Source of the DNA: Rhodoferax sp.
GTDB lineage: Bacteria; Pseudomonadota; Gammaproteobacteria; Burkholderiales; Burkholderiaceae_C
NCBI RefSeq assembly: GCF_028688795.1
Contig: NZ_JAQTXM010000007.1
Span: 62,001-126,000 of the forward strand
Direction of reading: 5' to 3'
Length of the DNA stretch: 64,000 nucleotides
The position numbers were made by a program, and so were the translations under genes. The notes under the pieces are model-generated. The model was not told the origin of the DNA, did not search any database, and saw only the letters and a program-made list of their open reading frames with translations. Positions 1-64,000 of the stretch are shown piece by piece. Within the stretch, counting starts at the first letter, position 1. Each line of letters starts with the position of its first letter.

Positions 1-1
1 A

Positions 2-1039
2 GTGGCCAACCTGATTTTTGCCTCTGGGCTGTCGACCGACACCGCGGTCAGTGAACTCTCCGGGCGCGGTATTGGCATGGATGTGGTGCGCAATGAGGTG
101 AACGCCCTGGGCGGACGCATCGAGCTCAGCACCCAAAGTGGCCACGGCACCCAGTTCAGGCTGGTGCTGCCGCTGACCACGGCCGTGACCCAAGTGGTGT
201 TGCTGCGCATCGGTGACGCGGTGATGGGGGTGCCCGCCAGTCTGGTGGAGTTGGTGCGCAGAGTGCCGGCCAGTGAACTGGCCGCTGCCTACAGCGCCGG
301 TGAGTTCAATTACAACGGCGCCGCGTTGCCGTTTTATTGGGCAGGTGCGTTGCTGCAGTCCTCCAAAATCAGCGCAGAGGTTCCGGGCAAAACGGCATCG
401 GTGGCTATTTTTCGCAGTGCCGGGCGCCATGTGGCCCTGCATGTGGATGAGGTGCTGGGCAACCAGGAAGTGGTGGTCAAGAACCTCGGACCACAGCTCT
501 CCAGGCTGCCGGGGTTGGCGGGTATGTCGGTGTTGGCCTCGGGCGCGGTAGTGTTGATTTACAACCCGGTGGCGCTTTCGGTGAGTTATGGCGCGCAGGC
601 GCAAGCCTTCAGCGCTGCCCAAGAGGTGCCTGTCACCGGCTTGCCCGCCACCACTGCGCAGTTGCCATTGGTGCTGGTGGTGGACGATTCAATCACTGTG
701 CGCCGTGTGACGCAGCGCCTGCTCAAGCGCGAGGGCTTTCGTGTGGTCTTGGCCTCTGACGGTTTACAGGCGCTGGAAGCGCTGCAACTTGAGAAGCCGT
801 CGGTGGTGTTGACCGACATTGAAATGCCGCGTATGGATGGGTTCGATCTGGTGCGAAATATTCGCGGTGATGCCCGCCTGAGTGACTTGCCCATCATCAT
901 GATCACCTCGCGCATTGCCGAAAAACACCGCGATTACGCTCGCGAGCTCAAGGTCGACCATTACTTGGGCAAGCCTTACCCAGAGGACGAATTGATCGCT
1001 CTGGTGCGGCAGTATTGCGAAGCAACTATTTATGTATAA
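2..1039 (+). CDS. Hybrid CheA-type sensor kinase, C-terminal part
   Basis: The gene is cut by the left edge; the GTG at the edge is only the first in-frame codon. The visible part begins in the kinase ATPase domain, with the G2-box GRGIGMDVVRNEV at about residues 21-33. A CheW-like domain follows (about 60-195), then a receiver domain (about 220-345) with the phospho-acceptor Asp in DIEMPRMDG and the DD pair in VVDDS. A CheA-CheW-REC order at the end of a large protein is typical of ChpA/PilL, which controls twitching motility or surface sensing. The N-terminal Hpt domains that would settle this are outside the window. It is followed by a copy of the interspersed repeat, then a convergent photolyase gene. 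Confidence 0.85.
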   Translation: MANLIFASGLSTDTAVSELSGRGIGMDVVRNEVNALGGRIELSTQSGHGTQFRLVLPLTTAVTQVVLLRIGDAVMGVPASLVELVRRVPASELAAAYSAGEFNYNGAALPFYWAGALLQSSKISAEVPGKTASVAIFRSAGRHVALHVDEVLGNQEVVVKNLGPQLSRLPGLAGMSVLASGAVVLIYNPVALSVSYGAQAQAFSAAQEVPVTGLPATTAQLPLVLVVDDSITVRRVTQRLLKREGFRVVLASDGLQALEALQLEKPSVVLTDIEMPRMDGFDLVRNIRGDARLSDLPIIMITSRIAEKHRDYARELKVDHYLGKPYPEDELIALVRQYCEATIYV

Positions 1040-1044
1040 ATAGT

Positions 1045-1090
1045 GCTCTAGCCCTTTTGAATAGGGCGTAAAAAGCTATTGAATTTATAG
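1045..1090 (+). repeat. Interspersed ~48-bp repeat, copy A
   Basis: One of five related AT-rich elements (others at 5276, 6546, 16076 and 60232). It begins with GCTCTAGCCC and ends with AGCTATT-N5-TATAG. The segment GCCCT-N7-AGGGC can form a small hairpin, so this copy may also end transcription of the kinase gene or the convergent phrB. Confidence 0.7.
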
Positions 1091-1128
1091 TATTTTGATG
1101 GAGGGCAGCACTGCTTGCGCGCGTGGCA

Positions 1129-2625
1129 TCAGTCGGTTGTGCCTGGTAAGGCGCTGGGTTTTTTGACCACCGCGTAGCGTGCCAGGGTTTTGGCGCGTGC
1201 CTCATCATGGGCCACGATGGGCAGCGGGTAATCCACCCCCAAGGCCACGCCTGCCGCCTGCAATTCCAGCGGTTTGGCGAGCCAAGGTGCATGAATGGTT
1301 TTGTTTGACAGCTTGGCCAGTTGCGGCAGGTAGCGGCGAATGAATTTGCCACTTGCATCAAACTTTTCGCTTTGGCTCACGGGGTTGAAGATGCGAAAGT
1401 AGGGCTGCGCATCACAGCCGCTCGAAGCCACCCATTGCCAGCCGCCGTTGTTGGCAGACAGGTCGAAGTCGTTGAGTTTTTCAGCAAAATAGCGCTCGCC
1501 CCAGCGCCAGTCCAGGCCCAGGTCTTTCACTAAAAAACTGCCCACCACCATGCGCAGGCGGTTGTGCATGTAGCCGGTCTGGTTGATTTGCGCCATGGCC
1601 GCATCCACCAGTGGGTAGCCGGTTTGGCCCCGGCACCAGGCGGCAAACAGCGCATCAGCTTGCGGGCCGTTTTCCCATGGAATAGCGTCGTAGTCGGGTT
1701 TGAAGGCTCCGCTTGCCACGTGCGGAAAATTGGCCAGAATTGCAAAGTAAAAATCACGCCACACCAATTCACTGAGCCACACCGCCGCGCCTGGGCTGCC
1801 CGTGGCTTGGCGCTGCAAGGCGATGTGCACCAGTTGGCGGATCGACACCGTGCCAAAGCGCAGGTGCACGCCGAGGTAGCTTGGGCCTTTGACGGCAGGA
1901 AAGTCGCGTGTGGTGTGGTAGTCGTCCATGCGCTCAAAAAAGGACTCAAACAGGGCCTGGCCACCGTGCTCGCCGGTAGGGATTTTCAGGCTGGACAGGT
2001 TGGTGGATTGAAACCCGATGTCGCTCAAACTGGGCACGGGGCGCTTGTCGTGGTCGGGCCGTTCGCTCAGGCGATGCGCCAGCGGCGCGCTGTCATGCGT
2101 GCGCACATCTTGCGGCGTCACGCGTGACAGCCAGTTGTTCTTGTAGGGCGTGAACACGCCGTAGGGCGTGCCGGACTGCGTCAAAATCTCGCGCCCTTCA
2201 AAAATCACCTGGTCTTTGCAGGTGAAGAAGGCACAGTTGGCCTGGGCCAGCGCCGCTTGCACTTGGGCATCGCGCGCGGCGGCCTGCGGCTCGTAGTCGC
2301 GCGCGGCAAACACTGCGTGTGCCTTCAGGGTGGCGGCGAGGTCAACAATCTCGCTGGAGGCCACTGCATGGCGCACGATCAGGCCAGCGCCTGCCTTGCC
2401 ACTGAGTTGTCGCAGGGCTGAATCCAGTTCCACCAGGGATTCCCGGATGAACTCCACCCGCCGGTCGGCCTGCGGCAGGCTTGCCAAAATGGCTTGTTCA
2501 AAGACAAAAACACAGTGCACCTGAGTACATTGGCTCAGCGCCATGTGCAGCGCAGCGTTGTCATTCACACGTAAATCCCGGCGAAACCACATCAGGCCAG
2601 TGTCAAAAATTGCTGCCATGTTCAT
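1129..2625 (-). CDS. phrB: Deoxyribodipyrimidine photo-lyase
   Basis: Predicted light-driven repair enzyme for cyclobutane pyrimidine dimers in DNA, 498 aa. The N-terminal chromophore domain starts LMWFRRDLRVNDNAAL. The C-terminal FAD domain carries the photolyase signatures WLSELVWRDFYF, TGYPLVDAAMAQ and NNGGWQWVASSGCD. The frame stays open upstream to about 2946 over the opposite gene. I place the start at the ATG at 2625 (next ATG at 2619) because family homology begins there. Only 15 bp separate this start from divergent yqgE, so the promoter must lie inside a neighbour's coding region. Confidence 0.95.
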   Translation of the reverse strand: MNMAAIFDTGLMWFRRDLRVNDNAALHMALSQCTQVHCVFVFEQAILASLPQADRRVEFIRESLVELDSALRQLSGKAGAGLIVRHAVASSEIVDLAATLKAHAVFAARDYEPQAAARDAQVQAALAQANCAFFTCKDQVIFEGREILTQSGTPYGVFTPYKNNWLSRVTPQDVRTHDSAPLAHRLSERPDHDKRPVPSLSDIGFQSTNLSSLKIPTGEHGGQALFESFFERMDDYHTTRDFPAVKGPSYLGVHLRFGTVSIRQLVHIALQRQATGSPGAAVWLSELVWRDFYFAILANFPHVASGAFKPDYDAIPWENGPQADALFAAWCRGQTGYPLVDAAMAQINQTGYMHNRLRMVVGSFLVKDLGLDWRWGERYFAEKLNDFDLSANNGGWQWVASSGCDAQPYFRIFNPVSQSEKFDASGKFIRRYLPQLAKLSNKTIHAPWLAKPLELQAAGVALGVDYPLPIVAHDEARAKTLARYAVVKKPSALPGTTD

Positions 2626-2640
2626 CGCTAAAATTAGTTC

Positions 2641-3240
2641 ATGTCTAAAGATTGTGCCCCCACCAACCTGACGAATCACTTCTTGATCGCCATGCCGGGG
2701 TTGCATGACCCCTTGTTTGAGCACAGTGTCGTTTATCTGTGTGAGCACAGCCAGCGCGGGGCCTTGGGCCTGGTCATCAACAAACCCTGTGAGATCGACC
2801 TGAAAGGCCTGTTTGACAAGGTTGACCTGCCCCTGACCCGCCCTGATTTGCAAAAAGCGCCGGTGTTTTACGGCGGCCCGGTGCAAACCGAACGCGGCTT
2901 TGTGCTCCATGAGGCCACGTTTTCCGACAAAGACAAGCCTGAGCACCCGGTTTACGCCAGCACCATGATCATTCCCGGTGGGCTGGAAATGACCACCTCA
3001 CGCGATGTGCTGGAGGCCATTTCCACCGGGAGTGGGCCGCGCAAGGTGTTGATTTCATTGGGCTACGCAGCTTGGGGTGAAGGGCAGCTGGAGTCGGAGC
3101 TGGGAGAAAACAGCTGGCTCACGGTAGAGGCCGATACCCGCCTGATCTTCGAGACCCCGGTGGCCGAGCGTTATGCGCAGGCGCTTAAATTGCTTGGCCT
3201 GGAAGCCTGGATGCTGTCACCTGATGTGGGGCACGCATGA
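2641..3240 (+). CDS. yqgE: YqgE/AlgH family protein
   Basis: 199 aa, the family's usual size. The N-terminus NLTNHFLIAMPGLHDPLF, the motif GALGLVINKP and the segment YAAWGEGQLESE are characteristic of the UPF0301/YqgE family. The molecular function is not firmly established; homologues were linked to alginate regulation. It overlaps ruvX by 4 nt (ATGA) and heads a tightly packed yqgE-ruvX-pyrR-pyrB-pyrC' operon. No clear Shine-Dalgarno sequence is visible before the ATG. Confidence 0.92.
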   Translation: MSKDCAPTNLTNHFLIAMPGLHDPLFEHSVVYLCEHSQRGALGLVINKPCEIDLKGLFDKVDLPLTRPDLQKAPVFYGGPVQTERGFVLHEATFSDKDKPEHPVYASTMIIPGGLEMTTSRDVLEAISTGSGPRKVLISLGYAAWGEGQLESELGENSWLTVEADTRLIFETPVAERYAQALKLLGLEAWMLSPDVGHA

Positions 3241-3674
3241 GCGCCGCGTTGGACAGCTCAAGCGTCAACCCGAACCCGGTGGTGCCGGCCCACTTGCAAA
3301 CCTTCATGGCGCTCGACTTTGGCCTCAAACGCACCGGTTTTGCCGTCGGAAACCGCTTGATGCGCACGGCGCAGCCACAAGGCACCATCACCGCCGACGG
3401 CAACACCCGGTTCGAGAAAGTCGCACTTCAGCTCAAAACCTGGCAGCCCGACGCGCTGGTGGTGGGTGTGCCGTTTCACCCGGACGGCGCGGCGCATGAA
3501 AACACCGTGCGGGCGCGGCGTTTTGCGCGCCAATTGCATGGCCGCTTTAACCTGCCAGTATTTGAGGTGGACGAGCGTTACACCACCACCGAGGCCCGTT
3601 CACAGGGCGCGCGCGATGCCGATGCCGCCGCCGCCTGCATCATTCTTGAGCAATTTTTAAGGAGTCTGCCATGA
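3237..3674 (+). CDS. ruvX: Putative pre-16S rRNA nuclease / Holliday-junction resolvase-like protein RuvX (YqgF)
   Basis: 145 aa, RNase H-like fold. FMALDFGLKRTGFAVGN carries the first catalytic Asp, DALVVGVPFHPDG follows, and VDERYTTTEAR and the ARDADAAAACIILEQFL helix complete the family pattern. In E. coli the homologue YqgF is implicated in 16S rRNA 5' end processing. Pairing with yqgE is common in proteobacteria. It overlaps yqgE and pyrR by 4 nt each, indicating translational coupling. Confidence 0.93.
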   Translation: MSAALDSSSVNPNPVVPAHLQTFMALDFGLKRTGFAVGNRLMRTAQPQGTITADGNTRFEKVALQLKTWQPDALVVGVPFHPDGAAHENTVRARRFARQLHGRFNLPVFEVDERYTTTEARSQGARDADAAAACIILEQFLRSLP

Positions 3675-4213
3675 ATTCATTGGCATCGAACGCGGCTGGG
3701 GTCTCCCCAGCCGTTGGCGCTTTGGCACTGGATGCCGAGGCCTTGTATGCCGACCTGGCGCGCAGCGTGCGGGCCTTGATCACGCCTGAGACCCAATTGT
3801 TGGGGGTGACCTCGGGCGGCGTCTGGCTGGCCGAGCGCCTGTGGATTGACCTCGGTCTGACCCAGCCCATTGGCGTGATCTCGTCGGCCATGCACCGCGA
3901 CGACTACGCCCGCCGTGGCATGGCTTCGGGTGCGCAGTCGACTCGCATCGAGTTTGATGTGAACGGCGCCCAGGTGCTGCTGCTCGACGATGTACTGTTC
4001 ACTGGCCGCACCATTCGCGCCGTGCTCAACGAGTTGTTTGATTTTGGCCGCCCCGCCAGTGTCAAGCTGGCGGTACTGGTAGATCGAGGCGGGCGCGAGT
4101 TGCCCATAGCCGCCGACCTGTGCGCCGCGCGCATCACCTTGCCCGCCAGCCAGTCGCTGGCTTTGGCGCGCAGTGAGTCAGGCCAGTTCAGTTTCAATGT
4201 GAAAGACATCTAG
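3671..4213 (+). CDS. pyrR: PyrR bifunctional pyrimidine regulator / uracil phosphoribosyltransferase
   Basis: 180 aa phosphoribosyltransferase. The PRPP-binding loop [18 protein letters not shown] is intact, and the N-terminal half has the PyrR-type [13 protein letters not shown] and [10 protein letters not shown]. In Gram-positive bacteria PyrR attenuates pyr mRNA; in proteobacteria next to pyrB its regulatory role is less clear. No obvious anti-terminator hairpin is visible between pyrR and pyrB (2 nt gap), so it may act mainly as an enzyme here. Confidence 0.93.
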
Positions 4214-4215
4214 CC

Positions 4216-5178
4216 ATGCTGTACAAGCGCAACCCGCAGCTCAATTCAAACGGTGAGCTGATCCATTTGCTGTCGACCGAGGGGCTACCCAAAAGCATCC
4301 TGACCCAGGTGCTCGACACCGCTGCCAACTTTGTCTCGGTGGGCAACCGCGAGGTCAAAAAAGTGCCGCTGTTGCGTGGCAAAAGTGTTTTCAACCTGTT
4401 TTTTGAGAACTCCACACGCACCCGCACCACCTTTGAGATTGCCGCCAAGCGCCTGAGCGCGGACGTGATCAACCTCGATATTGCCAAGTCATCAGCCGCT
4501 AAAGGTGAGTCGCTGCTCGACACCATTGCCAACCTGAGCGCCATGGCGGCCGACATTTTTGTGGTGCGCCACAGCGAGTCTGGTGCGCCGTATTTGATTG
4601 CCCAGCATGTGGCGCCGCACGTGCACGTGGTCAATGCCGGTGACGGCCGCCATGCGCACCCGACGCAGGGCTTGCTCGACATGTACACCATTCGCCACTA
4701 CAAAGGCGACTTTGCCAACCTGACGGTGGCCATTGTGGGTGACGTGTTGCATTCGCGTGTGGCGCGCTCCGACATTCACGCGCTCACCACACTGGGTTGT
4801 GCCGAAGTGCGCGTGGTCGGTCCCAAAACCCTGGTGCCGTCTGACATGGCGCAAATGGGCGTGCGGGTTTGTCACACGCTAGAAGAAGGCATCAAGGGCG
4901 CGGACGTGGTCATCATGTTGCGCCTGCAAAACGAGCGCATGAGCGGCGCGCTGCTGCCGTCGAGCCAGGAGTTTTTCAAGAGCTTTGGCCTGACGCCTGC
5001 CAAGCTGCAACTGGCAAAACCCGATGCCATCGTGATGCACCCGGGCCCGATCAACCGCGGGGTCGAGATTGACTCGGCGGTGGTCGACGGCGGCCAAAGC
5101 GTGATCTTGCCGCAAGTCACCTTTGGCATTGCTGTGCGCATGGCGGTGATGAGCATCGTGGCTGGCAATGAAGCCTGA
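4216..5178 (+). CDS. pyrB: Aspartate carbamoyltransferase catalytic chain
   Basis: Second step of de novo pyrimidine synthesis: carbamoyl phosphate plus aspartate to carbamoyl aspartate. 320 aa, matching class A ATCases. The carbamoyl-phosphate loop [21 protein letters not shown], and the C-terminal [13 protein letters not shown] are all intact. It lies 2 nt after pyrR and 19 nt before the inactive dihydroorotase homologue. PyrB and a catalytically dead PyrC' form a dodecameric holoenzyme in Pseudomonas-type ATCases, which fits the context here. Confidence 0.96.
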
Positions 5179-5197
5179 ACCTTACTGAGAGTCACAG

Positions 5198-6505
5198 ATG
5201 AACAAGCAAACACGGGTGTTGATTTACGGTGGTCGGGTCATCGACCCTGCCAGTGGTATTGATGAAAAAGCCGATATAGCGCTTATAAATGGAGCGGTAG
5301 TAGCTATTAAAAATATAGCTAATGATTTTCAGCCTGAGCGCACGATTGATGCGACGGGTTGTCTGGTATTACCGGGTTTGGTGGACTTGGCAGTGCGCCT
5401 GCGCGAACCTGGCAACGAACATGCCCGCATGTTGGAGTCTGAAATGGCTGCGGCCATGGCCGGTGGTGTAACCAGCTTGGTGTGCCAGCCCGATACCGAC
5501 CCGGTGCTCGATGAGCCTGGCTTGGTCGAGATGCTGCGTTTTCGGGCCGAGAAGCTGGAGCAGGCGCGTGTTTACCCGCTGGGCGCACTCACACGCGGCC
5601 TCAAGGGCGACACCCTCACCGAGATGGTCATGTTGACCGATGTCGGTTGTGTGGCGTTCAGCCAGGCCGAGGTGATGCTCGGCAACACCCAGGTGATGCA
5701 GCGCGCCATGCAATACGCCAGCACCTTTGGTTATGCCGTGTGGCTGCGCCCGCAAGACTATTTTCTGGGCAAGGGCGTGGCGGCCAGCGGGCCGTTGGCC
5801 ACCCGCATGGGCTTGAGTGGTGTGCCGGTGATGGCCGAAACCATTGCTATGCACACTATTTTTGAGCTCATGCGCAGCACAGGTGCGCGCGTGCACCTGT
5901 GCCGCATCAGCAGCGCGGCTGGGGTTGATCTGGTGCGCCAAGCCAAGGCTGATGGCCTGAAGCTGACCTGTGACGTCAGCATCAACTCGCTGCACTTGAC
6001 TGACACCGACATTGGTTTCTTTGACAGCCGCGCCCGCCTGAACCCGCCGCTGCGCCAACAGCGCGACCGCGATGCGCTGCGCGCTGGGCTGGCTGACGGC
6101 ACCATCGACGCACTGGTGTCAGACCACACGCCAGTGGACGAAGACGCCAAAACCTTGCCGTTTGCCGAAAGCGAGCCGGGTGCAACCGGCTTGGAGTTGT
6201 TGCTGAGCCTGGCCTACAAGTGGCATCAGGACAGCGGCGTCAGCTTGGCGCGGGCCATTTCGGTGGTCACCGATGGCCCGGCACACGTGCTGGGTGCGTC
6301 GATGGGTGCACGCCAGGGGCGCACCGGGCACCTGCAAGTGGGTGGCCTGGGCGACATTTGTGTGTTTGACCCGCAGGCCAGTTGGACGGTACAAGCTGAC
6401 GCTTTGGTCAGCCAGGGCAAACACACGCCGTTCTCGGGTTACGAGTTGCCGGGGCGGGTGCGCTACACGCTGGTGGGCGGGCGAGTGGCCTACCAGGCGG
6501 CTTGA
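5198..6505 (+). CDS. pyrC': Dihydroorotase-like protein lacking zinc ligands (PyrC'/PyrX type)
   Basis: 435 aa amidohydrolase fold. The family zinc motif HxH is replaced: the sequence reads GLVDLAVRLREPG, Ala and Arg in place of both His. The later VSDHTPVDEDAKTLPF segment is recognisable. Loss of the metal ligands right after pyrB is the known signature of the non-catalytic PyrC' subunit that stabilises ATCase. An active PyrC should then be encoded elsewhere. Codons about 26-41 coincide with an AT-rich copy of the interspersed repeat, read in frame. Confidence 0.9.
   Translation: MNKQTRVLIYGGRVIDPASGIDEKADIALINGAVVAIKNIANDFQPERTIDATGCLVLPGLVDLAVRLREPGNEHARMLESEMAAAMAGGVTSLVCQPDTDPVLDEPGLVEMLRFRAEKLEQARVYPLGALTRGLKGDTLTEMVMLTDVGCVAFSQAEVMLGNTQVMQRAMQYASTFGYAVWLRPQDYFLGKGVAASGPLATRMGLSGVPVMAETIAMHTIFELMRSTGARVHLCRISSAAGVDLVRQAKADGLKLTCDVSINSLHLTDTDIGFFDSRARLNPPLRQQRDRDALRAGLADGTIDALVSDHTPVDEDAKTLPFAESEPGATGLELLLSLAYKWHQDSGVSLARAISVVTDGPAHVLGASMGARQGRTGHLQVGGLGDICVFDPQASWTVQADALVSQGKHTPFSGYELPGRVRYTLVGGRVAYQAA
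5276..5319 (+). repeat. Interspersed repeat, copy B, inside pyrC' coding sequence
   Basis: About 32 of 44 positions match copy C by eye, with a near-identical core AGTAGCTATTAA-N2-ATATAGC. It is an AT-rich island in an otherwise GC-rich gene, translated in frame without a stop. It covers residues about 26-41, before the catalytic-barrel motifs. Confidence 0.55.
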
Positions 6506-6545
6506 GTCAGCGTTCGGGTTGCGCCTTGAGATTTATGAAAATCCA

Positions 6546-6593
6546 GGCGCTAGCGCTTATTGCTATTGCGTAACCAGCTATTTATTTTGTAGC
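6546..6593 (+). repeat. Interspersed repeat, copy D
   Basis: 48 nt in the gap between convergent pyrC' and the ABC ATPase gene. It begins GGCGCTAGCGCTTATTGC and ends with AGCTATTTATTTTGTAGC. The preceding ATTTATGAAAATCC resembles the flank of copy C, so the unit is probably 60-65 bp. It may serve as a bidirectional terminator. Confidence 0.7.
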
Positions 6594-6629
6594 AATTGAG
6601 TGGTTCGCCGGATCGGCCTGAATAACCGG

Positions 6630-7694
6630 TCAGTCGCGGTGGAAGGTCACCACATGGTCCACCTGGGGCCGAATGCCAATCCACTCACCCAGCGAATGGT
6701 CGTGGTGGCTGGGCACCAGCGCCATCACGGTTTCACCCGTGACCAGACGCAGCGTGTACAAAAACTCGGCACCTCGAAACGCTTTGCGCATGATTTGCGC
6801 TTTGACCGGTGCATCGTCGTCATGCACGATGTCGTCGGCACGCAGCAGCACATCACAGGTCCCGTTCGGGTAGGCGTTGGGCAGGGGGCATTCGGTCATG
6901 TTGTCCAGCGGGCCCAAGGGGGTTTGCACCACCACTTGTCCTGCCACCTCCTGAATCACGGCTGAAGTGAACACACCATGGCCAATGAATTCGGCTACAA
7001 AGCGGGTGGCCGGGCGGTGGTACAGCGTGTAGGCGTTGTCCCACTGGTGCAACTCACCGTGGTTCATCACGCCAATGCTGTCACCCACGGCAAAAGCCTC
7101 CAATTGGTCATGCGTGACAAACAGGGCGGTGGTGTTGGCAGCTTTCAGGATGCCACGCACCTCGTGCGCCAAGCGCTCACGCAAATCAACATCCAGGTTC
7201 GAGAAAGGTTCATCCAGCAACAGCAAGCGCGGTTTCGGGGCCAGCGCCCGTGCCAGCGCTACTCGCTGCTGCTGGCCGCCCGAGAGTTCGTGGGGAAAGC
7301 GCGACTCCTGGCCCGCCAAACCAACCAGCTCCAGCACTTCGGCCACGCGGTTTTGTCGGTCAGCCCGAGGCAGGTGGTCAATGCCAAACGCCACATTGCG
7401 GCCAACGCTCAGGTGGGGAAACAGTGCGTAGTCCTGAAACACCATGCCCACCTGCCGTGATTCGGGGGGCAAAGAAAGCCCCGTCCGGCTGACAACCTCG
7501 CCGCCCAGACGGATTTCGCCGCTGCTGGCCGGCTCCAGCCCGGCCACCGCCCGCAACAAGGTGGTTTTGCCACAGCCAGACGGCCCAATCAGTACGCCGA
7601 TATCGCCTGCAGGCAAGCCAAAGGACACGTTGCGCACCGCAGCCGTGGCTTGGTTGGCATAGGTCACGCTGAGTTGGAGGACTTCAAGAAACAT
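6630..7694 (-). CDS. ABC transporter ATP-binding protein, iron(III)-type
   Basis: 354 aa ATPase. Walker A is GPSGCGKTTLL, the signature LSGGQQQRVALARAL, Walker B LLLLDEPFSNLD, and the H-loop FVTHDQLEAF. The C-terminal ~110 residues form a TOBE-like regulatory domain, as in FbpC/SfuC and PotA. It is divergent from the permease gene; sharing an operator suggests a binding-protein-dependent ferric iron importer. No substrate-binding protein gene is visible nearby. Thiamine or polyamine import is less likely but not excluded. Confidence 0.88.
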   Translation of the reverse strand: MFLEVLQLSVTYANQATAAVRNVSFGLPAGDIGVLIGPSGCGKTTLLRAVAGLEPASSGEIRLGGEVVSRTGLSLPPESRQVGMVFQDYALFPHLSVGRNVAFGIDHLPRADRQNRVAEVLELVGLAGQESRFPHELSGGQQQRVALARALAPKPRLLLLDEPFSNLDVDLRERLAHEVRGILKAANTTALFVTHDQLEAFAVGDSIGVMNHGELHQWDNAYTLYHRPATRFVAEFIGHGVFTSAVIQEVAGQVVVQTPLGPLDNMTECPLPNAYPNGTCDVLLRADDIVHDDDAPVKAQIMRKAFRGAEFLYTLRLVTGETVMALVPSHHDHSLGEWIGIRPQVDHVVTFHRD

Positions 7695-7701
7695 GAAAAT
7701 G

Positions 7702-7719
7702 ATTGTAGATGCCTACAAT
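7702..7719. promoter_or_regulatory. 18-bp inverted repeat in the divergent ABC transporter promoter
   Basis: Perfect arms ATTGTAG and CTACAAT separated by ATGC, 8 bp from the ATPase start codon and 37 bp before the permease start. The position suits an operator governing both genes. It does not match the classic Fur 19-mer well, so the regulator is unknown. Confidence 0.5.
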
Positions 7720-7756
7720 TCGCATTTACATCTAACCTCTTTCATCCCCTCATTTC

Positions 7757-9382
7757 ATGCTTTTGTCCCGGCTGCGCCAGTTTTTGTTTTTGCTGTTGAC
7801 GGCCATTTTCATGCTCCCGGTGTTGGCGGTGATGGCCTCCTGGTTGTCTTTGGGGGATTTGGATGGCCCCGCCCTGCAAATTTTGCGGGAGATGTCACAA
7901 ACCGTGTTGCCTGACTATTTGGGCACCACGCTTGTCTTGAGTCTGCTGGTGGGCGCAGGCGTGGTGGGGGTGGGCTTGTCAAGCGCTGCAGCCGTTACTT
8001 TGTTTGATTTTTCTGGCCGGCGCTTTTTTGAATGGGCGCTGTTGTTGCCCCTGGCCATGCCGGCCTATGTGGTGGCCTACGCCTACACCGATTTTTTGCA
8101 ATTCAGTGGCCCGTTTCAAACCTTTGTGCGTGATGCCACGGGCTGGCAGGGGCGGGTGTTTCCTGAGGTGCGTAACGTGGGTGGCGCCGCCTGGGTGTTT
8201 GTTTTCTCGCTTTACCCTTACGTCTACCTGTTGTCGCGCACGGCGCTTGGCGAACGTGCTGCACATTTGATGGAAGCCGCGCGGTTGCTGGGGGCGCCAA
8301 TGCGCCGGCGCATGCTTGAAATTGCCTTTCCCCTGGCGCGCCCGGCGGTAGCCGCAGGCACGGCGCTGGCGTTGATGGAAACCCTGGCTGACTTCGGCGT
8401 GTCGAGCTACTTTGGCATTCAAACCTTTACAGCGGGCATCTACAAAGCCTGGTTGTCGATGGACAACCGCCTGGCTGCGGCCCAGTTGGCCACGGTGCTG
8501 CTGGCACTGGTGGCCTTGCTTTTGTATCTGGAGCGCCGCTCACAGCAAAAAATGCGGTTTGCCGCCAGTCGGGGCGCGCGAGCCGGGTCGCTGGATGCCC
8601 GACCCCTGCGTCTGACCGGGGTGCGCCAAGTGCTGGTCTGGGTGCTGTGTGCTGTGCCAGTGCTAGCGGGTTTTGTGTTGCCGGTGCTGTTCATGTTGCG
8701 ACCGTTGGTGGCGGATTGGTCGGTGCTGTCCTGGGCGCCGTTTTTGGGCTGGGCATTCAACAGCCTGCGTCTGGGCTTGATCAGCTCGCTGTTGGCGGTG
8801 GCGCTTGCATTTGTCCTGGCCTTCAGTTTGCGGCGCCGACCCGATGCCCCGACGCGCTGGGCGGTGCAGTTGGCCAGCCTGGGTTATGCCGTACCGGGTG
8901 CCGTGATTGTGGTGGGCTTGTTGCTGCCGGTGGGTTGGGCGCAGGCCAAGTGGCCGTCCAGCGGCGTGGGTTATGTCATGACGGCCACCATGTTTGGTCT
9001 GGTGTGGGCTTACCTCGTGCGCTTTTGTGCGGTGGCGCTGCAATCAGTGCAGAGTGGTTATGCACGCATTCCGGTGAGTTTTGACGATTCGGCACGCATG
9101 CTGGGTAGCGGTGACTGGGGGCTGTTGTCGCGTGTGCATTGGCCATTATTGAAACGCTCCACAGCGGCGGCCTTGTTGCTGGTGTTTGTCGATGTCATGA
9201 AAGAGCTACCCGCCACGCTGGTGCTGCGGCCCTTCAATAGCGACACACTGGCGGTGGTGGCCTACCAGTTGGCGCGGGACGAGCGCCTGGGGGAGGCCGC
9301 ACTGCCTTCGCTGGCGCTGGTGTTGGTGGGACTGATCCCGGTGCTGATGCTGAGCCGGACTTTGCGCCAGCGCAATGGCTGA
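7757..9382 (+). CDS. ABC transporter permease, iron(III)-type (FbpB/SfuB-like)
   Basis: 541 aa integral inner-membrane protein with two homologous permease halves, as in FbpB/SfuB. The first half carries EAARLLGAPMRRRMLEIAFPLARPA and the second DDSARMLGSGDWGLLSRVHWPLLK, both EAA-type coupling loops. The segment DVMKELPATLVLRPFN is typical of iron permeases. It pairs with the divergent ATPase at 6630-7694. Gene direction differs from the usual co-directional fbpABC operon. Confidence 0.88.
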   Translation: MLLSRLRQFLFLLLTAIFMLPVLAVMASWLSLGDLDGPALQILREMSQTVLPDYLGTTLVLSLLVGAGVVGVGLSSAAAVTLFDFSGRRFFEWALLLPLAMPAYVVAYAYTDFLQFSGPFQTFVRDATGWQGRVFPEVRNVGGAAWVFVFSLYPYVYLLSRTALGERAAHLMEAARLLGAPMRRRMLEIAFPLARPAVAAGTALALMETLADFGVSSYFGIQTFTAGIYKAWLSMDNRLAAAQLATVLLALVALLLYLERRSQQKMRFAASRGARAGSLDARPLRLTGVRQVLVWVLCAVPVLAGFVLPVLFMLRPLVADWSVLSWAPFLGWAFNSLRLGLISSLLAVALAFVLAFSLRRRPDAPTRWAVQLASLGYAVPGAVIVVGLLLPVGWAQAKWPSSGVGYVMTATMFGLVWAYLVRFCAVALQSVQSGYARIPVSFDDSARMLGSGDWGLLSRVHWPLLKRSTAAALLLVFVDVMKELPATLVLRPFNSDTLAVVAYQLARDERLGEAALPSLALVLVGLIPVLMLSRTLRQRNG

Positions 9383-9411
9383 ACGTAAAATTACAACTTT
9401 CGTTTTGCTGC

Positions 9412-9436
9412 ATTTGCCATAAGCAGCAGGGCAAAT
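9412..9436. promoter_or_regulatory. Inverted repeat upstream of the ArsR-family gene
   Basis: Arms ATTTGCC and GGCAAAT with an 11-nt spacer, ending 21 bp before the start of the ArsR-type regulator. Candidate autoregulatory operator; it could instead act as a weak terminator for the upstream permease gene. Confidence 0.4.
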
Positions 9437-9457
9437 CGTTCAAAAGGACAAACTCAT

Positions 9458-9802
9458 ATGCCACTGCAAGCGTTGACACAAGACACCCCGAAAATGGTCA
9501 AGACGGACCAGACGTTTGAGTCAGCGGCCGACCTGTTCAGGGTGATGTCGGCCCCGATGCGCCTGAAAATCATCAATTGTCTGTGTGACGGTGAAAAAAA
9601 TGTGAGCTACCTGCTGACCAAGGTCGACACCACGCAGCCCAACATGTCGCAGCACCTCAACACGCTTTACCAGGCGGGTATTCTCGGTAAACGTCGCGAA
9701 GGGGTGCAGATTTTTTACCGCATCATTGACCAGCGCATTGTGTCGATCTGTGAGGCGGTGTGCAATGAAATTGAACGCACTGCAGAAAATCCGCCTGCCT
9801 GA
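9458..9802 (+). CDS. ArsR-family thiol-responsive transcriptional regulator (SqrR/BigR-like)
   Basis: 114 aa winged-helix repressor. The DNA-binding part is SYLLTKVDTTQPNMSQHLNTL and the wing GKRREGVQIFYRI. Cysteines lie at 41, 43, 98 and 102: one set in the first-helix region CLCDGEKNV and one in the last helix ICEAVC. That arrangement matches the two sensing thiols of SqrR/BigR/SoxR, which form a tetrasulfide bridge with persulfides. It sits just upstream of the tusA operon and presumably senses reactive sulfur. A second homologue precedes soxC. Confidence 0.87.
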   Translation: MPLQALTQDTPKMVKTDQTFESAADLFRVMSAPMRLKIINCLCDGEKNVSYLLTKVDTTQPNMSQHLNTLYQAGILGKRREGVQIFYRIIDQRIVSICEAVCNEIERTAENPPA

Positions 9803-9818
9803 CAGACGCGCCGTCACA

Positions 9819-9863
9819 TAGCCCATATGGGCTACTTATGCCCACCCTTCGTGGTGATAGACG
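9819..9863 (+). promoter_or_regulatory. Two-part dsr-regulon motif, copy 1 (tusA operon)
   Basis: Box 1 is the perfect palindrome TAGCCCATATGGGCTA (9819-9834). After exactly 8 nt comes box 2, CACC-N6-GGTGATAGACG (9843-9863). The same boxes with the same 8-nt gap occur at 19106-19149 and 34899-34942. Box 2 ends 118 nt before the tusA start codon. Confidence 0.8.
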
Positions 9864-9981
9864 CTCTGGGGAACGTCATCAAGAATCAGTTGATCGCATC
9901 GGCATCATTCATTCGTGTGAATGGGCCGGGCGTAAAGACTAGATTGTTTGGTTATCAATTATTCACTGACGGAGACACACC

Positions 9982-10209
9982 ATGGAATTTAATAAAGAAT
10001 TTGACGCGTCCGGCCTATCTTGCCCACTGCCCATCGTGAAGACCAAGAAGGCATTGCAAGACATGACATCGGGGCAAATATTGCGGGTGATTTCCACTGA
10101 TCCGGGCTCTGTCTGCGACATGGCGGCATTTGCCGAACAAACCGGCAACCCCTTGCTTGAGCAGAGCAGCGAAAACAGCAAGTTTGTGTTCTATCTCAAG
10201 AAAGCCTGA
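9982..10209 (+). CDS. tusA: TusA-family sulfurtransferase
   Basis: 75 aa, full length for the family. The N-terminal DASGLSCPLPIVKTKKAL contains the CPxP motif whose Cys carries persulfide sulfur. In sulfur oxidisers TusA passes sulfane sulfur to DsrEFH and then DsrC. First gene of a likely operon tusA-dsrE2-(unknown)-yeeE-trx-tusE, with the two-part motif 118 nt upstream. RBS GGAGAC precedes the ATG. Confidence 0.95.
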   Translation: MEFNKEFDASGLSCPLPIVKTKKALQDMTSGQILRVISTDPGSVCDMAAFAEQTGNPLLEQSSENSKFVFYLKKA

Positions 10210-10255
10210 GCCTGACACTCATAGAACCTTGACCAACTGACACCGGAGCGCACCC

Positions 10256-10726
10256 ATGGCAACCAAAAAAATGGCTCTCATCGCCACCAAAGGCACACTG
10301 GACATGGCCTACCCGCCGTTTATCCTGGCATCCACCGCGGCTGCGCTGGGCTGGGATGTGCAGATCTTCTTCACGTTCTATGGGCTGCAATTGCTGCGTA
10401 AAAATCTGGATGGGATCAAGATCAGTCCGCTGGCCAACCCCGCCATGCCCATGCCGGTGCCGATGCCCGTGATGGTGCAAATGCTGCCGGGCATGGAGTC
10501 CATGGCCACCATGATGATGAAGAACAAAATGAAGTCTAAGGGCGTGGCGTCGCTTCAGGAGTTGCGCGACATTTGCCTTGAATCAGACGTCAAGTTTGTG
10601 GCTTGCCAGATGACGGTCGATCTGTTTGAGTTTGAGACCAGTGAGTTCATCAAGGACGTGGAGTATGGCGGTGCCGCCACGTTCATGAAATTCGCCGGCG
10701 AGTCAGACGTTTGCCTGTTCATTTGA
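10256..10726 (+). CDS. dsrE2: DsrE2-like DsrE/F/H superfamily protein
   Basis: 156 aa. The DsrE fold starts KKMALIATKGTLDMAYPPFI. A Met/Pro-rich hydrophobic stretch (about residues 60-85) contains MPMPVPMPVMVQMLPGM and may insert in or contact the membrane; this is usual for DsrE2 proteins. Cysteines in RDICLESD and FVACQMTVDLFEF are candidates for persulfide carriage. Pairing with tusA is a recurrent cassette in sulfur oxidisers, where DsrE2 is proposed to take part in sulfur transfer to TusA. Confidence 0.9.
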   Translation: MATKKMALIATKGTLDMAYPPFILASTAAALGWDVQIFFTFYGLQLLRKNLDGIKISPLANPAMPMPVPMPVMVQMLPGMESMATMMMKNKMKSKGVASLQELRDICLESDVKFVACQMTVDLFEFETSEFIKDVEYGGAATFMKFAGESDVCLFI

Positions 10727-10732
10727 CTTGCC

Positions 10733-11617
10733 ATGAAAAAACTACTATTGGGTTGCGTCTTGCTTTGTGCTGCGCAATGGGGTTGGGCTTTGCAGCCTTA
10801 CCTGCAAGCTGCCAAGCTACCTGCTGCAGAGCTGTCTAGCCAGCTTTCGCAGGTTGAAAAGAAGCTTCAGGCGGAAGGCTTCAAGGTCTTGGGCAAGCAC
10901 ACTCCCAAAGGCATTGCCGGCTACGCCACGCTGGTGGTTTCTGACCCTGACATGCTGGAAGCAATCCGTGCTTCAGGCACCAATAGCAGCATCATTGCCG
11001 CTGGCATCCGAATTGGTGTGAGCAGTGAAGGTGCAGTCTCTTACATGAACCCGGACTACTGGTACCGCGCCTACTTGCGTGGCCATTACGCGGGGGCTGC
11101 CAAGTCAGTCAAGTCGGTGCAGGATCGCTTGGCCAAGGCCTTGGGAGATGGCGCTGGTTTTGGTGGTGATGTACCGCAAGGCGAGCTGGTCAATTACCGC
11201 TACATGTTTGGCATGGAGCGCTTTGACTCTGAAAACAGCTTGCTCGGGACCCATGCCAGTTTTGAGGACGCACTCAAGGCCGTGCAAGGCAACCTAGCGC
11301 GTGGCGTAGGTGACACCCAGCGTGTGTATGAGGTCATCATGCCAACGCAAAAAATGGCGGTGTTTGGCGTTGCTATGAACAGTACTAGCGACGGTGAAAG
11401 CTGGTGGGTGAACAAGATTGGTTCGGATCATCCGGCGGGCCTGCCTTATGAAGTTTTCATTGTGGACAATAAGGTGTATGCGCTCTATGCGCGTTACCGT
11501 ATTGCCCTGGCCTGGCCGGCTTTGGGTATGGGGCAGTTCATGGGCATCATCAACGCCCCTGAGGCGATACGCACCACACTCTCCCGGGTGGCTTCGGCGA
11601 ATGTGCCCGGCAATTAA
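10733..11617 (+). CDS. Uncharacterised secreted protein in the tusA operon
   Basis: 294 aa with a Sec signal peptide (MKKLLLGCVLLCAAQWGWA, cleavage likely near residue 19). The mature part begins with a helical, Lys/Glu-rich stretch containing EGFKVLGKHTPKG, then a mixed region with many Tyr/Trp and no internal cysteine. I do not recognise the family. It starts 6 nt after dsrE2 and precedes a YeeE-type transporter by 24 nt, so it is co-transcribed with cytoplasmic sulfur carriers while itself predicted periplasmic. A role in presenting sulfur compounds to the transporter is only a guess. Confidence 0.7.
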   Translation: MKKLLLGCVLLCAAQWGWALQPYLQAAKLPAAELSSQLSQVEKKLQAEGFKVLGKHTPKGIAGYATLVVSDPDMLEAIRASGTNSSIIAAGIRIGVSSEGAVSYMNPDYWYRAYLRGHYAGAAKSVKSVQDRLAKALGDGAGFGGDVPQGELVNYRYMFGMERFDSENSLLGTHASFEDALKAVQGNLARGVGDTQRVYEVIMPTQKMAVFGVAMNSTSDGESWWVNKIGSDHPAGLPYEVFIVDNKVYALYARYRIALAWPALGMGQFMGIINAPEAIRTTLSRVASANVPGN

Positions 11618-11641
11618 CCAAGCTTGATATCTGGAGCAGTA

Positions 11642-12751
11642 ATGACGGAAGCAATGAATCCCACCAGTTTGGTGGTTTGGGGTGGTTTTGTGCTGGCCTT
11701 TGTTTTTGGCGCAGTGGCCAACAAGACCAATTTTTGCACCATGGGCGCCATCTCCGACGTGGTCAACATGGAGCACTGGGGTCGCATGCGCATGTGGCTT
11801 CTGGTGATTGCTGTGGCCATGGCGGGTACCAACCTTTTGTACTATTTCGGCTTGATCGATTTGTCCAAGTCAATTTATGTGCGCACCAGCCTGCCCTGGT
11901 TGTCGCTGTTGGTGGGCGGGCTGTTGTTTGGGGTTGGCATGACGATCGCTGCGGGCTGCGCCAACAAGAATCTGGTTCGCCTGGGTGGCGGGAGTTTGCG
12001 TTCTTTGGTGGTGCTGGTATTTTTGGCAATTTCTGCCTACATGACACTGAAGGGGCTGTTTGGCCAGTGGCGCGCCAGCTATCTGGACCCTGTAACGGTT
12101 GATTTGACGCAGTGGGGGCTCGCAGGGCAAACTTTGCCGCAAATGTTGGCCAAGCTTTCTGGCCTGGCTGATAAATCTGCCCTTCTCTCCAGCATGGGCG
12201 TGGTGGTCTTGGGTTTGCTGGCATTTGTGCTGAAAGACAAACGTTTTCGTGGCAACACCGTGCAAATGGTGGGTGCCGTTGTGTTGGGCTTGCTAGTGGT
12301 TGGGGGCTGGTATCTCACGGGCCATGTGGGTTACGGTGAAAACCCTGAAACCATGGAAATGGTTTTTTTCGGCACCAACACCCGGACCTTGGAGTCCTTG
12401 AGTTTTGTCGCGCCAACGGCCTATAGCCTGGAGTTGTTGATGCTCTGGACTGACAAATCGATGCGTGTCACCTTTGGTATCGCCACTGCCGTGGGGGTTG
12501 TATTGGGCTCCTTTGCTTACGCCATCAGCACGCGGCAATTTCGCTGGGAAGGCTTTGCCTCCCTGGAAGACTTGCGCACCCAATTGGTGGGCGCGGTGCT
12601 GATGGGCTTTGGTGGCGTGACTGCGGTGGGTTGCACCGTTGGGCAGGGGCTTACCGGTGTCTCAACACTGGCGCTGGGTTCATTCATTGCACTGGCCAGC
12701 ATCATCGCAGGCGCAGCAGGCACCATGAAGTACCAGGACTGGCGCAGTTAG
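11642..12751 (+). CDS. YeeE/YedE (TsuA-like) sulfur-compound transporter
   Basis: 369 aa, multi-pass inner-membrane protein. Family hallmarks are the Cys-containing motifs NKTNFCTMGAISD (N-terminal), GMTIAAGCANKNLVRLGG (middle) and GVTAVGCTVGQGLTG (C-terminal). These line the thiosulfate path in the structurally studied TsuA. I chose the ATG at 11642 (GGAG upstream) over a TTG 18 nt earlier. In this operon it probably imports thiosulfate or sulfane sulfur for TusA. A second paralogue lies at 47050-48144. Confidence 0.88.
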   Translation: MTEAMNPTSLVVWGGFVLAFVFGAVANKTNFCTMGAISDVVNMEHWGRMRMWLLVIAVAMAGTNLLYYFGLIDLSKSIYVRTSLPWLSLLVGGLLFGVGMTIAAGCANKNLVRLGGGSLRSLVVLVFLAISAYMTLKGLFGQWRASYLDPVTVDLTQWGLAGQTLPQMLAKLSGLADKSALLSSMGVVVLGLLAFVLKDKRFRGNTVQMVGAVVLGLLVVGGWYLTGHVGYGENPETMEMVFFGTNTRTLESLSFVAPTAYSLELLMLWTDKSMRVTFGIATAVGVVLGSFAYAISTRQFRWEGFASLEDLRTQLVGAVLMGFGGVTAVGCTVGQGLTGVSTLALGSFIALASIIAGAAGTMKYQDWRS

Positions 12752-12756
12752 ACCGA

Positions 12757-13140
12757 ATGGAACTTGTCTTTGATGTCGAGGAGTCAGATTTTGAGGCGCT
12801 GGTTGTCGCGCGATCTCACTCAGTACCGGTGGTGCTTGACATTGGGGCTGACTGGTGTGGCCCGTGCCGCATGCTGACCCCGTTGCTGGAGCGGCTCGCA
12901 GTCAAATACGCTGGAAAATTTGTGCTGGCCAAAGTCGATGCCGATGAAAACATGCGCATAGCTGGCAGGCATCAAGCCAAAGGGTTTCCGACGGTGATCG
13001 CTTATAGCCATGGGCAAGTTGTAGACCGATTTCACGGTATGCAGACAGAAGGCTTTTCGCGACACTTCCTAGATAAATTGATTGCCCACCAGGCAACACT
13101 GTCAAACGCTTCTCAGCCGGATGACTCCGGCAGGGTTTGA
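12757..13140 (+). CDS. Thioredoxin-like protein
   Basis: 127 aa thioredoxin fold with the canonical WCGPC active site in GADWCGPCRMLTPLLERLA and the cis-Pro region GFPTVIAY. No signal peptide, so cytoplasmic. The start is the ATG at 12757, 5 nt after the transporter stop. Between a sulfur transporter and a TusE-like gene, it likely reduces persulfide or disulfide intermediates, but a general redox role is possible. Confidence 0.88.
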   Translation: MELVFDVEESDFEALVVARSHSVPVVLDIGADWCGPCRMLTPLLERLAVKYAGKFVLAKVDADENMRIAGRHQAKGFPTVIAYSHGQVVDRFHGMQTEGFSRHFLDKLIAHQATLSNASQPDDSGRV

Positions 13141-13167
13141 ACTTAACCAAGATCAGAAAGAGTCCTC

Positions 13168-13464
13168 ATGATGAATCTGCCAGAACGCGACGGCGATGGT
13201 TATTTGACCGACATGGGCGAATGGACCGAGGAGGTTGGTCGTGCCATGGCACAGGCTGACAATTTTGAACTTGATGATGTCAAGTGGGCACAAATCCTGA
13301 AAGCGCGTGAGTATTACGAAGAATTTGGCAGTGTTCCGCCCATTCGTAAATTTGCCAAGTACCTCGAAGAAGAGCAAAACGCTGTTTTCAAACTCTGGAT
13401 GACCGGCCCGATGAAACCCATCACCAAGTATGGCGGCTTGCCCAAACCCACGGGTTGCGTTTAG
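13168..13464 (+). CDS. tusE: DsrC/TusE-family protein with one C-terminal cysteine
   Basis: 98 aa. It ends GLPKPTGCV, keeping the penultimate DsrC cysteine (Cys97). The second DsrC cysteine, 11 residues earlier, is replaced by Thr86 (PITKYGGLPKPTG). That is the TusE-like pattern, able to accept sulfur from TusA but not to form the DsrC intramolecular disulfide or trisulfide. Last gene of the tusA operon; it overlaps the convergent gene at 13461 by 4 nt. One of four DsrC-family sequences in the window. Confidence 0.9.
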   Translation: MMNLPERDGDGYLTDMGEWTEEVGRAMAQADNFELDDVKWAQILKAREYYEEFGSVPPIRKFAKYLEEEQNAVFKLWMTGPMKPITKYGGLPKPTGCV

Positions 13465-13907
13465 CTCGGTGTTTTGGGCGCTGCACGGCGGCGCAGCTTC
13501 CAGGCGGCAATGCTGTTGACGATGTCTTGCCAGGGCAAGTCCAGCAGGCTGGATTGGTTGGCTTGCGCCCGCTGTACCAGGTCATGAACATCCAGCGCAG
13601 GCGCGGCAAGCGCCGCTTGTAACCCACGCAGGCCACCGCATTGCAATTGCATGGCTTTGACATGGACGATGGGGATGCCGGGGCGTGGCAGGCGCAGTGC
13701 AAAGGTGGCACGCTCTCTAAAAAGGCTCTCAAGCGTGCCGCAATTGATGCGGGCAACCTCGAAAGTGCAGGCAACCACCTCACGCTCTGCCAGTGATAGC
13801 CGCTTGGACAGGCTGCATTGCGCACAGCTTGCCAGAAGAGCTTTCTCAAAAACGCAGGGTGACGGGTTGGCGCCCTGGCGTGACGCCTGGTAGGCAAGCT
13901 CATCCAC
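13461..13907 (-). CDS. Uncharacterised cysteine-containing protein, end of the dsr accessory operon
   Basis: 148 aa, no signal peptide or membrane segment. It starts with GTG 10 nt after the preceding gene. Six cysteines: PCVFEKALLASCAQCSLSK, VACTFEV, RINCGTL and LQCGGLRGLQAAL. The first three, spaced C-x9-C-x2-C, could bind a metal or Fe-S cluster, but I know of no family with exactly this pattern. A basic C-terminus (AAWKLRRRAAPK) follows. Co-orientation with eight other genes upstream suggests a role linked to rDsr. Confidence 0.65.
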   Translation of the reverse strand: MDELAYQASRQGANPSPCVFEKALLASCAQCSLSKRLSLAEREVVACTFEVARINCGTLESLFRERATFALRLPRPGIPIVHVKAMQLQCGGLRGLQAALAAPALDVHDLVQRAQANQSSLLDLPWQDIVNSIAAWKLRRRAAPKTPS

Positions 13908-13917
13908 TCAGGCGCTT

Positions 13918-14136
13918 TCAGTCGTCGCCCTTGGGGCCGGCGACACGGGGTTGGCACAACAACTCTTCTGCCTGCAACTCGTTTTCAGCAAACATCACCT
14001 TGATTTTGATGGCTGGGTCTGTCGGCTCGGTGGTTCGCAAAATTTTGGCTTGTGCCGAGGCTTGCGCGAAGCTGTCAAATTCACACAGTTTGTCCAGCTG
14101 CATGAAGGGTTTGATGCGGTAGATGTAATAGGGCAC
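13918..14136 (-). CDS. Small uncharacterised protein
   Basis: 72 aa, GTG start giving MPYYIYRIKPFMQLDKLCEF. It has an alpha/beta look with one central cysteine and an acidic/polar tail; no domain recognised. 10 nt from the downstream gene and 35 nt from the upstream S24-like gene, on the same strand. Codon use resembles the neighbours, so it is probably a real gene. Function unknown. Confidence 0.6.
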   Translation of the reverse strand: MPYYIYRIKPFMQLDKLCEFDSFAQASAQAKILRTTEPTDPAIKIKVMFAENELQAEELLCQPRVAGPKGDD

Positions 14137-14171
14137 GTTGCGGTCTTTCTGTAAGGGTAGGCAAAGGGCTG

Positions 14172-14570
14172 TCAGACGTAGTGTTTAGACGCACGTCGCC
14201 GCCCGGGCAAGGCTTTTTGAATGATGACGCCGCGCACACAGCTGAGGTCAGCGATTGGCTCGTCTGAGAACGCCGGATTCAGCGGATGCAGGATCCAGGC
14301 TGAATGGGCACGCAACAATTGCCTGAAAGTCCACCCATCGGCATGCCAGGCCAACACATAGGAGCCATCTTTGGCAAGGCCTTCAGGCTCGACGAGGATG
14401 ATTTCATTTTCCAGAAACTCGGGTGCCATGCTGTGGCCCATCACCATCAGCGCGAAGGACTCGCCCCCCGCGCACTCGGGCAGTGCCGTTGCTTGAGCCT
14501 CGGGGCTAGCCTCTGCATAGGTGCTGATCGCGTTGTTGTCGTTGGAAGTGTGGGCACTGGTTGTGGTCAT
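14172..14570 (-). CDS. S24 (LexA/signal-peptidase-like) domain protein, probably non-proteolytic
   Basis: 132 aa from the ATG at 14570 (a TTG at 14591 is possible). The central part is an S24-type beta fold: MVMGHSMAPEFLENEIILVEP aligns with the nucleophile Ser region SMxPxxxxGD. The residue expected to be the general-base Lys appears as Arg in DGWTFRQLL. There is no N-terminal HTH as in LexA or phage repressors. It is probably a sensor or scaffold rather than a protease. It follows the flavin reductase gene by 23 nt. Confidence 0.7.
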   Translation of the reverse strand: MTTTSAHTSNDNNAISTYAEASPEAQATALPECAGGESFALMVMGHSMAPEFLENEIILVEPEGLAKDGSYVLAWHADGWTFRQLLRAHSAWILHPLNPAFSDEPIADLSCVRGVIIQKALPGRRRASKHYV

Positions 14571-14593
14571 GGTCGTAGGGGCATGTGGCAAGC

Positions 14594-16069
14594 TTAGAGC
14601 GCCAAGGTAAAAATCTGGCTTTCCGGGACACCTGAGGCGTGCAATTCTTCATGCAGTGTGCTGACAAAACTTGCAGGGCCAGCCAGGTAGAAATCACAGT
14701 CAAGTTCAAACAGGTCGGCCCGCATGGCTTGGGCAATTTGCCAGGCACCCATGGCCACATCGCTGTGGGTGACGAGTTCATATTCAAACTGGTCCAGCGC
14801 TTCAGACCAGGCACGGCACTGGTTGCTGTAGAAGTGGCCATCACTGCGGGTTGCCAGCCAAAACAGGGACAGTGAGGGCGATGCGTCAAGTGACAAGGCG
14901 TACTCAATCAAGCTCTTGATGGGCCCGAACCCTCCGTCACAGGCCGCAAAAACCAGAGGCCGGTTACCTTCAGCCAAAACAAACTCACCTGCAGGGCCCA
15001 GAACGCTGACGGTGGTGCCCGGTTTGACATGACCGTCGAACAAGTTGTTGGCAAAGTCGTCATCTGGGTCACGAGTCACAAAAAACAGCAAATTCCGGTC
15101 ATCACACGGACAGCTGGCGACCGCGTAGCTGGCATGAATGTCCGATTGCCCCGGTAGGCTGCAACCCAGCCGTACAGATTGACCCGCCAGGAAGCGCAGC
15201 CGGTGGGTGCGCGGGGTCTGCAGGTGCAACAGCAGGGTGTTGGGTGCCAAGGTGCTGAGCGCGCGCACTTGGGTGCTGATGAGTTGCTCGGGGATGTCTT
15301 GCGGGCCTGTGGCCTCCAGCATTTCAAGCGTTAGCGTGCTGCTGGCTGCGGTGTGGCAGCACATCAAGGTGTAGCCTTGCGCTTTTTCTGCCTCCGACAA
15401 GGCGTAGTCAAAGTGCTGCACCTTGGCGACTTCGCCCGAGATCACCCGCACCTTGCACATGCCGCAACTGCCGTTACCACAACCGTAGTTGAGTTTGAGG
15501 CCAGAGTGCAAACCCGCTTGCAGCAGGCTGGCCCGTCCTTCTACGGCGAACTCATGGCCGCTGGGGCGCACAGTGACCTGTGCCGTCATGACTTTGAGCA
15601 TGTCGTCCATGACCTCCAGCATGCCCACAGGTTCGGTGGCCAGCGCTTTGGCTAATCCTTGTGTCACTTGTTGCTCCAATTCAAGCCAGGCGGTACCGCC
15701 GGGCGGCTGGGTGAGTTGTTGGCGGATGGTTTTTTGCAACGCAATCACCAGCTCGTGGTAACGCTGCAAGTGCCGGCGCAGGTCTGCGAGTTCCTGGCTT
15801 TGCGTGAACAGGCGTTGCGCCAGCACTTCCTGGCTGGGCAACAGGCGCTCCCGTACGCGCTTGCCAAAGGCCTCGTCGCGAATCTGGGTCACCCGTTCCA
15901 GCAAGCCCGACTCTTCGAGCTGCGCTTGCGGGTACATCTGCTGCAGCGTGTCGGTGGACACCATGCCGTCGTTCAACACCAGTGTGCCGTCGCGCACTTG
16001 TTGTTGCAACATGCCTCGCGCCACACCCAGCAACTGGGCGGCGCGCCAAACACTGACTTGGTGGGACAT
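14594..16069 (-). CDS. HTH-coiled-coil-ferredoxin-flavin reductase fusion
   Basis: 491 aa. Residues 1-50 look like a helix-turn-helix (SVWRAAQLLGVARGMLQQQV); 50-125 is a charged probable coiled coil. A plant-type [2Fe-2S] ferredoxin domain follows (about 163-250), with C197-x4-C202-x2-C205 in YGCGNGSCGMC and C237. Then come an FAD domain (HASYAVASCP) and an NAD domain (FAACDGGFGPIKSLIEYAL) of the ferredoxin-NADP reductase superfamily. It resembles CDP-glucoseen reductases and oxygenase reductases. The N-terminal HTH is unusual. It may feed electrons to the dioxygenase upstream or to rDsr partners. Confidence 0.8.
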   Translation of the reverse strand: MSHQVSVWRAAQLLGVARGMLQQQVRDGTLVLNDGMVSTDTLQQMYPQAQLEESGLLERVTQIRDEAFGKRVRERLLPSQEVLAQRLFTQSQELADLRRHLQRYHELVIALQKTIRQQLTQPPGGTAWLELEQQVTQGLAKALATEPVGMLEVMDDMLKVMTAQVTVRPSGHEFAVEGRASLLQAGLHSGLKLNYGCGNGSCGMCKVRVISGEVAKVQHFDYALSEAEKAQGYTLMCCHTAASSTLTLEMLEATGPQDIPEQLISTQVRALSTLAPNTLLLHLQTPRTHRLRFLAGQSVRLGCSLPGQSDIHASYAVASCPCDDRNLLFFVTRDPDDDFANNLFDGHVKPGTTVSVLGPAGEFVLAEGNRPLVFAACDGGFGPIKSLIEYALSLDASPSLSLFWLATRSDGHFYSNQCRAWSEALDQFEYELVTHSDVAMGAWQIAQAMRADLFELDCDFYLAGPASFVSTLHEELHASGVPESQIFTLAL

Positions 16070-16075
16070 GATTAT

Positions 16076-16123
16076 GCTATATGGTTAATAGCTACTCGCG
16101 CTTGTTTATAAAGGGCTAGAGCC
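16076..16123 (-). repeat. Interspersed repeat, copy C
   Basis: 48 nt on the minus strand between the dioxygenase and reductase genes of the accessory operon. Reading along the operon it runs GGCTCTAGCCCTTTATAAAC ... GTAGCTATTAACCATATAGC. Its GCTAT-ATAGC arms can pair, so it could attenuate or process the operon mRNA here. Confidence 0.75.
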
Positions 16124-16126
16124 TGA

Positions 16127-17047
16127 TTATGTATAAATTTCTGAGATCTTTACGCTGTTGCCTGCATGTGCTGGTTTGGCGATCCGGTCCAGGTAACGCG
16201 CCCGGTAAAGTAATCTGGGCTGCTTGGGGTCATCGTCAAAGCCGGTTCGGTCATGCAGCACGTTGTTGCAAACCAGCCCCATGCCAGGCGAGAGCTGCAG
16301 CCGGAAAACATGCGGGTTGTCACTGCCAAGGAGCTGCTCCAAAAAAGCCACAGCCTGGCGGGTAAGGGCATCGTCTTTCCACACGATGCTGCGCGTGCGG
16401 GCGGTGTAGCGCATGTGCAGTTCGCCACTTTGTGCATGCACCGAAAACACCGGGCCTGCCTGCTCTGGGCGGGCAATACCGTCGTCATCCAGCCGTTCCG
16501 GAATGGTCATGGCGTCTGATGCCATCAGCGCAGCAATCCAGTCGGGGTTGGCATCGCGCAGGGCAATGTAGGCCATTTCATGGTCCATCAGGGCGGTTTC
16601 CCCGCCGCTTTTGGCTGGCCGCACGCAATGCAACACCATGCCGCGAATCAGACGGTCAGCGGGTTGGTAGTAGCCGTCGGTGTGCCATTTGATGGGGCGG
16701 TTGGTGTAGGGGATGAACGCAGGGCGGTCACCCACCGGGGCAGCGACCGCAATGGGTGAAATGCCGTCCTCATCCGCCAGCCAGTTGCCGTCAAGGCGAT
16801 GCAGGCCCAGCTGGTTGGCCAAAAGCCGCGCAATAGATTTGTCTTCCAGCAAGATCGGGCTGCGGTAAATGGCCATGTTGGCCACTGCGCAGCGCTGCAG
16901 CAGCGCTTGGCGCTCGCATGTCTGCAGCGTGCGTGGGTCTGCCACGTCAACAATCAAGTCGGATGCCTGGTGTGGCTGGCTGGCCAATTTGTTGTCACGC
17001 CAGCGCTGGTAGGCGTCAGTTTGTTTCAGGTCAAAAGGGTTCGGCAT
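16127..17047 (-). CDS. TauD/TfdA-family Fe(II)/2-oxoglutarate dioxygenase
   Basis: 306 aa from the ATG at 17047 (starts MPNPFDLKQTDAYQRW), which leaves 13 nt to the preceding gene; an upstream start would overlap it. The facial-triad HxD is in WHTDGYYQPAD, the distal His in CNNVLHDRTGF, and a 2-oxoglutarate-binding Arg is likely in LLYRARYLDR. Family members hydroxylate taurine, other sulfonates, or amino-acid and betaine substrates. The substrate here is unknown; a sulfonate is attractive, but no sulfonate transporter is nearby. Confidence 0.85.
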   Translation of the reverse strand: MPNPFDLKQTDAYQRWRDNKLASQPHQASDLIVDVADPRTLQTCERQALLQRCAVANMAIYRSPILLEDKSIARLLANQLGLHRLDGNWLADEDGISPIAVAAPVGDRPAFIPYTNRPIKWHTDGYYQPADRLIRGMVLHCVRPAKSGGETALMDHEMAYIALRDANPDWIAALMASDAMTIPERLDDDGIARPEQAGPVFSVHAQSGELHMRYTARTRSIVWKDDALTRQAVAFLEQLLGSDNPHVFRLQLSPGMGLVCNNVLHDRTGFDDDPKQPRLLYRARYLDRIAKPAHAGNSVKISEIYT

Positions 17048-17060
17048 GGCGGTTTGGACG

Positions 17061-17678
17061 TTAGTCTTCTGACGCGACACCGCGTGCGGCGCGCGCTGGA
17101 CGCGGTTTTGTGGACAACACGCCCTCCATGCCGCGCTTGATCATCTCCAGGGCATCGGGCACCTCGCTGGCCATGATTTGGTCAACCACCCAGCGTTGGT
17201 CTTTTTGCGGCATCAGCGTTTCAATGCGGTGGCCCAGGTAGCGCACAAACGCAAAGTCCGGACCATGTGCATCAAAGCCAAAATCCGCGTAGTGGTCGGC
17301 CAGTTCGTTGAACAAGTCGATGAACTGGTCATAGTGGCTGGCTTGCCCTGCGGGTGGCACGCCCATCAGCCCGTCTTCGTTTTCTTGCAACACTTCGGCG
17401 ACCCGCTGCACCAGGGCCGTCATGAATTCGCCACGCAAGTCGCCGTCCATGCGTTCGTCTGCCATGCGGTCCAGCACCTGAATCAGAAACACCAGCACCT
17501 CGTGGGTGAAGGCAAAGTATTGCGGCCCAATCTCAATGTCAAAACTGGCCGAGCGCATTTGCTTGAGCATGTTCTGCGCCACGCGCCAGGTGATGAATGC
17601 CATGGCGCTGGCGGTTTGCTTGGGCGTTTTGGCGGCGCCATCGTTAAACCACTGGCTCTTGATTCTTATGTTGGCCAT
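17061..17678 (-). CDS. Uncharacterised conserved-looking cytoplasmic protein
   Basis: 205 aa from the ATG at 17678; a GTG at 17756 would add 26 residues. Mostly helical, no cysteine, no signal peptide. Acidic middle region (MADERMDGDLRGEFM) and basic C-terminus (KPRPARAARG). I do not recognise the family. It lies between a DsrC-like gene and the dioxygenase, all co-directional with short gaps. Confidence 0.65.
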   Translation of the reverse strand: MANIRIKSQWFNDGAAKTPKQTASAMAFITWRVAQNMLKQMRSASFDIEIGPQYFAFTHEVLVFLIQVLDRMADERMDGDLRGEFMTALVQRVAEVLQENEDGLMGVPPAGQASHYDQFIDLFNELADHYADFGFDAHGPDFAFVRYLGHRIETLMPQKDQRWVVDQIMASEVPDALEMIKRGMEGVLSTKPRPARAARGVASED

Positions 17679-17765
17679 GCGTTGCCCCAAGCCGTGCTGA
17701 ATCCGACGGCCCGATGAGGCCGTCGGGGGTACTGATGTCTGCAAGGTGGGCAGCACAGGCGCATG

Positions 17766-18095
17766 TCAGTAGCCGCCTTTGCCCAGAGGCTGCGGCAAGC
17801 CCGCCACCTTTGGGCCTTGTTTGGCCGGGCCAATGGGGAACAGGTCGTAGAGGTATTTGCTGTCGACTTCAGGGCGAATTTCGGCAAAGCCTTTGAGCAT
17901 GTTGCGGAAATTTGGGGTGTGTCCGTGTTCACGGTATTGCTCGCGCAGGTAGTTCACTACTTCCCAATGCGCATCGGTCAGCGTGATGCCTTCAGCAGCG
18001 GCAATGACGCGCACGGCTTCGTCCTCATAAATCGGCTCCAGCAGGTAGCCCAGATCGTCAGCTTCAACCTCGGTGCCATTGATCATGTATGCCAT
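17766..18095 (-). CDS. DsrC-like protein without C-terminal cysteines
   Basis: 109 aa DsrC/TusE fold. NGTEVEADDLGYLLEP, TLTDAHWEVVNYLREQY and SKYLYDLFPIGPAKQGPK align with DsrC. The C-terminal arm reads VAGLPQPLGKGGY, so both redox cysteines of DsrC are missing. Cysteine-free DsrC homologues are thought to be regulatory or binding decoys rather than sulfur carriers. The start is the ATG at 18095 with GGAGAAC upstream. It is divergent from and close to dsrAB, the protein's likely binding partner. Confidence 0.88.
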   Translation of the reverse strand: MAYMINGTEVEADDLGYLLEPIYEDEAVRVIAAAEGITLTDAHWEVVNYLREQYREHGHTPNFRNMLKGFAEIRPEVDSKYLYDLFPIGPAKQGPKVAGLPQPLGKGGY

Positions 18096-18129
18096 TTGTG
18101 TTCTCCGTTTTCCAGTTGATAAAACCTGT

Positions 18130-18744
18130 TCACACCGCGGCAGCGGATTTGTGAGGAATAAAAATGCCGCAACCCAGCAGGCGATGCGGGCCGAGGCCCA
18201 GGCATTGCACGCGCAGGGAATGCTCGGGTGCCAAGGCGTGCAGCATGAGGCTGAAGGTGTTGAGCACACCGCCGTTCAGCGTCAATTGCTGGCGCTTGCC
18301 GCAGACCCGCTCACCGCCAATCCCCAGTTCAGCCAGCTCGCGCGTGACATCGGCCATGAAGGCAACCTCATCGGCGTTGGTGGCTGCCACGTTGTAGGCG
18401 TACAGGGTGGCATGCGGAAACAATTCGCGGGTGTGAGGCGTGCCTAAGCGCATGGGCTGGTCTGTCACAACCAGGTCAACACCAGCGCTTGCCAGCAACT
18501 CGGGCGTGCGGTGTGTCGGCACACGCAGCAACAGTTTTGTGCGACGTGACAACATGGCTTGCGCTTGCGTGCCAGGCACCAGCTTGATGGTGTGGATCCC
18601 GGTTTGCACCTCTGACTCAAGCCAGGGCCATTGGCGACACAGTGCCTCCTGAAGGGCTTGCGCATGGTCGCGCGCCAAGCTGTTGCCATCCACAGGAAAC
18701 ACCACATCCACCGCGGTTGCCTGGGGGATTTGAGTGCTGTTCAT
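18130..18744 (-). CDS. Cas6-like RAMP-fold protein in the dsr accessory operon
   Basis: 204 aa. The C-terminal GLGPHRLLGCGIFIPHKS fits the glycine-rich loop GxGxxxxxGxG of Cas6-type RAMP endoribonucleases. The N-terminal DVVFPVDGNSLARDHAQAL and LLLRVPTHRTPEL resemble the Cas6/Cmx6 subgroup. Candidate catalytic or RNA-contact His residues include His24-region DHAQ and LMLHALAPEHS. No CRISPR array or other cas gene is in the window. It may have been recruited to process an RNA, perhaps dsr mRNA. It overlaps the upstream 83-aa gene by 4 nt. Confidence 0.65.
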   Translation of the reverse strand: MNSTQIPQATAVDVVFPVDGNSLARDHAQALQEALCRQWPWLESEVQTGIHTIKLVPGTQAQAMLSRRTKLLLRVPTHRTPELLASAGVDLVVTDQPMRLGTPHTRELFPHATLYAYNVAATNADEVAFMADVTRELAELGIGGERVCGKRQQLTLNGGVLNTFSLMLHALAPEHSLRVQCLGLGPHRLLGCGIFIPHKSAAAV

Positions 18745-18992
18745 TGGGGTTCCTGCACGGTCAACGTGGCATCAGGGTGCGACTCGGGTTGGCTATTGGC
18801 CCAGCGAAGCAGGGCGTCACCCCACGCCCTTGCAGACTGGGGGTCAATGTCAAACACGGTAAAGCGGCTTTTTTCGCGAATACGGGTGCGCAGCAAGCTC
18901 ATGCCGCCGGCCTCGTAATCCAGTTGCTGCAGCTCGATCACCTGCCCGCCCACAGGAATCAATAGTTTTTCAAGCGGTGTGATGGTCGACAT
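18741..18992 (-). CDS. Small uncharacterised protein, first gene of the dsr accessory operon
   Basis: 83 aa from the ATG at 18992 (MSTITPLEKLLIPVGGQVIEL). The central RTRIREKSRFTVFDIDP and WGDALLRWANSQPES suggest a small alpha/beta fold; no cysteine or signal peptide. The reading frame stays open upstream, but the promoter motif lies there. The two-part motif ends 113 nt before this start codon. Translational coupling (4-nt overlap) to the Cas6-like gene suggests the two proteins act together. No family recognised. Confidence 0.7.
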   Translation of the reverse strand: MSTITPLEKLLIPVGGQVIELQQLDYEAGGMSLLRTRIREKSRFTVFDIDPQSARAWGDALLRWANSQPESHPDATLTVQEPQ

Positions 18993-19304
18993 GGTGCGTG
19001 TTTTCTCTGCGTTAACAAAAATCAAGTCCAGCGCTACGCCGTACAAATCTGCAAGGCAAGCGCATGAACGATCACACCTGTATTGGGCGCAATGTCGGGG
19101 CGGGTCGTCTATCACCGGGACGGGTGAGGTGATATAGCCCAAATGGGTAGCCCAAACTACCCAACGAGGGGGATGGCGAACACGTTGCGTGGCTCATATT
19201 ATTTGCTCCTGAGTTGATTGAGTAGTGCGCAAAAACGCCGCTGATCAACAGGCCCGGTTCCACCGATCAGCGCAAACCCTGCGCCCCATGACAGGAGATA
19301 CTCG
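18993..19304. promoter_or_regulatory. Divergent control region between dsrA and the accessory operon
   Basis: 312 nt without a convincing gene. It holds two-part motif copy 2 (19106-19149, minus orientation). On the minus strand the 9-mer TTTGGGCTA is directly repeated with a 4-nt gap, around 19135-19156. The palindromic box 1 could serve both directions, being 142 bp from the accessory start and 155 bp from dsrA. dsrA has RBS AGGAGAT. No clear sigma-70 promoter was identified. Confidence 0.7.
19106..19149 (-). promoter_or_regulatory. Two-part dsr-regulon motif, copy 2
   Basis: On the minus strand: TACCCATTTGGGCTA (19149-19135), 8 nt, then CACC-N6-GGTGATAGACG (19126-19106). Box 1 is identical to that before soeA. 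The motif ends 113 nt before the ATG at 18992. Confidence 0.82.
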
Positions 19305-20585
19305 ATGAGCAAAAAGCAACATGACACCCCCATGCTTGACCAGCTGGAAAGCGGTCCGTGGCCAAGTTTTGTGACCGGCCTGAAACGCCTGGCCAAAGAC
19401 AGTGACTACATGACTGACCTGATGGGTCAGTTGGAGCACTCTTACAAAACCCGCAAGGGCTACTGGAAGGGTGGCACGGTCGGTGTGTTCGGTTACGGCG
19501 GTGGTGTGATTCCGCGCTTCTCGGAGGTGGCCGAGATGTTTCCGGCTTCCAAAGAATTCCATACCCTGCGCATTCAGCCGCCAGCGGGCATGCACTACAA
19601 CACCGATGTACTGCGAAAAATGTGCGACATCTGGGAAACGCATGGCTCAGGCTTGATTGCATTCCATGGTCAGTCGGGCGACATCATGTTCCAGGGTGCC
19701 AGTACGGCCAACGTGCAAGGCGCGTTTGACGAGCTGAATGAACTGGGTTTTGACTTGGGTGGCGCTGGTCCGGCGGTTCGCACCAGCATGTCGTGTGTTG
19801 GCGCTGCTCGCTGTGAGCAGAGTTGTTTTGATGAGGCGCGTGCGCACCGTCAGGTGCTCAATACTTTCCTGGATGACATGCACCGCCCAGCGTTGCCCTA
19901 CAAGTTCAAGTTCAAGTTCTCGGGTTGCCCTAACGACTGCATGAACTCCATTCAGCGCGCCGACATGGCTGTGATTGGCACTTGGCGCGACAACATTCGT
20001 GTGGATGAAGCTTTGGCACGCAAATGGTTTGACAAGCATGGCATGACGGAGTTGGTCAATGACGTGGTCAGCCGTTGCCCCACCAAGGCCATCATGCTCA
20101 AAGAAACCAAAGATGTGTCCAAGGGTGCCAAGGTCTCCAGCGTGGCCTTGAACGACACCCAGTCGCTTGAAATTGACAACAGCAACTGTGTGCGCTGCAT
20201 GCATTGCATCAACGTCATGACCGGCGCTTTGGCTACCGGTGTGGACAAGGGCGTGAGCGTCTTGATGGGTGGCAAACGGACCCTCAAAATTGGTGACTTG
20301 ATGGGCACCATGGTGGTTCCCTTCATGCCGATGAAAACGGACGAAGACTATGAGGCACTGGTTGAGCTGGGTCAGAAGTCGATTGACTTCTTTGCTGAAA
20401 ACGCTTTGGAGCACGAGCGCACCGGTGAAATGATCGAGCGCATTGGCTTGGTCAATTTCCTGGAAGGTATTGGCCTTGAAGTGGATGCCAACATGGTGTC
20501 AACCCCGCGCACCAACCCCTATGTTCGCACTGACGGCTGGGATGATGAAGTCGCCAAGATCAACGCCCGTAAAGCGGCGGCCTGA
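19305..20585 (+). CDS. dsrA: Reverse-type dissimilatory sulfite reductase, alpha subunit
   Basis: 426 aa, full length. Oxidises DsrC-bound sulfane sulfur towards sulfite in the cytoplasm. The sirohaem-[4Fe-4S] ligands lie in SCVGAARCEQSCFDEARAH and KFSGCPNDCMNS. A ferredoxin-like insert carries CVRCMHCINVMTGALATG. Assignment to the oxidative (rDsr) type rests on the partners dsrEFH and dsrL. The ATG has RBS AGGAGAT. Forty nt separate it from dsrB. Confidence 0.98.
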   Translation: MSKKQHDTPMLDQLESGPWPSFVTGLKRLAKDSDYMTDLMGQLEHSYKTRKGYWKGGTVGVFGYGGGVIPRFSEVAEMFPASKEFHTLRIQPPAGMHYNTDVLRKMCDIWETHGSGLIAFHGQSGDIMFQGASTANVQGAFDELNELGFDLGGAGPAVRTSMSCVGAARCEQSCFDEARAHRQVLNTFLDDMHRPALPYKFKFKFSGCPNDCMNSIQRADMAVIGTWRDNIRVDEALARKWFDKHGMTELVNDVVSRCPTKAIMLKETKDVSKGAKVSSVALNDTQSLEIDNSNCVRCMHCINVMTGALATGVDKGVSVLMGGKRTLKIGDLMGTMVVPFMPMKTDEDYEALVELGQKSIDFFAENALEHERTGEMIERIGLVNFLEGIGLEVDANMVSTPRTNPYVRTDGWDDEVAKINARKAAA

Positions 20586-20624
20586 AGCCAGCTTGTCCTT
20601 GATAACTGATTAAGAAAGATAACC

Positions 20625-21695
20625 ATGGCAACTATGCGCACCCCCATTGAGAGCGGCGTACCTGACAACAAGCAGTACCTGCACCCGTTGATGCTCAAGA
20701 ATTACGGCAACTGGAAATACCATGACCGGCCACGCCCCGGCGTGCTGCACCATGTGTCGCACAGTGGCGATCAAATTTGGACCGTGCGTGCCGGTACGCA
20801 ACGTCAAATGGATTTGTTCACCATTCGCAAGCTGTGTGACATTGCAGACACCTACGCCGATGGCCATGTGCGCTTCACGATTCGCTCCAACATTGAGTAC
20901 ATGGTGTCTGACCCGGCACGTGTTGCACCGCTGGTTGAAGCCTTGACAGCCAATGGCTTTCCCGTCGGTGGCACCGGCAACTCGGTGTCAGCCATTGCGC
21001 ACACCCAGGGATGGTTGCATTGCGATATTCCGGGTACCGATGCCTCAGGTGCGGTCAAGGCGCTGATGGATGACCTGCATGCTGAATTCATTCAGGAAGA
21101 AATGCCGAATCGGGTGCACTTGTCCACCTCATGCTGCGAAATCAACTGCGGCGGTCAGGCTGACATTGCCATCATTGTTCAGCATACCAAGCCGCCCAAG
21201 ATCAACCATGATCTGGTGGCCAACATGTGCGAGCGCCCAACCGTGGTGGCCCGTTGCCCGGTGGCAGCTATCCGGCCAGCCATGGTGAATGGCAGGCCGT
21301 CACTGGAAATTGATGAGTCCAAGTGCATGTGCTGTGGTGCCTGCTACCCACCTTGCCCTCCCATGCAGATCAATGACCCGGAGCACAGCAAGCTGGCGAT
21401 CTGGGTGGGCGGAAAAAATTCCAATGCCCGTGGCAAGCCGACCTTCATGAAGATGGTGGCCTCGGGCTTGCCCAACAACCCGCCGCGCTGGCCTGAAGTG
21501 TCGGCCATGGTGAAGAAGATTTTGTACACCTACAAGGAAGATGCGCGCTCCTGGGAGCGGGTGTCTGACTGGATCGAGCGCATTGGCTGGCCGGCCTTCT
21601 TTGAAAAGTGTGATTTGCCATTCACCAAGTACCTGATCGACGACTGGCGTGGTTCGCGTTCTAGCTTGAATGCATCGACCCACATCCGTTTTTAA
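20625..21695 (+). CDS. dsrB: Reverse-type dissimilatory sulfite reductase, beta subunit
   Basis: 356 aa partner of DsrA in the alpha2beta2 enzyme. The sirohaem-cluster cysteines are in STSCCEINCGGQADIAI. The ferredoxin domain has CMCCGACYPPCPPMQIND. The end YLIDDWRGSRSSLNASTHI is typical of DsrB. The intergenic stretch downstream contains the first copy of a 56-nt hairpin repeat before dsrE. Confidence 0.98.
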   Translation: MATMRTPIESGVPDNKQYLHPLMLKNYGNWKYHDRPRPGVLHHVSHSGDQIWTVRAGTQRQMDLFTIRKLCDIADTYADGHVRFTIRSNIEYMVSDPARVAPLVEALTANGFPVGGTGNSVSAIAHTQGWLHCDIPGTDASGAVKALMDDLHAEFIQEEMPNRVHLSTSCCEINCGGQADIAIIVQHTKPPKINHDLVANMCERPTVVARCPVAAIRPAMVNGRPSLEIDESKCMCCGACYPPCPPMQINDPEHSKLAIWVGGKNSNARGKPTFMKMVASGLPNNPPRWPEVSAMVKKILYTYKEDARSWERVSDWIERIGWPAFFEKCDLPFTKYLIDDWRGSRSSLNASTHIRF

Positions 21696-21700
21696 ACGCT

Positions 21701-21756
21701 CCAACATTCGACAAACCGTTGAGGACAGAGCTAAAGGTCTGCCTCGCAAATTATCA
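21701..21756 (+). repeat. 56-nt intercistronic repeat, copy 1, hairpin before dsrE
   Basis: About 49 of 56 positions are identical by eye to 22544-22599. The core folds as GAGG-(A)-CAGA / TCTGCCTC (21721-21745) around an 8-nt loop GCTAAAGG. It ends 8 nt before the dsrE ATG, overlapping the ribosome-binding area. Confidence 0.75.
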
Positions 21757-21764
21757 GGAACACC

Positions 21765-22124
21765 ATGAAATTTGGCGTACTCGTGAATGAAGGTCCCTAC
21801 ACACATCAGGCGTCTGACAGCGCTTACCAGTTTGTAGTGGCCGCCTTGGCCAAAGGCCATTCCATCCAGCGTGTGTTTTTCTACCACGATGGCGTCAACA
21901 ACGCGACCCGACTCACCGAGCCGCCGCAAGACGATCGCCATGTGGTCAACCGCTGGTCGACGCTGGCGGCGGAACACAAGGTGGATTTGGTGGTGTGCGT
22001 GGCTGCCGCTCTGCGCCGGGGCATCAAGGAAGAGGTACTGGCACCAGGCTTTCGCATTTCAGGCTTGGGTCAGTTGGTGGACAGTGGGATCAAAGCGGAC
22101 CGTCTGGTCACGTTTGGCGATTAA
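21765..22124 (+). CDS. dsrE: Sulfurtransferase subunit DsrE
   Basis: 119 aa, DsrE/TusD family. The sulfur-accepting cysteine is in VDLVVCVAAALRRGI, equivalent to the active-site Cys of DsrE. KFGVLVNEGPYTHQASDSA is the conserved N-terminus. DsrE2F2H2 receives sulfur from TusA and passes it to DsrC; its presence marks the oxidative Dsr pathway. Twenty-three nt to dsrF. Confidence 0.96.
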   Translation: MKFGVLVNEGPYTHQASDSAYQFVVAALAKGHSIQRVFFYHDGVNNATRLTEPPQDDRHVVNRWSTLAAEHKVDLVVCVAAALRRGIKEEVLAPGFRISGLGQLVDSGIKADRLVTFGD

Positions 22125-22147
22125 CCCCGTACAGAGAAGCACACACT

Positions 22148-22537
22148 ATGAGCGAACAACAAGCAGCAAGCGGACCCACCGTGAAGAAATTCATGTTTGT
22201 CAACCGCAAGGCGCCTTATGGGACCATCTATGCGCTGGAAAGCCTGGAGGTGGTATTGATCACCGCCACCTTCGACCAGGACGTGAGTCTGGTGTTCATT
22301 GACGATGGTGTTTATGAACTGGTCAAGGGCCAGCAGACCAAAGGCATTGGCATCAAGAATTTTTCACCCAGCTACCGTGCGCTGGAAGGTTATGACGTTG
22401 AAAAACTTTATGTGGATCAAGCTTCGCTGGACCAGCGCGGTCTGACGGAAGGTGACTTGCTGGTACCTGTTGAGGTGCTGGATGCCCAGCAGATAGGTGA
22501 ACTCATGGCGCAGCAGGACGTGATTCTGAGCTTTTGA
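22148..22537 (+). CDS. dsrF: DsrF, subunit of the DsrEFH complex
   Basis: 129 aa from the ATG at 22148 (MSEQQAASGPTVKKFMF). The DsrF/TusC fold is shown by NRKAPYGTIYALESLEVVL and VSLVFIDDGVYELVKGQQ. No cysteine is present in the chain, consistent with a structural role in the heterohexamer. The region after its stop holds the second 56-nt repeat. Confidence 0.95.
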   Translation: MSEQQAASGPTVKKFMFVNRKAPYGTIYALESLEVVLITATFDQDVSLVFIDDGVYELVKGQQTKGIGIKNFSPSYRALEGYDVEKLYVDQASLDQRGLTEGDLLVPVEVLDAQQIGELMAQQDVILSF

Positions 22538-22543
22538 GGACAA

Positions 22544-22599
22544 CCAACATCCGACAAACAGTTGAGGACAGAGCTGAAGATCTGTCCCGCAAACTATCA
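22544..22599 (+). repeat. 56-nt intercistronic repeat, copy 2, hairpin before dsrH
   Basis: Hairpin GGACAGA / TCTGTCC (22566-22587) with loop GCTGAAGA. The sequence changes relative to copy 1 alter the lower stem but keep pairing. It ends 11 nt before the dsrH ATG. Confidence 0.75.
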
Positions 22600-22610
22600 C
22601 AGGGAACCCC

Positions 22611-22910
22611 ATGTTGCACATCATTAATAAATCGCCTTTTGACGCCAGTTCGCTGGACACCTGCTTGCGCATGGCGCAGCCAGGCCATGCCTTGTTGCTG
22701 ATTGAAGACGGCGTTTATGCCGCAGCCAAAGGCAGCGCGGTAGAGAGCCGTGTGGCTGAGGCCTGCACCAAATTCACTGTGTTCGCCTTGCAGCCAGACA
22801 TGGATGCCCGCGGCATGACAGCCAAGCTACTGGACGGTGTCACTCTGACCGATTACGCCGGGTTTGTGGATCTGGTCGAGAAACACAACACCTCGCACTC
22901 GTGGCTTTAG
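22611..22910 (+). CDS. dsrH: DsrH, subunit of the DsrEFH complex
   Basis: 99 aa, DsrH/TusB family. MLHIINKSPFDASSLDTCLRM and ALLLIEDGVYAAAKGSAVE are typical. Cys18 (DTCLRM) and the Cys in EACTKFTVF are candidates for the second sulfur-binding site of the complex. Forty-two nt before dsrC. Confidence 0.95.
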   Translation: MLHIINKSPFDASSLDTCLRMAQPGHALLLIEDGVYAAAKGSAVESRVAEACTKFTVFALQPDMDARGMTAKLLDGVTLTDYAGFVDLVEKHNTSHSWL

Positions 22911-22952
22911 GCCTGACGCAGTACACGAATTCATTTTTAACTGGAGAAATAT

Positions 22953-23285
22953 ATGAGCTTTGAAATCAACGGCACGACCTATGAAACTGACGAAGAAGGC
23001 TACCTTCTGAACTTGGCTGAGTGGACACCCGAGGCCGCCGTCCACCTGGCCGAAGAAGAAAAAGTACCACTCACTGACAACCATTGGGAAGTGATCAATT
23101 TCTTGCGCGAGTACTACAACGAGTACCAGATTGCACCCGCCGTGCGTGTGCTGACCAAGGCCATTGGCAAAAAATTTGGCGAAGAAAAAGGCAACAGCAA
23201 GTACCTGTACGACTTGTTTCCTTACGGCCCCGCTAAGCAGGCTTGCAAGATTGCCGGTTTGCCCAAGCCGACAGGTTGCATCTGA
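22953..23285 (+). CDS. dsrC: DsrC sulfur carrier, two-cysteine form
   Basis: 110 aa. The C-terminal arm CKIAGLPKPTGCI keeps both redox cysteines (Cys98 and Cys109, 11 apart). DsrC-persulfide is the substrate of DsrAB, and DsrC trisulfide is handled by membrane DsrMKJOP. This is the only one of four DsrC-family sequences here with both cysteines. RBS CTGGAGAA precedes the ATG. 59 nt to dsrM. Confidence 0.98.
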   Translation: MSFEINGTTYETDEEGYLLNLAEWTPEAAVHLAEEEKVPLTDNHWEVINFLREYYNEYQIAPAVRVLTKAIGKKFGEEKGNSKYLYDLFPYGPAKQACKIAGLPKPTGCI

Positions 23286-23344
23286 CCTGACGTGATGTCA
23301 ATGAACTTGCGGGCCACACCCAGTCTGTATTCAGGTCTATAGCC

Positions 23345-24079
23345 ATGTCCATATTGACCATCGCTTATACGGTTTTGTTCTACGTCGCCACGGTTGTGTT
23401 TGTCGTTGGACTGACCCGCAAGATTCTTTCTTATGCCAAAACCCCGGCGCCCCTGAAGATTCCCACAACGCCGGCGCCCATCACAGTGGGCGGGGTGCGC
23501 TGGCGTATGGCGCGCGAAGTTGTGTTGTTCGAGAGCCTGTTCAAGGCCAGTAAATGGACCTGGATTTTTGGCTGGCTGTTTCACGCCTCGTTGCTGCTTG
23601 TTGTTTTGCGGCATCTGCGCTACTTTCAAGAACCCGTCTGGCTGCCTGTGGTGCTGGTTCAGCCGTTTGGTACCTATGCCGGGTTCGCCATGGTCGCCGG
23701 TTTGGGTGGACTGTGGGCACGTCGTTGGCTGGTCGATCGGGTTCGTTATATTTCTACGCCATCAGACCATTTGCATCTGGTGCTGTTGTTGGCCATAGGG
23801 TTCAGCGGTTTGGCCATGCGGTTTGTGGCCCATACCGACATCGTGGCGCTTAAGGCCTTCGTGTTGGGCCTGATGCGTTTTGATTGGCAGCCATTGCCAA
23901 CAGACCCTGTGTTGCTGGTTCATTTGGCATTGGTAGCCTTGCTCATGATTATTTTCCCGATCAGCAAGTTGTTGCATGCGCCTGGACTGTTTTTCAGCCC
24001 AACCCGCAACCAGGCGGACAACGCCCGTGAAGTTCGCCACATTTCCGCTTGGGCAGCCGCCCTGGACAAGAAAGCCTGA
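23345..24079 (+). CDS. dsrM: DsrM, haem b membrane subunit of DsrMKJOP
   Basis: 244 aa, about five to six membrane segments, NarI-like. Candidate haem ligands are His in LFHASLLLVVLRHLRYF and HLALVALLMIIFPISKLLH. It exchanges electrons between the quinone pool and DsrK. The end LDKKA lies 11 nt before dsrK. Confidence 0.96.
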   Translation: MSILTIAYTVLFYVATVVFVVGLTRKILSYAKTPAPLKIPTTPAPITVGGVRWRMAREVVLFESLFKASKWTWIFGWLFHASLLLVVLRHLRYFQEPVWLPVVLVQPFGTYAGFAMVAGLGGLWARRWLVDRVRYISTPSDHLHLVLLLAIGFSGLAMRFVAHTDIVALKAFVLGLMRFDWQPLPTDPVLLVHLALVALLMIIFPISKLLHAPGLFFSPTRNQADNAREVRHISAWAAALDKKA

Positions 24080-24090
24080 GCACACATACC

Positions 24091-25584
24091 ATGGCAACTG
24101 CTGCGTTTGATACCCCCAAGCTCAAGAGCTACCCCGTCATTCCACTGGTGCAAGTGGGCGCGATGGCGCACATCAAGTCGTTTCCGGCCGCAGGCCCGAT
24201 CCAGAAGGCCTTAGGTTTTCCTGAAGCATTGGCAGACGACTGGCAGGACAAAGCGATTGCCAAGATGGGCGACATGCTGGGTAAATATCGCTCACTCCAG
24301 GTCTATATGGATTCCTGTGTGCATTGCGGTGCCTGCTCAGACAAGTGTCATTATTTTTTAGGCTCTGGCGACCCCAAGAACATGCCTGTGGCGCGCCAGG
24401 ACCTGATGCGCAAGGTCTACCGCCGCTACTTCACCTTTGCGGGTAAACATTTCCCGCAACTGGTTGGTGCGGTAGACCTGACGCGTGAGGTGCTGGACGA
24501 GTGGTACAGCTATTTCAACCAGTGTTCCGAATGCCGCCGTTGTTCGGTGTTTTGCCCCTATGGCATTGACACCGCTGAAGTGACCATGGCGGCCCGCGAA
24601 ATCATGGACTCGATTGGCCTGGGTCAAAAGTATTCCAATGAAATCATTGGCAAAGTGCACCGCATTGGTAACAATTTGGGCTTGCCTGGACCCGCGCTGA
24701 TCAACACGCTGGAAGGTCTGGAAGAAGACACCAAAGACGAGACGGGTCTTGACATCAAGTTTCCGATTGACGTGAAGGGTGCTGAAGTGTTGCTGATCAC
24801 GCCATCAGCCGACTTTTTCTCTGAACCACATGTGGAAAGTCTAATTGGCTACGCCAAGGTATTTCATGCCGCAGGGATCAGCTGGACCTTGAGTTCGCAT
24901 GCATCTGAGGCCGGTAATTTTGGCATGTTCATTGGCAACTACGAGCAAATGCGCAACATCTCCATGCGCGTCAAGGAAGCAGCCCTTGAATTGGGTGTCA
25001 AGCGCATTGTGGTGGGGGAGTGTGGTCATGCTTGGCGCGTGGCATACAGTTTCTGGAACACCTTGATTGGGCCGTTTGATTACCTCGACCAACGCTACCC
25101 GGTGCCCCAGCACATATGCGAACTCACCGACGATTTGATTCAGCGCGGTGCGTTGCAGTTTGATAAAGAGGCCAATGACAACCGCATCATCACATTTCAC
25201 GATTCGTGCAATGTGGCGCGAGGTTCGCGCATGGGCAATATGGCGGGGGGGCAATTTGTCATTCCACGCCGAATCATCACCTCCGTCGCAAATCACTTTC
25301 ATGACATGTCGCCCGAGACGATCCATGAGAGCACGTTCTGCTGCGGTGGTGGCGGCGGATTGTTAACAGATGACTTGATGGAGCTGCGGGTCAAGGGTGC
25401 TTTGCCCCGCATGGAAGCCTTGAAACACGTGGTGGATGACCACGGCGTAAATTTCATGGCAACAATTTGCGCCATCTGCAAAGCCCAATTCACCAAAGTG
25501 TTGCCATATTACGGCTTCAACATGAGCATGATCGGCGGGGTTCACCAATTGGTCAGCAAGGCAATTCGCCTGGGTGACAAGTAG
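24091..25584 (+). CDS. dsrK: DsrK, HdrD-like iron-sulfur subunit
   Basis: 497 aa from the ATG at 24091 (MATAAFDTPKLKSYP). Two [4Fe-4S] motifs: CVHCGACSDKCHYF and CSECRRCSVFCPYG. The CCG-type catalytic cluster motif lies in STFCCGGGGGLLTDDLME and in ICAICKAQF. It is the site proposed to act on DsrC disulfide/trisulfide on the cytoplasmic face of the membrane complex. Confidence 0.97.
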   Translation: MATAAFDTPKLKSYPVIPLVQVGAMAHIKSFPAAGPIQKALGFPEALADDWQDKAIAKMGDMLGKYRSLQVYMDSCVHCGACSDKCHYFLGSGDPKNMPVARQDLMRKVYRRYFTFAGKHFPQLVGAVDLTREVLDEWYSYFNQCSECRRCSVFCPYGIDTAEVTMAAREIMDSIGLGQKYSNEIIGKVHRIGNNLGLPGPALINTLEGLEEDTKDETGLDIKFPIDVKGAEVLLITPSADFFSEPHVESLIGYAKVFHAAGISWTLSSHASEAGNFGMFIGNYEQMRNISMRVKEAALELGVKRIVVGECGHAWRVAYSFWNTLIGPFDYLDQRYPVPQHICELTDDLIQRGALQFDKEANDNRIITFHDSCNVARGSRMGNMAGGQFVIPRRIITSVANHFHDMSPETIHESTFCCGGGGGLLTDDLMELRVKGALPRMEALKHVVDDHGVNFMATICAICKAQFTKVLPYYGFNMSMIGGVHQLVSKAIRLGDK

Positions 25585-25629
25585 GCCCGCCCCGCATACC
25601 GCCAAGTACACAAACCAGGAGACTTCGAC

Positions 25630-27588
25630 ATGTCTGCGACCCCCGAATCCATTGCTGCCAAACCCATGACGTTTCGTCGTTACAAAGACGGTGATGCCAA
25701 AGTCAAAAACTGGCAAGCCGATATTTTTGATGCTGGGCACTCCCATAAATGCCCCACCTATATTCAGAGTACGCCGCCTTGCCAGGGCAGTTGCCCGGCC
25801 GGCGAAGACATTCGTGGCTACCTCAATATTGTGCGAGGGATAGAGAAGCCTCCAACAGGCATGCTTTGGCAAGAGTATGCATTTCGGCGCTTAACTGAAG
25901 CCAACCCGTTCCCTTCGGTCATGGGGCGTGTTTGCCCGGCACCTTGTGAGTCGGGCTGCAACCGTAACCAGCTTGAAGATTTTGTTGGCATCAACTCGGT
26001 TGAGCACTTTCTTGGCGACTACGCCATCAAGGCCAAGTTGGCCTACAACAAGCCCGCGCATCAGACAGGAAAAACCGTCGCTGTGATCGGTGGTGGGCCA
26101 GCCGGTATGTCGACGGCCTATCAGCTCGCTCTTAAAGGTCACTCGGTCACCATTTTTGATGAGCGTGCAGAGTTGGGCGGCATGATGCGTTACGGCATCC
26201 CCGGCTTCCGTACCCCACGTGACGTGTTGGACGCCGAGATTCAGCGAATTCTTGACTTGGGTGTCACCACCCGCATGAATTGCCGTATTGGTACAGATGT
26301 GACCATGGCGCAGATTCGCGAAAGCTACGACGCCGTGTTTTTGGGTCTGGGTGCGCAAGCCGGCCGTGCGTTGCCAGTCGAAGGTGCTGATGCCCCTAAC
26401 TGTGTCACAGCCACTTCCTTTTTGAAGGCCTTCAACGACGGTCGGTTGCGCCATGTGGGCAAACGTGTGGTCGTCATTGGTGGGGGCGACACCTCCATCG
26501 ACGTAGCCACAGTTGCGCGCCGTCTGGGTCATATCGACAAGATCCATGAGTCTGACCGCCCGGAGCATGCCATAGCGGGTCATGTGGCTCATGACGTGGC
26601 GGCAGCTTCGGTGCGTCAGGGCGCAGAAGTGACGTTGACCACGATCTTCGACATTGCGAAAATGCAGGCATCCAAGCATGAGGTTGATCACGCGTTGTCC
26701 GAGGGGATCACCATTCGGGGCAGCATGGCGCCGGTGGCTGTGATACGAGGTGAAGATGGCCGTGCTGTAGCGTTGCGTATCATCCGCTGCGAAGCTAAGA
26801 TAGTGGGTGGCCGCCTGGAGATCAAGAACATCGAAGGCACAGAAGAAGATATCCCGGCCGACTTGATCGTCTCTGCCATTGGGCAAGCGGTCGACTTTAC
26901 CGGTCTGGAAGAGTTCAACAATGGCAAAGGTGCCATCAATTCAGATAAGAATTACCAGGTGCAGGGGCAGCCCGGTTTCTTTGTGGGCGGAGATGTGGTG
27001 CGTCCGCACTTGTTGACCACAGCCATTGGCCATGGGGCGATAGCCGCCGACGGTATTGACCGCTTCTTGCAACATGAGGCCCTTGAAAAGCGCCCCAAAA
27101 TCGACGTGCACACGTTTGATTTGAAGCGCAAGATGATTGAAAAGGGTTTGAGTTTCACGGAGGTTCATGAGCCCACCCGTGGCACGGATAAGAGCACAGC
27201 GGCCATTCACAATTTTGACAACCGTTCAGACCGTTATGTGATTTCCCACAAGGAATTGTTTCTTGGGCACTTCCCGTTTGTGCCACGCAATGTCCGGGGT
27301 ATTACCTCGCTTACTGCAGAACAAGCGCTGGACAACTTCGAAGAGCGTTTGCAACCTTTGCTTGAAGCACAGGCAACCGCAGAAGCTAAGCGCTGCATGA
27401 GTTGTGGTCAATGTTTTGAGTGCGACAACTGCGTTGTGTATTGCCCGCAGGTTGCCGTGTTCAAGGTGCCCAAGGCAAAGGCCACCATCGGGCGCTACGT
27501 GGATACCGATTACAGCAAGTGCATTGGTTGCCATATTTGCGCTGATGTGTGCCCCACCGGCTATATCCAGATGGGCTTGGGGGACTAG
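25630..27588 (+). CDS. dsrL: DsrL, NAD(P)H:acceptor oxidoreductase linked to rDsr
   Basis: 652 aa, related to glutamate synthase small subunit. The N-terminal Fe-S domain has STPPCQGSCPAGEDIRGYL and CPAPCESGCNRNQLED. FAD binding is GKTVAVIGGGPAGMSTAYQ; the NAD(P) site is KRVVVIGGGDTSIDVATVA. The C-terminal ferredoxin domain has CMSCGQCFECDNCVVYCPQ and CIGCHICADVCPTGYIQ. DsrL accepts electrons from DsrAB in sulfur oxidisers. Three nt before dsrJ. Confidence 0.97.
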   Translation: MSATPESIAAKPMTFRRYKDGDAKVKNWQADIFDAGHSHKCPTYIQSTPPCQGSCPAGEDIRGYLNIVRGIEKPPTGMLWQEYAFRRLTEANPFPSVMGRVCPAPCESGCNRNQLEDFVGINSVEHFLGDYAIKAKLAYNKPAHQTGKTVAVIGGGPAGMSTAYQLALKGHSVTIFDERAELGGMMRYGIPGFRTPRDVLDAEIQRILDLGVTTRMNCRIGTDVTMAQIRESYDAVFLGLGAQAGRALPVEGADAPNCVTATSFLKAFNDGRLRHVGKRVVVIGGGDTSIDVATVARRLGHIDKIHESDRPEHAIAGHVAHDVAAASVRQGAEVTLTTIFDIAKMQASKHEVDHALSEGITIRGSMAPVAVIRGEDGRAVALRIIRCEAKIVGGRLEIKNIEGTEEDIPADLIVSAIGQAVDFTGLEEFNNGKGAINSDKNYQVQGQPGFFVGGDVVRPHLLTTAIGHGAIAADGIDRFLQHEALEKRPKIDVHTFDLKRKMIEKGLSFTEVHEPTRGTDKSTAAIHNFDNRSDRYVISHKELFLGHFPFVPRNVRGITSLTAEQALDNFEERLQPLLEAQATAEAKRCMSCGQCFECDNCVVYCPQVAVFKVPKAKATIGRYVDTDYSKCIGCHICADVCPTGYIQMGLGD

Positions 27589-27591
27589 CCC

Positions 27592-27996
27592 ATGCCTGGG
27601 TTCGCCTTTCCCTTGAGGAGCGCACTTGGCGCGGCGCTGGTCATGACCAGTCTGCTGGCAGTCGCCCTGGCCTGGGCTGGTGAAGCAGATCAGGCGTCAA
27701 AGCGCACCCCCTTGCCGGTCATCGAGTCAGCTCTGGGGGGGCAGTGCGTGGCCGACCCTGCTTTCATGCGGCGCAATCACATGACGTTGCTCAAGCATCA
27801 GCGAGATGAGACGGTGCACGGCGGTGTTCGCAAAGCGCCGTACGCACTAAAAGATTGCATCGCCTGCCACGCAAGTAAAACGACCAACAGTGTGACGGCG
27901 TCAGAAACCAACTTTTGTCAGAGCTGCCACACTTATGCAGCGGTCAAAATCGACTGCTTTGAGTGCCATGCCAACAAGCCACAGGCCAAGCCATGA
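27592..27996 (+). CDS. dsrJ: DsrJ, triheme cytochrome c
   Basis: 134 aa. N-terminal membrane anchor or signal (LGAALVMTSLLAVALAWA). Three CxxCH motifs: CIACHASK, CQSCHTY and CFECHAN. The extra Cys in LGGQCVADPAFM corresponds to the unusual distal haem ligand known for DsrJ. Periplasmic part of DsrMKJOP. It overlaps dsrO by 4 nt. Confidence 0.97.
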   Translation: MPGFAFPLRSALGAALVMTSLLAVALAWAGEADQASKRTPLPVIESALGGQCVADPAFMRRNHMTLLKHQRDETVHGGVRKAPYALKDCIACHASKTTNSVTASETNFCQSCHTYAAVKIDCFECHANKPQAKP

Positions 27997-28769
27997 GTGC
28001 ACCCCAACCCCTTGAATCGCAGAACGAGTCGGCCCAAGTCAAGGCCAGGCGCGGCTTTCTGGGTGTCGCTGCCGCTGGACTGGTCGGCGTCATGCTGGCG
28101 CCCGGCATACGGCTGATTGAAATTGCCCAAGCGGCCACCGTTGACACATCTGCAACTGGTGCTAACCCCAAGGTGCGCTGGGGCATGTTGATTGACACCA
28201 CCAAATGCACCCCCGGTTGCTCAGATTGTGTAAAGGCATGCAACACCGAAAATGGCTTGTCGGGTGGCACCAAGAGCACCGATTCCCAGTGGATTCGCAA
28301 AATCGAAATCAAGGAAGTTCGCACCGGGAAAACCCAGTCGCTGCCGGTGATGTGCCAACACTGTGCTGAGCCGCCTTGCGTTGACGTATGCCCCACCGGG
28401 GCGTCGTTCAAGCGCGCTGATGGCATCGTGTTGGTGGACAAACACCTGTGCATAGGATGCCGCTATTGCATGATGGCCTGCCCCTACAAGGCGCGCTCTT
28501 TTGTGCATGAGCCACTGGACAACCAAAAACCTGATGCGCCACGCGGCAAGGGCACGGTCGAGTCATGTACCTTGTGCGTTCACAAGGTGGACCGGGGCGA
28601 GTCTCCGGCCTGCGTCAGTGCTTGCTCAGCTGCGGGTCACGGTGCCATGGAGTTTGGTGACCTGAACGACCCCAATAGTGACATTTCTCGCCGCATTCGT
28701 GACATTCAGACCACCCAGTTGCGTGCTGATCTCAAGCTGGACCCGGGCGTTCACTACCACGGAATTTGA
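27993..28769 (+). CDS. dsrO: DsrO, periplasmic ferredoxin subunit
   Basis: 258 aa from the ATG at 27993. A Tat signal is present (KARRGFLGVAAAGLVGVML). Four-cluster ferredoxin motifs: KCTPGCSDCVKACNTENG, CQHCAEPPCVDVCPTGAS, CIGCRYCMMACPYKAR and CTLCVHKVDRGESPACVSAC. It passes electrons between DsrJ and DsrP in the periplasm. Three nt before dsrP. Confidence 0.97.
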   Translation: MSAPQPLESQNESAQVKARRGFLGVAAAGLVGVMLAPGIRLIEIAQAATVDTSATGANPKVRWGMLIDTTKCTPGCSDCVKACNTENGLSGGTKSTDSQWIRKIEIKEVRTGKTQSLPVMCQHCAEPPCVDVCPTGASFKRADGIVLVDKHLCIGCRYCMMACPYKARSFVHEPLDNQKPDAPRGKGTVESCTLCVHKVDRGESPACVSACSAAGHGAMEFGDLNDPNSDISRRIRDIQTTQLRADLKLDPGVHYHGI

Positions 28770-28772
28770 CAC

Positions 28773-29945
28773 ATGAGAACACCCTCTGACATCCGCAACT
28801 TCTGGTTGCTTACCGTATTTGGCGGTTTGGTCACGACCATAGGACTTGGTGCTGCGCACTACATGGAGTTGCATGGGCACATTGTGAGCGGCATGAACAA
28901 CCAGGTGGTCTGGGGTTTGCCCCACGTATTTGCTATCTTCATGATTGTTGCGGCCTCGGGCGCACTTAACGTCGCGTCCATCGGATCGGTTTTTGGACAG
29001 CCGGTGTATAAACCCCGCGCACCGCTCTCTGGCCTGCTCAGCATTGCTTTGCTGATGGGCGGTCTGATGGTGCTGATGCTTGATCTGGGTCGACCGGAGC
29101 GCGCCATTGTGGCGGCTACGCACTACAACTTCAAGTCTGTCTTTGCCTGGAACGTGTTTCTTTACTCCGGCATGGTGGGCATTGTTGCTGTTTACCTGTG
29201 GACGATGTTTGAGCGCCGCTTTAACCACTTATCCAAACCTGCCGGATTGGCGGCACTGGTGTGGCGCTTTGTACTGACCACCGGCACGGGTTCCATTTTT
29301 GGTTTTTTAGTGGCACGCCAGGCCTACCAGTCTGCCCTGCTGGCGCCCTTGTTTATCGTGCTGTCGTTCGGATGGGGACTAGCGGTGTTTTTGATGGCTC
29401 AGTCAAGTATGTATGCATGGAACGATCGTCACCTGACACCTGAAATCCAACGTCGCATGGCGCGGTTGCTGGGTGTGTTCATCGCCGCATCCTTGTATCT
29501 GGTGGCTGTTTACCACCTGACGAATCTGTACTTTGCCCGGCAAGCTGCTTTTGAGGCATTTATCTTGCGTGACGGAGGTATTTATCCCCTCTTGTTCTGG
29601 GGCGGCTATGTTGTGCTTGGCGCTATTGCACCCTTGGTGCTGCTTTTTCACCCCAAGTTGATCGGCGAGCGGGCAACGCTGGTTGCCTCTGTATTGGTGA
29701 TTTTGGGTGCTCTGGCGTGGCTGTATGTCTTCATTGTCGGTGGGCAGGCCTTTCCGTTGGACATTTTCCCCGCCCATGTGGTGACCAGCAGTTTTGGCGA
29801 TGGGCAGATCGCCAGCTACAAACCATCTGTACCTGAGCTTTTATTGGGTGTGGGTGGGATGGGCGCAGCCTTTTTGATGACCATTGTCGGCATGCGGATG
29901 TTTGACTTCATGCCACAGGATGACTTTGTTTCTGCAAAGTCCTGA
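28773..29945 (+). CDS. dsrP: DsrP, NrfD-type membrane subunit
   Basis: 390 aa with about ten transmembrane helices, NrfD/PsrC superfamily. Conserved features include LGAAHYMELHGHIVSGMNNQ, VLMLDLGRPERAI and FNVFLYSGMVG-like segments in the first half. It forms the quinone-reactive membrane part with DsrM. It is separated from dsrN by 2 nt. Confidence 0.96.
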   Translation: MRTPSDIRNFWLLTVFGGLVTTIGLGAAHYMELHGHIVSGMNNQVVWGLPHVFAIFMIVAASGALNVASIGSVFGQPVYKPRAPLSGLLSIALLMGGLMVLMLDLGRPERAIVAATHYNFKSVFAWNVFLYSGMVGIVAVYLWTMFERRFNHLSKPAGLAALVWRFVLTTGTGSIFGFLVARQAYQSALLAPLFIVLSFGWGLAVFLMAQSSMYAWNDRHLTPEIQRRMARLLGVFIAASLYLVAVYHLTNLYFARQAAFEAFILRDGGIYPLLFWGGYVVLGAIAPLVLLFHPKLIGERATLVASVLVILGALAWLYVFIVGGQAFPLDIFPAHVVTSSFGDGQIASYKPSVPELLLGVGGMGAAFLMTIVGMRMFDFMPQDDFVSAKS

Positions 29946-29947
29946 AA

Positions 29948-31693
29948 ATGAGCAGCTTGCTGATTTCTGCCGCCCATAAATCATCCGGCAAGACGACGGT
30001 GACGGTGGGCTTGTGTGCAGCCTTGTCGGCTCAAGGCACGGTGGTACAGCCGTTCAAGAAGGGGCCCGATTACATCGACCCGATGTGGTTGGCACAGGCC
30101 AGCGGGCGTGACTGCTTTAATCTTGACTCCTACCTGATGACGCAAGAGCAGATCACTGACTGCTTCACGCGTCAATCGGTGGGGTCTGACATCAGCATCG
30201 TCGAGGGTAACAAAGGCTTGTACGATGGCCTTGCATTGGACGGCAGCAACAGCAATGCTGCGCTGGCGCATTTGCTGGATATGCCTGTGGTGCTAGTGCT
30301 CGACGCACGCGGCATGACGCGCGGTATTGCCCCGCTGATTTTGGGCTATCAGGCATTTGACGCGCACATCCGTATTGCAGGCGTCATTCTGAACCAACTG
30401 GGTGGTGCTCGCCACGAATCCAAACTGCGGGCTGTGATTGAATATTACACCGACGTTCAGGTGCTCGGCGCCATCGGCCATGACCCACGTCTGGCTGTGG
30501 TGGAGCGCCATTTGGGACTGATGCCCAACCATGAGTTGGACGACGCCAGTCAGCGAGTGCGTGCCATGGGTGAGCTAATCGGTTCCCAGGTTGATTTATC
30601 CAAGGTGCTGCAGATTGCCGCCAGTGTCGCGCCGCTGCTGTCCTCAGCTATTGCACCGACGGCCACACCGCCCACCCTGCAACCATCTCGTGTTCGGATT
30701 GGACTGGCACGCGACAAAGCCTTTGGCTTCTACTACCCGGACGACCTGCTGGCATTGGAGCAAGCCGGGGCCGAGATCATTCCGTTCGACACGCTGCATG
30801 ACACCCGCTTGCCCGAGGTCGATGGTCTGTTTATCGGCGGCGGATTTCCTGAAATGTTCATGCCAGAGTTGCAGGCCAATACGGCTCTGCGCAGCAGCAT
30901 CAAAGCCGCCATTGAATCCGACATGCCGGTCTATGCCGAATGTGGCGGCCTCATGTACTTGGCGCGTACGTTGCGCTGGAAAGGCGAGGTTTACAACATG
31001 GTGGGTGCCCTGGCTGCCGATGTTGTTATGCACGATCGTCCGGTGGGTCGTGGCTATGTGGCACTGGAAACCACCAGCGATGCGCCCTGGCGAACCGACA
31101 TCGGACAGACGCTGCGCGGGCATGAGTTTCATTACTCCAGCCTGGAAAACGTGGCTCCCGGGCTGAAGTTTGCCTACCGCGTCAAGCGTGGGCACGGCGT
31201 GGACGGCGAGCGCGACGGCATTGTTTATCGAAAGGTGCTCGCCTCCTACGCCCATCTGCGTAGCGGCGCTGGATCAGATTGGGCCGCGCAATTTGTGGCC
31301 TTTGTTCGTGCGCAAAGCATGACTTTGAAAGCGCCGATACCGGCGTTGGTGGCGACCATGAGCGTTTTGGTCAGCGGCAAAGCGATCGATACCGACACCG
31401 AAGGCTATATAAAAAATCTGGACGAATGGTCTGAGGAATTTGCGCTGGCCCGAGCGAAAGCGGAGCATTTGGAGCTTACTGAGGCACATTGGCAAGTCAT
31501 TGCATTTTTGCGTGCTTACTACGAAGAGCATCGGGTGCAGGCGCAGGTGCGGGCCATGATTTGGCATTTCTCGAAAGTTTGGGGTCCTGAGTTGGGCAAC
31601 AATCATCATTTACACACGCTTTTCCCGATTGGGGGACCGCAAAAGCAAGGCAACCGATTGGCCGGTCTTTTGAAGACCAAAGGCGAACATTAA
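29948..31693 (+). CDS. dsrN: DsrN (CbiA-like amidase) fused to a cysteine-free DsrC domain
   Basis: 581 aa. Residues 1-460 are a cobyrinic acid a,c-diamide synthase-type amidase: the P-loop region ISAAHKSSGKTTVTVGL, GPDYIDPMW, and a glutaminase-type triad Cys in PVYAECGGLMYLARTL. DsrN is thought to amidate sirohaem for DsrAB. From about residue 471 (MSVLVSGKAIDTDTEGYIKN) a whole DsrC/TusE domain follows, with LTEAHWQVIAFLRAYYEEH. It ends NRLAGLLKTKGEH, lacking both DsrC cysteines. Usual DsrN is ~460 aa. An internal start at 31358 could also give the DsrC part alone. Confidence 0.93.
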   Translation: MSSLLISAAHKSSGKTTVTVGLCAALSAQGTVVQPFKKGPDYIDPMWLAQASGRDCFNLDSYLMTQEQITDCFTRQSVGSDISIVEGNKGLYDGLALDGSNSNAALAHLLDMPVVLVLDARGMTRGIAPLILGYQAFDAHIRIAGVILNQLGGARHESKLRAVIEYYTDVQVLGAIGHDPRLAVVERHLGLMPNHELDDASQRVRAMGELIGSQVDLSKVLQIAASVAPLLSSAIAPTATPPTLQPSRVRIGLARDKAFGFYYPDDLLALEQAGAEIIPFDTLHDTRLPEVDGLFIGGGFPEMFMPELQANTALRSSIKAAIESDMPVYAECGGLMYLARTLRWKGEVYNMVGALAADVVMHDRPVGRGYVALETTSDAPWRTDIGQTLRGHEFHYSSLENVAPGLKFAYRVKRGHGVDGERDGIVYRKVLASYAHLRSGAGSDWAAQFVAFVRAQSMTLKAPIPALVATMSVLVSGKAIDTDTEGYIKNLDEWSEEFALARAKAEHLELTEAHWQVIAFLRAYYEEHRVQAQVRAMIWHFSKVWGPELGNNHHLHTLFPIGGPQKQGNRLAGLLKTKGEH

Positions 31694-31713
31694 TTCTCAT
31701 AAGGAGCGACAGC

Positions 31714-32091
31714 ATGTTTAACTTGACCGACGCCGCTGCAAAGCAGATTCAACAGGCGGCTGATGCCAGTGGTACCAGCGAAATGGCGCTGCGAGTGGCA
31801 GCAAAAAAAGATGCTGACGGCGCATTGCAATACGGTATGGGCTTTGATCATCCCAACGAAGACGACATGAAGCTGGACCTTCAGGGTGTTGCCGTTGTCA
31901 TTAACGGAGAGTCGCAGGCGTTGCTGTTTGACACCGTGCTGGATTTTGTGGAGCTCAATCCGGGCGAGTTCAATTTTATTTTCATGCATGCCAGCCATCC
32001 GTCATGTGGTGTGGACACAGCGGGCTCTGGCGGGTGTGCTAGCGGTGGATGCAGCAGTGGTGGTTGCGGCAGCAAAGGCCTCACCCATTGA
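31714..32091 (+). CDS. dsrR: DsrR, A-type (IscA-like) protein
   Basis: 125 aa, IscA/HesB fold: [37 protein letters not shown] and [14 protein letters not shown]. It lacks the regular three-cysteine IscA pattern, as does known DsrR, which influences DsrAB formation post-transcriptionally in Allochromatium. The C-terminus is a Gly/Ser/Cys run with three GGC units ([19 protein letters not shown]), possibly metal-binding. Its start has RBS AAGGAG. Confidence 0.9.
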
Positions 32092-32108
32092 AAGCAGATG
32101 TGAAGCCC

Positions 32109-32882
32109 ATGAAGCCAAACCTTGGTAAGGTCTACCTGGTGGGTGCTGGCCCTGGCGACCCGGAGCTGCTCACACTGCGGGCTGTGCGTTTGCTTCAAAA
32201 AGCTGATGTCATTGTTTATGACAATCTGGTGTCACCCGGTGTGCTTGACTTTGTCCCACCTGCAGCAGAGCGAATTTACGCCGGCAAGCGACGCAACGAG
32301 CACACCTTGCGCCAGGAGCAGATCAACAGTTTGCTGGTCAAGCTTGCGGGGGAGGGTAAGCAGGTCGTGCGACTAAAAGGCGGCGACCCTTTCATATTCG
32401 GTCGTGGTGGTGAAGAATTGCAAACGCTCGCTGCACATGGTGTGGCTTTTGAAGTGGTTCCGGGCGTGACCGCAGCCTCTGGTGTGTCAAGTTATGCCGG
32501 CATTCCGCTCACGCACAGGGACTATGCACAGTGCTGCTTGTTTGTCACGGGACACCTCAAAGATGGCACGGCTGACTTGGATTGGCCGAGTCTGGTCAGA
32601 CTAAACCAGACCGTGGTGATTTACATGGGCTTGGGCGGGTTGCCTGAAATCTGTCGTCAGATGATGGCGCACGGTGCTGCCTCAAACCTGCCCATTGCTG
32701 TTGTGCAAGACGGCAGCATCGTCACGCAAAAAGTAGTCACAGGAACTTTGGCGGACATGCCTGAAAAAGTGGCTCAAGCCGGTTTGAAATCCCCGTGTCT
32801 CACAATCATTGGTGAAGTTGTCAAATTGCACGAAGAGTTGGCTTGGTTTAACCCGGTCCAAAGTGAGGTGGCTGCGCGATGA
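32109..32882 (+). CDS. cobA: Uroporphyrinogen-III C-methyltransferase
   Basis: 257 aa from the ATG at 32109 (a TTG at 32088 is possible). SAM-binding [36 protein letters not shown] and [20 protein letters not shown] define the SUMT family. It makes precorrin-2, the precursor of sirohaem needed by DsrAB. Dehydrogenase and chelatase steps are not encoded here (no CysG fusion). It ends the dsr operon, convergent with the response-regulator gene. Confidence 0.94.
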
Positions 32883-32900
32883 AGCCTGGCTTTGTCAGCG

Positions 32901-33599
32901 TTAGCTCTTGATTTTGTGATTGTGATCGCCGATGGCCTTGGCGCCATCGGGTGTGCTGCGGTATTCAAACGAAAAAACCGCTGCTTCCACCCGCGACCGT
33001 AAATTGAGCTTGTCCATGATGTGGCGCACGTGCAGCTTGACAGTGTTGTGGCTGATATCAAGCGCCTTTGCGATGACCTTGTTGCTCTGTCCGCTGGCAA
33101 CATGGTCAAGCACCTGGCGTTCACGCTCGGTTAACGTTGCAACCAGATCACCCATGGCCGAGCCTTTCGGGCCAGTTTGAAGAATCTGGGCGAACTTCAG
33201 CATCATCGCTGACGCGACCACCATTTCGCCGCGCGCAGCACGGCCAATGGCGTCTATCACCTCTTCGGGCTCCATGTCTTTGAGCAAGTAGCCACGTACC
33301 CCGGCCCGCAACGCGGCAGACATGTCGTCTTCGTTGTCACTCATCGTGAGGATCACCACAGGCGTGTCGAGTTCCCCTGCGCGAATCATCCTCAGCACGC
33401 TCAGGCCATCAGTCTGGGCCAGCCGCAAGTCCAGAACAAGCAAATCTGGCTGGTGCTCGCGTAGCATGGGCATCACCAAATCCGGGTTGCCAGTGGCCGC
33501 GACGACGGCCATGCCACCCCGGTGCTCCAACAATTCGGTCAGGCCGCTTCTACACAGCGAATGGTCGTCGACCAGCATGATGCGTGTTTTAGTGGTCAT
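32901..33599 (-). CDS. NarL-family response regulator
   Basis: 232 aa. The receiver domain has the acidic pair in IMLVDDHSLCRSG, phospho-Asp in LLVLDLRLAQTDG, and Lys in YLLKDMEPEEV. The LuxR-type HTH is LTERERQVLDHVASGQSNKVIAKALDIS (shown in part) with LNLRSRVEAAVF. It overlaps its kinase gene by 4 nt. Located between dsrR-cobA and soeABC, it is the best local candidate for recognising the two-part motif at tusA, dsr and soe. Confidence 0.93.
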   Translation of the reverse strand: MTTKTRIMLVDDHSLCRSGLTELLEHRGGMAVVAATGNPDLVMPMLREHQPDLLVLDLRLAQTDGLSVLRMIRAGELDTPVVILTMSDNEDDMSAALRAGVRGYLLKDMEPEEVIDAIGRAARGEMVVASAMMLKFAQILQTGPKGSAMGDLVATLTERERQVLDHVASGQSNKVIAKALDISHNTVKLHVRHIMDKLNLRSRVEAAVFSFEYRSTPDGAKAIGDHNHKIKS

Positions 33600-34807
33600 G
33601 ATGCTCTATCACTTGCTGTGTTGTTGCGCGGAATGCTCAAGCGCACCCGCGTACCGATGCCGTCGTTGCTGCCCACTTCGAGGCGACCGTTCAAGCGATG
33701 TGCCCGGCTTTGCATGATGTCCAGACCAAAGTGCGTAGAGGGCACCATGGGTCGGGCAGAAGTCACAATGGTTGCGACAGAGGGCTCGTCCATTCCCAAT
33801 CCGTCATCTTCGATTAGAAATTCAAGATGCTGAGAGGTTTGGCTGATCAGCACCACGGCATGGCGTGCCATGGAGTGTTTGGCGATGTTCGCCAGTGCTT
33901 CCTGAATGATGTAAAACACCTGCACTTCCTGCTCATCCGTCAGGTTCAGGTTGGATGCCGAATTGCGTATTTCAAGTGCGATGGCATTTTTGGTAAAAAA
34001 GCTGTCTGCGATGGTGCCCAGTGCGTGTAGCAAGCCAAGTGGGTCCATGCGTGTGCGGAAGTAAGTCATGACCTCCCGCAGGTTGTCATGCACTTCGGTC
34101 ACTGCCGTTTTCAGGTCTGAGAAATACTTCAGGGCCTTTTCCTCATCATGGGCCACGATGGCATCGCTCAATAGCGGCAACCGCATTCGGGCGTAGGCCA
34201 GTGTTTGTGCCAGCGCATCGTGTACCTCGTTGACCATATCCTGACGCTCTTTCATCACCGTCACTCGCAAACGCTCGCGCTCAATGCGGGCGTTGTGCAA
34301 AGACAACCCCAACAACTGACCAATCAGTCGCAGCAGGGTTTCTGTCGGCGCGTCAATCTTTCGGTTGCTCTCGAAAAACAAGTTATAGATGCCGAGAATT
34401 TGCTGGTTGTGGTTTAGCGAAATGGCCAGAACACTCTTACATTTCAATCCAAAATACTTTGAGTCGCCGCCGTGCTTGCTGCATGACGATACGTCTTCAA
34501 TCCAAGCCAAGGCATCGGCATTGGCTGCCATGCCGCATACGCCGCAGTGCCGGTCAACCAGTCGCTCAGAGTCCACCAGATCACTTGGTAGCCCCTGCTG
34601 CGCGATCAATCGCAAGAATTTGCCGTCGTCCGTCAATATCCGAACAGCCCCCGCTTGCGCGCCGGCCAAGGCAATGATCGCGTCCAGAAAACGTGACAAC
34701 AACGCTTCTATGTCCTCAGGCATGACAAGATCTGATGCCAGTAATGTGGCAACGAACGCAACGTCCGAAGAATTTGGTTTGGCAGGAAAGGCAGTGATTG
34801 AACGCAT
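33596..34807 (-). CDS. Soluble NarX-like histidine kinase with a GAF cysteine cluster
   Basis: 403 aa from the ATG at 34807 (a TTG at 34849 would add 14). No transmembrane segment. A GAF-like domain spans about 25-175; inside it four cysteines, C88-x2-C91-x17-C109-x13-C123, lie in DRHCGVCGMAAN and VSSCSKHGGDSKYFGLKCK. A HisKA_3 dimerisation helix (MVNEVHDALAQTLAYARMRL) and an HATPase domain with EDDGLGMDE follow. Cytoplasmic sensing, with cysteines possibly binding Fe-S, haem or persulfide, fits a sulfur-metabolism kinase. Divergent from soeA. Confidence 0.9.
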   Translation of the reverse strand: MRSITAFPAKPNSSDVAFVATLLASDLVMPEDIEALLSRFLDAIIALAGAQAGAVRILTDDGKFLRLIAQQGLPSDLVDSERLVDRHCGVCGMAANADALAWIEDVSSCSKHGGDSKYFGLKCKSVLAISLNHNQQILGIYNLFFESNRKIDAPTETLLRLIGQLLGLSLHNARIERERLRVTVMKERQDMVNEVHDALAQTLAYARMRLPLLSDAIVAHDEEKALKYFSDLKTAVTEVHDNLREVMTYFRTRMDPLGLLHALGTIADSFFTKNAIALEIRNSASNLNLTDEQEVQVFYIIQEALANIAKHSMARHAVVLISQTSQHLEFLIEDDGLGMDEPSVATIVTSARPMVPSTHFGLDIMQSRAHRLNGRLEVGSNDGIGTRVRLSIPRNNTASDRAS

Positions 34808-34898
34808 CTTGGCTAAATATTTCGGACCATGGTAAGAGATAAATACCAACTTATGTATTGCGGAAAACCAAGGGGTGTGCGGATTTATTTCGCCATGC

Positions 34899-34942
34899 TA
34901 CCCATTTGGGCTACTTCCAACCACCCGTGGCGGTGATAGACG
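34899..34942 (+). promoter_or_regulatory. Two-part dsr-regulon motif, copy 3 (soeABC)
   Basis: TACCCATTTGGGCTA (34899-34913), 8 nt, then CACC-N6-GGTGATAGACG (34922-34942). Ends 114 nt before the soeA ATG. It also lies 92 bp upstream of the divergent kinase start. Confidence 0.82.
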
Positions 34943-35056
34943 CGATCGGTGACCTTGTTTTTAATAGGGTCACTTTGCATCTTTGTGAATGTCCGTTGGG
35001 TCAGCACAGTTCGCATTCCTTGTCTATTGCCAATTCAGTCAAAGAGCGCTCATCGC

Positions 35057-37993
35057 ATGTCTGTCATACCGATTCACGACCCTCTCCGCCCACCTCTGGC
35101 TGATGCCACGCTTGAAACGCGCAACACCACCTGCTACATGTGCGCCTGCCGCTGCGGCATCCGGGTGCACTTACGCAACGGCGAGGTGCGCTACATCGAA
35201 GGCAACCCCGAGCACCCGCTGAACCAGGGCGTGATCTGTGCCAAAGGATCTTCGGGCATCATGAAGCAATATTCGCCCGCCCGGCTGACCAAGCCGCTGC
35301 TTCGTAAACCCGGCAGCGACCGTGGCGAAGGCCAGTTCGAGGAAATCGAATGGGAGGTGGCCTTCTCCATGCTGGAAGAGCGTCTCGCGAAGATTCGCGC
35401 CACCGACCCCAAAAAGTTTGCCCTGTTCACCGGGCGTGACCAGATGCAGGCGCTCACCGGTCTGTTCGCACGCCAGTTTGGCACGCCCAACTACGCTGCC
35501 CACGGTGGCTTTTGCTCAGTCAACATGGCCGCCGGGATGATATACACCATCGGCGGCTCGTTCTGGGAGTTTGGCGGCCCCGATCTGGAGCGCGCCAAGC
35601 TGTTTGTGATGATCGGCACCGCCGAAGACCACCACTCCAACCCGATGAAGGCGGCCCTGAGCAAGTTCAAACGCAACGGTGGCCGCTTTGTGTCGATCAA
35701 CCCGGTGCGCACCGGCTACTCGGCCATTGCCGACGAGTGGGTGCCGATCAAACCCGGCACCGACGGCGCGCTGTTACTGGCCTTGATTCATGAACTCATC
35801 AAACTCGGCCTGTACGACCGCGAGTTTCTGGCCCGCTACACCAATGCCGGCCAACTGGTTAACCAGGACAGCGCCAGCGACGACTTCGGCATGTTCCTTC
35901 GCAACCCCGAGGGCGACATCGGCAACCCGCTGCGCCCGGCCAATTTCAAATGGTGGGACCGGCTCACCGAACGAGACGTAGCTGACCACAAGGAAGGCGC
36001 CGACCCGGCCCTGCTCGGCCACTTCAAACTGCCCGACGGCACCGCCGCCGTGCCCGCCTTTCAGCTGCTCGAAGAACGCGTCAAACCCTACACCCCCGAG
36101 TGGGCCGAAGGCATTACCGGCATTCCAGCGGCCACCATCCGCCGCCTGGCGCACGAGATGGGCATCACCGCGCGGGATCAAAAAATTGAGCTACCCATCG
36201 CCTGGACCGACAGCTGGGGCAAGCGCCACCACTCGGTCACCGGCAACCCGGTGGCTTTTCATGCCATGCGCGGCCTGGCGGCGCACTCCAACGGCTTTCA
36301 GACCATTCGTTCGCTGTCAATTTTGATGTCGATGCTGGGCACCATCGACCGCCCGGGCGGCTTCCGCCACAAAGCGCCCTACCCGCGTGCCGTACCGCCC
36401 AATGCCCGCCCGCCCAAAGGGCCGCAGGCCGTCAAACCCAACACGCCGCTGGATGGCGCGCCGCTGGGCTGGCCCGAGAGCCCGGACGATTTGTTTGTGG
36501 ACGACCAGGGCCAGCCGGTGCGCATCGACAAAGGCTTCTCCTGGGAGCACCCGTTGTCGGCCCACGGCCTGATGCACAACGTCATCACCAACGCCTGGAA
36601 AGGTGACCCCTACCGCATCGACACCTTGCTGATCTTCATGGCAAACATGGCGTGGAACTCCACCATGAACACGTCTGAAGTGCGCAACATGCTCAACGAC
36701 AAGCACACCGAGGGCGAGCACAGCGAGGGCGAGCACAGCGGCGAGTACAAGATTCCGTTCCTGGTGGTGTGCGACGCCTTCCAGTCAGAGATGACCGCCT
36801 TTGCCGACCTGATCCTGCCCGACACCACGTACCTGGAACGCAACGATTGCATGTCGATGCTGGACCGCCCGATCTCCGAGTTCGATGGCCCGGCCGACTC
36901 GGTGCGCATTCCGGTGGTGGCACCCAAAGGCCAGTGCAAACCGTTCCAGGAGGTACTGGTGGAGCTGGCCGGGCGCCTCAAGTTGCCCGCCTTCACGCAG
37001 TCAGATGGCAGCCGCAAGTTCAAGGGCTACACCGACTTCATCGTCAACTACGAAACCGCGCCGGGCTCCGGCATCGGCTTCCTGGCGGGCTGGCGCGGCA
37101 AGAGCGGAGAGAAATCCATGCGCGGCGAGCCCAACCCCAAGCAGTGGGAAATGTACGAAAAAAACAACTGCGTCTTCCATTACGCGATGCCGCTAGAACA
37201 CCAGTACATGCGCAACTGGAACCAAGGCTACATGGACTGGGCGCAACAGGTCGGCATCCGGCGCGACAAAGACCCGATCGTGATCCACATCTACTCTGAA
37301 TTTTTGCAGGGCTTTCGCCGCGCCGCGCAGGGCAAGCGCCCCGGCAAGCAGCCGCCAGACCATTTGCGCAAACGGGTGGAAACCTACTTCGACCCTCTGC
37401 CGTTTCATTACGTGCCGCTGGAAGTGCAGGCGACCGACACCGCCAAATACCCGCTCAACGCGATCACCCAGCGACCGATGGCGATGTACCACTCGTGGGA
37501 CTCGCAAAACGCCTGGTTGCGCCAAATTCACACACACAACTACCTGTTTGTCAGCCCCAGAACGGCCCAGGCGCAAGGCATTCTTGATGGTGGCTGGATG
37601 TGGGTTGAGTCACAGTGGGGCAAGGTGCGCTGCATGTGCCGCTACTCCGAAGCTGTAGAGCCCGGCACGGTCTGGACCTGGAACGCCATCGGCAAGTCCG
37701 CCGGGGCCTGGAATCTGAGTGCAGACGCCAATGAATCACAAAGAGGCTTTTTGCTCAACCACCTGATCTCGGAGGTGTTGCCGCCTTCAAGTGCCGGCAA
37801 AGCGATCTCCAACTCGGACCCCATTACCGGCCAGGCCGCCTGGTATGACGTGAAGGTCCGCATCTACAAGGCGGCGGATGACGAGCCGCAGCAAACGTCG
37901 CCGCAATTCAAGGCGGTACCTGCCGCTCCCGGTATGCGCCAGGTGTTGCCGCGCATTCAGGCTTATTTTGCGGGCAAGGGAGACACGAAATGA
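35057..37993 (+). CDS. soeA: SoeA, molybdopterin subunit of cytoplasmic sulfite dehydrogenase
   Basis: 978 aa from the ATG at 35057. CISM-family molybdoenzyme: N-terminal [4Fe-4S] site CYMCACRCGIRVHL and GVICAKGSSGIMKQYSP, Mo-bis-MGD domains throughout. In sulfur oxidisers SoeABC oxidises sulfite to sulfate on the cytoplasmic side. No Tat signal, agreeing with SoeA rather than periplasmic PsrA. A perfect 15-nt tandem duplication (36710-36739) encodes EGEHSEGEHS in a surface-type loop. Overlaps soeB by 4 nt. Confidence 0.94.
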   Translation: MSVIPIHDPLRPPLADATLETRNTTCYMCACRCGIRVHLRNGEVRYIEGNPEHPLNQGVICAKGSSGIMKQYSPARLTKPLLRKPGSDRGEGQFEEIEWEVAFSMLEERLAKIRATDPKKFALFTGRDQMQALTGLFARQFGTPNYAAHGGFCSVNMAAGMIYTIGGSFWEFGGPDLERAKLFVMIGTAEDHHSNPMKAALSKFKRNGGRFVSINPVRTGYSAIADEWVPIKPGTDGALLLALIHELIKLGLYDREFLARYTNAGQLVNQDSASDDFGMFLRNPEGDIGNPLRPANFKWWDRLTERDVADHKEGADPALLGHFKLPDGTAAVPAFQLLEERVKPYTPEWAEGITGIPAATIRRLAHEMGITARDQKIELPIAWTDSWGKRHHSVTGNPVAFHAMRGLAAHSNGFQTIRSLSILMSMLGTIDRPGGFRHKAPYPRAVPPNARPPKGPQAVKPNTPLDGAPLGWPESPDDLFVDDQGQPVRIDKGFSWEHPLSAHGLMHNVITNAWKGDPYRIDTLLIFMANMAWNSTMNTSEVRNMLNDKHTEGEHSEGEHSGEYKIPFLVVCDAFQSEMTAFADLILPDTTYLERNDCMSMLDRPISEFDGPADSVRIPVVAPKGQCKPFQEVLVELAGRLKLPAFTQSDGSRKFKGYTDFIVNYETAPGSGIGFLAGWRGKSGEKSMRGEPNPKQWEMYEKNNCVFHYAMPLEHQYMRNWNQGYMDWAQQVGIRRDKDPIVIHIYSEFLQGFRRAAQGKRPGKQPPDHLRKRVETYFDPLPFHYVPLEVQATDTAKYPLNAITQRPMAMYHSWDSQNAWLRQIHTHNYLFVSPRTAQAQGILDGGWMWVESQWGKVRCMCRYSEAVEPGTVWTWNAIGKSAGAWNLSADANESQRGFLLNHLISEVLPPSSAGKAISNSDPITGQAAWYDVKVRIYKAADDEPQQTSPQFKAVPAAPGMRQVLPRIQAYFAGKGDTK

Positions 37994-38718
37994 CCCAACT
38001 CGCCTTGGTCATCGACCTGAATGTGTGCGTGGGCTGCCATGCCTGCGTGACCAGTTGCAAGCAGTGGAATACCTCCGGCACAGCCGGGTCGCTGGTGGAC
38101 CTGAACCCCTACGGCAAAGACCCCAGCGGCACCTTCTTCAACCGGGTGCAAACCTTTGAGGTGGGAGAGTACCCCAACACGCAGACTGTCCACTTTCCCA
38201 AATCGTGTTTGCACTGCGAAGACCCGCCCTGCGTGCCGGTTTGCCCTACCGGCGCCAGCTACAAGCGCGCTGAAGACGGTATTGTGCTGGTGGACTACGA
38301 CAAGTGCATCGGTTGCAAATACTGCACCTGGGCCTGCCCATATGGTGCACGCGAGTTCGACGAAGAGCGCAAGGTCATGACCAAATGCACGCTGTGCGTG
38401 GACCGCGTCACTGACATCAAGCTGCCTGAGCCTGAACGCAAGCCGGCCTGTGTGCTGGCCTGTCCTGCCAATGCCCGCTTGTTTGGTGATGTGCATGACC
38501 CCGAATCGGTGGTTTCCAAGGCCATTGCCGAGCGTGGTGGCTATCAGCTCATGCCCGAGTGGGGCACGCGCCCGGCCAACCACTACCTGCCGAGGCGCAA
38601 GACCGAAATCCGCATTCACCCCGAAGACCTTGAGCGCGTGGACAACCCACGAAAAATCGACGCCCAGCAGCCCGAGCTTGGCCACCGCACTCCTGGCCGT
38701 GAAGACTTTGCAACCTGA
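37990..38718 (+). CDS. soeB: SoeB, four-cluster ferredoxin subunit
   Basis: 242 aa. Cluster motifs CVGCHACVTSCKQWN, CLHCEDPPCVPVCPTGAS, CIGCKYCTWACPYGAR and CTLCVDRVTDIKLP with CVLACPANAR. It carries electrons from SoeA to the membrane anchor. No signal peptide. The spacing to soeC is 14 nt. Confidence 0.95.
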   Translation: MTQLALVIDLNVCVGCHACVTSCKQWNTSGTAGSLVDLNPYGKDPSGTFFNRVQTFEVGEYPNTQTVHFPKSCLHCEDPPCVPVCPTGASYKRAEDGIVLVDYDKCIGCKYCTWACPYGAREFDEERKVMTKCTLCVDRVTDIKLPEPERKPACVLACPANARLFGDVHDPESVVSKAIAERGGYQLMPEWGTRPANHYLPRRKTEIRIHPEDLERVDNPRKIDAQQPELGHRTPGREDFAT

Positions 38719-38732
38719 CCTTAGAGCCCACC

Positions 38733-39674
38733 ATGCAGCCAGCTTTTTCTGTCATTTTTCTCACCACACTGATTGGTGCCGCTCAGGGCCTGTTTTTGGC
38801 GCTGTACGGCGCTGAGCTGACTGGTTTGGGTGGACTCTCCCCTGAAGACCACCAACGCTTTTTAGTCATTGGAAGTCTCGTTGCATTGGTGCTCACGAGT
38901 TTGGGCTTGATCGCCTCATTTTTTCACTTGGGCCATCCTGAGCGGGCCTGGCGCTCGGCCGCCATGTGGCGCACGTCCTGGTTGTCACGTGAAGTGATTG
39001 CGTTGCCGTTGTTCATGGCAGGGTTGTTCGTCTATGGTGTCGCCCATTTGATGGGTTTGAATGGCACGCTGTGGATTGGCGCCGTGGTCGTGGTGCTATG
39101 CCTGTCCCTGTTCGTGTGCACAGCCATGATTTACGCTTCGGTGCGGTTTTTACAGGAGTGGGCCAGTGCGCTCACGCTGATCAACTACTTCTTGCTGGGT
39201 TGTGCCTCCGGCTTGACGCTGGCGACTGCGCTGGCTGCCATTTTGGGTGCATCTGATTGGGCAGCAGCTTACGCTTGGGGTGCTGGCTTGCTAACAGTGC
39301 TGGCTTTTTTTACACGCAGTGCCTCCCTTTTGCGCAATGCCCGACTCAAGCCCAAATCAAATCTGCAAAGCGCCATTGGCATCAAACACCCACGAATCGT
39401 GCAAAAGGCGCAGGGGTTCATGGGCGGATCATTTAATACCCGCGAGTTCTTTCATGGGCGCACGGCGCAGATGCTGCGCTCGGTCAAATGGACTTTCCTG
39501 TTGATGGTGTTTCCACTGCCGCTGCTGTGCCTGACCCTGGGTGTCAATGCCACCTCGACAGCGCTTTTGTTCCTGGCTTTTGCCCTGCAGTACACCGGCT
39601 TGCTGGCCGAGCGCTGGTTCTTCTTTGCGCAGGCCAATCACCCCCAGAATCTGTACTACCAAACCATTTCTTGA
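38733..39674 (+). CDS. soeC: SoeC, DmsC-type membrane anchor
   Basis: 313 aa, about eight transmembrane helices, DmsC/NrfD-like. Features include SFFHLGHPERAWRSAAMWRTSWLSREV, characteristic of DmsC-type anchors. It should deliver electrons from sulfite to the quinone pool. An overlapping frame continues into the next gene, whose own start lies after the soeC stop. Confidence 0.93.
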   Translation: MQPAFSVIFLTTLIGAAQGLFLALYGAELTGLGGLSPEDHQRFLVIGSLVALVLTSLGLIASFFHLGHPERAWRSAAMWRTSWLSREVIALPLFMAGLFVYGVAHLMGLNGTLWIGAVVVVLCLSLFVCTAMIYASVRFLQEWASALTLINYFLLGCASGLTLATALAAILGASDWAAAYAWGAGLLTVLAFFTRSASLLRNARLKPKSNLQSAIGIKHPRIVQKAQGFMGGSFNTREFFHGRTAQMLRSVKWTFLLMVFPLPLLCLTLGVNATSTALLFLAFALQYTGLLAERWFFFAQANHPQNLYYQTIS

Positions 39675-39736
39675 ACAATTTTTTTATTTTGCCGGTGGTT
39701 TCCAAACCGATCCGGTCGCAGGAGCACTACGATCCA

Positions 39737-40735
39737 ATGGGAATCATGAATAGTTTAGACAGTTGCTCCGGCCCGCTTTTACCAAGAAAATTGGCGCTTA
39801 TTGCTCGTGCCCTTATTGGTTTGGCGATGCTCATGCTTTTGGACGGTCCGGTGCATGCCGCTGCAGAAAGTGTCGTGCCTTCTTCGAGCCTGCCTTGGTG
39901 GTTTTGGCCGCTCGCCCTTTTTGTGACATGTTTCTTTATCGGCATAGTGGCCGTGCCTGCAGGCATTGGCGGTGGCACGTTGTTCGTGCCCATTATTGGC
40001 GGTTTTTTCCCGTTTCATCTTGACTTTGTGCGCGGTGCTGGTTTGCTGGTGGCACTGGCCAGCGCCTTGGCGGCAGGCCCCTTGCTGCTACGCGGTGGTT
40101 TGGCGAGCATGCGCTTGGCGTTGCCGTTGGCATTACTTGCGTCCATCAGTTCGATCTTCGGCGCCATGCTAGGCCTGGCCATGCCCGCATCAACAGTGCA
40201 AACTCTGCTGGGTGTGATTGTGCTGGGGATTGTGGTACTCATGTTGACAGCCAAAAAGTCAGAGTTTCCTCATGTTGCACAACCAGATAGGCTTTCCAGC
40301 GCCTTGGGAATACATGGCATCTTTATCGATGGTGCGTCAGGCCAAGCCATCAACTGGCAAGTGCATCGCACCCCCACGGGTTTGTTCATATTTTTGTTGA
40401 TTGGTGTCATGGCGGGTATGTTTGGCATTGGCGCCGGTTGGGCCAATGTGCCCGCGCTCAACCTGCTGATGGGGGCTCCTTTAAAAGTGTCGGCTGGTAC
40501 TTCGAGCCTGGTGTTGTCGCTGGTTGATTCGTCTGCGGCCTGGGTCTATATCAATCGGGGTGCCGTTTTGCCTATGATTGCCGTGCCATCAGTCGTCGGC
40601 ATGATGGCTGGCGCAAAGATTGGGGCGCGCTTGCTAAACGTGCTCAAAGGTTCCGTCATTCGCAAAATGGTCATTGGATTGCTGCTTTTTGCGGGTTTTC
40701 GCGCGCTGCTCAAGGGCTTGGGTATCTGGGTTTAA
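39737..40735 (+). CDS. TauE/SafE-family transporter, probable sulfite or sulfoacetate exporter
   Basis: 332 aa from the ATG at 39737 with AGGAG 12 nt upstream. About eight membrane helices in two repeats, each with the family Gly-rich motif: IVAVPAGIGGGTLFVPII and AGMFGIGAGWANVPALNLL. Family members export or import small sulfur-containing anions. Next to soeABC it may remove excess sulfite. It pairs with the DUF1634-like protein directly downstream. Confidence 0.88.
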   Translation: MGIMNSLDSCSGPLLPRKLALIARALIGLAMLMLLDGPVHAAAESVVPSSSLPWWFWPLALFVTCFFIGIVAVPAGIGGGTLFVPIIGGFFPFHLDFVRGAGLLVALASALAAGPLLLRGGLASMRLALPLALLASISSIFGAMLGLAMPASTVQTLLGVIVLGIVVLMLTAKKSEFPHVAQPDRLSSALGIHGIFIDGASGQAINWQVHRTPTGLFIFLLIGVMAGMFGIGAGWANVPALNLLMGAPLKVSAGTSSLVLSLVDSSAAWVYINRGAVLPMIAVPSVVGMMAGAKIGARLLNVLKGSVIRKMVIGLLLFAGFRALLKGLGIWV

Positions 40736-40749
40736 GGAATAACGACATC

Positions 40750-41178
40750 ATGAAAACACCCACTTCTGAGAATACTCAACTGCAGAAAGCTGAGGCCAAT
40801 CTTTACGCTTTATTGCTTGATTGGGGCACCCGTGTTGGATTGTTGGTGCTCGTATTTGGCTTTGCTGCGTACGTGCTTGGTTTTATCACCCCGCATGTTT
40901 CCCTGGATCAATTGCCTCAGCTCTGGAGTCAGCCGGTGGCTATCTACCTGCAAAAAACAGATACCCCAACAGGTTGGGGGTGGTTGGTGCATGCAGGCAA
41001 AGGAGACATGCTGAATTTGGTTGGTATCGCCATCTTGGCGGGTTGCTCTTTGCCGCCGCTACTGGGATTGATTCCGCTTTACCTCAAACGGCGTGACTAC
41101 GCTTATGCTGGAATTTGTGCTGCAATCATTCTGGTGTTGGTGCTGGCTGCATCTGGTGTTTTGAGCGGAGGCCATTGA
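40750..41178 (+). CDS. DUF1634-like membrane protein
   Basis: 142 aa with three predicted membrane segments (VGLLVLVFGFAAYVLGFI, LNLVGIAILAGCSLPPLLGL, AGICAAIILVLVLAASGVL). DUF1634 proteins commonly accompany TauE/SafE permeases and may be accessory subunits. Starts 14 nt after the permease gene; the universal stress gene follows 2 nt later. Confidence 0.8.
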   Translation: MKTPTSENTQLQKAEANLYALLLDWGTRVGLLVLVFGFAAYVLGFITPHVSLDQLPQLWSQPVAIYLQKTDTPTGWGWLVHAGKGDMLNLVGIAILAGCSLPPLLGLIPLYLKRRDYAYAGICAAIILVLVLAASGVLSGGH

Positions 41179-41180
41179 AC

Positions 41181-42026
41181 ATGAGTCAGCTCTTTACTCG
41201 CCTGTTGCTGGCGACCGAACATACCGAATTTGATGCTGGCGCTGAGGCCGTGGCCATCAGCATGGCTCAGCGCTGTCAGTTGCCTTTGGCAATGGTGTTG
41301 CCGCTGGTAAGTAACCCTGAGTTTGAGGCGCTGGCCCCTGACATTGCTTTGCGTGCCGAGCAGGAGGCTGCCGTAAAAATCGCCGAGATCCGCGCCAAAG
41401 CTCAGGCGCAAGGGGTGGCCATTGATCTGCGTGTGCGCCGTGGCGAAGAGCCCTACCAGGAAATCCTCGCCGAGGCCCGCGAAAGAGACACTGAACTGAT
41501 CATCGTTCGGCGACGTGGCAAGCGCGGCTTTTTAGCCAACTTGCTGGTGGGTGAAATGGTGAGCAAAGTGCTGGCACATGCCCCGTGTCATGTGTTGTTT
41601 GCGCCACGCGATGCGCACATGTGGAATCAGGGTGTATTGGTCGCCGCTGAGCCGGGTGAGCTAGGTCTGCGCCTGGTCAAAACGGCCGCCGCCATTGCCG
41701 CTGAATGTAGCTTGCCGCTACATCTGGTTTATGTCACTGCCAGTGAAACCAAATCAACTGCAATCGCCGATTTCCTTGTCGAAGCGCAGGCTGCGGCACT
41801 GCAACTCGGTGTTAGTCTGAAAATTGAGTTGCGCCATGGGAAAGCCTACACAGAAATTTTGGCTGCCGCATCTGGAAGTCAAGTTGATTTGTTAGTCATT
41901 GGTAGCAGAGGTGACAGCAACATTGGCAGAGCCATGATCGGTGGTGTAGCCCAGAAGGTCATCGGTTTGTCAGAGAAGCCTGTGCTTGCACTTAATCTAA
42001 TTCGAAAACCTGGAGACAACGCATGA
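41181..42026 (+). CDS. Tandem universal stress protein
   Basis: 281 aa with two UspA domains (about 1-140 and 148-281). The second carries VIGSRGDSNIGRAMIGGVAQKVIG, close to the nucleotide-binding GxxG-9x-GS/T pattern; the first has RRRGKRGFLANLLVGEMVSKVL. ATG at 41181. Overlaps the Rieske fusion gene by 4 nt. Role in the sulfur locus unclear; perhaps a stress response to sulfite. Confidence 0.88.
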   Translation: MSQLFTRLLLATEHTEFDAGAEAVAISMAQRCQLPLAMVLPLVSNPEFEALAPDIALRAEQEAAVKIAEIRAKAQAQGVAIDLRVRRGEEPYQEILAEARERDTELIIVRRRGKRGFLANLLVGEMVSKVLAHAPCHVLFAPRDAHMWNQGVLVAAEPGELGLRLVKTAAAIAAECSLPLHLVYVTASETKSTAIADFLVEAQAAALQLGVSLKIELRHGKAYTEILAAASGSQVDLLVIGSRGDSNIGRAMIGGVAQKVIGLSEKPVLALNLIRKPGDNA

Positions 42027-42661
42027 GTGACGCACTGAACTACCTCATCAAGACCCGGCCTGAAACCGTCAGCCATTACTTTGCTTTTTTGAAAGAAACC
42101 GGCAAACACCTTGACCCCAAGACTCGTAACCTGATTTCGGTTATCAGCAAGGTGCATTCCCAGACGGACCGCGGCTTTCGCCAGTATTTGGGCCGTGCGC
42201 TGCGGGAGGGGAGCAGTCCGATGGAAGTATTGGATGCATTGCTGATGGCGTTTCCCATATTGGGCCTGGCCAAAATCGTCTGGGCTGTCGACATCATTCT
42301 GGACATGAAAATCCCGGGCTTTGCACCCGATGTCATCACCCAGTTGACCCCCGCACCGGGCCAGTGGCGCGATGTGATGGCGGCCAAAGATGTGCCTGAC
42401 GCTGAAGTTATTCGTACTGAATTTGACGGCCGTGGTCTGTTTGTTTATCGCGATAAAAAGACTTACCAGGTGTATGACAGCCACTGCCCCCACCAAAGTA
42501 CAGACATTACCCAATTGGCAGTGACGGGCACCACGCTGACCTGCCCAAAACATCAATGGCAGTTCGACGCCAAAAGCGGCGACTGCATCAAGAAGGGCAA
42601 CACCGGCCTCAAGCGTATTGAATCGAAAGTTGTGAAGGGGCGCTTGCTGGCTTTTTGGTAA
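42023..42661 (+). CDS. AhpD/CMD-like domain fused to a Rieske [2Fe-2S] domain
   Basis: 212 aa. Residues 1-100 resemble the helical carboxymuconolactone decarboxylase/AhpD fold (HLDPKTRNLISVISKVHSQ, GSSPMEVLDALLMAFPILG) but without the CxxC redox pair. Residues 110-212 are Rieske-like with cluster ligands C-P-H and C-P-K-H in SHCPHQSTDITQ and LTCPKHQWQFD. No signal peptide. The fusion is unusual. It is possibly an electron carrier coupled to a thiol or peroxide reaction; the function is unknown. Confidence 0.82.
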   Translation: MSDALNYLIKTRPETVSHYFAFLKETGKHLDPKTRNLISVISKVHSQTDRGFRQYLGRALREGSSPMEVLDALLMAFPILGLAKIVWAVDIILDMKIPGFAPDVITQLTPAPGQWRDVMAAKDVPDAEVIRTEFDGRGLFVYRDKKTYQVYDSHCPHQSTDITQLAVTGTTLTCPKHQWQFDAKSGDCIKKGNTGLKRIESKVVKGRLLAFW

Positions 42662-42747
42662 GTCATGCGAGAAACGTCACCTTGCCCGTTCACAGTCACC
42701 CTCAGTGAATCCCCCTTGGTATTTTTTAAACAACAACCGGAGAAACC

Positions 42748-44070
42748 ATGAAAGCAACTCGCAAAATTTTGTACCTGACCCCCTTGTGCGCGCTGCTTGC
42801 CGCTGGGTCTGCACATGCTACCAACGGCATGCTGATGGAGGGTTACGGCCCAATCTCCACTGGTATGGGTGGCGCATCGCAAGCCATTGATCATGGCAAC
42901 GCCGGTATGGCTCAAAACCCGGCCACGCTGGGCATGATGGCGGACGGCACCTCGCGTCTGGATGTGGCTTTTGGTATTTTGGGGCCTGATGTGAAAAGCA
43001 GCATGGGTGGCATGGAGGCCAAGTCAGGTGGTACGTCTTATGTGATGCCTGCTTTTGGCTATACCAAGCGCAACGGGGCGTATACCTACGGCATTGGCAT
43101 GTTTGCACAGGGTGGGATGGGGACTGAGTACGATGGCAATACATTTATGGGCGCTGGGCCCGCTTTTCCCGCGCGATCTGAATTGGGTGTGGGAAATGTG
43201 ATTTTTCCAATTGCGTATCAAGTTAACTCCAATTTAACAGTGGGTGCTTCACTGAAGTTCATGTGGTCGTCTTTGGATATGAAGATGAATGCCAGTGTTG
43301 CTCAAATAGGGCAAATGGTCGCTGACTCTGGTGTTGCGCCTGTTAATTTTGGGATGCCCGGAAACACCGTTGCCGCAAACATCAGTTTTTCCGATGACAA
43401 CGACTTCACGGGTGCTGCTAAATCGACCGGTTTTGGCGCTTCCTTGGGGGCTACTTACAAGGTCAGTCCGGAAGTCGTGGTGGGTGTCTCCTACCAATTC
43501 AAGTCGGCGCTCAACGACATGGAAACTGGCGGTAGTGCTGCGACCATGACGCTTTTCGATAATCTGGGTGGGTCAATGGTTTTCAGTGGAAAGATGACTG
43601 TGATCGATTTCCAGATGCCATCTGTTTTGGCGGCAGGTGCCAGTTGGCAAGTCAGTCCTTCCTTGTTATTGGCTGCTGATGTGAAGTACATCGGGTGGGC
43701 CGATGCCATGAAGAGCTTCAAAATGCGTTATGACAGTGGAGTAAGCGCAGTCAATTTCGCCATGAATCAAAACTGGGAAGATCAGACTGTGCTGAACTTG
43801 GGCATGGCCTGGAAGGCCAACGACAAACTCACCTTGCGTGCGGGGTTGAACCTCGCTGACAACCCAATCCCGGATACCTACGTTAACCCCTTGTTCCCTG
43901 CCACGGTGAAAAGTCACGTGACCTTGGGCTTGGGATACAAAGTGTCAGAAGCCGGTGACTTCAACATGTCTGTGACGATGGCGCCCAAGGTCACTGTGAC
44001 CAGCGGAGCTGGCCCTGATATCTCACACGCTCAGACCAACTGGCAGTTCATGTACAGCCACCGCTTCTAA
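42748..44070 (+). CDS. FadL/TodX-type outer-membrane channel, paralogue 1
   Basis: 440 aa with a Sec signal peptide (cleavage after AAGSAHA). The mature N-terminus TNGMLMEGYGPISTGMGGAS and the NPA segment GMAQNPATLGMM are typical of the OmpP1/FadL family, which forms lateral hydrophobic-substrate channels. The C-terminus ends in Phe (MYSHRF), as for beta barrels. A paralogue lies at 51172. Between soe and fcc genes it may admit hydrophobic sulfur (S8 or polysulfane), which is inference. Confidence 0.9.
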   Translation: MKATRKILYLTPLCALLAAGSAHATNGMLMEGYGPISTGMGGASQAIDHGNAGMAQNPATLGMMADGTSRLDVAFGILGPDVKSSMGGMEAKSGGTSYVMPAFGYTKRNGAYTYGIGMFAQGGMGTEYDGNTFMGAGPAFPARSELGVGNVIFPIAYQVNSNLTVGASLKFMWSSLDMKMNASVAQIGQMVADSGVAPVNFGMPGNTVAANISFSDDNDFTGAAKSTGFGASLGATYKVSPEVVVGVSYQFKSALNDMETGGSAATMTLFDNLGGSMVFSGKMTVIDFQMPSVLAAGASWQVSPSLLLAADVKYIGWADAMKSFKMRYDSGVSAVNFAMNQNWEDQTVLNLGMAWKANDKLTLRAGLNLADNPIPDTYVNPLFPATVKSHVTLGLGYKVSEAGDFNMSVTMAPKVTVTSGAGPDISHAQTNWQFMYSHRF

Positions 44071-44108
44071 AACTAACTTGTGCTTGCTTGATCAAGCAGG
44101 CTTCAACG

Positions 44109-44141
44109 TGTGGGCGCAGTCAGACATTGGCTGTGCCCACA
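44109..44141. terminator. Stem-loop between convergent genes
   Basis: TGTGGGC (44109-44115) pairs with GCCCACA (44135-44141); an inner CAG/CTG adds pairs. The 14-bp palindrome TGCTTGATCAAGCA lies just before it at 44085-44098. Placed between the FadL gene and the convergent DsrE-like gene. There is no strong T-run, so termination is plausible but not certain. Confidence 0.45.
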
Positions 44142-44147
44142 TGCACG

Positions 44148-44561
44148 TCAGGGTTTGATGTAGGCAAAACCTTCCTTGACCTGAAGCTTGGCAGCTTCTG
44201 CCACACCTGAAGGCACAAGTGTTGTTTCCATCAGCAGTTTGTCGGGGTCGATGTTGCGTGAGACCAAGGTGTTGTTGCAGACCCTGAATTCAACGCCCTT
44301 GGCTGCGAGTTCGCTCACTGCCCCAGAAAACTCGCGGCCTTTGCTGTCTTTTGCGTCGGTCAATAAAAAGTCAATACCAGCTCCGTTGGTAACCACCACG
44401 ATCTTTGCTTTGGGGTCGGCGTCAAGGTGGTTCTGAATGTTGTTCAGCGCCCCTGCTGCAGTGTCAATGCCGGTGGTGAAGTGGTACACCACCTTGGTGT
44501 CCTGGGCTTGTGCAAGTGCGGCACTTAAAGTCAGAAAAAAGACGATTAAAAATTTGTACAT
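44148..44561 (-). CDS. Periplasmic DsrE-superfamily protein
   Basis: 137 aa from the ATG at 44561 with a signal peptide (MYKFLIVFFLTLSAALAQA). The mature part is a DsrE/F-like fold: KVVYHFTTGIDTAAGALNNI, IVVVTNGAGIDFLLTDA and GVEFRVCNNTLVSRNID, whose Cys aligns with the DsrE sulfur-binding region. Secreted DsrE homologues are found in many sulfur oxidisers; function not established. Divergent from fccA. Confidence 0.85.
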   Translation of the reverse strand: MYKFLIVFFLTLSAALAQAQDTKVVYHFTTGIDTAAGALNNIQNHLDADPKAKIVVVTNGAGIDFLLTDAKDSKGREFSGAVSELAAKGVEFRVCNNTLVSRNIDPDKLLMETTLVPSGVAEAAKLQVKEGFAYIKP

Positions 44562-44724
44562 AGTGTGTTCCTGATGTGGGGAGGTTGATGAATTGTCCTG
44601 ACTTGAAAGTCCGGGGTAGCAAGCCGCTACCTGAATGCGTCTGGCACAACTATTTTTTCCAGTTGGGGTTTGTACGGTGTTGGAAACCACACTACCCACA
44701 GTACTATTTATATATCCGAATCGA

Positions 44725-44738
44725 CTGATGAAAATCAC
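44725..44738. promoter_or_regulatory. Candidate FNR-type box upstream of the cytochrome/fccB genes
   Basis: CTGAT-GAAA-ATCAC matches TTGAT-N4-ATCAA at 8 of 10 positions, 62 bp before the GTG start at 44801. A similar spacing is seen at 50492. The nearby FNR-like regulator (49677) is a candidate binder. Confidence 0.35.
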
Positions 44739-44800
44739 TGATGTGTTTTGTCCGTTGAACTGATAGGTTCTTTAGTGGTTGAACATTTCAAGGAGATCAA

Positions 44801-45103
44801 GTGAAAACTTCGTTCAAAGTAGTAACGAGCCTGATGCTCGCCAGCCTTTCCATGTGGGCCAGTGCCGATGCGCTTCAGGTTCGCAGCATGGCGGCATCAT
44901 GTGCGGGTTGCCACGGCACCAGTGGCGTTGCGCAGCCGGGCATGGAAAGTCTGGCAGGGCAGAAAAAAGAAGATTTTTTGAAAAAAATGCAAGACTTCAA
45001 GTCGGACAAGAAGCCCGCTACGCTCATGCACCAGCTCTCAAAAGGCTACTCAGACGCACAGATCGACCAATTGGCTGAATATTTCGCCGCATTGAAGAAA
45101 TAA
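44801..45103 (+). CDS. fccA: Monohaem c-type cytochrome, FccA-like
   Basis: 100 aa, GTG start with RBS AAGGAG 8 nt upstream. Signal peptide KTSFKVVTSLMLASLSMWASA, then one haem site CAGCHGTSG and a likely Met ligand in the C-terminal half (ATLMHQLSKGY). It precedes the flavoprotein fccB by 10 nt and probably accepts its electrons. Classical FccA is larger and often dihaem; this is the short c553-type version. Confidence 0.85.
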   Translation: MKTSFKVVTSLMLASLSMWASADALQVRSMAASCAGCHGTSGVAQPGMESLAGQKKEDFLKKMQDFKSDKKPATLMHQLSKGYSDAQIDQLAEYFAALKK

Positions 45104-45113
45104 GGAGAATGAT

Positions 45114-46406
45114 ATGAAACGTCGTCAATTTGTAGGTACTTTGGGCGCTGGCTCGGCGCTCGGTGCTTTTGGTACGCTTGGCATGTTGTCAGGTTGTGCA
45201 TCAACCGGTGGCAGCAACGGCCCCAAAGTGGTGGTCGTCGGGGGGGGGTTTGGCGGTGCCACTGCGGCCAAATATGTGCGTATGTGGTCTGACTATGGTA
45301 TTTCTGTCACGCTGGTAGAGCCCAATGCGTCGTTCATCTCATGTCCGATCTCTAATCTGGTGATCGGTGGGGTTAAAACCATGGCCGACATCACGACACC
45401 TTATGACGGTTTGGCTAAGAATCACGGCGTAAAAATGGTTCATGATTCTGTCAGTGCGATTGACGCCGACAAGCGGATTGTCAAATTGGCGAGTGGCGGC
45501 GAGTTGCCGTATGACCGGTTAATTCTGTCCCCTGGCATTGACTTTATGTGGGAAACTTTACCTGGCATGGCCAAGGCGGGCGCCAAAGACAAGGTGCTGC
45601 ACGCGTGGAAAGCTGGCGCCCAAACCGTGGCCTTGCGCAAGCAGTTGGAGGCCATGCCCGATGGTGGCGTGTATGCCATGTCGATTCCGTTGGCGCCCTA
45701 CCGTTGTCCTCCCGGCCCGTATGAGCGCGCTTGCCAGGTGGCCAATTACTTCAGCAAAGCCAAACCAAAATCCAAGGTGCTGATTCTCGATGCTAATGAA
45801 GATGTCACCTCTAAAGGCCCGTTGTTCAAAAAAGCTTGGGCAGAGCGTTACAAAGGCATGGTGGAGTTCCGTGGTAAACACGCCGTGCAAGATGTAGATG
45901 CGTCTACCAATACCCTTAAATTTGAGTTCCAGGATGACGTGAAAGCTGATGTACTTAACGTCATTCCGCCAATGCGTGCCGGCGCCATCGCCGTTCAAAC
46001 TGGCTTGGCAACCGCCAATAAGCGTTGGTGTGAGGTTGACTTTCTGACCTTTGAATCCAAGGCTGCCAAAAACATCCATATGTTGGGTGATTCGATTCAA
46101 GTTGCGCCTGGTATGCCCAAATCCGGTCATATGGCCAACCAGCATGGCAAGACCTGCGCGGCTGCTGTGGTGGCTTTGTTGATGGACAAGACACCCAACC
46201 CATCACCAATCTACAACAACACATGCTATAGCTTTGTCAGTAGTGAGGATGTGGTCCATGTGGCCAGCGTGCACACCTATGACCCGGTAAAGAAAACAAT
46301 GGTCACCGTGGCTGGTTCGGGCGGTGTTTCAAAAGCTGCCAATGAACTCGAAGGCCGTTTCGCTTTGGCATGGGCGCAAGGCATTTGGGCCGATACCTTG
46401 GGCTAA
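45114..46406 (+). CDS. fccB: Flavocytochrome c sulfide dehydrogenase, flavoprotein subunit
   Basis: 430 aa. N-terminus MKRRQFVGTLGAGSALG is a Tat signal and ends in a lipobox (MLSGCAS), suggesting a membrane-tethered lipoprotein. FAD-binding motif VVVVGGGFGGATAAKYV; redox Cys candidates SFISCPISNLVIGG and YRCPPGPYERACQ match the FccB disulfide region. Oxidises sulfide to sulfur or polysulfide in the periplasm. Flanked by two cytochrome genes. Confidence 0.95.
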   Translation: MKRRQFVGTLGAGSALGAFGTLGMLSGCASTGGSNGPKVVVVGGGFGGATAAKYVRMWSDYGISVTLVEPNASFISCPISNLVIGGVKTMADITTPYDGLAKNHGVKMVHDSVSAIDADKRIVKLASGGELPYDRLILSPGIDFMWETLPGMAKAGAKDKVLHAWKAGAQTVALRKQLEAMPDGGVYAMSIPLAPYRCPPGPYERACQVANYFSKAKPKSKVLILDANEDVTSKGPLFKKAWAERYKGMVEFRGKHAVQDVDASTNTLKFEFQDDVKADVLNVIPPMRAGAIAVQTGLATANKRWCEVDFLTFESKAAKNIHMLGDSIQVAPGMPKSGHMANQHGKTCAAAVVALLMDKTPNPSPIYNNTCYSFVSSEDVVHVASVHTYDPVKKTMVTVAGSGGVSKAANELEGRFALAWAQGIWADTLG

Positions 46407-46412
46407 GAAGAA

Positions 46413-47012
46413 ATGCGCACGAAAAAAACTTTTGTGGCGTCGGTGCTGGCGTTGACTTTGGGCTCCGTGTGGGCCCAGGCTGACCAAGCACGCGCTGAGA
46501 AAATTGTGTCAGGCTCGTGTTTTTTGTGCCACGGTGAAAATGGTGAGTCGTCCAGCGAGATTTTCCCTAAACTTGCTGGACAGCATGCCAACTACATTGC
46601 CAAACAACTTGACAACTTCAAAACCGGCAAGCGTAAAAGTACCGCCATGGCAGACATGTCAAGCAGGTTGACGTCTGATGAGATGCTTGCTTTGGGGCAA
46701 TACTTTGAAGCCAAAAAATCAGCAGCCGAAGCGGTAAAGGATCCTGATTTGGCAGGCGTAGGGCGATATATTTTTAATAGTGGAAATCGCTTCAGTGGTG
46801 TGCCTGCCTGCGCCAGTTGTCATGGTAAGGATGGCTTGGGTACAGCTAACTTGCCGCGTTTGGCGGGTCAGTACGCGTCTTATCTTGAAACGCAACTCAA
46901 GCTCTTTAACCAGCGGGATCGCACCAACGACAATGCTGTGATGCATTCGATTGTCAGCAAGATGTCCACGCTTGAAATGGCAGCGGTCGCTGAGTACATC
47001 AGCGGCAAATAA
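46413..47012 (+). CDS. Dihaem cytochrome c4-type protein
   Basis: 199 aa, signal peptide (VASVLALTLGSVWA). Two homologous c-type domains with CFLCHGENGE and CASCHGKDG, the c4 arrangement. Seven nt after fccB, so probably the second electron acceptor or an oxidase-linked carrier. Convergent with the YeeE gene. Confidence 0.9.
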   Translation: MRTKKTFVASVLALTLGSVWAQADQARAEKIVSGSCFLCHGENGESSSEIFPKLAGQHANYIAKQLDNFKTGKRKSTAMADMSSRLTSDEMLALGQYFEAKKSAAEAVKDPDLAGVGRYIFNSGNRFSGVPACASCHGKDGLGTANLPRLAGQYASYLETQLKLFNQRDRTNDNAVMHSIVSKMSTLEMAAVAEYISGK

Positions 47013-47049
47013 GCGGCTCGGTCCCGGGAGCGGTTGCATCGATTATTGT

Positions 47050-48144
47050 TCAGGGTGCCCTTTGCCTGCTCACGGGGACCGTTGGTGACGCGGTGGCGGG
47101 TTGAGCATCAATCAGGCGGTCGGTCAACCCGGCTCCAGCCCACATACCCGCCAGCGCGAGCCAGGCCGTCAAGGCAAAAATTGACCCGCCCGTGATCCCC
47201 GCACCTACCGCGCAGCCGCCCGCCAGCATGGCACCAAAGCCCATCAAAATTGCACCGGCAATATATCGGCGCATGCTGTAGCCGTCCTTGAAACCTTCCA
47301 GCGCAAAGTCTTTACCCACCCAGGCGCCAATGAAAGAGCCCAAAATCACGCCTGGCACCAGGCCAAAGTTAAAGCCAATTGCTGGAGAGGGAGAGGCCAC
47401 GACGCGCATTAGCCATTCAGCTGATGGCCCGCTGAAGGTCAAACCTTGAACTGGCACGACTTCAAATGAATTCTTTGAGACCATGTAATTGAACCCCCAG
47501 CCAGCCGCCACGGCCAAGCCGGTACCAATGCCCCCCACCCATTTCCAAAAACCCCAGCCGCTGCGAACAGAGACATATAAACCAGCAATGAGCCACAGCA
47601 ATCCAAAGCCCAGGCCACCCCAATGCCCCGCCCCGACCAGCGCCAACAAGTTGCGTGCATTGCCGCCATCTACCGTCCACCAACTGCTGATGGTTTCGCG
47701 CCAAGGTGACAGTACCCCACCAAGAGCCGCCTGGGCCGTGACAGCAAAAATCAAACCTGAGAGCAGTGCACGCAAATTTCCATTGGCGGACAGCACGAGC
47801 AAACGGCTTGCACAACCCCGCGTCATGATCATGCCAGCACCAAACAGCAATCCGCCTACCAATGCACCCGAAATGCTGCCAGTGGCTGAGATCTGTCGGG
47901 TTGCACCCACGTCCATGTGCCCTGTCAGGATCAGCAACTGAACGCCAACCACCGCGCTCGAAAAAGTCAACAACCAGACTGAGAGTTTTTCGCCGAATTT
48001 GTGATGCCAAAACTCCAGCGTGGCCGATCGCAAACAGAATTTTGACCGTTGGGCGAAGAATCCAAACAGCGCACCAATCACGAGGCCACCCATGGCCAGC
48101 ACTGTCTTGTCACCGTAACTTTCAATGATGCTGGCTAAGTTCAT
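47050..48144 (-). CDS. YeeE/YedE-family transporter, paralogue 2
   Basis: 364 aa, multi-pass. Cys motifs parallel those of the first paralogue: FFAQRSKFCLRSATLE, MIMTRGCASRLLVLSANG and GAMLAGGCAVGAGITGGS. Probably imports thiosulfate or a related sulfane compound. Divergent from the SoxH-like gene, with a 78-nt AT-rich gap between them. Confidence 0.87.
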   Translation of the reverse strand: MNLASIIESYGDKTVLAMGGLVIGALFGFFAQRSKFCLRSATLEFWHHKFGEKLSVWLLTFSSAVVGVQLLILTGHMDVGATRQISATGSISGALVGGLLFGAGMIMTRGCASRLLVLSANGNLRALLSGLIFAVTAQAALGGVLSPWRETISSWWTVDGGNARNLLALVGAGHWGGLGFGLLWLIAGLYVSVRSGWGFWKWVGGIGTGLAVAAGWGFNYMVSKNSFEVVPVQGLTFSGPSAEWLMRVVASPSPAIGFNFGLVPGVILGSFIGAWVGKDFALEGFKDGYSMRRYIAGAILMGFGAMLAGGCAVGAGITGGSIFALTAWLALAGMWAGAGLTDRLIDAQPATASPTVPVSRQRAP

Positions 48145-48222
48145 CTGTGCTCCAAATTATTCATATTTAGCTTATATTACAGAGATAAGAATAAATCGAC
48201 TCAGCTTACTTTGGAGACATCC

Positions 48223-49182
48223 TTGAAAAAAATAGTTTGCGCCTCGCGCTTCTGTGTCCTGTTATTTGGTCTGTTGCTTGGTTGTTTGTCAACGGTGTAC
48301 GCCGCTGGGGCTGCGCCAATGGAATTACATCAGGTGTCGCCATCTGCCTGGTATGTTCAGGGTCTATCTGCGCTAGGCTCGACTGAGAACCAAAACTTTA
48401 TCTCAAACGCGGCCTTTGTTGTCACACCTGCAGGGGTGGTCGTGATTGATGCTTTGGGTTCACCTGCACTGGCGTCTCGGCTGGTCGCTGAGATCAAAAA
48501 GGTCACGCCTTTGCCCATCACGCATGTGCTGGTGACGCACTATCACGCAGATCATATTTACGGTTTGCAAGTGTTCAAGGCGTTGGGCGCAAGAATCATT
48601 GCACACAGAGCCTCGCTGCTTTACCTGAACAGCGAAACAGCGCGGTTACGCCTGGAAGCATCTCGCGAAGAATTGTTCCCCTGGATTGATGATAAAACAC
48701 TCCTTGTGCCGGCTGACGATTGGCTTAATGGTGACAAAGAGTTGGCTATTGGTGGCGTGGTGTTTCAAGCCAAGTCAGTGGGGCCTGCGCACACCCCGGA
48801 GGATTTGGCGTTCTATATGCCGTCGGAAAAGGTGCTGTTTGCTGGTGACCTGGTGTTCCGGAGTCGCATTCCGTTTGTGGGTGGTGCCGACAGTCGTCAC
48901 TGGATCACGGCATTGGACCAACTGTTAGCGTTTGATACCAATGTGATTGTGCCGGGACACGGCCCTCTATCTAATGAGGCACGCAAAGACATGCAGCAGA
49001 CCAGAGAGTACTTGGTCTACCTACGTACGGCCATGGGTCGTGCCACTGAAGCCATGGTGCCCTTCGAGGAAGCTTATAAAAACACCGATTGGACACCCTT
49101 TGAGCACTTGCCACTGTTTGGCGTGGCGAACCGAATGAACGCTTACAACACTTATTTGCTGCTTGAGCACGAGGCCAAGTAA
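48223..49182 (+). CDS. SoxH-like metallo-beta-lactamase-fold hydrolase
   Basis: 319 aa, exported. I choose the TTG at 48223, preceded by GGAG, giving a signal peptide that starts MKKIVCASRFCVLL; a TTG at 48211 is also open. The metal site is VTHYHADHIYG, with later His in SVGPAHTPEDL, Asp in LFAGDLVF, and PGHGPLS. SoxH-type proteins accompany sox clusters; the reaction is unproven, possibly thiol ester or persulfide hydrolysis. It overlaps the next gene by 1 nt. Confidence 0.85.
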   Translation: MKKIVCASRFCVLLFGLLLGCLSTVYAAGAAPMELHQVSPSAWYVQGLSALGSTENQNFISNAAFVVTPAGVVVIDALGSPALASRLVAEIKKVTPLPITHVLVTHYHADHIYGLQVFKALGARIIAHRASLLYLNSETARLRLEASREELFPWIDDKTLLVPADDWLNGDKELAIGGVVFQAKSVGPAHTPEDLAFYMPSEKVLFAGDLVFRSRIPFVGGADSRHWITALDQLLAFDTNVIVPGHGPLSNEARKDMQQTREYLVYLRTAMGRATEAMVPFEEAYKNTDWTPFEHLPLFGVANRMNAYNTYLLLEHEAK

Positions 49183-49664
49183 TGCGCCCATCCTCATTTT
49201 TTATAACGCGCCGTCAATGGCTGCTGGCGGGTGTGACATCCAGTCTGGTGACTGTGGTCCATTCCGCTGGTGTGGCGTTGCCAGTGCCGACTTCGTTGCC
49301 AGACGAATTGGCTGCCGCGTTGAAAAGAGGCAGTCCGCTGCTGGTGATGGTGAGTTTGGAGGGCTGCCCGTTTTGCAAGGTTGCGCGCGAGAACTACCTG
49401 GCCCCGTTGCAGCGTCAGGCTGGTCTGGCCATGGTGCAAATCGACATGCGTAACCGCCAGATGGTGCAGGACTTCGGCGGCAACAGCCAAACCCAGGATC
49501 AACTGATCCGAAGCTGGGGTATAAAAGTAGCACCCACGGTGCTGTTTTTTGGGCGGGGTGGGGCGGAAGTGGCAGAGCGCCTTGTTGGTGGCTATATTCC
49601 AGATTTTTATGGTGCCTACTTGGATGATAGGCTGCGAACGGCTCGAGCCGCTGTGGCAAATTGA
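49182..49664 (+). CDS. Exported thioredoxin-fold protein, SoxW-like
   Basis: 160 aa. A Tat-like signal (TRRQWLLAGVTSSLVTVV) is followed by a thioredoxin fold with the active site CPFCK in VSLEGCPFCKVARENYL. The cis-Pro region is IKVAPTVLFFG. Likely keeps SoxYZ or cytochrome thiols reduced in the periplasm. Followed by the FNR-like gene after 12 nt. Confidence 0.85.
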   Translation: MRPSSFFITRRQWLLAGVTSSLVTVVHSAGVALPVPTSLPDELAAALKRGSPLLVMVSLEGCPFCKVARENYLAPLQRQAGLAMVQIDMRNRQMVQDFGGNSQTQDQLIRSWGIKVAPTVLFFGRGGAEVAERLVGGYIPDFYGAYLDDRLRTARAAVAN

Positions 49665-49676
49665 CGAGGCAAATCC

Positions 49677-50381
49677 ATGATTCCCATCAAAACTGAATCT
49701 GCCTGGCGGGGCATCTCAGACTGCCGCAACTGCGGTATTCGCGACATGGTGCTTTTTTCTGACCTCAATGAACATGACTTTTCACAAATACATGCGCCTA
49801 TAGATGACCTTGAATTTGCGAATGGCGTGGTTTTGTATGGGGAGGGCAGTGCTGTTCAAGGCATATTCACATTGCGCAGTGGCATGGTGAAGCTGGTGCG
49901 CAGCACGCTTGATGGTCGACCACGCATCGTACGGGTCCTGCGTTCTGGCGATGTTGTGGGGTTGGAAGCCCTTGCGAGCGGACACTACGACAGTGACGCT
50001 ATCGCACTGACGCCAGTCTCTGTCTGTCGCATTCCATTGGAGGTGGTTCAAAAACTTGCGTCCAACAGCCCACGTCTGCATACCCAGTTGATGAGCAAGT
50101 GGCAGCGCACACTCAAGGACGCAGACGACTGGTTGGCCGACCTGAATTTTGGTACGGCGCGACAGCGTGTGACCAATTTGGTGATGAAAATGCGCAGCCC
50201 TAGCGATCACGATGTCTCAGTGCTTTTTTCGCGCGAAGATATGGGTGCCATGCTGGATCTCAAGTTTGAGACCGTCAGTCGAGAAATGACTCGCTTGGTG
50301 CGAGAGGGCGTGATTGAGCAGCTTGACAAACAGGGGCGCATCTACCGCGTGTGTTTGCCCAACAGCATTCAGTCAGACTAA
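49677..50381 (+). CDS. FNR-like Crp/Fnr regulator with a partial cluster site
   Basis: 234 aa. Aligned with FNR, the N-terminus SDCRNCGIRDMVLFSDLNEHD keeps two cluster cysteines (16 and 19), and VSVCRIP keeps the distal one. The position of FNR Cys29 is not Cys, so only three of four ligands remain. The recognition helix LKFETVSREMTRL has the E-x2-S-R pattern that reads TTGAT half-sites. FNR-like boxes are visible at 44725, 50492 and 60379. It presumably tunes sulfide oxidation to oxygen or nitric oxide. Confidence 0.88.
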   Translation: MIPIKTESAWRGISDCRNCGIRDMVLFSDLNEHDFSQIHAPIDDLEFANGVVLYGEGSAVQGIFTLRSGMVKLVRSTLDGRPRIVRVLRSGDVVGLEALASGHYDSDAIALTPVSVCRIPLEVVQKLASNSPRLHTQLMSKWQRTLKDADDWLADLNFGTARQRVTNLVMKMRSPSDHDVSVLFSREDMGAMLDLKFETVSREMTRLVREGVIEQLDKQGRIYRVCLPNSIQSD

Positions 50382-50464
50382 TCGACCTGCGCAGTTATCA
50401 GCCGTTTTCAGGCAAACTCGTTGAGACGACACGTTTTTTTGCTGGGTTGAGGGTATATCCTAAT

Positions 50465-50477
50465 ATTGCTATGCAAT
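50465..50477. promoter_or_regulatory. Short inverted repeat upstream of the DUF302 gene
   Basis: ATTGC-TAT-GCAAT in an AT-rich stretch, 98 bp before the GTG start at 50575 and just upstream of an FNR-type box. Possible operator; weak evidence on its own. Confidence 0.3.
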
Positions 50478-50491
50478 TATTTAAGAGAACA

Positions 50492-50505
50492 TTGATATAA
50501 ATCAG
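50492..50505. promoter_or_regulatory. Candidate FNR box upstream of the DUF302 lipoprotein gene
   Basis: TTGAT-ATAA-ATCAG matches TTGAT-N4-ATCAA at 9 of 10 positions, 69 bp before the GTG start codon. It lies directly downstream of the FNR-like regulator gene. Confidence 0.5.
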
Positions 50506-50574
50506 TAAGTGCTGATTGTGCTGATGTCTTTTTTAGTTGCATCAGCGTCCCTACCTGTTCTATCAAGGAAAAAC

Positions 50575-51147
50575 GTGAATTCTTCAATCCGTAAACTTTT
50601 TTGGTTGCCATTGCTGGCAGCCGTTTTTTTAACTGGTTGCGGCACGATCAGCACCATGGGCAAGCTAGAAAGCGGCGCTGGCGCAGAGGCCAGCACCATG
50701 TGGGATCGCTGGATTGCGGCTGATGGTGACATTGCCGTGGCCACCACTTGGGAGCGCAAGGTCAAAGCGGGCTTAACGGTTCAGGATATCGAGCAGGCGT
50801 TTGAGCAAATTTCTGCTGAGCGCAACATGAAGGGTGTGGGTGAGTTGCCACTGTCCAAAGAATTGGAGGCGCGCACCGGCGTCAAGCAAAAATTTCTCAA
50901 GGTGTACTCCTACTGCTCGCCCGCTACCGCACGCCTGATGGTTGATTTCAGTCCTGCCATGGGCGCTTATTTGCCTTGCCGTCTGACTGTTGTGGAGCGG
51001 GATGATGGTTTGTGGATTTACACCCTGAACATGGACATGATGGTCAAGATGGGTCGCAAGTTGCCATCCCCCCTGAAAGAAGAGGCGTGGAAAGTGCGTG
51101 AAACCATTTACCAAATGATGGACCGTGCAGCCAAAGGTGACTTCTAA
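50575..51147 (+). CDS. DUF302-family lipoprotein
   Basis: 190 aa from a GTG at 50575 with RBS AAGGA; earlier in-frame codons lack an RBS. Lipobox LTGC follows a hydrophobic signal (LFWLPLLAAVFLTGC). The C-terminal half has the DUF302 look: YSYCSPATARLMVDFSPAM and PCRLTVVERDDGLWIY. Function unknown; DUF302 genes are frequent in sulfur-oxidation clusters. Twenty-four nt before the second FadL gene. Confidence 0.8.
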   Translation: MNSSIRKLFWLPLLAAVFLTGCGTISTMGKLESGAGAEASTMWDRWIAADGDIAVATTWERKVKAGLTVQDIEQAFEQISAERNMKGVGELPLSKELEARTGVKQKFLKVYSYCSPATARLMVDFSPAMGAYLPCRLTVVERDDGLWIYTLNMDMMVKMGRKLPSPLKEEAWKVRETIYQMMDRAAKGDF

Positions 51148-51171
51148 GCCGAACTGGCCCAAGGAGACAAC

Positions 51172-52557
51172 ATGATGCATAAATTCAGGTCTAAAAAAAC
51201 ACCGTGCCACGCTGTTGTTCTGGCGGCGTTGGTAGCGCCATTGTCCAGTGCCATGGCCACCAATGGCATGCTGATGGAGGGCTATGGTGCAACAGCGACG
51301 GGCATGGGAGGTGCGTCGCAAGCGTATGACGTTGGTAACTCCGGCATGGCGCAAAACCCCGCTACCTTGGGCTTGCAACCTGAAGGGTCAACGCGTATTG
51401 GTATCAACATCGGTCTTTTGCAGCCCGATGTGAAAAGTACGGCAGTCACGCCAATGGGGAATATGGCCGCCCAATCTGGTGGCGATAAGTACCTCATGCC
51501 TTCATTTGGTTACAGCAAGCGCAGCGGCGACTGGACCTACGGACTTGGCATGTTTGCACTGGGTGGCATGGGTACCGAGTACGACGCCAATTCATTTATG
51601 GGTAGTCTCCCCCCGGACGGTCAACCTGGTTTGCCCGCACGCTCTGAGTTGGGCGTGGGCAATGTGTTGATTCCTGTGGCTTACCAGGTCAACAACCAAT
51701 GGACGGTTGGTGCCACCGTGAAATTTGTCTGGGCTTCGCTGGACCTGATGATGAATACGTCGGGGCCACAGTTAGGGAGTCTTTACGCATCCGGCAGTGG
51801 CGCCTTCGCGCCAGCGAATGTCGCTGGACTGAGTTCAGCCACATGGACCCGATTAGAGTTTTCTGATGGCGGCAAGTTTACTGGAGCGGCCAAGGGTAAT
51901 GGTTATGGCCTAACTTTCGGAACTACCTATAAATTGTCAGATGATGTGATGCTGGGCGGCTCGTATCAATTGAAAACTGCGCTGAGCAATTTGGAAACGG
52001 GAAACACGGGAGCCACACTCTCCACCTCATTGGGAATGTTGCCAAGTGTCAGCGGAAAGATCACCGTGATTGACTTTCAGATGCCCTCGGTATTGGCGGT
52101 CGGTGGCAGTTGGAAAGTGTCACCGGGTGTGATGTTGGCTGCGGACATCAAGCACATTGGCTGGTCGGAAGTCATGGATAACTTTCGCATGCGCCTTGAC
52201 ACCAACATTGGAAGTGTGTCGTTTGAAATTCCTCAAAAATGGAAAGATCAAACCGTGCTTAACCTGGGTGTCGCTTGGGCTGCCACTGAGGCGTTGACCC
52301 TGCGTGCCGGGCTTAACTTGGCTGACAACCCAGTGCCTGACCAGTACGTTCACCCCTTGTTTCCAGCCATTGAGAAGAACCATGTGACTTTGGGTTTTGG
52401 CTACCACTTGAGCAAGAACGATATGATTAATGCGTCCTGGTCTCATGTCCCGACGGTGACGGTAACCAACCCTGGCAATGCGGCAAGCAACTCACCTCCA
52501 GTCGTTATTTCACATGGCCAAAATAATTTGCAGTTTAACTATGTTCGGTCCTTTTAG
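51172..52557 (+). CDS. FadL/TodX-type outer-membrane channel, paralogue 2
   Basis: 461 aa. Signal peptide ends at ALVAPLSSAMA; mature N-terminus TNGMLMEGYGATATGMGGAS is nearly the same as in the first paralogue (42748). The NPA motif GMAQNPATLGLQ is kept and it ends in Phe (NYVRSF). ATGATG start with RBS AAGGAG. The paralogue pair brackets the sulfide-oxidation block, suggesting related substrates. Confidence 0.9.
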   Translation: MMHKFRSKKTPCHAVVLAALVAPLSSAMATNGMLMEGYGATATGMGGASQAYDVGNSGMAQNPATLGLQPEGSTRIGINIGLLQPDVKSTAVTPMGNMAAQSGGDKYLMPSFGYSKRSGDWTYGLGMFALGGMGTEYDANSFMGSLPPDGQPGLPARSELGVGNVLIPVAYQVNNQWTVGATVKFVWASLDLMMNTSGPQLGSLYASGSGAFAPANVAGLSSATWTRLEFSDGGKFTGAAKGNGYGLTFGTTYKLSDDVMLGGSYQLKTALSNLETGNTGATLSTSLGMLPSVSGKITVIDFQMPSVLAVGGSWKVSPGVMLAADIKHIGWSEVMDNFRMRLDTNIGSVSFEIPQKWKDQTVLNLGVAWAATEALTLRAGLNLADNPVPDQYVHPLFPAIEKNHVTLGFGYHLSKNDMINASWSHVPTVTVTNPGNAASNSPPVVISHGQNNLQFNYVRSF

Positions 52558-52625
52558 TGCTTGGGGCCACTTCTGTTTGGCTGGCAGCGCCCTCGATTTT
52601 TTATCAATCTAAGGAGATCACAACT

Positions 52626-52943
52626 ATGAAGCGACTTGCATTTTTGGTGTTGGGTATGGCGCTCTTCAGCGCTCAAGCGCAAGAGGTTCCTGCTCTTTAT
52701 GTGGGGGCTGACCTCAAGCTTGGCGAAAAGTTAATTGCAGACAACAAGTGCGAGGCATGTCATCAGCAAAAAGTGGGTGGCAACGGCAGTGCCATCTACC
52801 GCCCAACGGGTCGTGTCAATTCTTTGGGGGCGCTACGTGGACAAGTTGAGGCTTGCAATCAGATGCTCAACATCGGGCTATTTCCTGATGAGGTGACCTC
52901 TGTCTCAGCAGTGCTGAACCGGGATCATTACCGCTTCAAGTAA
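52626..52943 (+). CDS. Small exported c-type cytochrome-like protein
   Basis: 105 aa from the ATG at 52626 with RBS AAGGAG. Signal peptide KRLAFLVLGMALFSAQA; one haem site CEACHQQKVGG. The remaining chain (SLGALRGQVEACNQMLNIG) includes a second Cys and a possible Met ligand. Resembles short cytochromes that follow FadL or SoxH-type genes; partner unknown. Confidence 0.82.
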   Translation: MKRLAFLVLGMALFSAQAQEVPALYVGADLKLGEKLIADNKCEACHQQKVGGNGSAIYRPTGRVNSLGALRGQVEACNQMLNIGLFPDEVTSVSAVLNRDHYRFK

Positions 52944-52960
52944 GTGAAAACCCCCATAGC

Positions 52961-52992
52961 TTGACATGTCAATATGCGATATATTTGCATAT
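52961..52992. promoter_or_regulatory. Palindromes in the soxR promoter
   Basis: TTGACATGTCAA (52961-52972) is a perfect 12-bp palindrome that contains a consensus -35 TTGACA. ATATGC-N9-GCATAT (52972-52992) overlaps it. They lie 21-53 bp before the ArsR-type gene, the position expected for an autoregulated ArsR-family promoter. Confidence 0.5.
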
Positions 52993-53013
52993 CCGTATAT
53001 ATAGATTAAAAAG

Positions 53014-53340
53014 ATGAGCGAGCCCGATCTTCCGAAAGTGTCAGCGCCAGCGCTTGAGCGTGCGGCAGAAATTTTTGGAGTTTTGTCAACGCCTATGCGT
53101 TTGCAGATCATTGGTGCCTTGTGTGGTGGTGAGCAGAATGTGACGCATTTGCTTGGAAAAATTGAGGCGTCCCAGCCCAACATGTCCAGGCATTTGCAAG
53201 TCATGTACCAAGCTGGTGTGCTGTCCAGGCGGCGCAGTGGCCAGCAGGTCTTTTACCGTATCGCAGATGAATCTGTGGTGCGTGTGTGCAAAGCGGTGTG
53301 TATGCAGGCAGAGTCTGAACAATCGACATTTGCGATTTGA
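53014..53340 (+). CDS. soxR: ArsR-family SoxR-like regulator of sox genes
   Basis: 108 aa winged helix. THLLGKIEASQPNMSRHLQVM is the DNA-binding helix pair, LSRRRSGQQVFYRI the wing. Cysteines 37, 92 and 96 (GALCGGEQN, RVCKAVC) occupy the same places as the SoxR/SqrR sensing thiols. Sits directly before soxCDYZAXB, the usual place of SoxR, which de-represses sox genes upon persulfidation. Paralogue of the regulator at 9458. Confidence 0.9.
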   Translation: MSEPDLPKVSAPALERAAEIFGVLSTPMRLQIIGALCGGEQNVTHLLGKIEASQPNMSRHLQVMYQAGVLSRRRSGQQVFYRIADESVVRVCKAVCMQAESEQSTFAI

Positions 53341-53347
53341 TTTTTGT

Positions 53348-53361
53348 ATGCCAAATGGCAT
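53348..53361. promoter_or_regulatory. Inverted repeat upstream of soxC
   Basis: ATGCCA-AA-TGGCAT, 47 bp before the soxC ATG and 8 bp after the soxR stop. Candidate operator for SoxR control of the sox operon. Confidence 0.45.
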
Positions 53362-53408
53362 GCGGTGTGATGATGTGATTCGAGGAACGCGTAAAAGGAG
53401 TGTTTTGA

Positions 53409-54773
53409 ATGGAACAAAGTACGAGCTCAGGCCGATTGATCAAGGCGCCTGAGAATTTTCTGAACCAAGACGGCATAAGAGCCGTTTTTTCAGAAGCCAA
53501 AAAAGGTCGGCGCGACTTTATTCGCAATGCCTTCGCTGCTGCTGCAGCAGGCGCCGCTGTACCTGCCGTGATGGCGCAAGGTAACCCAGTTCCTGTGGAG
53601 GGTGGCGACCCTAACATCTTGAACCTTCCCGCGCACAGCGTGGGCTTGGGTCAAGGCGTGGCACAGAACGATGGCTATGGCAAACCCTCGCAATATGAAT
53701 CTGGCGTGCAGCGTCGTCAAAGCCCAGGCTTAACGCAAACCACGCAGTCCTCAGTGTCGTTCGCCCCTTTGCAGTCATTATTTGGCATTGTGACGCCAAG
53801 TGGTCTGCACTTCGAGCGGCATCACCAAGGTTGGTGGGATATTGACCCGTCCAAGCACCGTTTGATGATCAATGGCATGGTCAAGGCGGCCAAGGTGTTT
53901 ACGCTGGATGAAATCATGCGTTTGCCCTCGGTGTCGCGTTTTCACTTTATTGAGTGTGGTGCCAATACCGCCGTTGATTGGGGTAATGTGGCCGTGCCCA
54001 CCGTGCAATACACGCATGGCATGGTGTCATGCAGCGAATTCACTGGTGTGCCTTTAATCACCTTGCTTGAAATGGCGGGAGCTGACCTCAAGAACGGCAA
54101 GTTTGTGCTTGCAGAGGGTGCCGATGGCTCATCCATGACGCGTACCATTCCGATGAGCTTGATCAAGTCTGGCGAGGTATTTGTCGCCTACGGTCAAAAC
54201 GGCGAAATGTTGCGGCCTGAAAACGGTTACCCGTTGCGTTTGATTGTGCCGGGTGTTCAAGGCGTGAGCTGGGTCAAATACCTGCGCCGCATTGAAGTGG
54301 GTGACATGCCCTACGCGTCCAAAGACGAGGCGGTTCACTACATTGATCTGATGCCCTCCGGACAACACCGCCAGTATTCTGGATTGCAGGAGTGCAAAAG
54401 CGTGGTCACCACGCCGTCCGGTGGCCAAGTGTTATTGGACAAGGGGTTTTACAACGTCACCGGTTTGGCATGGAGCGGCAAAGGAAAAATCAAAAAGGTC
54501 GATGTCTCGGTGGATGGTGGTCGCAACTGGCGCACTGCGCGTCTTGAATCCCCCGTGTTGTCCAAAGCGTTGACGCGATTCAATATTGACTGGGTCTGGG
54601 ACGGCAAGCCCGCCATCATTCAAAGCCGGGCCATGGACGACACTGGTTTTGTTCAGCCAACTTACAAACAATTGCGCGCTGTTCGCGGCACGCGTTCGAT
54701 CTATCACAACAATGCCATTCAGTCGTGGTTGGTGCAGGAAAATGGTGAGGTGAAAAATGTTCAGGTTTCGTAA
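53409..54773 (+). CDS. soxC: SoxC, molybdenum subunit of sulfane dehydrogenase
   Basis: 454 aa, RBS AAGGAG. Tat signal GRRDFIRNAFAAAAAGAAV. Sulfite-oxidase fold with the Mo-ligating Cys in HFIECGANTAVDWG. Oxidises SoxY-bound sulfane sulfur with SoxD as electron acceptor. The C-terminal dimerisation domain VDVSVDGGRNWRTARLE is intact. Overlaps soxD by 17 nt. Confidence 0.96.
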   Translation: MEQSTSSGRLIKAPENFLNQDGIRAVFSEAKKGRRDFIRNAFAAAAAGAAVPAVMAQGNPVPVEGGDPNILNLPAHSVGLGQGVAQNDGYGKPSQYESGVQRRQSPGLTQTTQSSVSFAPLQSLFGIVTPSGLHFERHHQGWWDIDPSKHRLMINGMVKAAKVFTLDEIMRLPSVSRFHFIECGANTAVDWGNVAVPTVQYTHGMVSCSEFTGVPLITLLEMAGADLKNGKFVLAEGADGSSMTRTIPMSLIKSGEVFVAYGQNGEMLRPENGYPLRLIVPGVQGVSWVKYLRRIEVGDMPYASKDEAVHYIDLMPSGQHRQYSGLQECKSVVTTPSGGQVLLDKGFYNVTGLAWSGKGKIKKVDVSVDGGRNWRTARLESPVLSKALTRFNIDWVWDGKPAIIQSRAMDDTGFVQPTYKQLRAVRGTRSIYHNNAIQSWLVQENGEVKNVQVS

Positions 54774-55860
54774 AGCAATCGTCAGCGCAGTTCTTCTGGC
54801 ACTTGCAGGGGCTGTGACTGCTCAACCCATACTCAAGCTAGCCGGTCTTGGACGCGACGCTACGCCCAAAGAAGTGGCTGCGTGGGATATTGATGTGCGC
54901 CCCGACTTCAAAGGCTTGCCTGCAGGTTCGGGCACAGTGGCAAAGGGGCAGGATATTTGGGAAGAAAAATGCGCCAGTTGCCATGGTTTTTTTGGCGAAT
55001 CTGGTGAGGTGTTCAGTCCGATTATTGGCGGGGTCACACCCAAAGACATTGAAACTGGGCATGTGGCCAATCTGATCACACCGGGCTATCCGGGGCGCAC
55101 CACTTTCATGAAGGTGGCTTCCGTCTCTACATTGTGGGATTTCATCAATCGCGCCATGCCATGGAATGCGCCGAAGACGCTGAAAACGGACGAGGTTTAT
55201 GCTGTATTGGCATTCATGCTGAACATCGGTGGCATCGTGCCTGAAAACTTCACACTGAATGAAAAGACCATTCGTGATGTGCAGGCCCGCATGCCCAACC
55301 GCAATGGCATGACGACTGACCACACCCTGTGGCCTGGCAAGGAGTTTGGTGGTGCCAAAAAGCCAGACACGCAAAACGTAGCCTGCATGAAAGACTGCAC
55401 ACCTGAGCCCAAGTTGGCATCGTTCCTGCCAGACTTTGCCCGCAATGCGCACGGCAATCTGGCGGAGCAAAACCGCATGGTAGGGGCGCAGCACGGCGCA
55501 GACACCACGCAGCCAGAGCCAAAAGTGGGCGAGAAGCCAGCTGCGACACCAACCGCGCCCAAGCCGCAAACTGGTACGCCAGCCACAGGCGCAGATGCGG
55601 GTAAGCCAGATGCCAAAAAGGCAACGGCTTTGTTGCAGAAAAATGGCTGTCTGGTGTGCCATGGCATGACCAACAAAATTGTTGGCCCTGCATACACTGA
55701 TGTCGCTAAAAAACATGTGGGCAATGTGGAATATCTTGCCACGAAGATCAAGGCAGGTGGTGTCGGCGTGTGGGGTCCTATTCCCATGCCAGCCCAAACT
55801 TTGAGCGAAGCAGATGCCAAGACCATTGCGGTGTGGTTGGCTGCCGGGGCAGGCAAGTAA
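54757..55860 (+). CDS. soxD: SoxD, dihaem cytochrome c subunit
   Basis: 367 aa, signal peptide (AIVSAVLLALAGAVTA). Two haem sites: CASCHGFFG (about residue 70) and CLVCHGMTN (about 300), joined by a Pro/Ala/Lys-rich linker (about 245-285). Accepts electrons from SoxC. Some SoxD proteins lose the second domain; here it is intact. Confidence 0.95.
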   Translation: MFRFRKAIVSAVLLALAGAVTAQPILKLAGLGRDATPKEVAAWDIDVRPDFKGLPAGSGTVAKGQDIWEEKCASCHGFFGESGEVFSPIIGGVTPKDIETGHVANLITPGYPGRTTFMKVASVSTLWDFINRAMPWNAPKTLKTDEVYAVLAFMLNIGGIVPENFTLNEKTIRDVQARMPNRNGMTTDHTLWPGKEFGGAKKPDTQNVACMKDCTPEPKLASFLPDFARNAHGNLAEQNRMVGAQHGADTTQPEPKVGEKPAATPTAPKPQTGTPATGADAGKPDAKKATALLQKNGCLVCHGMTNKIVGPAYTDVAKKHVGNVEYLATKIKAGGVGVWGPIPMPAQTLSEADAKTIAVWLAAGAGK

Positions 55861-55917
55861 AGCCTGCCAAAAATGAACAAATTTTTTCTTCGCATGAACT
55901 TAACCAAGGAGCTACCC

Positions 55918-56373
55918 ATGCAAACTCGTCGCGAGACACTCAAACACAGCGCTATCGTGGCTGGCCTGCTGGCCACCACCGGCCTGTTTCCCCAATACGC
56001 CTTTGCTTACAACAAAGCAGCCTTTGATGCCAAATCTGTTGCCGACGTGGTAAAAGCCCTGGGTGGCAGCGCCCCTGTGGAAAGTAAAGACGTCACCATT
56101 GGTGGCCCAGATATCGCTGAAAACGGTGCCGTGGTGCCATTGACCGCCAGCACCACGCTGACCGGCGTCAAGCACATCTTGCTGCTGGTTGAAAAGAACC
56201 CGTCCGCTCTGGTGGCCCAGTTCAACGTCACCGACAGCGTCGAGCCCAACTTTGCCACCCGTTCCAAGATGGGCCAATCTTCTGACGTCTACGCTGTGGC
56301 CATCATGAACGACGGCAAAGCCTTCTTTGCCAAAAAAGAAGTCAAAGTGACCCTGGGCGGTTGCGGCGGCTAA
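55918..56373 (+). CDS. soxY: SoxY, sulfur-carrier subunit
   Basis: 151 aa from the ATG at 55918 with RBS AAGGAG; an upstream ATG at 55873 lacks one. Tat signal TRRETLKHSAIVAGLLA. C-terminus KVTLGGCGG has the swinging-arm GGCGG whose Cys binds thiosulfate sulfur. Acts with SoxZ in the periplasm; soxZ follows after 50 nt. Confidence 0.97.
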   Translation: MQTRRETLKHSAIVAGLLATTGLFPQYAFAYNKAAFDAKSVADVVKALGGSAPVESKDVTIGGPDIAENGAVVPLTASTTLTGVKHILLLVEKNPSALVAQFNVTDSVEPNFATRSKMGQSSDVYAVAIMNDGKAFFAKKEVKVTLGGCGG

Positions 56374-56423
56374 GCCCGACTTCTTTCAGCACCCATTAAT
56401 TTATTGAATTCAGGAGTTTCAAA

Positions 56424-56735
56424 ATGGCAGATCCAATGCGCATTCGCGCCCAAGTAGCCGGCGATAAAGCCACCGTACGAGTCTTGATGAGCCATGAAAT
56501 GGAATCAGGCCAGCGCAAAGATGCCGCTGGAAAACTGGTACCCGCCATGCACATCACTGAAGTCAGCGCCACCCACAACGGCAAAGTCGTCCTGACCGCC
56601 GATTGGGGCTCTGCTGTCTCCAAAAACCCGTTCCTTCAGTTTGTGGTCAAGGGTGCCAAGGCTGGCGACAAAATTGGCGTGACCTGGAAAGACACCAAGG
56701 GCGACACCCGCACCGACGAAGCCACCGCTTCCTAA
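56424..56735 (+). CDS. soxZ: SoxZ, partner of SoxY
   Basis: 103 aa, immunoglobulin-like fold (MRIRAQVAGDKATVRVLMSH, MHITEVSATHNGKVVL). No signal peptide; exported with SoxY by the Tat piggyback route known for this pair. RBS AGGAG before the ATG. Followed by a strong terminator-like hairpin. Confidence 0.97.
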   Translation: MADPMRIRAQVAGDKATVRVLMSHEMESGQRKDAAGKLVPAMHITEVSATHNGKVVLTADWGSAVSKNPFLQFVVKGAKAGDKIGVTWKDTKGDTRTDEATAS

Positions 56736-56752
56736 AGTCGACAAGCGTGCAG

Positions 56753-56783
56753 AAAAGGGTGAGCCTGGTACTCACCCTTTTTT
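56753..56783 (+). terminator. Rho-independent terminator-like hairpin after soxZ
   Basis: AAAAGGGTGAG pairs with CTCACCCTTTT around the loop CCTGGTA, followed by a T-run. Position between soxZ and soxA suggests partial termination, giving more soxCDYZ than soxAXB transcript. Confidence 0.75.
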
Positions 56784-56821
56784 CTTAAACGATGCAACCC
56801 TACGTTGAGGAGACAAAACCC

Positions 56822-57622
56822 ATGAAAAAAGCAATGACGCTGCTGGTGCTTGGCAGTCTGGCCATGGCCAGCGCCCACGCCCAGAAATCTGCCGCCGTCC
56901 AATCCATCGAGGAATACCGCGCCATGCTGGCCGATGGCAACCCCGCCGAACTCTTTGAAGCCAAAGGTGAAGACCTCTGGAAACAAAAGCGCGGCCCCAA
57001 AGCCGCCTCGCTGGAAAAATGTGACCTGGGCCAGGGCCCCGGCATCGTCAAAGGCGTCTTCGTTACCCTGCCTCGCTACTTTGCCGACACCAACAAGGTG
57101 CAAGACCTGGAGTCTCGCCTGCTCACCTGCATGGACACCCTGCAAGGCCTCAATGTGGCCGAGATCGCCAAGACCGGTTTTGGCAAAGGCGAACAGAAAA
57201 ACGTCACCGCACTGGCCACCTGGATAGCCGCCGAATCGCGTGACATGAAATTCAACCTGCCCCAGGCCCATGCCCAGGAGCAAGTGGCCTACGAAGTGGG
57301 CAAGCGACTGTTCTTTCAGCGCGGTGGCCCACATGACTTCTCATGCGCCTCCTGCCACGGTGCCGACAACTGGCGCATTCGCCTACAAGACCTGCCCAAT
57401 CTGACCAAAAACCCGGGTGACGGCATCGGCTTTGCAGCCTGGCCTGCCTACCGCGTCTCCAACGGCCAGATGTGGGGCATGCAACAGCGCCTGAACGACT
57501 GCTACCGCCAGCAGCGGTTTCCCTATCCCGGCTTTGCCAGTGATGCCACGGTGGCGCTGGCCACCTACCTAGGCGTGAACAGCCAGGGTTCCAAGTCAGT
57601 GGCACCTGCCCTCAAACGCTAA
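56822..57622 (+). CDS. soxA: SoxA, haem c subunit of SoxXA
   Basis: 266 aa from the ATG at 56822. Signal peptide MTLLVLGSLAMASAHA. One C-type haem site CASCHGADNW; the active-site Cys (haem ligand, forms persulfide) is in QRLNDCYRQQRFPYPGF. An N-terminal Cys pair EKCDLG/LLTCMDT sits where other SoxA proteins have a second haem, so this is the monohaem type. Couples thiosulfate to SoxY. Confidence 0.96.
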   Translation: MKKAMTLLVLGSLAMASAHAQKSAAVQSIEEYRAMLADGNPAELFEAKGEDLWKQKRGPKAASLEKCDLGQGPGIVKGVFVTLPRYFADTNKVQDLESRLLTCMDTLQGLNVAEIAKTGFGKGEQKNVTALATWIAAESRDMKFNLPQAHAQEQVAYEVGKRLFFQRGGPHDFSCASCHGADNWRIRLQDLPNLTKNPGDGIGFAAWPAYRVSNGQMWGMQQRLNDCYRQQRFPYPGFASDATVALATYLGVNSQGSKSVAPALKR

Positions 57623-57639
57623 TGGATTGGAGATTCAAC

Positions 57640-58293
57640 ATGAAAAAACAACATGCATTTGCGCTCTCTGCCCTCGCCGCTGTCCTGATTGCTGGCTGCG
57701 CCTCCAGCCCCAGCACCGCAGACCTGGACAAGTTGACCGCTGACATCGTCAAGGCCTCTTTCTCTGACAAAGGCATTGTCAAAGTGGCGGTGATCGCCCC
57801 GGAAGAGATCAACATCGCCTGTAGCGCCGCTGAGGTCGCTGGCAAGCCGCTGAATGCAGATGTGGCTGAAGCACTTCAAGCAGCACAGCTCAAGACCATC
57901 AAATGGCCCACTGACGGCAATTACATGGGCGACTGGAAAGCTGGCGAAAAGCTGGCCCAAAGTGGCCGTGGCCTGACTTGGACTGACGCGGCAGACACCC
58001 CCAACGGTGGCAATTGCTACAACTGCCACCAAATGGACCCGAAGGAAATATCCTTTGGCACGATTGGCCCGAGTCTGACAGGCTATGCCAAGACACGTGG
58101 CGTTATCGCAGACCCAACCAGCCCCGCCTCCAAGGCCATCATTGAGTACACCTGGGGAAAAATCTGGAATGCCAAAGCGTACAGCGCCTGCTCCGTGATG
58201 CCGCGTGCGGGACACAAGGGCATCATGACCGAGGCGCAGGTTAAAGATTTGATGGCTTTGCTGCTGGATCCGAAGTCGCCTGTGAATCAGTAA
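57640..58293 (+). CDS. soxX: SoxX, cytochrome c subunit of SoxXA
   Basis: 217 aa from the ATG at 57640 (TGGAG upstream). The signal ends in a lipobox, LIAGCASS, so the protein is probably membrane-tethered. One haem site CYNCHQMDPKE; C-terminal Met ligand candidate in SACSVMPRAGHKGIM. Longer than minimal SoxX because of an N-terminal region of about 90 residues. Confidence 0.94.
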   Translation: MKKQHAFALSALAAVLIAGCASSPSTADLDKLTADIVKASFSDKGIVKVAVIAPEEINIACSAAEVAGKPLNADVAEALQAAQLKTIKWPTDGNYMGDWKAGEKLAQSGRGLTWTDAADTPNGGNCYNCHQMDPKEISFGTIGPSLTGYAKTRGVIADPTSPASKAIIEYTWGKIWNAKAYSACSVMPRAGHKGIMTEAQVKDLMALLLDPKSPVNQ

Positions 58294-58310
58294 AACGGCT
58301 TATTTCTACG

Positions 58311-58333
58311 GCCCGGCCTGCCCGGGCTTTTTT
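58311..58333 (+). terminator. Rho-independent terminator between soxX and soxB
   Basis: GCCCGG-CCTGC-CCGGGC followed by six T. A strong hairpin 18 nt after the soxX stop and 27 nt before soxB; soxB may need read-through or its own promoter. Confidence 0.8.
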
Positions 58334-58359
58334 ACTTCTTTTAAAACGGTGTTTACACA

Positions 58360-60096
58360 ATGAATTTAACCAAACGCGAATTTTTCCAGGTGCTGGGCGC
58401 TGGCACCATGGCAGGCATGGGGCTGAGCGCTTATGCACAAAAGGACATGGCCACGGCGGTCAACGGCCTCTACGACATTCCAAAATTTGGCAATGTGTCG
58501 TTTTTGCACATGACCGACTGCCACGCGCAGCTCAAACCGATTCATTTCCGCGAGCCGAGCATCAATTTGGGCATTGGCAGCATGAAGGGGCAATTGCCCC
58601 ATCTGGTGGGTGAGCATCTGCTGAAAGTGTCCAAAGTACGCCCCGGCACGGCTGAGGCCCACGCGCTGACCTATCTGGACTATGAGCAGGCTGCCAAACG
58701 TTACGGTAAGGTGGGTGGTTTTGCACATTTGGCTACCCTGGTCAAACGCATGAAGGCCAGCCGCCCTGGTGCGCTTTTGCTTGACGGTGGCGACACCTGG
58801 CAAGGTTCGGGTACGGCGCTGTGGACCAATGGCCAGGACATGGTTGATGCCTGCAAATTGCTGGGTGTGGACGTGATGACAGGCCACTGGGAATTCACGC
58901 TGGGCATGGAGCGGGTGAAAGAAATCGTCGAAAAAGACTTTGCCGGCAAGATTGATTTTGTCGCGCAAAACGTCAAGACAAACGACTTTGGCGACCCGGT
59001 CTTCAAGCCCTATGTGATCCGTGAAATCAATGGTGTGCCTTGCGCCATCATTGGCCAGGCATTCCCCTACACCCCCATTGCCAACCCACGTTACATGGTG
59101 GCGGACTGGGCCTTTGGCATTCAAGACGAAAACATGCAGAAGATGGTTGATGAGGCCCGTGGCAAAGGCGCGCAGGTTGTCGTGGTCATCAGCCACAACG
59201 GCATGGACGTGGACCTGAAAATGGCCAGCCGTGTCAGCGGTATTGACGCCATCATGGGCGGCCACACGCATGACGGCATGCCGGTGGCCAGCATTATCAG
59301 CAACAAGGGTGGCAAAACCCTGGTAACCAATGCCGGCTCCAACGCCAAGTTTCTCGGCGTGCTTGACTTTGATGTCAAAGACAAGAAAGTCACCGATTTC
59401 CGCTACAAGCTGCTGCCTATTTTTGCCAACATGCTGCCTGCTGACCAGGAAATGGATGCGCTTATCACCAAAATTCGCGCGCCGTATGAAGCCAAGTTGA
59501 ATGAAAAGCTGGCAGTCACTGAAGGCACTTTGTACCGCCGTGGCAACTTCAACGGCACGGGTGACCAGTTGCTGGTGGATGCGCTGATGGAAGTGCAGGG
59601 CGCCGACCTGGCGTTTTCGCCCGGTTTCCGCTGGGGCACGACGTTGCTGCCCGGCCAGGCCATCACCCGCGAGTGGCTGCTGGACATGACCGCCACGACC
59701 TACTCTTACGCGACTGTGTCCGAGATGACCGGTGCCACCATCAAGACCGTGCTGGAAGATGTGTGCGACAACCTGTTCAATCCTGACCCGTATTACCAGC
59801 AGGGCGGTGACATGGTACGCGTGGGCGGTCTGTCCTACAGCTGTAGCCCACTGGAGAGCATGGGCAAACGCATCAGCGACATGCGCATTGGTGGCAAACT
59901 GATTGATGCCGACAAAAAATACAAGGTGGCTGGTTGGGCGCCAGTGGCTGAAGAGGCCCGAACTCAGGGTAACAAACAAGTCTGGGAAGTGGTGGAAACA
60001 TGGCTTGCTGCGCGTGGTGGCAAGGTGTCCAAGCGCAAGCTCAATGCACCCAAGATCATTGGCGCTTTACCTAACCCAGGCTACGCGACAGTCTGA
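58360..60096 (+). CDS. soxB: SoxB, dimanganese sulfohydrolase
   Basis: 578 aa. N-terminus TKREFFQVLGAGTMAGMG is a Tat-like signal with Lys-Arg instead of Arg-Arg. Metallophosphatase-like motifs: FLHMTDCHAQLKP, LLDGGDTWQGSG, and GGHTHDG. Releases sulfate from SoxY-bound thiosulfonate. Last gene of the sox cluster, followed by a strong terminator. Confidence 0.97.
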   Translation: MNLTKREFFQVLGAGTMAGMGLSAYAQKDMATAVNGLYDIPKFGNVSFLHMTDCHAQLKPIHFREPSINLGIGSMKGQLPHLVGEHLLKVSKVRPGTAEAHALTYLDYEQAAKRYGKVGGFAHLATLVKRMKASRPGALLLDGGDTWQGSGTALWTNGQDMVDACKLLGVDVMTGHWEFTLGMERVKEIVEKDFAGKIDFVAQNVKTNDFGDPVFKPYVIREINGVPCAIIGQAFPYTPIANPRYMVADWAFGIQDENMQKMVDEARGKGAQVVVVISHNGMDVDLKMASRVSGIDAIMGGHTHDGMPVASIISNKGGKTLVTNAGSNAKFLGVLDFDVKDKKVTDFRYKLLPIFANMLPADQEMDALITKIRAPYEAKLNEKLAVTEGTLYRRGNFNGTGDQLLVDALMEVQGADLAFSPGFRWGTTLLPGQAITREWLLDMTATTYSYATVSEMTGATIKTVLEDVCDNLFNPDPYYQQGGDMVRVGGLSYSCSPLESMGKRISDMRIGGKLIDADKKYKVAGWAPVAEEARTQGNKQVWEVVETWLAARGGKVSKRKLNAPKIIGALPNPGYATV

Positions 60097-60121
60097 TTTT
60101 TGACGTTTGTTTAACGCCCTC

Positions 60122-60164
60122 GGGGGCCAGAGGTTGATTTATAAGAAATCAGCCTCTGGCCCCC
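60122..60164 (+). terminator. Strong terminator hairpin after soxB
   Basis: Arms 60122-60140 and 60146-60164 pair over 19 bp (one G-T) with loop ATAAG; the base is GGGGGCCAGAGG/CCTCTGGCCCCC. Marks the end of the sox operon. Confidence 0.88.
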
Positions 60165-60231
60165 GTTGTTATTGGGTTATTTGCTATTTATTAGTAGTCT
60201 GTGAGGTGTTGGTCGCTTACGTAAGCAATTA

Positions 60232-60279
60232 GCTTCTAGCCCTTTATTAGTAAGCGCTAATCACTATATTTTCAATAGC
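60232..60279 (+). repeat. Interspersed repeat, copy E
   Basis: 48 nt, GCTTCTAGCCCTTTATTAG at the start and TTTTCAATAGC at the end, with internal TAAGCGCTAAT. It lies just downstream of the sox terminator. Confidence 0.75.
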
Positions 60280-60378
60280 ATATTGACAACAGAGAAAGAT
60301 GGGTGACGCTCACGCAGATGGCCTTTGCGGGGCATCACAAACGGAGATCAGGGTTCCTCACGGCTACTTTTAATTTGT

Positions 60379-60392
60379 TTGATTAAGGTCAA
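60379..60392. promoter_or_regulatory. Candidate FNR box upstream of the mrp cluster
   Basis: TTGAT-TAAG-GTCAA, nine of ten positions of TTGAT-N4-ATCAA and the usual variant for ANR/DNR. 120 bp before the mrpE ATG. Confidence 0.5.
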
Positions 60393-60512
60393 GCTTATGC
60401 TGGTAAACCCGCATAAAAATATGCGCATGTACTTATTTATTGCATGCCAGTCACTGAAGGGCACTTCTGCAAAGTGTCACTCCCTGGTGAAACAGGCCAA
60501 ACAAAGGATTCA

Positions 60513-61013
60513 ATGATGAGCAAAGCGCGAGAACAGGCCGTGCTGTTCACCACCCTTTTTCTTTTCTGGATTTTGCTCAACGGCACCGTTTCCCAAGACG
60601 TTCTGCTGGTAGGGGCCATCGCTGCCTTCGTCATTGCACTTATGTTTCGTGGCGGGCTGGGGGTGTTGTCTGAGTTGCGGCTTACCCCGCGCGCGCTGGT
60701 CACCAGCGTTTTTTACGTCTTCTATTTTCTCAAAGAGCTGGTCAAGTCCAACTTGAAATTGGCGAGCATCGTGCTTTTACCTGCGTTGCCGTTAAACCCC
60801 GGCATCGTCAAAGTCCGCACCAAACTCAAAAGCCCCATGGGCCGTTTGCTGTTGACCAACTCCATCACCTTGACGCCTGGCACCCTGACGGTTGATCTGG
60901 TGGGCGAATGGATTTATGTGCACTGGGTCACGGTGGAGTCTGATGACGTAGAGGCAGCCACTGCCAGCATCGTGGCCGGTTTCGAGCGCTATCTGGAGGT
61001 GATGTATGGTTGA
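60513..61013 (+). CDS. mrpE: Mrp/Mnh-type antiporter subunit E
   Basis: 166 aa from the ATG at 60513 with AAAGGA upstream. MnhE family: N-terminal membrane helices, then LKSPMGRLLLTNSITLTPGTLTVDL, the conserved motif. First gene of E-F-G-DUF4040-B-C-D; overlaps mrpF by 8 nt. Confidence 0.92.
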   Translation: MMSKAREQAVLFTTLFLFWILLNGTVSQDVLLVGAIAAFVIALMFRGGLGVLSELRLTPRALVTSVFYVFYFLKELVKSNLKLASIVLLPALPLNPGIVKVRTKLKSPMGRLLLTNSITLTPGTLTVDLVGEWIYVHWVTVESDDVEAATASIVAGFERYLEVMYG

Positions 61014-61266
61014 TTCACTGGTTTATCTGGCAGCCAGCCTGACCTGTGTGGCGTTTCTGCTGGCCCTTTACCGTTTTCTCAAAGGGCCGTCGGTAGCAGA
61101 CCGGGTGGTGGCTTTTGACGTGCTGACCATCATTGCGGTGACAGCCATCGTACAAATTGCGTTTGTCCAGGGGCGTGGCATCTATCTGGATGTGGCGCTG
61201 GTATACGCGTTGCTGTCATTCCTCGGGGTGATCGTGGTTGCCCGCTACCTTGAGAGGGGCTTGTGA
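61006..61266 (+). CDS. mrpF: Mrp/Mnh-type antiporter subunit F
   Basis: 86 aa, three membrane helices. FLKGPSVADRVVAFDVLTI is the MrpF signature. Overlaps its neighbours by 8 and 4 nt. Confidence 0.93.
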   Translation: MVDSLVYLAASLTCVAFLLALYRFLKGPSVADRVVAFDVLTIIAVTAIVQIAFVQGRGIYLDVALVYALLSFLGVIVVARYLERGL

Positions 61267-61604
61267 TGGATTCGATGCTTGGTATTTTGGGTGGCGTGCT
61301 GCTGGTGGCCGGTGCGGCATTCCTGCTTTTGGGTGGTTTGGGCCTGGTGCGCATGCCTGACGTGTTCAACCGGATTCAGGCGGGCACCAAAGCCACCACC
61401 TTGGGCACCTTGCTGAGCCTTGGCGGCGCGGCGTGTCTGCAGCCTGATTGGGGTTTGAAGCTGTTACTGATCGGTTTGTTCATCTTGTTCACCAACCCGC
61501 TTTCTTCCCAGGTCATGGCCCGCGCGGCACACCGCACTGGCGCGACCAAATCACCTAAAACAAGTGTGGATAGGTTGGCAGAAGACACCGGGGAGACATC
61601 ATGA
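61263..61604 (+). CDS. mrpG: Mrp/Mnh-type antiporter subunit G
   Basis: 113 aa, three membrane helices. LLGGLGLVRMPDVFNRIQAGTKATTLG is the MrpG motif. The hydrophilic C-terminal tail is about 30 aa. Overlaps the next gene by 4 nt. Confidence 0.93.
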   Translation: MMDSMLGILGGVLLVAGAAFLLLGGLGLVRMPDVFNRIQAGTKATTLGTLLSLGGAACLQPDWGLKLLLIGLFILFTNPLSSQVMARAAHRTGATKSPKTSVDRLAEDTGETS

Positions 61605-61870
61605 GTGACTTGATGAGCATCATGACCGCCGTGTTATGTATCGCCATGGTGGGCGCGGCGCTGGTGGCCATCAGGGGCAAAAGTTTGCCCGTGGCTATTC
61701 TTGCCAGCGGCTTGGTCAGTCTGGTGGCTTCGGTGGTCTTTTTGATCATGGCCTCGCCTGACGTGGCCATGACTGAGGCTGCCATTGGCAGCGGCCTGAC
61801 CACCTTCCTGTTTTTCTTTGTGCTGGGGCGGGTTCGCGCTGGTGAAAAAGATGGAGACGAACGTGGTTAA
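61601..61870 (+). CDS. DUF4040/MbhD-like subunit
   Basis: 89 aa, three membrane helices; MASPDVAMTEAAIGSGLTTFLFFF is the DUF4040 (MbhD/MrpA C-terminal-like) motif. A separate small gene here, whereas in MrpA it is part of a large chain. Overlaps subunit B by 8 nt. Confidence 0.88.
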   Translation: MSDLMSIMTAVLCIAMVGAALVAIRGKSLPVAILASGLVSLVASVVFLIMASPDVAMTEAAIGSGLTTFLFFFVLGRVRAGEKDGDERG

Positions 61871-62561
61871 ACGCTTATTCACCTTGCTTTTGCTCGCTGG
61901 CATTGGCGGCATATTTTTGTCACTCTGGCTGGGTTACCAACCCGATGCCGAGCTGAACCTGACTGCAAAATACTACGCAGACAACGCACCCACGGCGCTC
62001 GGTGCGGCCAACATCGTGACGGCCATTGTGGTCACCTACCGTGGTTTGGACACCTTGGGCGAGGTCACTGTGTTGTTCTTGGCCTCCACCATTGTTGGGC
62101 TGGTTCTGGCACTGGGCCGCTCTGCCACCAAAACCGCGCAGCCACTGACGCCCGTGGGCGAATTGCTGACCACCGGCAGCCGCTTTCTGGCCCCGCTCAT
62201 CATGTTGCTGGGTGTCTATGTGTTTGTGAACGGCCACCTGACGCCAGGCGGTGGTTTTCAGGGCGGGGCGATCATGGCATCCGGCGTGCTGCTGCTGTTG
62301 CTGGCTGACCCGCTCAAGCACATTGGGCACGGCCTGATTTCCGTCATTGAATCGCTGGCAGGTCTGGCCTTTGTGGTGGCGGGTTTGCTTGGCTTGGTTC
62401 TGGCAGGGGGGTTTCTGGACAATCGGTTCTTGCCCACGGGTGAGTTGGGCGCGCTTTTCTCTGCCGGTGCCATTCCCCTGATTTATTCACTGGTCGGGCT
62501 GAAGGTGGGCGCTGAGCTGTCCGGGGTGCTGGCCAATTTGTCTGAGACGGAGGCTTTGTGA
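61863..62561 (+). CDS. mrpB: Mrp/Mnh-type antiporter subunit B
   Basis: 232 aa from GTG at 61863 with GGAG 7 nt upstream; an ATG at 61851 is an alternative. An N-terminal MbhE-like region (YADNAPTALGAANIVTAIVVTYRGLDTLGE) is fused to the MnhB domain (VYVFVNGHLTPGGGFQGGAIMA). That E-B fusion fits an Mbh/Mrp-like complex without a full MrpA. Overlaps subunit C by 1 nt. Confidence 0.9.
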   Translation: MVKRLFTLLLLAGIGGIFLSLWLGYQPDAELNLTAKYYADNAPTALGAANIVTAIVVTYRGLDTLGEVTVLFLASTIVGLVLALGRSATKTAQPLTPVGELLTTGSRFLAPLIMLLGVYVFVNGHLTPGGGFQGGAIMASGVLLLLLADPLKHIGHGLISVIESLAGLAFVVAGLLGLVLAGGFLDNRFLPTGELGALFSAGAIPLIYSLVGLKVGAELSGVLANLSETEAL

Positions 62562-62917
62562 TGGCGCATATGGCAATGGCGACGGGGTTTCTTTTGATCC
62601 TGATCGGGTTTTACGGCGCCCTGACCCAGCGCAATCTGCTGCGCATGGTGGTGGCTTTCACCATTGCAGACACCGGAGTCAACCTGGTCATCATTGCGGT
62701 GGGTTACATGCAGGGGCGCACCGCGCCCATCATCGATGCCGCCGTCAAGGCCAGCGAGGCGGCAGCCCGCATCATTGACCCGGTGCCACAAGCCTTGGTA
62801 CTGACCGCGATCGTGATCGGTGTGGGTGTGACGGCGCTCATGCTGGCCTACATCTACAAGCTTTACGAGACCAAGCGCACGCTCGACATTGCGCATTACA
62901 CGGAGCTGAAATGGTAA
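62561..62917 (+). CDS. mrpC: Mrp/Mnh-type antiporter subunit C
   Basis: 118 aa, NuoK-like, three membrane helices. GFYGALTQRNLLRMVVAFTIADTGVNL and PVPQALVLTAIVIGVGVTALML are the MrpC/NuoK features. Its ATG overlaps the stop of subunit B and its end overlaps subunit D by 7 nt. Confidence 0.92.
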   Translation: MAHMAMATGFLLILIGFYGALTQRNLLRMVVAFTIADTGVNLVIIAVGYMQGRTAPIIDAAVKASEAAARIIDPVPQALVLTAIVIGVGVTALMLAYIYKLYETKRTLDIAHYTELKW

Positions 62918-64000
62918 GCGCGCTTTACCTCATTGCGGCCGCGCTGGCTGCGGCCTTCGCCCTGGGTTTGCTCAAAGAAGAGCGCAAGGGTGCCGCTTAT
63001 GCGGTCACGCTGGTAGCACTGGGCTTCATGGCCTGGGTGTCGGCTGGCTGGCTTTGGGTGTTTGTCTCAAGCCACGCGGCCCCCGTCGAAATTTATACCG
63101 CCGGTGCCGAGCCGCCGTTTTCCATCAACTTGCGCATGGGCCTGCCTGAGGCGGCGCTCACCCTGTTGGTCAACCTGACCGGTTTGCTGTCGGCCGTGTA
63201 CATGAAAGAGTCCTTGTTCAAGCTGGGGCGGCGCGCCATGGCGGTGCTGATCATTGCCATCATGGCGCTGTGCGGCATTATTTTGACGCGTGACATCTTC
63301 AACCTGTTTGTGTTCTTTGAACTGGTGGTGATTTCTACCGCTGGCTTGGTCTTGCTGTCTGAAGACAAGCGCGCGCTGGCCGCCGGGTTTAAATATTTGA
63401 TCGTTTCGCAGGTGATCTCGGTGTTTTTGCTGATTGGCATCATCTTTGCCTACCATGCCACCGGCACCCTCAACATTGACGGCATGGCCAATGCATCGCT
63501 GCTCATGCGCACGGGCGGCGTGATGGCTTTTTTCCTGATGTTCGTGGCGGTGGTGGCTGAACTGAAGCCGTTTCCTGCCAATGGCTGGGCGCTTGACATT
63601 TATGAATCAGCCCATCCGTCGTTTTCTGCCATTTTCTCAGCGGCTTCAGGCGCTGCCGCCCTGTATGCAGTCGACAAACTGCTGCTGATTGGTGGCCCGC
63701 AGTGGCTGCCAATGGCCACTGGCATTGGCGTCATCACGTTTCTGGCGGCGAACATCTTCGCGCTGCCGCAAACCAACGACCGGCGTTTGCTGGGTTATTC
63801 CTCCATTGCGCAAACCGGCCTGGTGCTGGCGGTGCTGGGGCAGCGCGACATTTTGGGTGACAGCACATCGTTTGTGGCAATGGGCCTTTTGTTGTCCCAT
63901 GCCGTGGCCAAGGCCGGGCTCTACTGGCTGTCAGGCCTGGTCAAGGGTCGCGCGCTCACGGACTGGACGGCGCTGCGTGGCCGTCCGCTGCTGATCTTTG
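62911..64000 (+). CDS. mrpD: Mrp/Mnh-type antiporter subunit D, cut at the right edge
   Basis: ATG at 62911; the frame is open to the end of the window (about 363 residues). NuoL/M/N-like proton-pump family: LTRDIFNLFVFFELVVISTAGLVLLSED includes the essential Glu region, and LKPFPANGWALDIYESAHPSFSAIFS the conserved Lys/His part. Predicted membrane cation/proton antiporter subunit. The C-terminus and later genes are not visible. Confidence 0.93.
   Translation, partial: MVSALYLIAAALAAAFALGLLKEERKGAAYAVTLVALGFMAWVSAGWLWVFVSSHAAPVEIYTAGAEPPFSINLRMGLPEAALTLLVNLTGLLSAVYMKESLFKLGRRAMAVLIIAIMALCGIILTRDIFNLFVFFELVVISTAGLVLLSEDKRALAAGFKYLIVSQVISVFLLIGIIFAYHATGTLNIDGMANASLLMRTGGVMAFFLMFVAVVAELKPFPANGWALDIYESAHPSFSAIFSAASGAAALYAVDKLLLIGGPQWLPMATGIGVITFLAANIFALPQTNDRRLLGYSSIAQTGLVLAVLGQRDILGDSTSFVAMGLLLSHAVAKAGLYWLSGLVKGRALTDWTALRGRPLLIF

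Follow-up and report, generated by a model that had tools for sequence, protein, structure and literature searches.

Introduction

Reverse-Dsr sulfur oxidation is widespread, and full-text searches of an open library of 5.39 million papers, which lacks most subscription papers, turned up neither a transcription factor nor an operator for dsr, tusA or soe in sulfur oxidisers. Among the closest described systems are two-component pairs with regulators of the NarL type, to which NreC belongs. In Bacillus licheniformis, NreBC responds to sulfide and controls sqr-pdo (PMC9918477). At the Escherichia coli ogt promoter, NarL activates from sites at -44.5 and -77.5 and also from -67.5 (PMC7419079), and an engineered NarL site reads TACCCCTAAAGGGGTA (PMC4549865). 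The kinases NarX and NarQ have membrane segments and a periplasmic domain that senses nitrate (PMC8199190).

Here we analysed a 64,000-nucleotide stretch of a Rhodoferax sp. genome (the window), for which an original prediction had proposed that a two-part motif places the cytoplasmic sulfur branch (TusA-Dsr-Soe) under one regulator, separately from the periplasmic Sox branch. We describe tandem operators and a kinase-regulator pair that form a testable candidate switch for the inner-cell sulfur-oxidising enzymes. Computation showed the motif and its targets, how far it is conserved, the register of the -35 and -10 elements, and that the two-component genes co-occur with it.

Results

Three copies of the motif in the genome

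All three predicted copies of the motif were found at their predicted coordinates: site A at 9819-9863 on the plus strand (TAGCCCATATGGGCTA-N8-CACCCTTCGTGGTGATAGACG), site B at 19149-19106 on the minus strand (TACCCATTTGGGCTA-N8-CACCCGTCCCGGTGATAGACG) and site C at 34899-34942 on the plus strand (TACCCATTTGGGCTA-N8-CACCCGTGGCGGTGATAGACG). The exact pattern CACC-N6-GGTGATAGACG occurs three times in the 4.99-Mb genome, always within the window, and the next-best genome matches carry two mismatches. Loose matches to the motif (≤3 mismatches) are not enriched in the genome, with 128 against 166 for the backwards pattern. A 48-column profile built from 29 sites (R1) returned only sites A, B and C from the genome at E ≤ 0.05, with E-values of 1.3e-13 for site B, 1.4e-12 for site C and 1.1e-10 for site A; these scores are partly circular because all three sites are among the 29, and the absence of a fourth genomic site is not circular. 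The genome-wide scan places the motif at sulfur genes only, and the scatter away from such genes that the original prediction had named as telling against it does not occur.

A weight-matrix scan of the window, sox and fcc included, found no further full copy, and gave weak matches to box 1 alone at 19446 and 24256, both intragenic. The predicted lack of a copy before sox and fcc holds in the window, and the separation from the Sox branch holds in this genome, but one relative (G403) carries a strong site flanked by soxY and a gene for a hydrolase.

The motif as a promoter module

Box 1, an 8-nt spacer and box 2 form a two-part motif as described, but box 2 is not a single element, as it consists of an operator and a -35. 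Judged from its sequence, the motif is a promoter module of tandem copies of one operator and core promoter elements. The operator, with a consensus of about TTACC-N6-GGTAA, is present in two tandem copies whose centres are 23 bp apart (24 bp at locus L164, counted by eye), and the second copy abuts the -35, TAGACG. This -35 is present in 59 of the 68 non-redundant sites, and in 63 of them a -10 (nnnAAT) lies 17-18 bp beyond it, with AAT at offset 67 or 68; AAT at any other offset is found in at most 3 of the 68, and the -10 was outside the weight matrix used to find the sites. The predicted operator centres fall near -66.5 for box 1 and -43.5 for box 2, and the layout, with one operator abutting the -35, a second upstream and the -10 at 17-18 bp, is that of an ogt-type tandem-site sigma-70 promoter.

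At site A (plus strand), the distal operator, box 1 (TAGCCCATATGGGCTA, 9819-9834), is centred at about -66.5 from a predicted start near 9893; box 2 (9843-9863) is a proximal operator, CACC-N6-GGTGA, that runs into the -35 TAGACG (9858-9863), and the predicted -10, AAGAAT (9881-9886), follows after a 17-bp spacer. Box 2 and the -35 of site B (19106-19126, minus strand; TAGACG at 19111-19106) face the accessory operon, whose predicted -10, CCCAAT (19082-19087), lies beyond an 18-bp spacer, with a predicted start near 19075. Site C (plus strand) is flanked by soeA and the kinase gene divergent from it, with box 1 (TACCCATTTGGGCTA) at 34899-34913, box 2 and the -35 at 34922-34942 (TAGACG at 34937-34942), and, after a 17-bp spacer, a predicted -10, TTTAAT (34960-34965), for a start near 34972.

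The conserved operator form, TACCC-N4-GGGYTA or ACCC-N4-CGGT, is 2 bp shorter than the NarL 7-2-7 arrangement of inverted heptamers 2 bp apart, and does not conform to it. Box 1 of site A, with its 16 bp, is the only one readable as 7-2-7, and this reading was dropped in view of the shorter conserved form.

The position of the sites alone suggests activation rather than repression. The same regulator might bind and yet repress or tune these promoters, and NarL-family proteins do repress as well (frdA; PMC4549865); we regard this as quite unlikely here, because both operators lie upstream of or abut the -35, clear of the -10 and the start, and the -10 is poor, as at activated promoters. An RNA-level action of the motif, as a leader element or riboswitch, is hardly credible. 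A small hairpin could form from CACC-N6-GGTG, but the motif lies outside the predicted transcript because it is upstream of the conserved -35/-10 pair, its loop and spacer are little conserved, and the mirror-image arrangement at dsr (see below) is as expected for DNA; the position relative to the -35 and -10, together with the absence of any Rfam family at threshold in the window, led us to reject an RNA element.

Target operons and the divergent dsr promoters

Site A faces a probable operon (9982-13464, plus strand; NCBIfam) of tusA, dsrE2, the gene at 10733, a YeeE/TsuA-like transporter gene, a thioredoxin gene and a TusE/DsrC-like gene, and gene spacing and strand suggest that it is one transcript. 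The accessory operon (14594-18992, minus strand) comprises DUF6967, Cmx6-like, DsrC-like, the gene at 17061, TauD-like and a ferredoxin/flavin oxidoreductase gene, and its gene order beside dsrA is kept in relatives. The dsr genes (19305-32882, plus strand) start with dsrAB and end with an IscA-like gene (31714) followed by a CysG-like gene; these four were assigned by NCBIfam and the DsrE-type gene at 21995 by Pfam, and the other dsr letters were assigned from the usual order only. Site C probably drives the transcription unit at 35057-44070 (plus strand; domain matches), in which soeABC is followed by genes for a TauE-type sulfite exporter, the 40750 product, Usp, Rieske and FadL/TodX proteins, the TauE-Usp-Rieske-FadL genes included. 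The names soeB and soeC are putative, and soeA is the name used in the original prediction for 34949-37993, a molybdopterin oxidoreductase by NCBIfam.

Box 1 at 19135 had been suspected to serve dsrA as well, and this is supported by a conserved mirror-image arm with its own -35 and -10 facing dsrA. The central box 1 (19135-19150), with the same index in both directions of the mirror frame, is common to the predicted divergent accessory and dsrA promoters. On the dsrA side (plus strand), a degenerate proximal operator (TACCCAACGAGGGGGAT) with a -35-like TGGCGA (19174-19179) occupies 19158-19179, the left half of the box being degenerate and one base off in the window, and the predicted -10, TATTAT (19197-19202), follows after a 17-bp spacer for a start near 19209. 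In 16 of 19 loci the mirrored position of this arm reads GAT, and a -10 of the form TA...T is present at offset 64 or 65, also in 16. One central box 1 would serve two divergent promoters, and dsrA is therefore a fourth predicted target.

Conservation in relatives

Many relatives in the Burkholderiales keep the motif in front of the same genes, and it has diverged in Gallionella-type relatives; beyond the nearest genera, sites are often missing a half or have weak scores. A weight matrix from 17 seeds, run over 110 loci and the window, gave 40 matches of at least 11 bits, the seeds included, and the reversed matrix gave none. Among the 59 sites listed for 63 loci around whole-genome matches, 58 are upstream of tusA, DUF6967 (divergent from dsrA), soeA or a TauE gene, and the remaining one is at a contig end. 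In some relatives the counterpart of site C faces the TauE-gene operon instead of soe. The carriers include the named isolates Hydrogenophaga aromaticivorans, Piscinibacter defluvii and Ideonella sp. A 288, with Ideonella aquatica a weaker one. The spacing of 113-118 nt between motif and start codon is true of this genome, but it is not conserved, because in relatives the distance between CACC and the point where the match to the homologous tusA or DUF6967 begins ranges over 51-156 nt; the fixed spacing is a coincidence. With the motif confined to these genes and its targets mostly kept in relatives, computation lends strong support to the proposal that TusA-Dsr-Soe is under one regulator.

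A NarL-type regulator and a GAF kinase as the candidate pair

The proposed motif binder is a NarL/FixJ-family response regulator (32901-33599, minus strand; NCBIfam, Pfam and structure match), which had been named among the candidates and fits. Its receiver (PF00072, 6.3e-26) and LuxR/GerE-type domain (PF00196, 1.1e-21) place it in the family by Pfam; against the NCBIfam NarL model it scores 3.2e-62 and 209.5 bits, under the 250-bit cut-off, and is not filed as NarL itself. The closest solved structure is NarL (1a04_A; phmmer 4.6e-42, residues 6-212), a relationship spanning both domains, and the recognition helix reads TVKLHVRHIM compared with TVKVHVKHML in NarL. The coding sequence of the regulator also contains GGTGATAGACG at 33261 (minus strand), which we take as chance.

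The neighbouring gene (33596-34849, minus strand) encodes a histidine kinase with GAF, HisKA_3 and HATPase domains, and its Cys102, Cys105 and Cys123 are invariant columns in 27 sequences. The kinase is predicted to be soluble, its highest 19-residue hydropathy (1.60) being located in the GAF domain. Pfam gives only the three domains above, with no periplasmic nitrate sensor of the NarX/NarQ kind, and the NCBIfam NarQ and NarX scores are far under cut-off; nor does Pfam give a PAS domain, as in an NreBC-type sensor, at E ≤ 0.001. A structure model (mean pLDDT 73.8, pTM 0.47) and a PDB search confirm that the protein is a histidine kinase whose core is DesK-like, and do not reveal the GAF ligand.

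We surveyed 399 genomes of the family at cut-offs of E ≤ 1e-4 for the motif and E ≤ 1e-50 for the kinase. All 36 motif genomes lie among the 37 kinase genomes, and the motif is found in none of the 362 genomes without the kinase. In the 37th kinase genome (G696), the kinase coordinates and score are identical to those in G419, whose motif score is 1.6e-4 with the R1 profile. Fisher tests of motif against kinase gave 1.6e-50 by genome and 7.8e-22 by genus (tallies of 18 and 19 of 141), values that are descriptive only since shared ancestry is ignored. The survey alone cannot single out the kinase, because dsrA co-occurs with the motif as tightly; adjacency and the type of regulator point to the kinase as the partner. 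In 22 of the 30 kinase loci (20 by matrix; L164 and L176 by eye), the region that diverges from the kinase contains a site, and in the nearest relatives the kinase-regulator pair is within the sulfur cluster. The other eight loci have no site adjoining the kinase, though their kinase homologs share the cysteines, and the kinase neighbours there are, by Pfam, NUDIX (3), nadC-like (2), a copper chaperone, a LysR regulator and an Fe-S protein.

These eight loci would fit a promoter-operator module read by another protein encoded elsewhere, such as another regulator of the LuxR family or a repressor at an unlinked locus, and the survey does not separate the kinase from any gene travelling with dsr. 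Such a reader appears rather unlikely to us, given the site divergent from the pair in most loci, the location of the pair in the nearest relatives, the membership of the NarL-type regulator in a family that binds TACC-type inverted repeats, and the behaviour of ArsR1, the sole other regulator whose distribution was tested, which does not track the motif. ArsR1 (9458-9802), an ArsR-type protein directly upstream of site A, had itself been a candidate, together with a second ArsR protein (53014), and could be imagined as a sulfane-sulfur repressor that binds the palindromes: only 17 bp separate the end of its gene from site A, the BigR model is among its matches, though below cut-off (64.6 vs 155 bits), and SoxR and sHdrR of Hyphomicrobium are known sulfur-oxidation repressors (PMC12423496). 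We consider it very improbable as the binder and reject it by its distribution, as the gene is not present wherever the motif is. A homolog (E ≤ 1e-20) occurs in only 23 of 51 genomes, eight of the 30 strong-site (E ≤ 1e-4) genomes lack one (G403, G409, G412, G413, G422, G423, G424 and G443), and in 15 of the 23 genomes, which are drafts, the best match is on a different contig from the sites. Moreover, operators upstream of or abutting the -35 fit an activator better than a repressor. The NarL-type regulator remains our preferred binder.

Discussion

From these sequence features, we think it probable that the NarL-type regulator and the soluble GAF kinase (32901-34849) serve as activators of four operons: tusA, accessory, dsr and soe. 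We infer that the regulator is the binder and that it activates, and likewise the cue that is sensed. Each motif copy would be a complete activator-dependent sigma-70-type promoter. The GAF domain would sense a cytoplasmic cue, perhaps via the three invariant cysteines, and the kinase would phosphorylate the regulator, two dimers of which would bind the two tandem operators, box 1 at about -66.5 and box 2 at about -43.5, the latter overlapping the -35 TAGACG. The bound regulator would then bring in RNA polymerase at a promoter that is weak and has a poor -10, so that tusA-dsrE2..., the accessory operon, dsrAB... and soeABC-tauE... would be switched on together, with dsrAB... fired from the mirror-image promoter through the common box 1.

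A broader reading is offered tentatively, as one that we incline to doubt: the pair might be an undescribed master switch of oxidative Dsr, in which the soluble kinase, with invariant CxxC...C cysteines in its GAF domain, would sense sulfane sulfur in the cytoplasm or the redox state of Dsr and its NarL-type partner would fire four tandem-operator promoters, including the divergent dsr pair with a common operator, a system that may be ancestral to the Burkholderiales rDsr clusters and have diverged in Gallionella-type Nitrosomonadales. The operator, promoter, targets and candidate sensor-regulator pair are all specified to base level and carriers exist among named isolates; the proposed switch of cytoplasmic sulfur oxidation is therefore directly testable.

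Among known systems, Allochromatium vinosum DsrR is similar in being described as participating in sulfur-oxidation regulation (PMC11406059). However, DsrR is IscA-like rather than a DNA-binding regulator with a known operator; the dsr cluster here also has an IscA-like gene (31714-32091). SoxR and sHdrR of Hyphomicrobium denitrificans are, like the proposed pair, dedicated to sulfur oxidation (PMC12423496), but they are ArsR-type repressors of sox and shdr, and ArsR1 here does not track the motif. NreBC is a two-component pair that activates sulfur-oxidation genes (PMC9918477), activation being predicted here; it differs in its PAS-type sensor (heme is suggested by its authors), Gram-positive host and SQR/PDO targets, whereas this locus has a GAF sensor with three invariant cysteines and Dsr/Soe targets. 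In contrast to NarX/NarL, the regulon here concerns sulfur oxidation and not nitrate, and neither a periplasmic sensor nor a membrane segment was detected in the kinase. The halves of the operator lie 2 bp nearer to each other than those of 7-2-7. They are similar to the halves of the engineered NarL site, and the promoter resembles NarL at ogt in having a tandem pair of inverted-repeat sites, of which one abuts the -35 (-44.5 at ogt, about -43.5 here) and the other is upstream (-77.5 and also -67.5 at ogt, about -66.5 here).

Motif copies in the genome and its relatives

The three copies of the two-part motif described in the original prediction are all present in the window, at 9819-9863 (+, site A, before the tusA operon), 19149-19106 (-, site B, before the accessory operon) and 34899-34942 (+, site C, before soeA). 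A whole-genome pattern search with the exact core, CACC-N6-GGTGATAGACG, returned 3 matches in 4,988,259 bp, each inside the window, and a search of the genome at E<=0.05 with a 48-column profile (built from 29 sites, the window's three included) recovered the same three sites and no others. The motif is thus not scattered genome-wide by either search, and a matrix scan of the window found no further full copy, in agreement with the claim that none precedes sox or fcc. At up to three mismatches the core pattern is not enriched in the whole genome (128 matches vs 166 for the backwards control).

For the conservation analysis, dsrA loci came from two sources: 80 loci from GTDB genomes, plus 30 retained from the window's order, in which 87 of 399 genomes have dsrA. 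Across these 110 loci, selected for having dsrA, and the window, a matrix of 17 seed sites gave 40 matches at >=11 bits, the seeds counted among them, and the reversed matrix gave 0. Three of the 40 are the window's own sites; for the other 37, the nearest downstream homolog is tusA or DUF6967 (the first gene of the accessory operon) in 35 and a TauE gene in 2, both weak. Carriers include Rhodoferax, Polaromonas, Hydrogenophaga, Piscinibacter, Ideonella, Ramlibacter and Rhizobacter by name. In 56 loci classed as motif-poor, two of which have weak full matches, a search with just the box 2 half found 22 matches (7 with the reversed control), of which 18 lie <=450 bp before tusA, DUF6967 or a TauE gene, Gallionella-type genomes among them. 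The fixed distance to the start codon did not extend to the relatives, in which 51-156 nt separate CACC from where the tusA or DUF6967 match begins.

We then profiled 51 genomes (the genome itself, 26 with an obvious motif and 24 without, drawn from 50 of the 80 GTDB loci) and found a match at E<=0.05 in 37, with one to four each, and at E<=1e-4 in 30; the stricter filters applied to many genomes miss weak matches. Around a subset of the whole-genome matches, 63 loci were inspected, some being the same place twice. Of the 59 sites printed, 58 precede tusA, DUF6967|dsrA, soeA|kinase or a TauE gene and the remaining one lies at a contig end; four loci had no site at 8 bits. Exceptions outside these loci are a 48-bit site between the divergent soxY and a dienelactone hydrolase gene (G403, L179 4290-4337), a site before a Rieske gene (G413) and a weak 14-bit site adjoining the kinase and facing an ATP sulfurylase gene (G414, L177 1290-1337). 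The soxY site also has a weak reading on the opposite strand. In five loci (L188, L189, L180, L192, L143), where soeA is away from the kinase or a TauE-type sulfite exporter operon stands alone, the site precedes that operon, and therefore follows sulfite handling rather than soeA alone.

Promoter anatomy and the divergent dsrA promoter

By sequence, box 1 and box 2 are one and the same operator, the clearest pair being that of L164 (TTACCCATTTGGGTAA, 8 nt, TTACCCGAGTCGGTAATAGACG). The operator centres are 23 bp apart in the profile and 24 in L164, and inspection by eye shows one extra base between the boxes in L020, L054 and L164. TAGACG, found in 59 of 68 non-redundant sites, is the predicted -35 element; 63 of the 68 have AAT at offset 67 or 68, which is 17 or 18 bp past the -35, and at most 3 have it at any other offset, the -10 region being outside the matrix used to find the sites. 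Assuming a start 7 nt past the predicted -10, the operators would be centred near -43.5 and -66.5.

When the dsr intergenic region of 19 loci was mirrored about the box 1 centre, the side facing dsrA showed, in the same register, another proximal box, a -35-like TAGCG/TGGCG and a TA...T -10, with GAT at 39-41 in 16/19 loci and TA...T at 64 or 65 in 16/19. The window's dsrA-facing arm reads TACCCAACGAGGGGGATGGCGA-N17-TATTAT; the dsrA-facing proximal box has a poor left half. Because the arm keeps the register, the central box 1 is probably common to two divergent promoters, with dsr as a fourth target, which supports the suggestion that box 1 could also serve dsrA. DsrC of Allochromatium reportedly binds DNA upstream of dsrA.

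The accessory operon (14594-18992, minus) comprises DUF6967, a Cmx6-like gene, a DsrC-like gene, gene 17061, a TauD-like gene and an FNR-type reductase gene, and is divergent from dsrA in annotated relatives, contig ends allowed for. Its second gene (18130-18744, minus) scores 140.7 bits with the CRISPR model Cas6/Cmx6 (TIGR02807; cut-off 98.85) and keeps its place between DUF6967 and the DsrC-like gene beside dsrA in relatives; either a Cas6-like fold was recruited to rDsr clusters or the family model is too broad.

Candidate regulators

The GAF histidine kinase (33596-34849, minus) and NarL-type response regulator (32901-33599, minus) genes, together 32901-34849, are divergent from site C. 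In the 30 loci that matched the kinase best, a site lies in the region divergent from the kinase in 20 by matrix and in 2 more by eye. The 8 loci without a site have as neighbours NUDIX (3), nadC-like (2), PCuAC copper chaperone, LysR regulator and Fe-S protein genes. A survey of the window's family (399 genomes) found the motif (E<=1e-4) in 36, the kinase (E<=1e-50) in 37 and dsrA (E<=1e-40) in 36, and all 36 motif genomes are contained in the 37 kinase genomes. The odd ones are G696, whose kinase has the same coordinates and score as that of G419 (site profile match 1.6e-4), and G777, which has the kinase and three sites, with dsrA not found in its 540 contigs; motif, kinase and dsrA are all absent from G652, G721 and G783, of the same genus. 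This survey cannot separate the kinase from dsr as the motif's partner, and kinase homologs of ~36-49% identity were found beyond the nearest genera in 50 of 51 dsr genomes tried (E<=1e-30).

The solved structure closest to the regulator is NarL, and the recognition helices are similar (TVKLHVRHIM vs TVKVHVKHML in NarL). The kinase has GAF, HisKA_3 and HATPase domains and is soluble by hydropathy. Its Cys102, Cys105 and Cys123 are invariant across 27 homologs, distant ones too, and this GAF-domain CxxC...C, a possible Fe-S or persulfide sensor, is also kept in homologs adjoining non-sulfur genes.

In this genome the ArsR gene at 9458-9802 stops 17 bp short of site A; its product was rejected as the binder, since 8 of the 30 genomes that have a strong site lack a homolog, and of the 23 genomes that do have one, 15 carry the best match on a contig other than that of the sites. 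A second ArsR homolog lies at 53014-53340.

Comparison with known systems

In our open-access literature search, oxidative dsr had no regulator or operator assigned to it, and a term search in a paper about how Dsr-mediated oxidation evolved returned DsrR only (PMC11406059). Pairs of the NarL type are already known, as are tandem activated promoters. In Bacillus licheniformis, genes of sulfide oxidation are under the control of the NreBC pair (PMC9918477), and in Hyphomicrobium the ArsR repressors SoxR and sHdrR control sox/shdr (PMC12423496). A related paper describes one LuxR-type regulator gene and others in Hyphomicrobium as thiosulfate-responsive (PMC11582611). Given the invariant cysteines and the targets, the signal of the kinase might be sulfane sulfur or redox. 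At ogt, NarL occupies sites in tandem, at -44.5 and -77.5, and is also active from -67.5 (PMC7419079), a layout near that of our motif's operators; from this likeness we infer that two dimers of the NarL-type regulator may activate transcription from the tandem operators.
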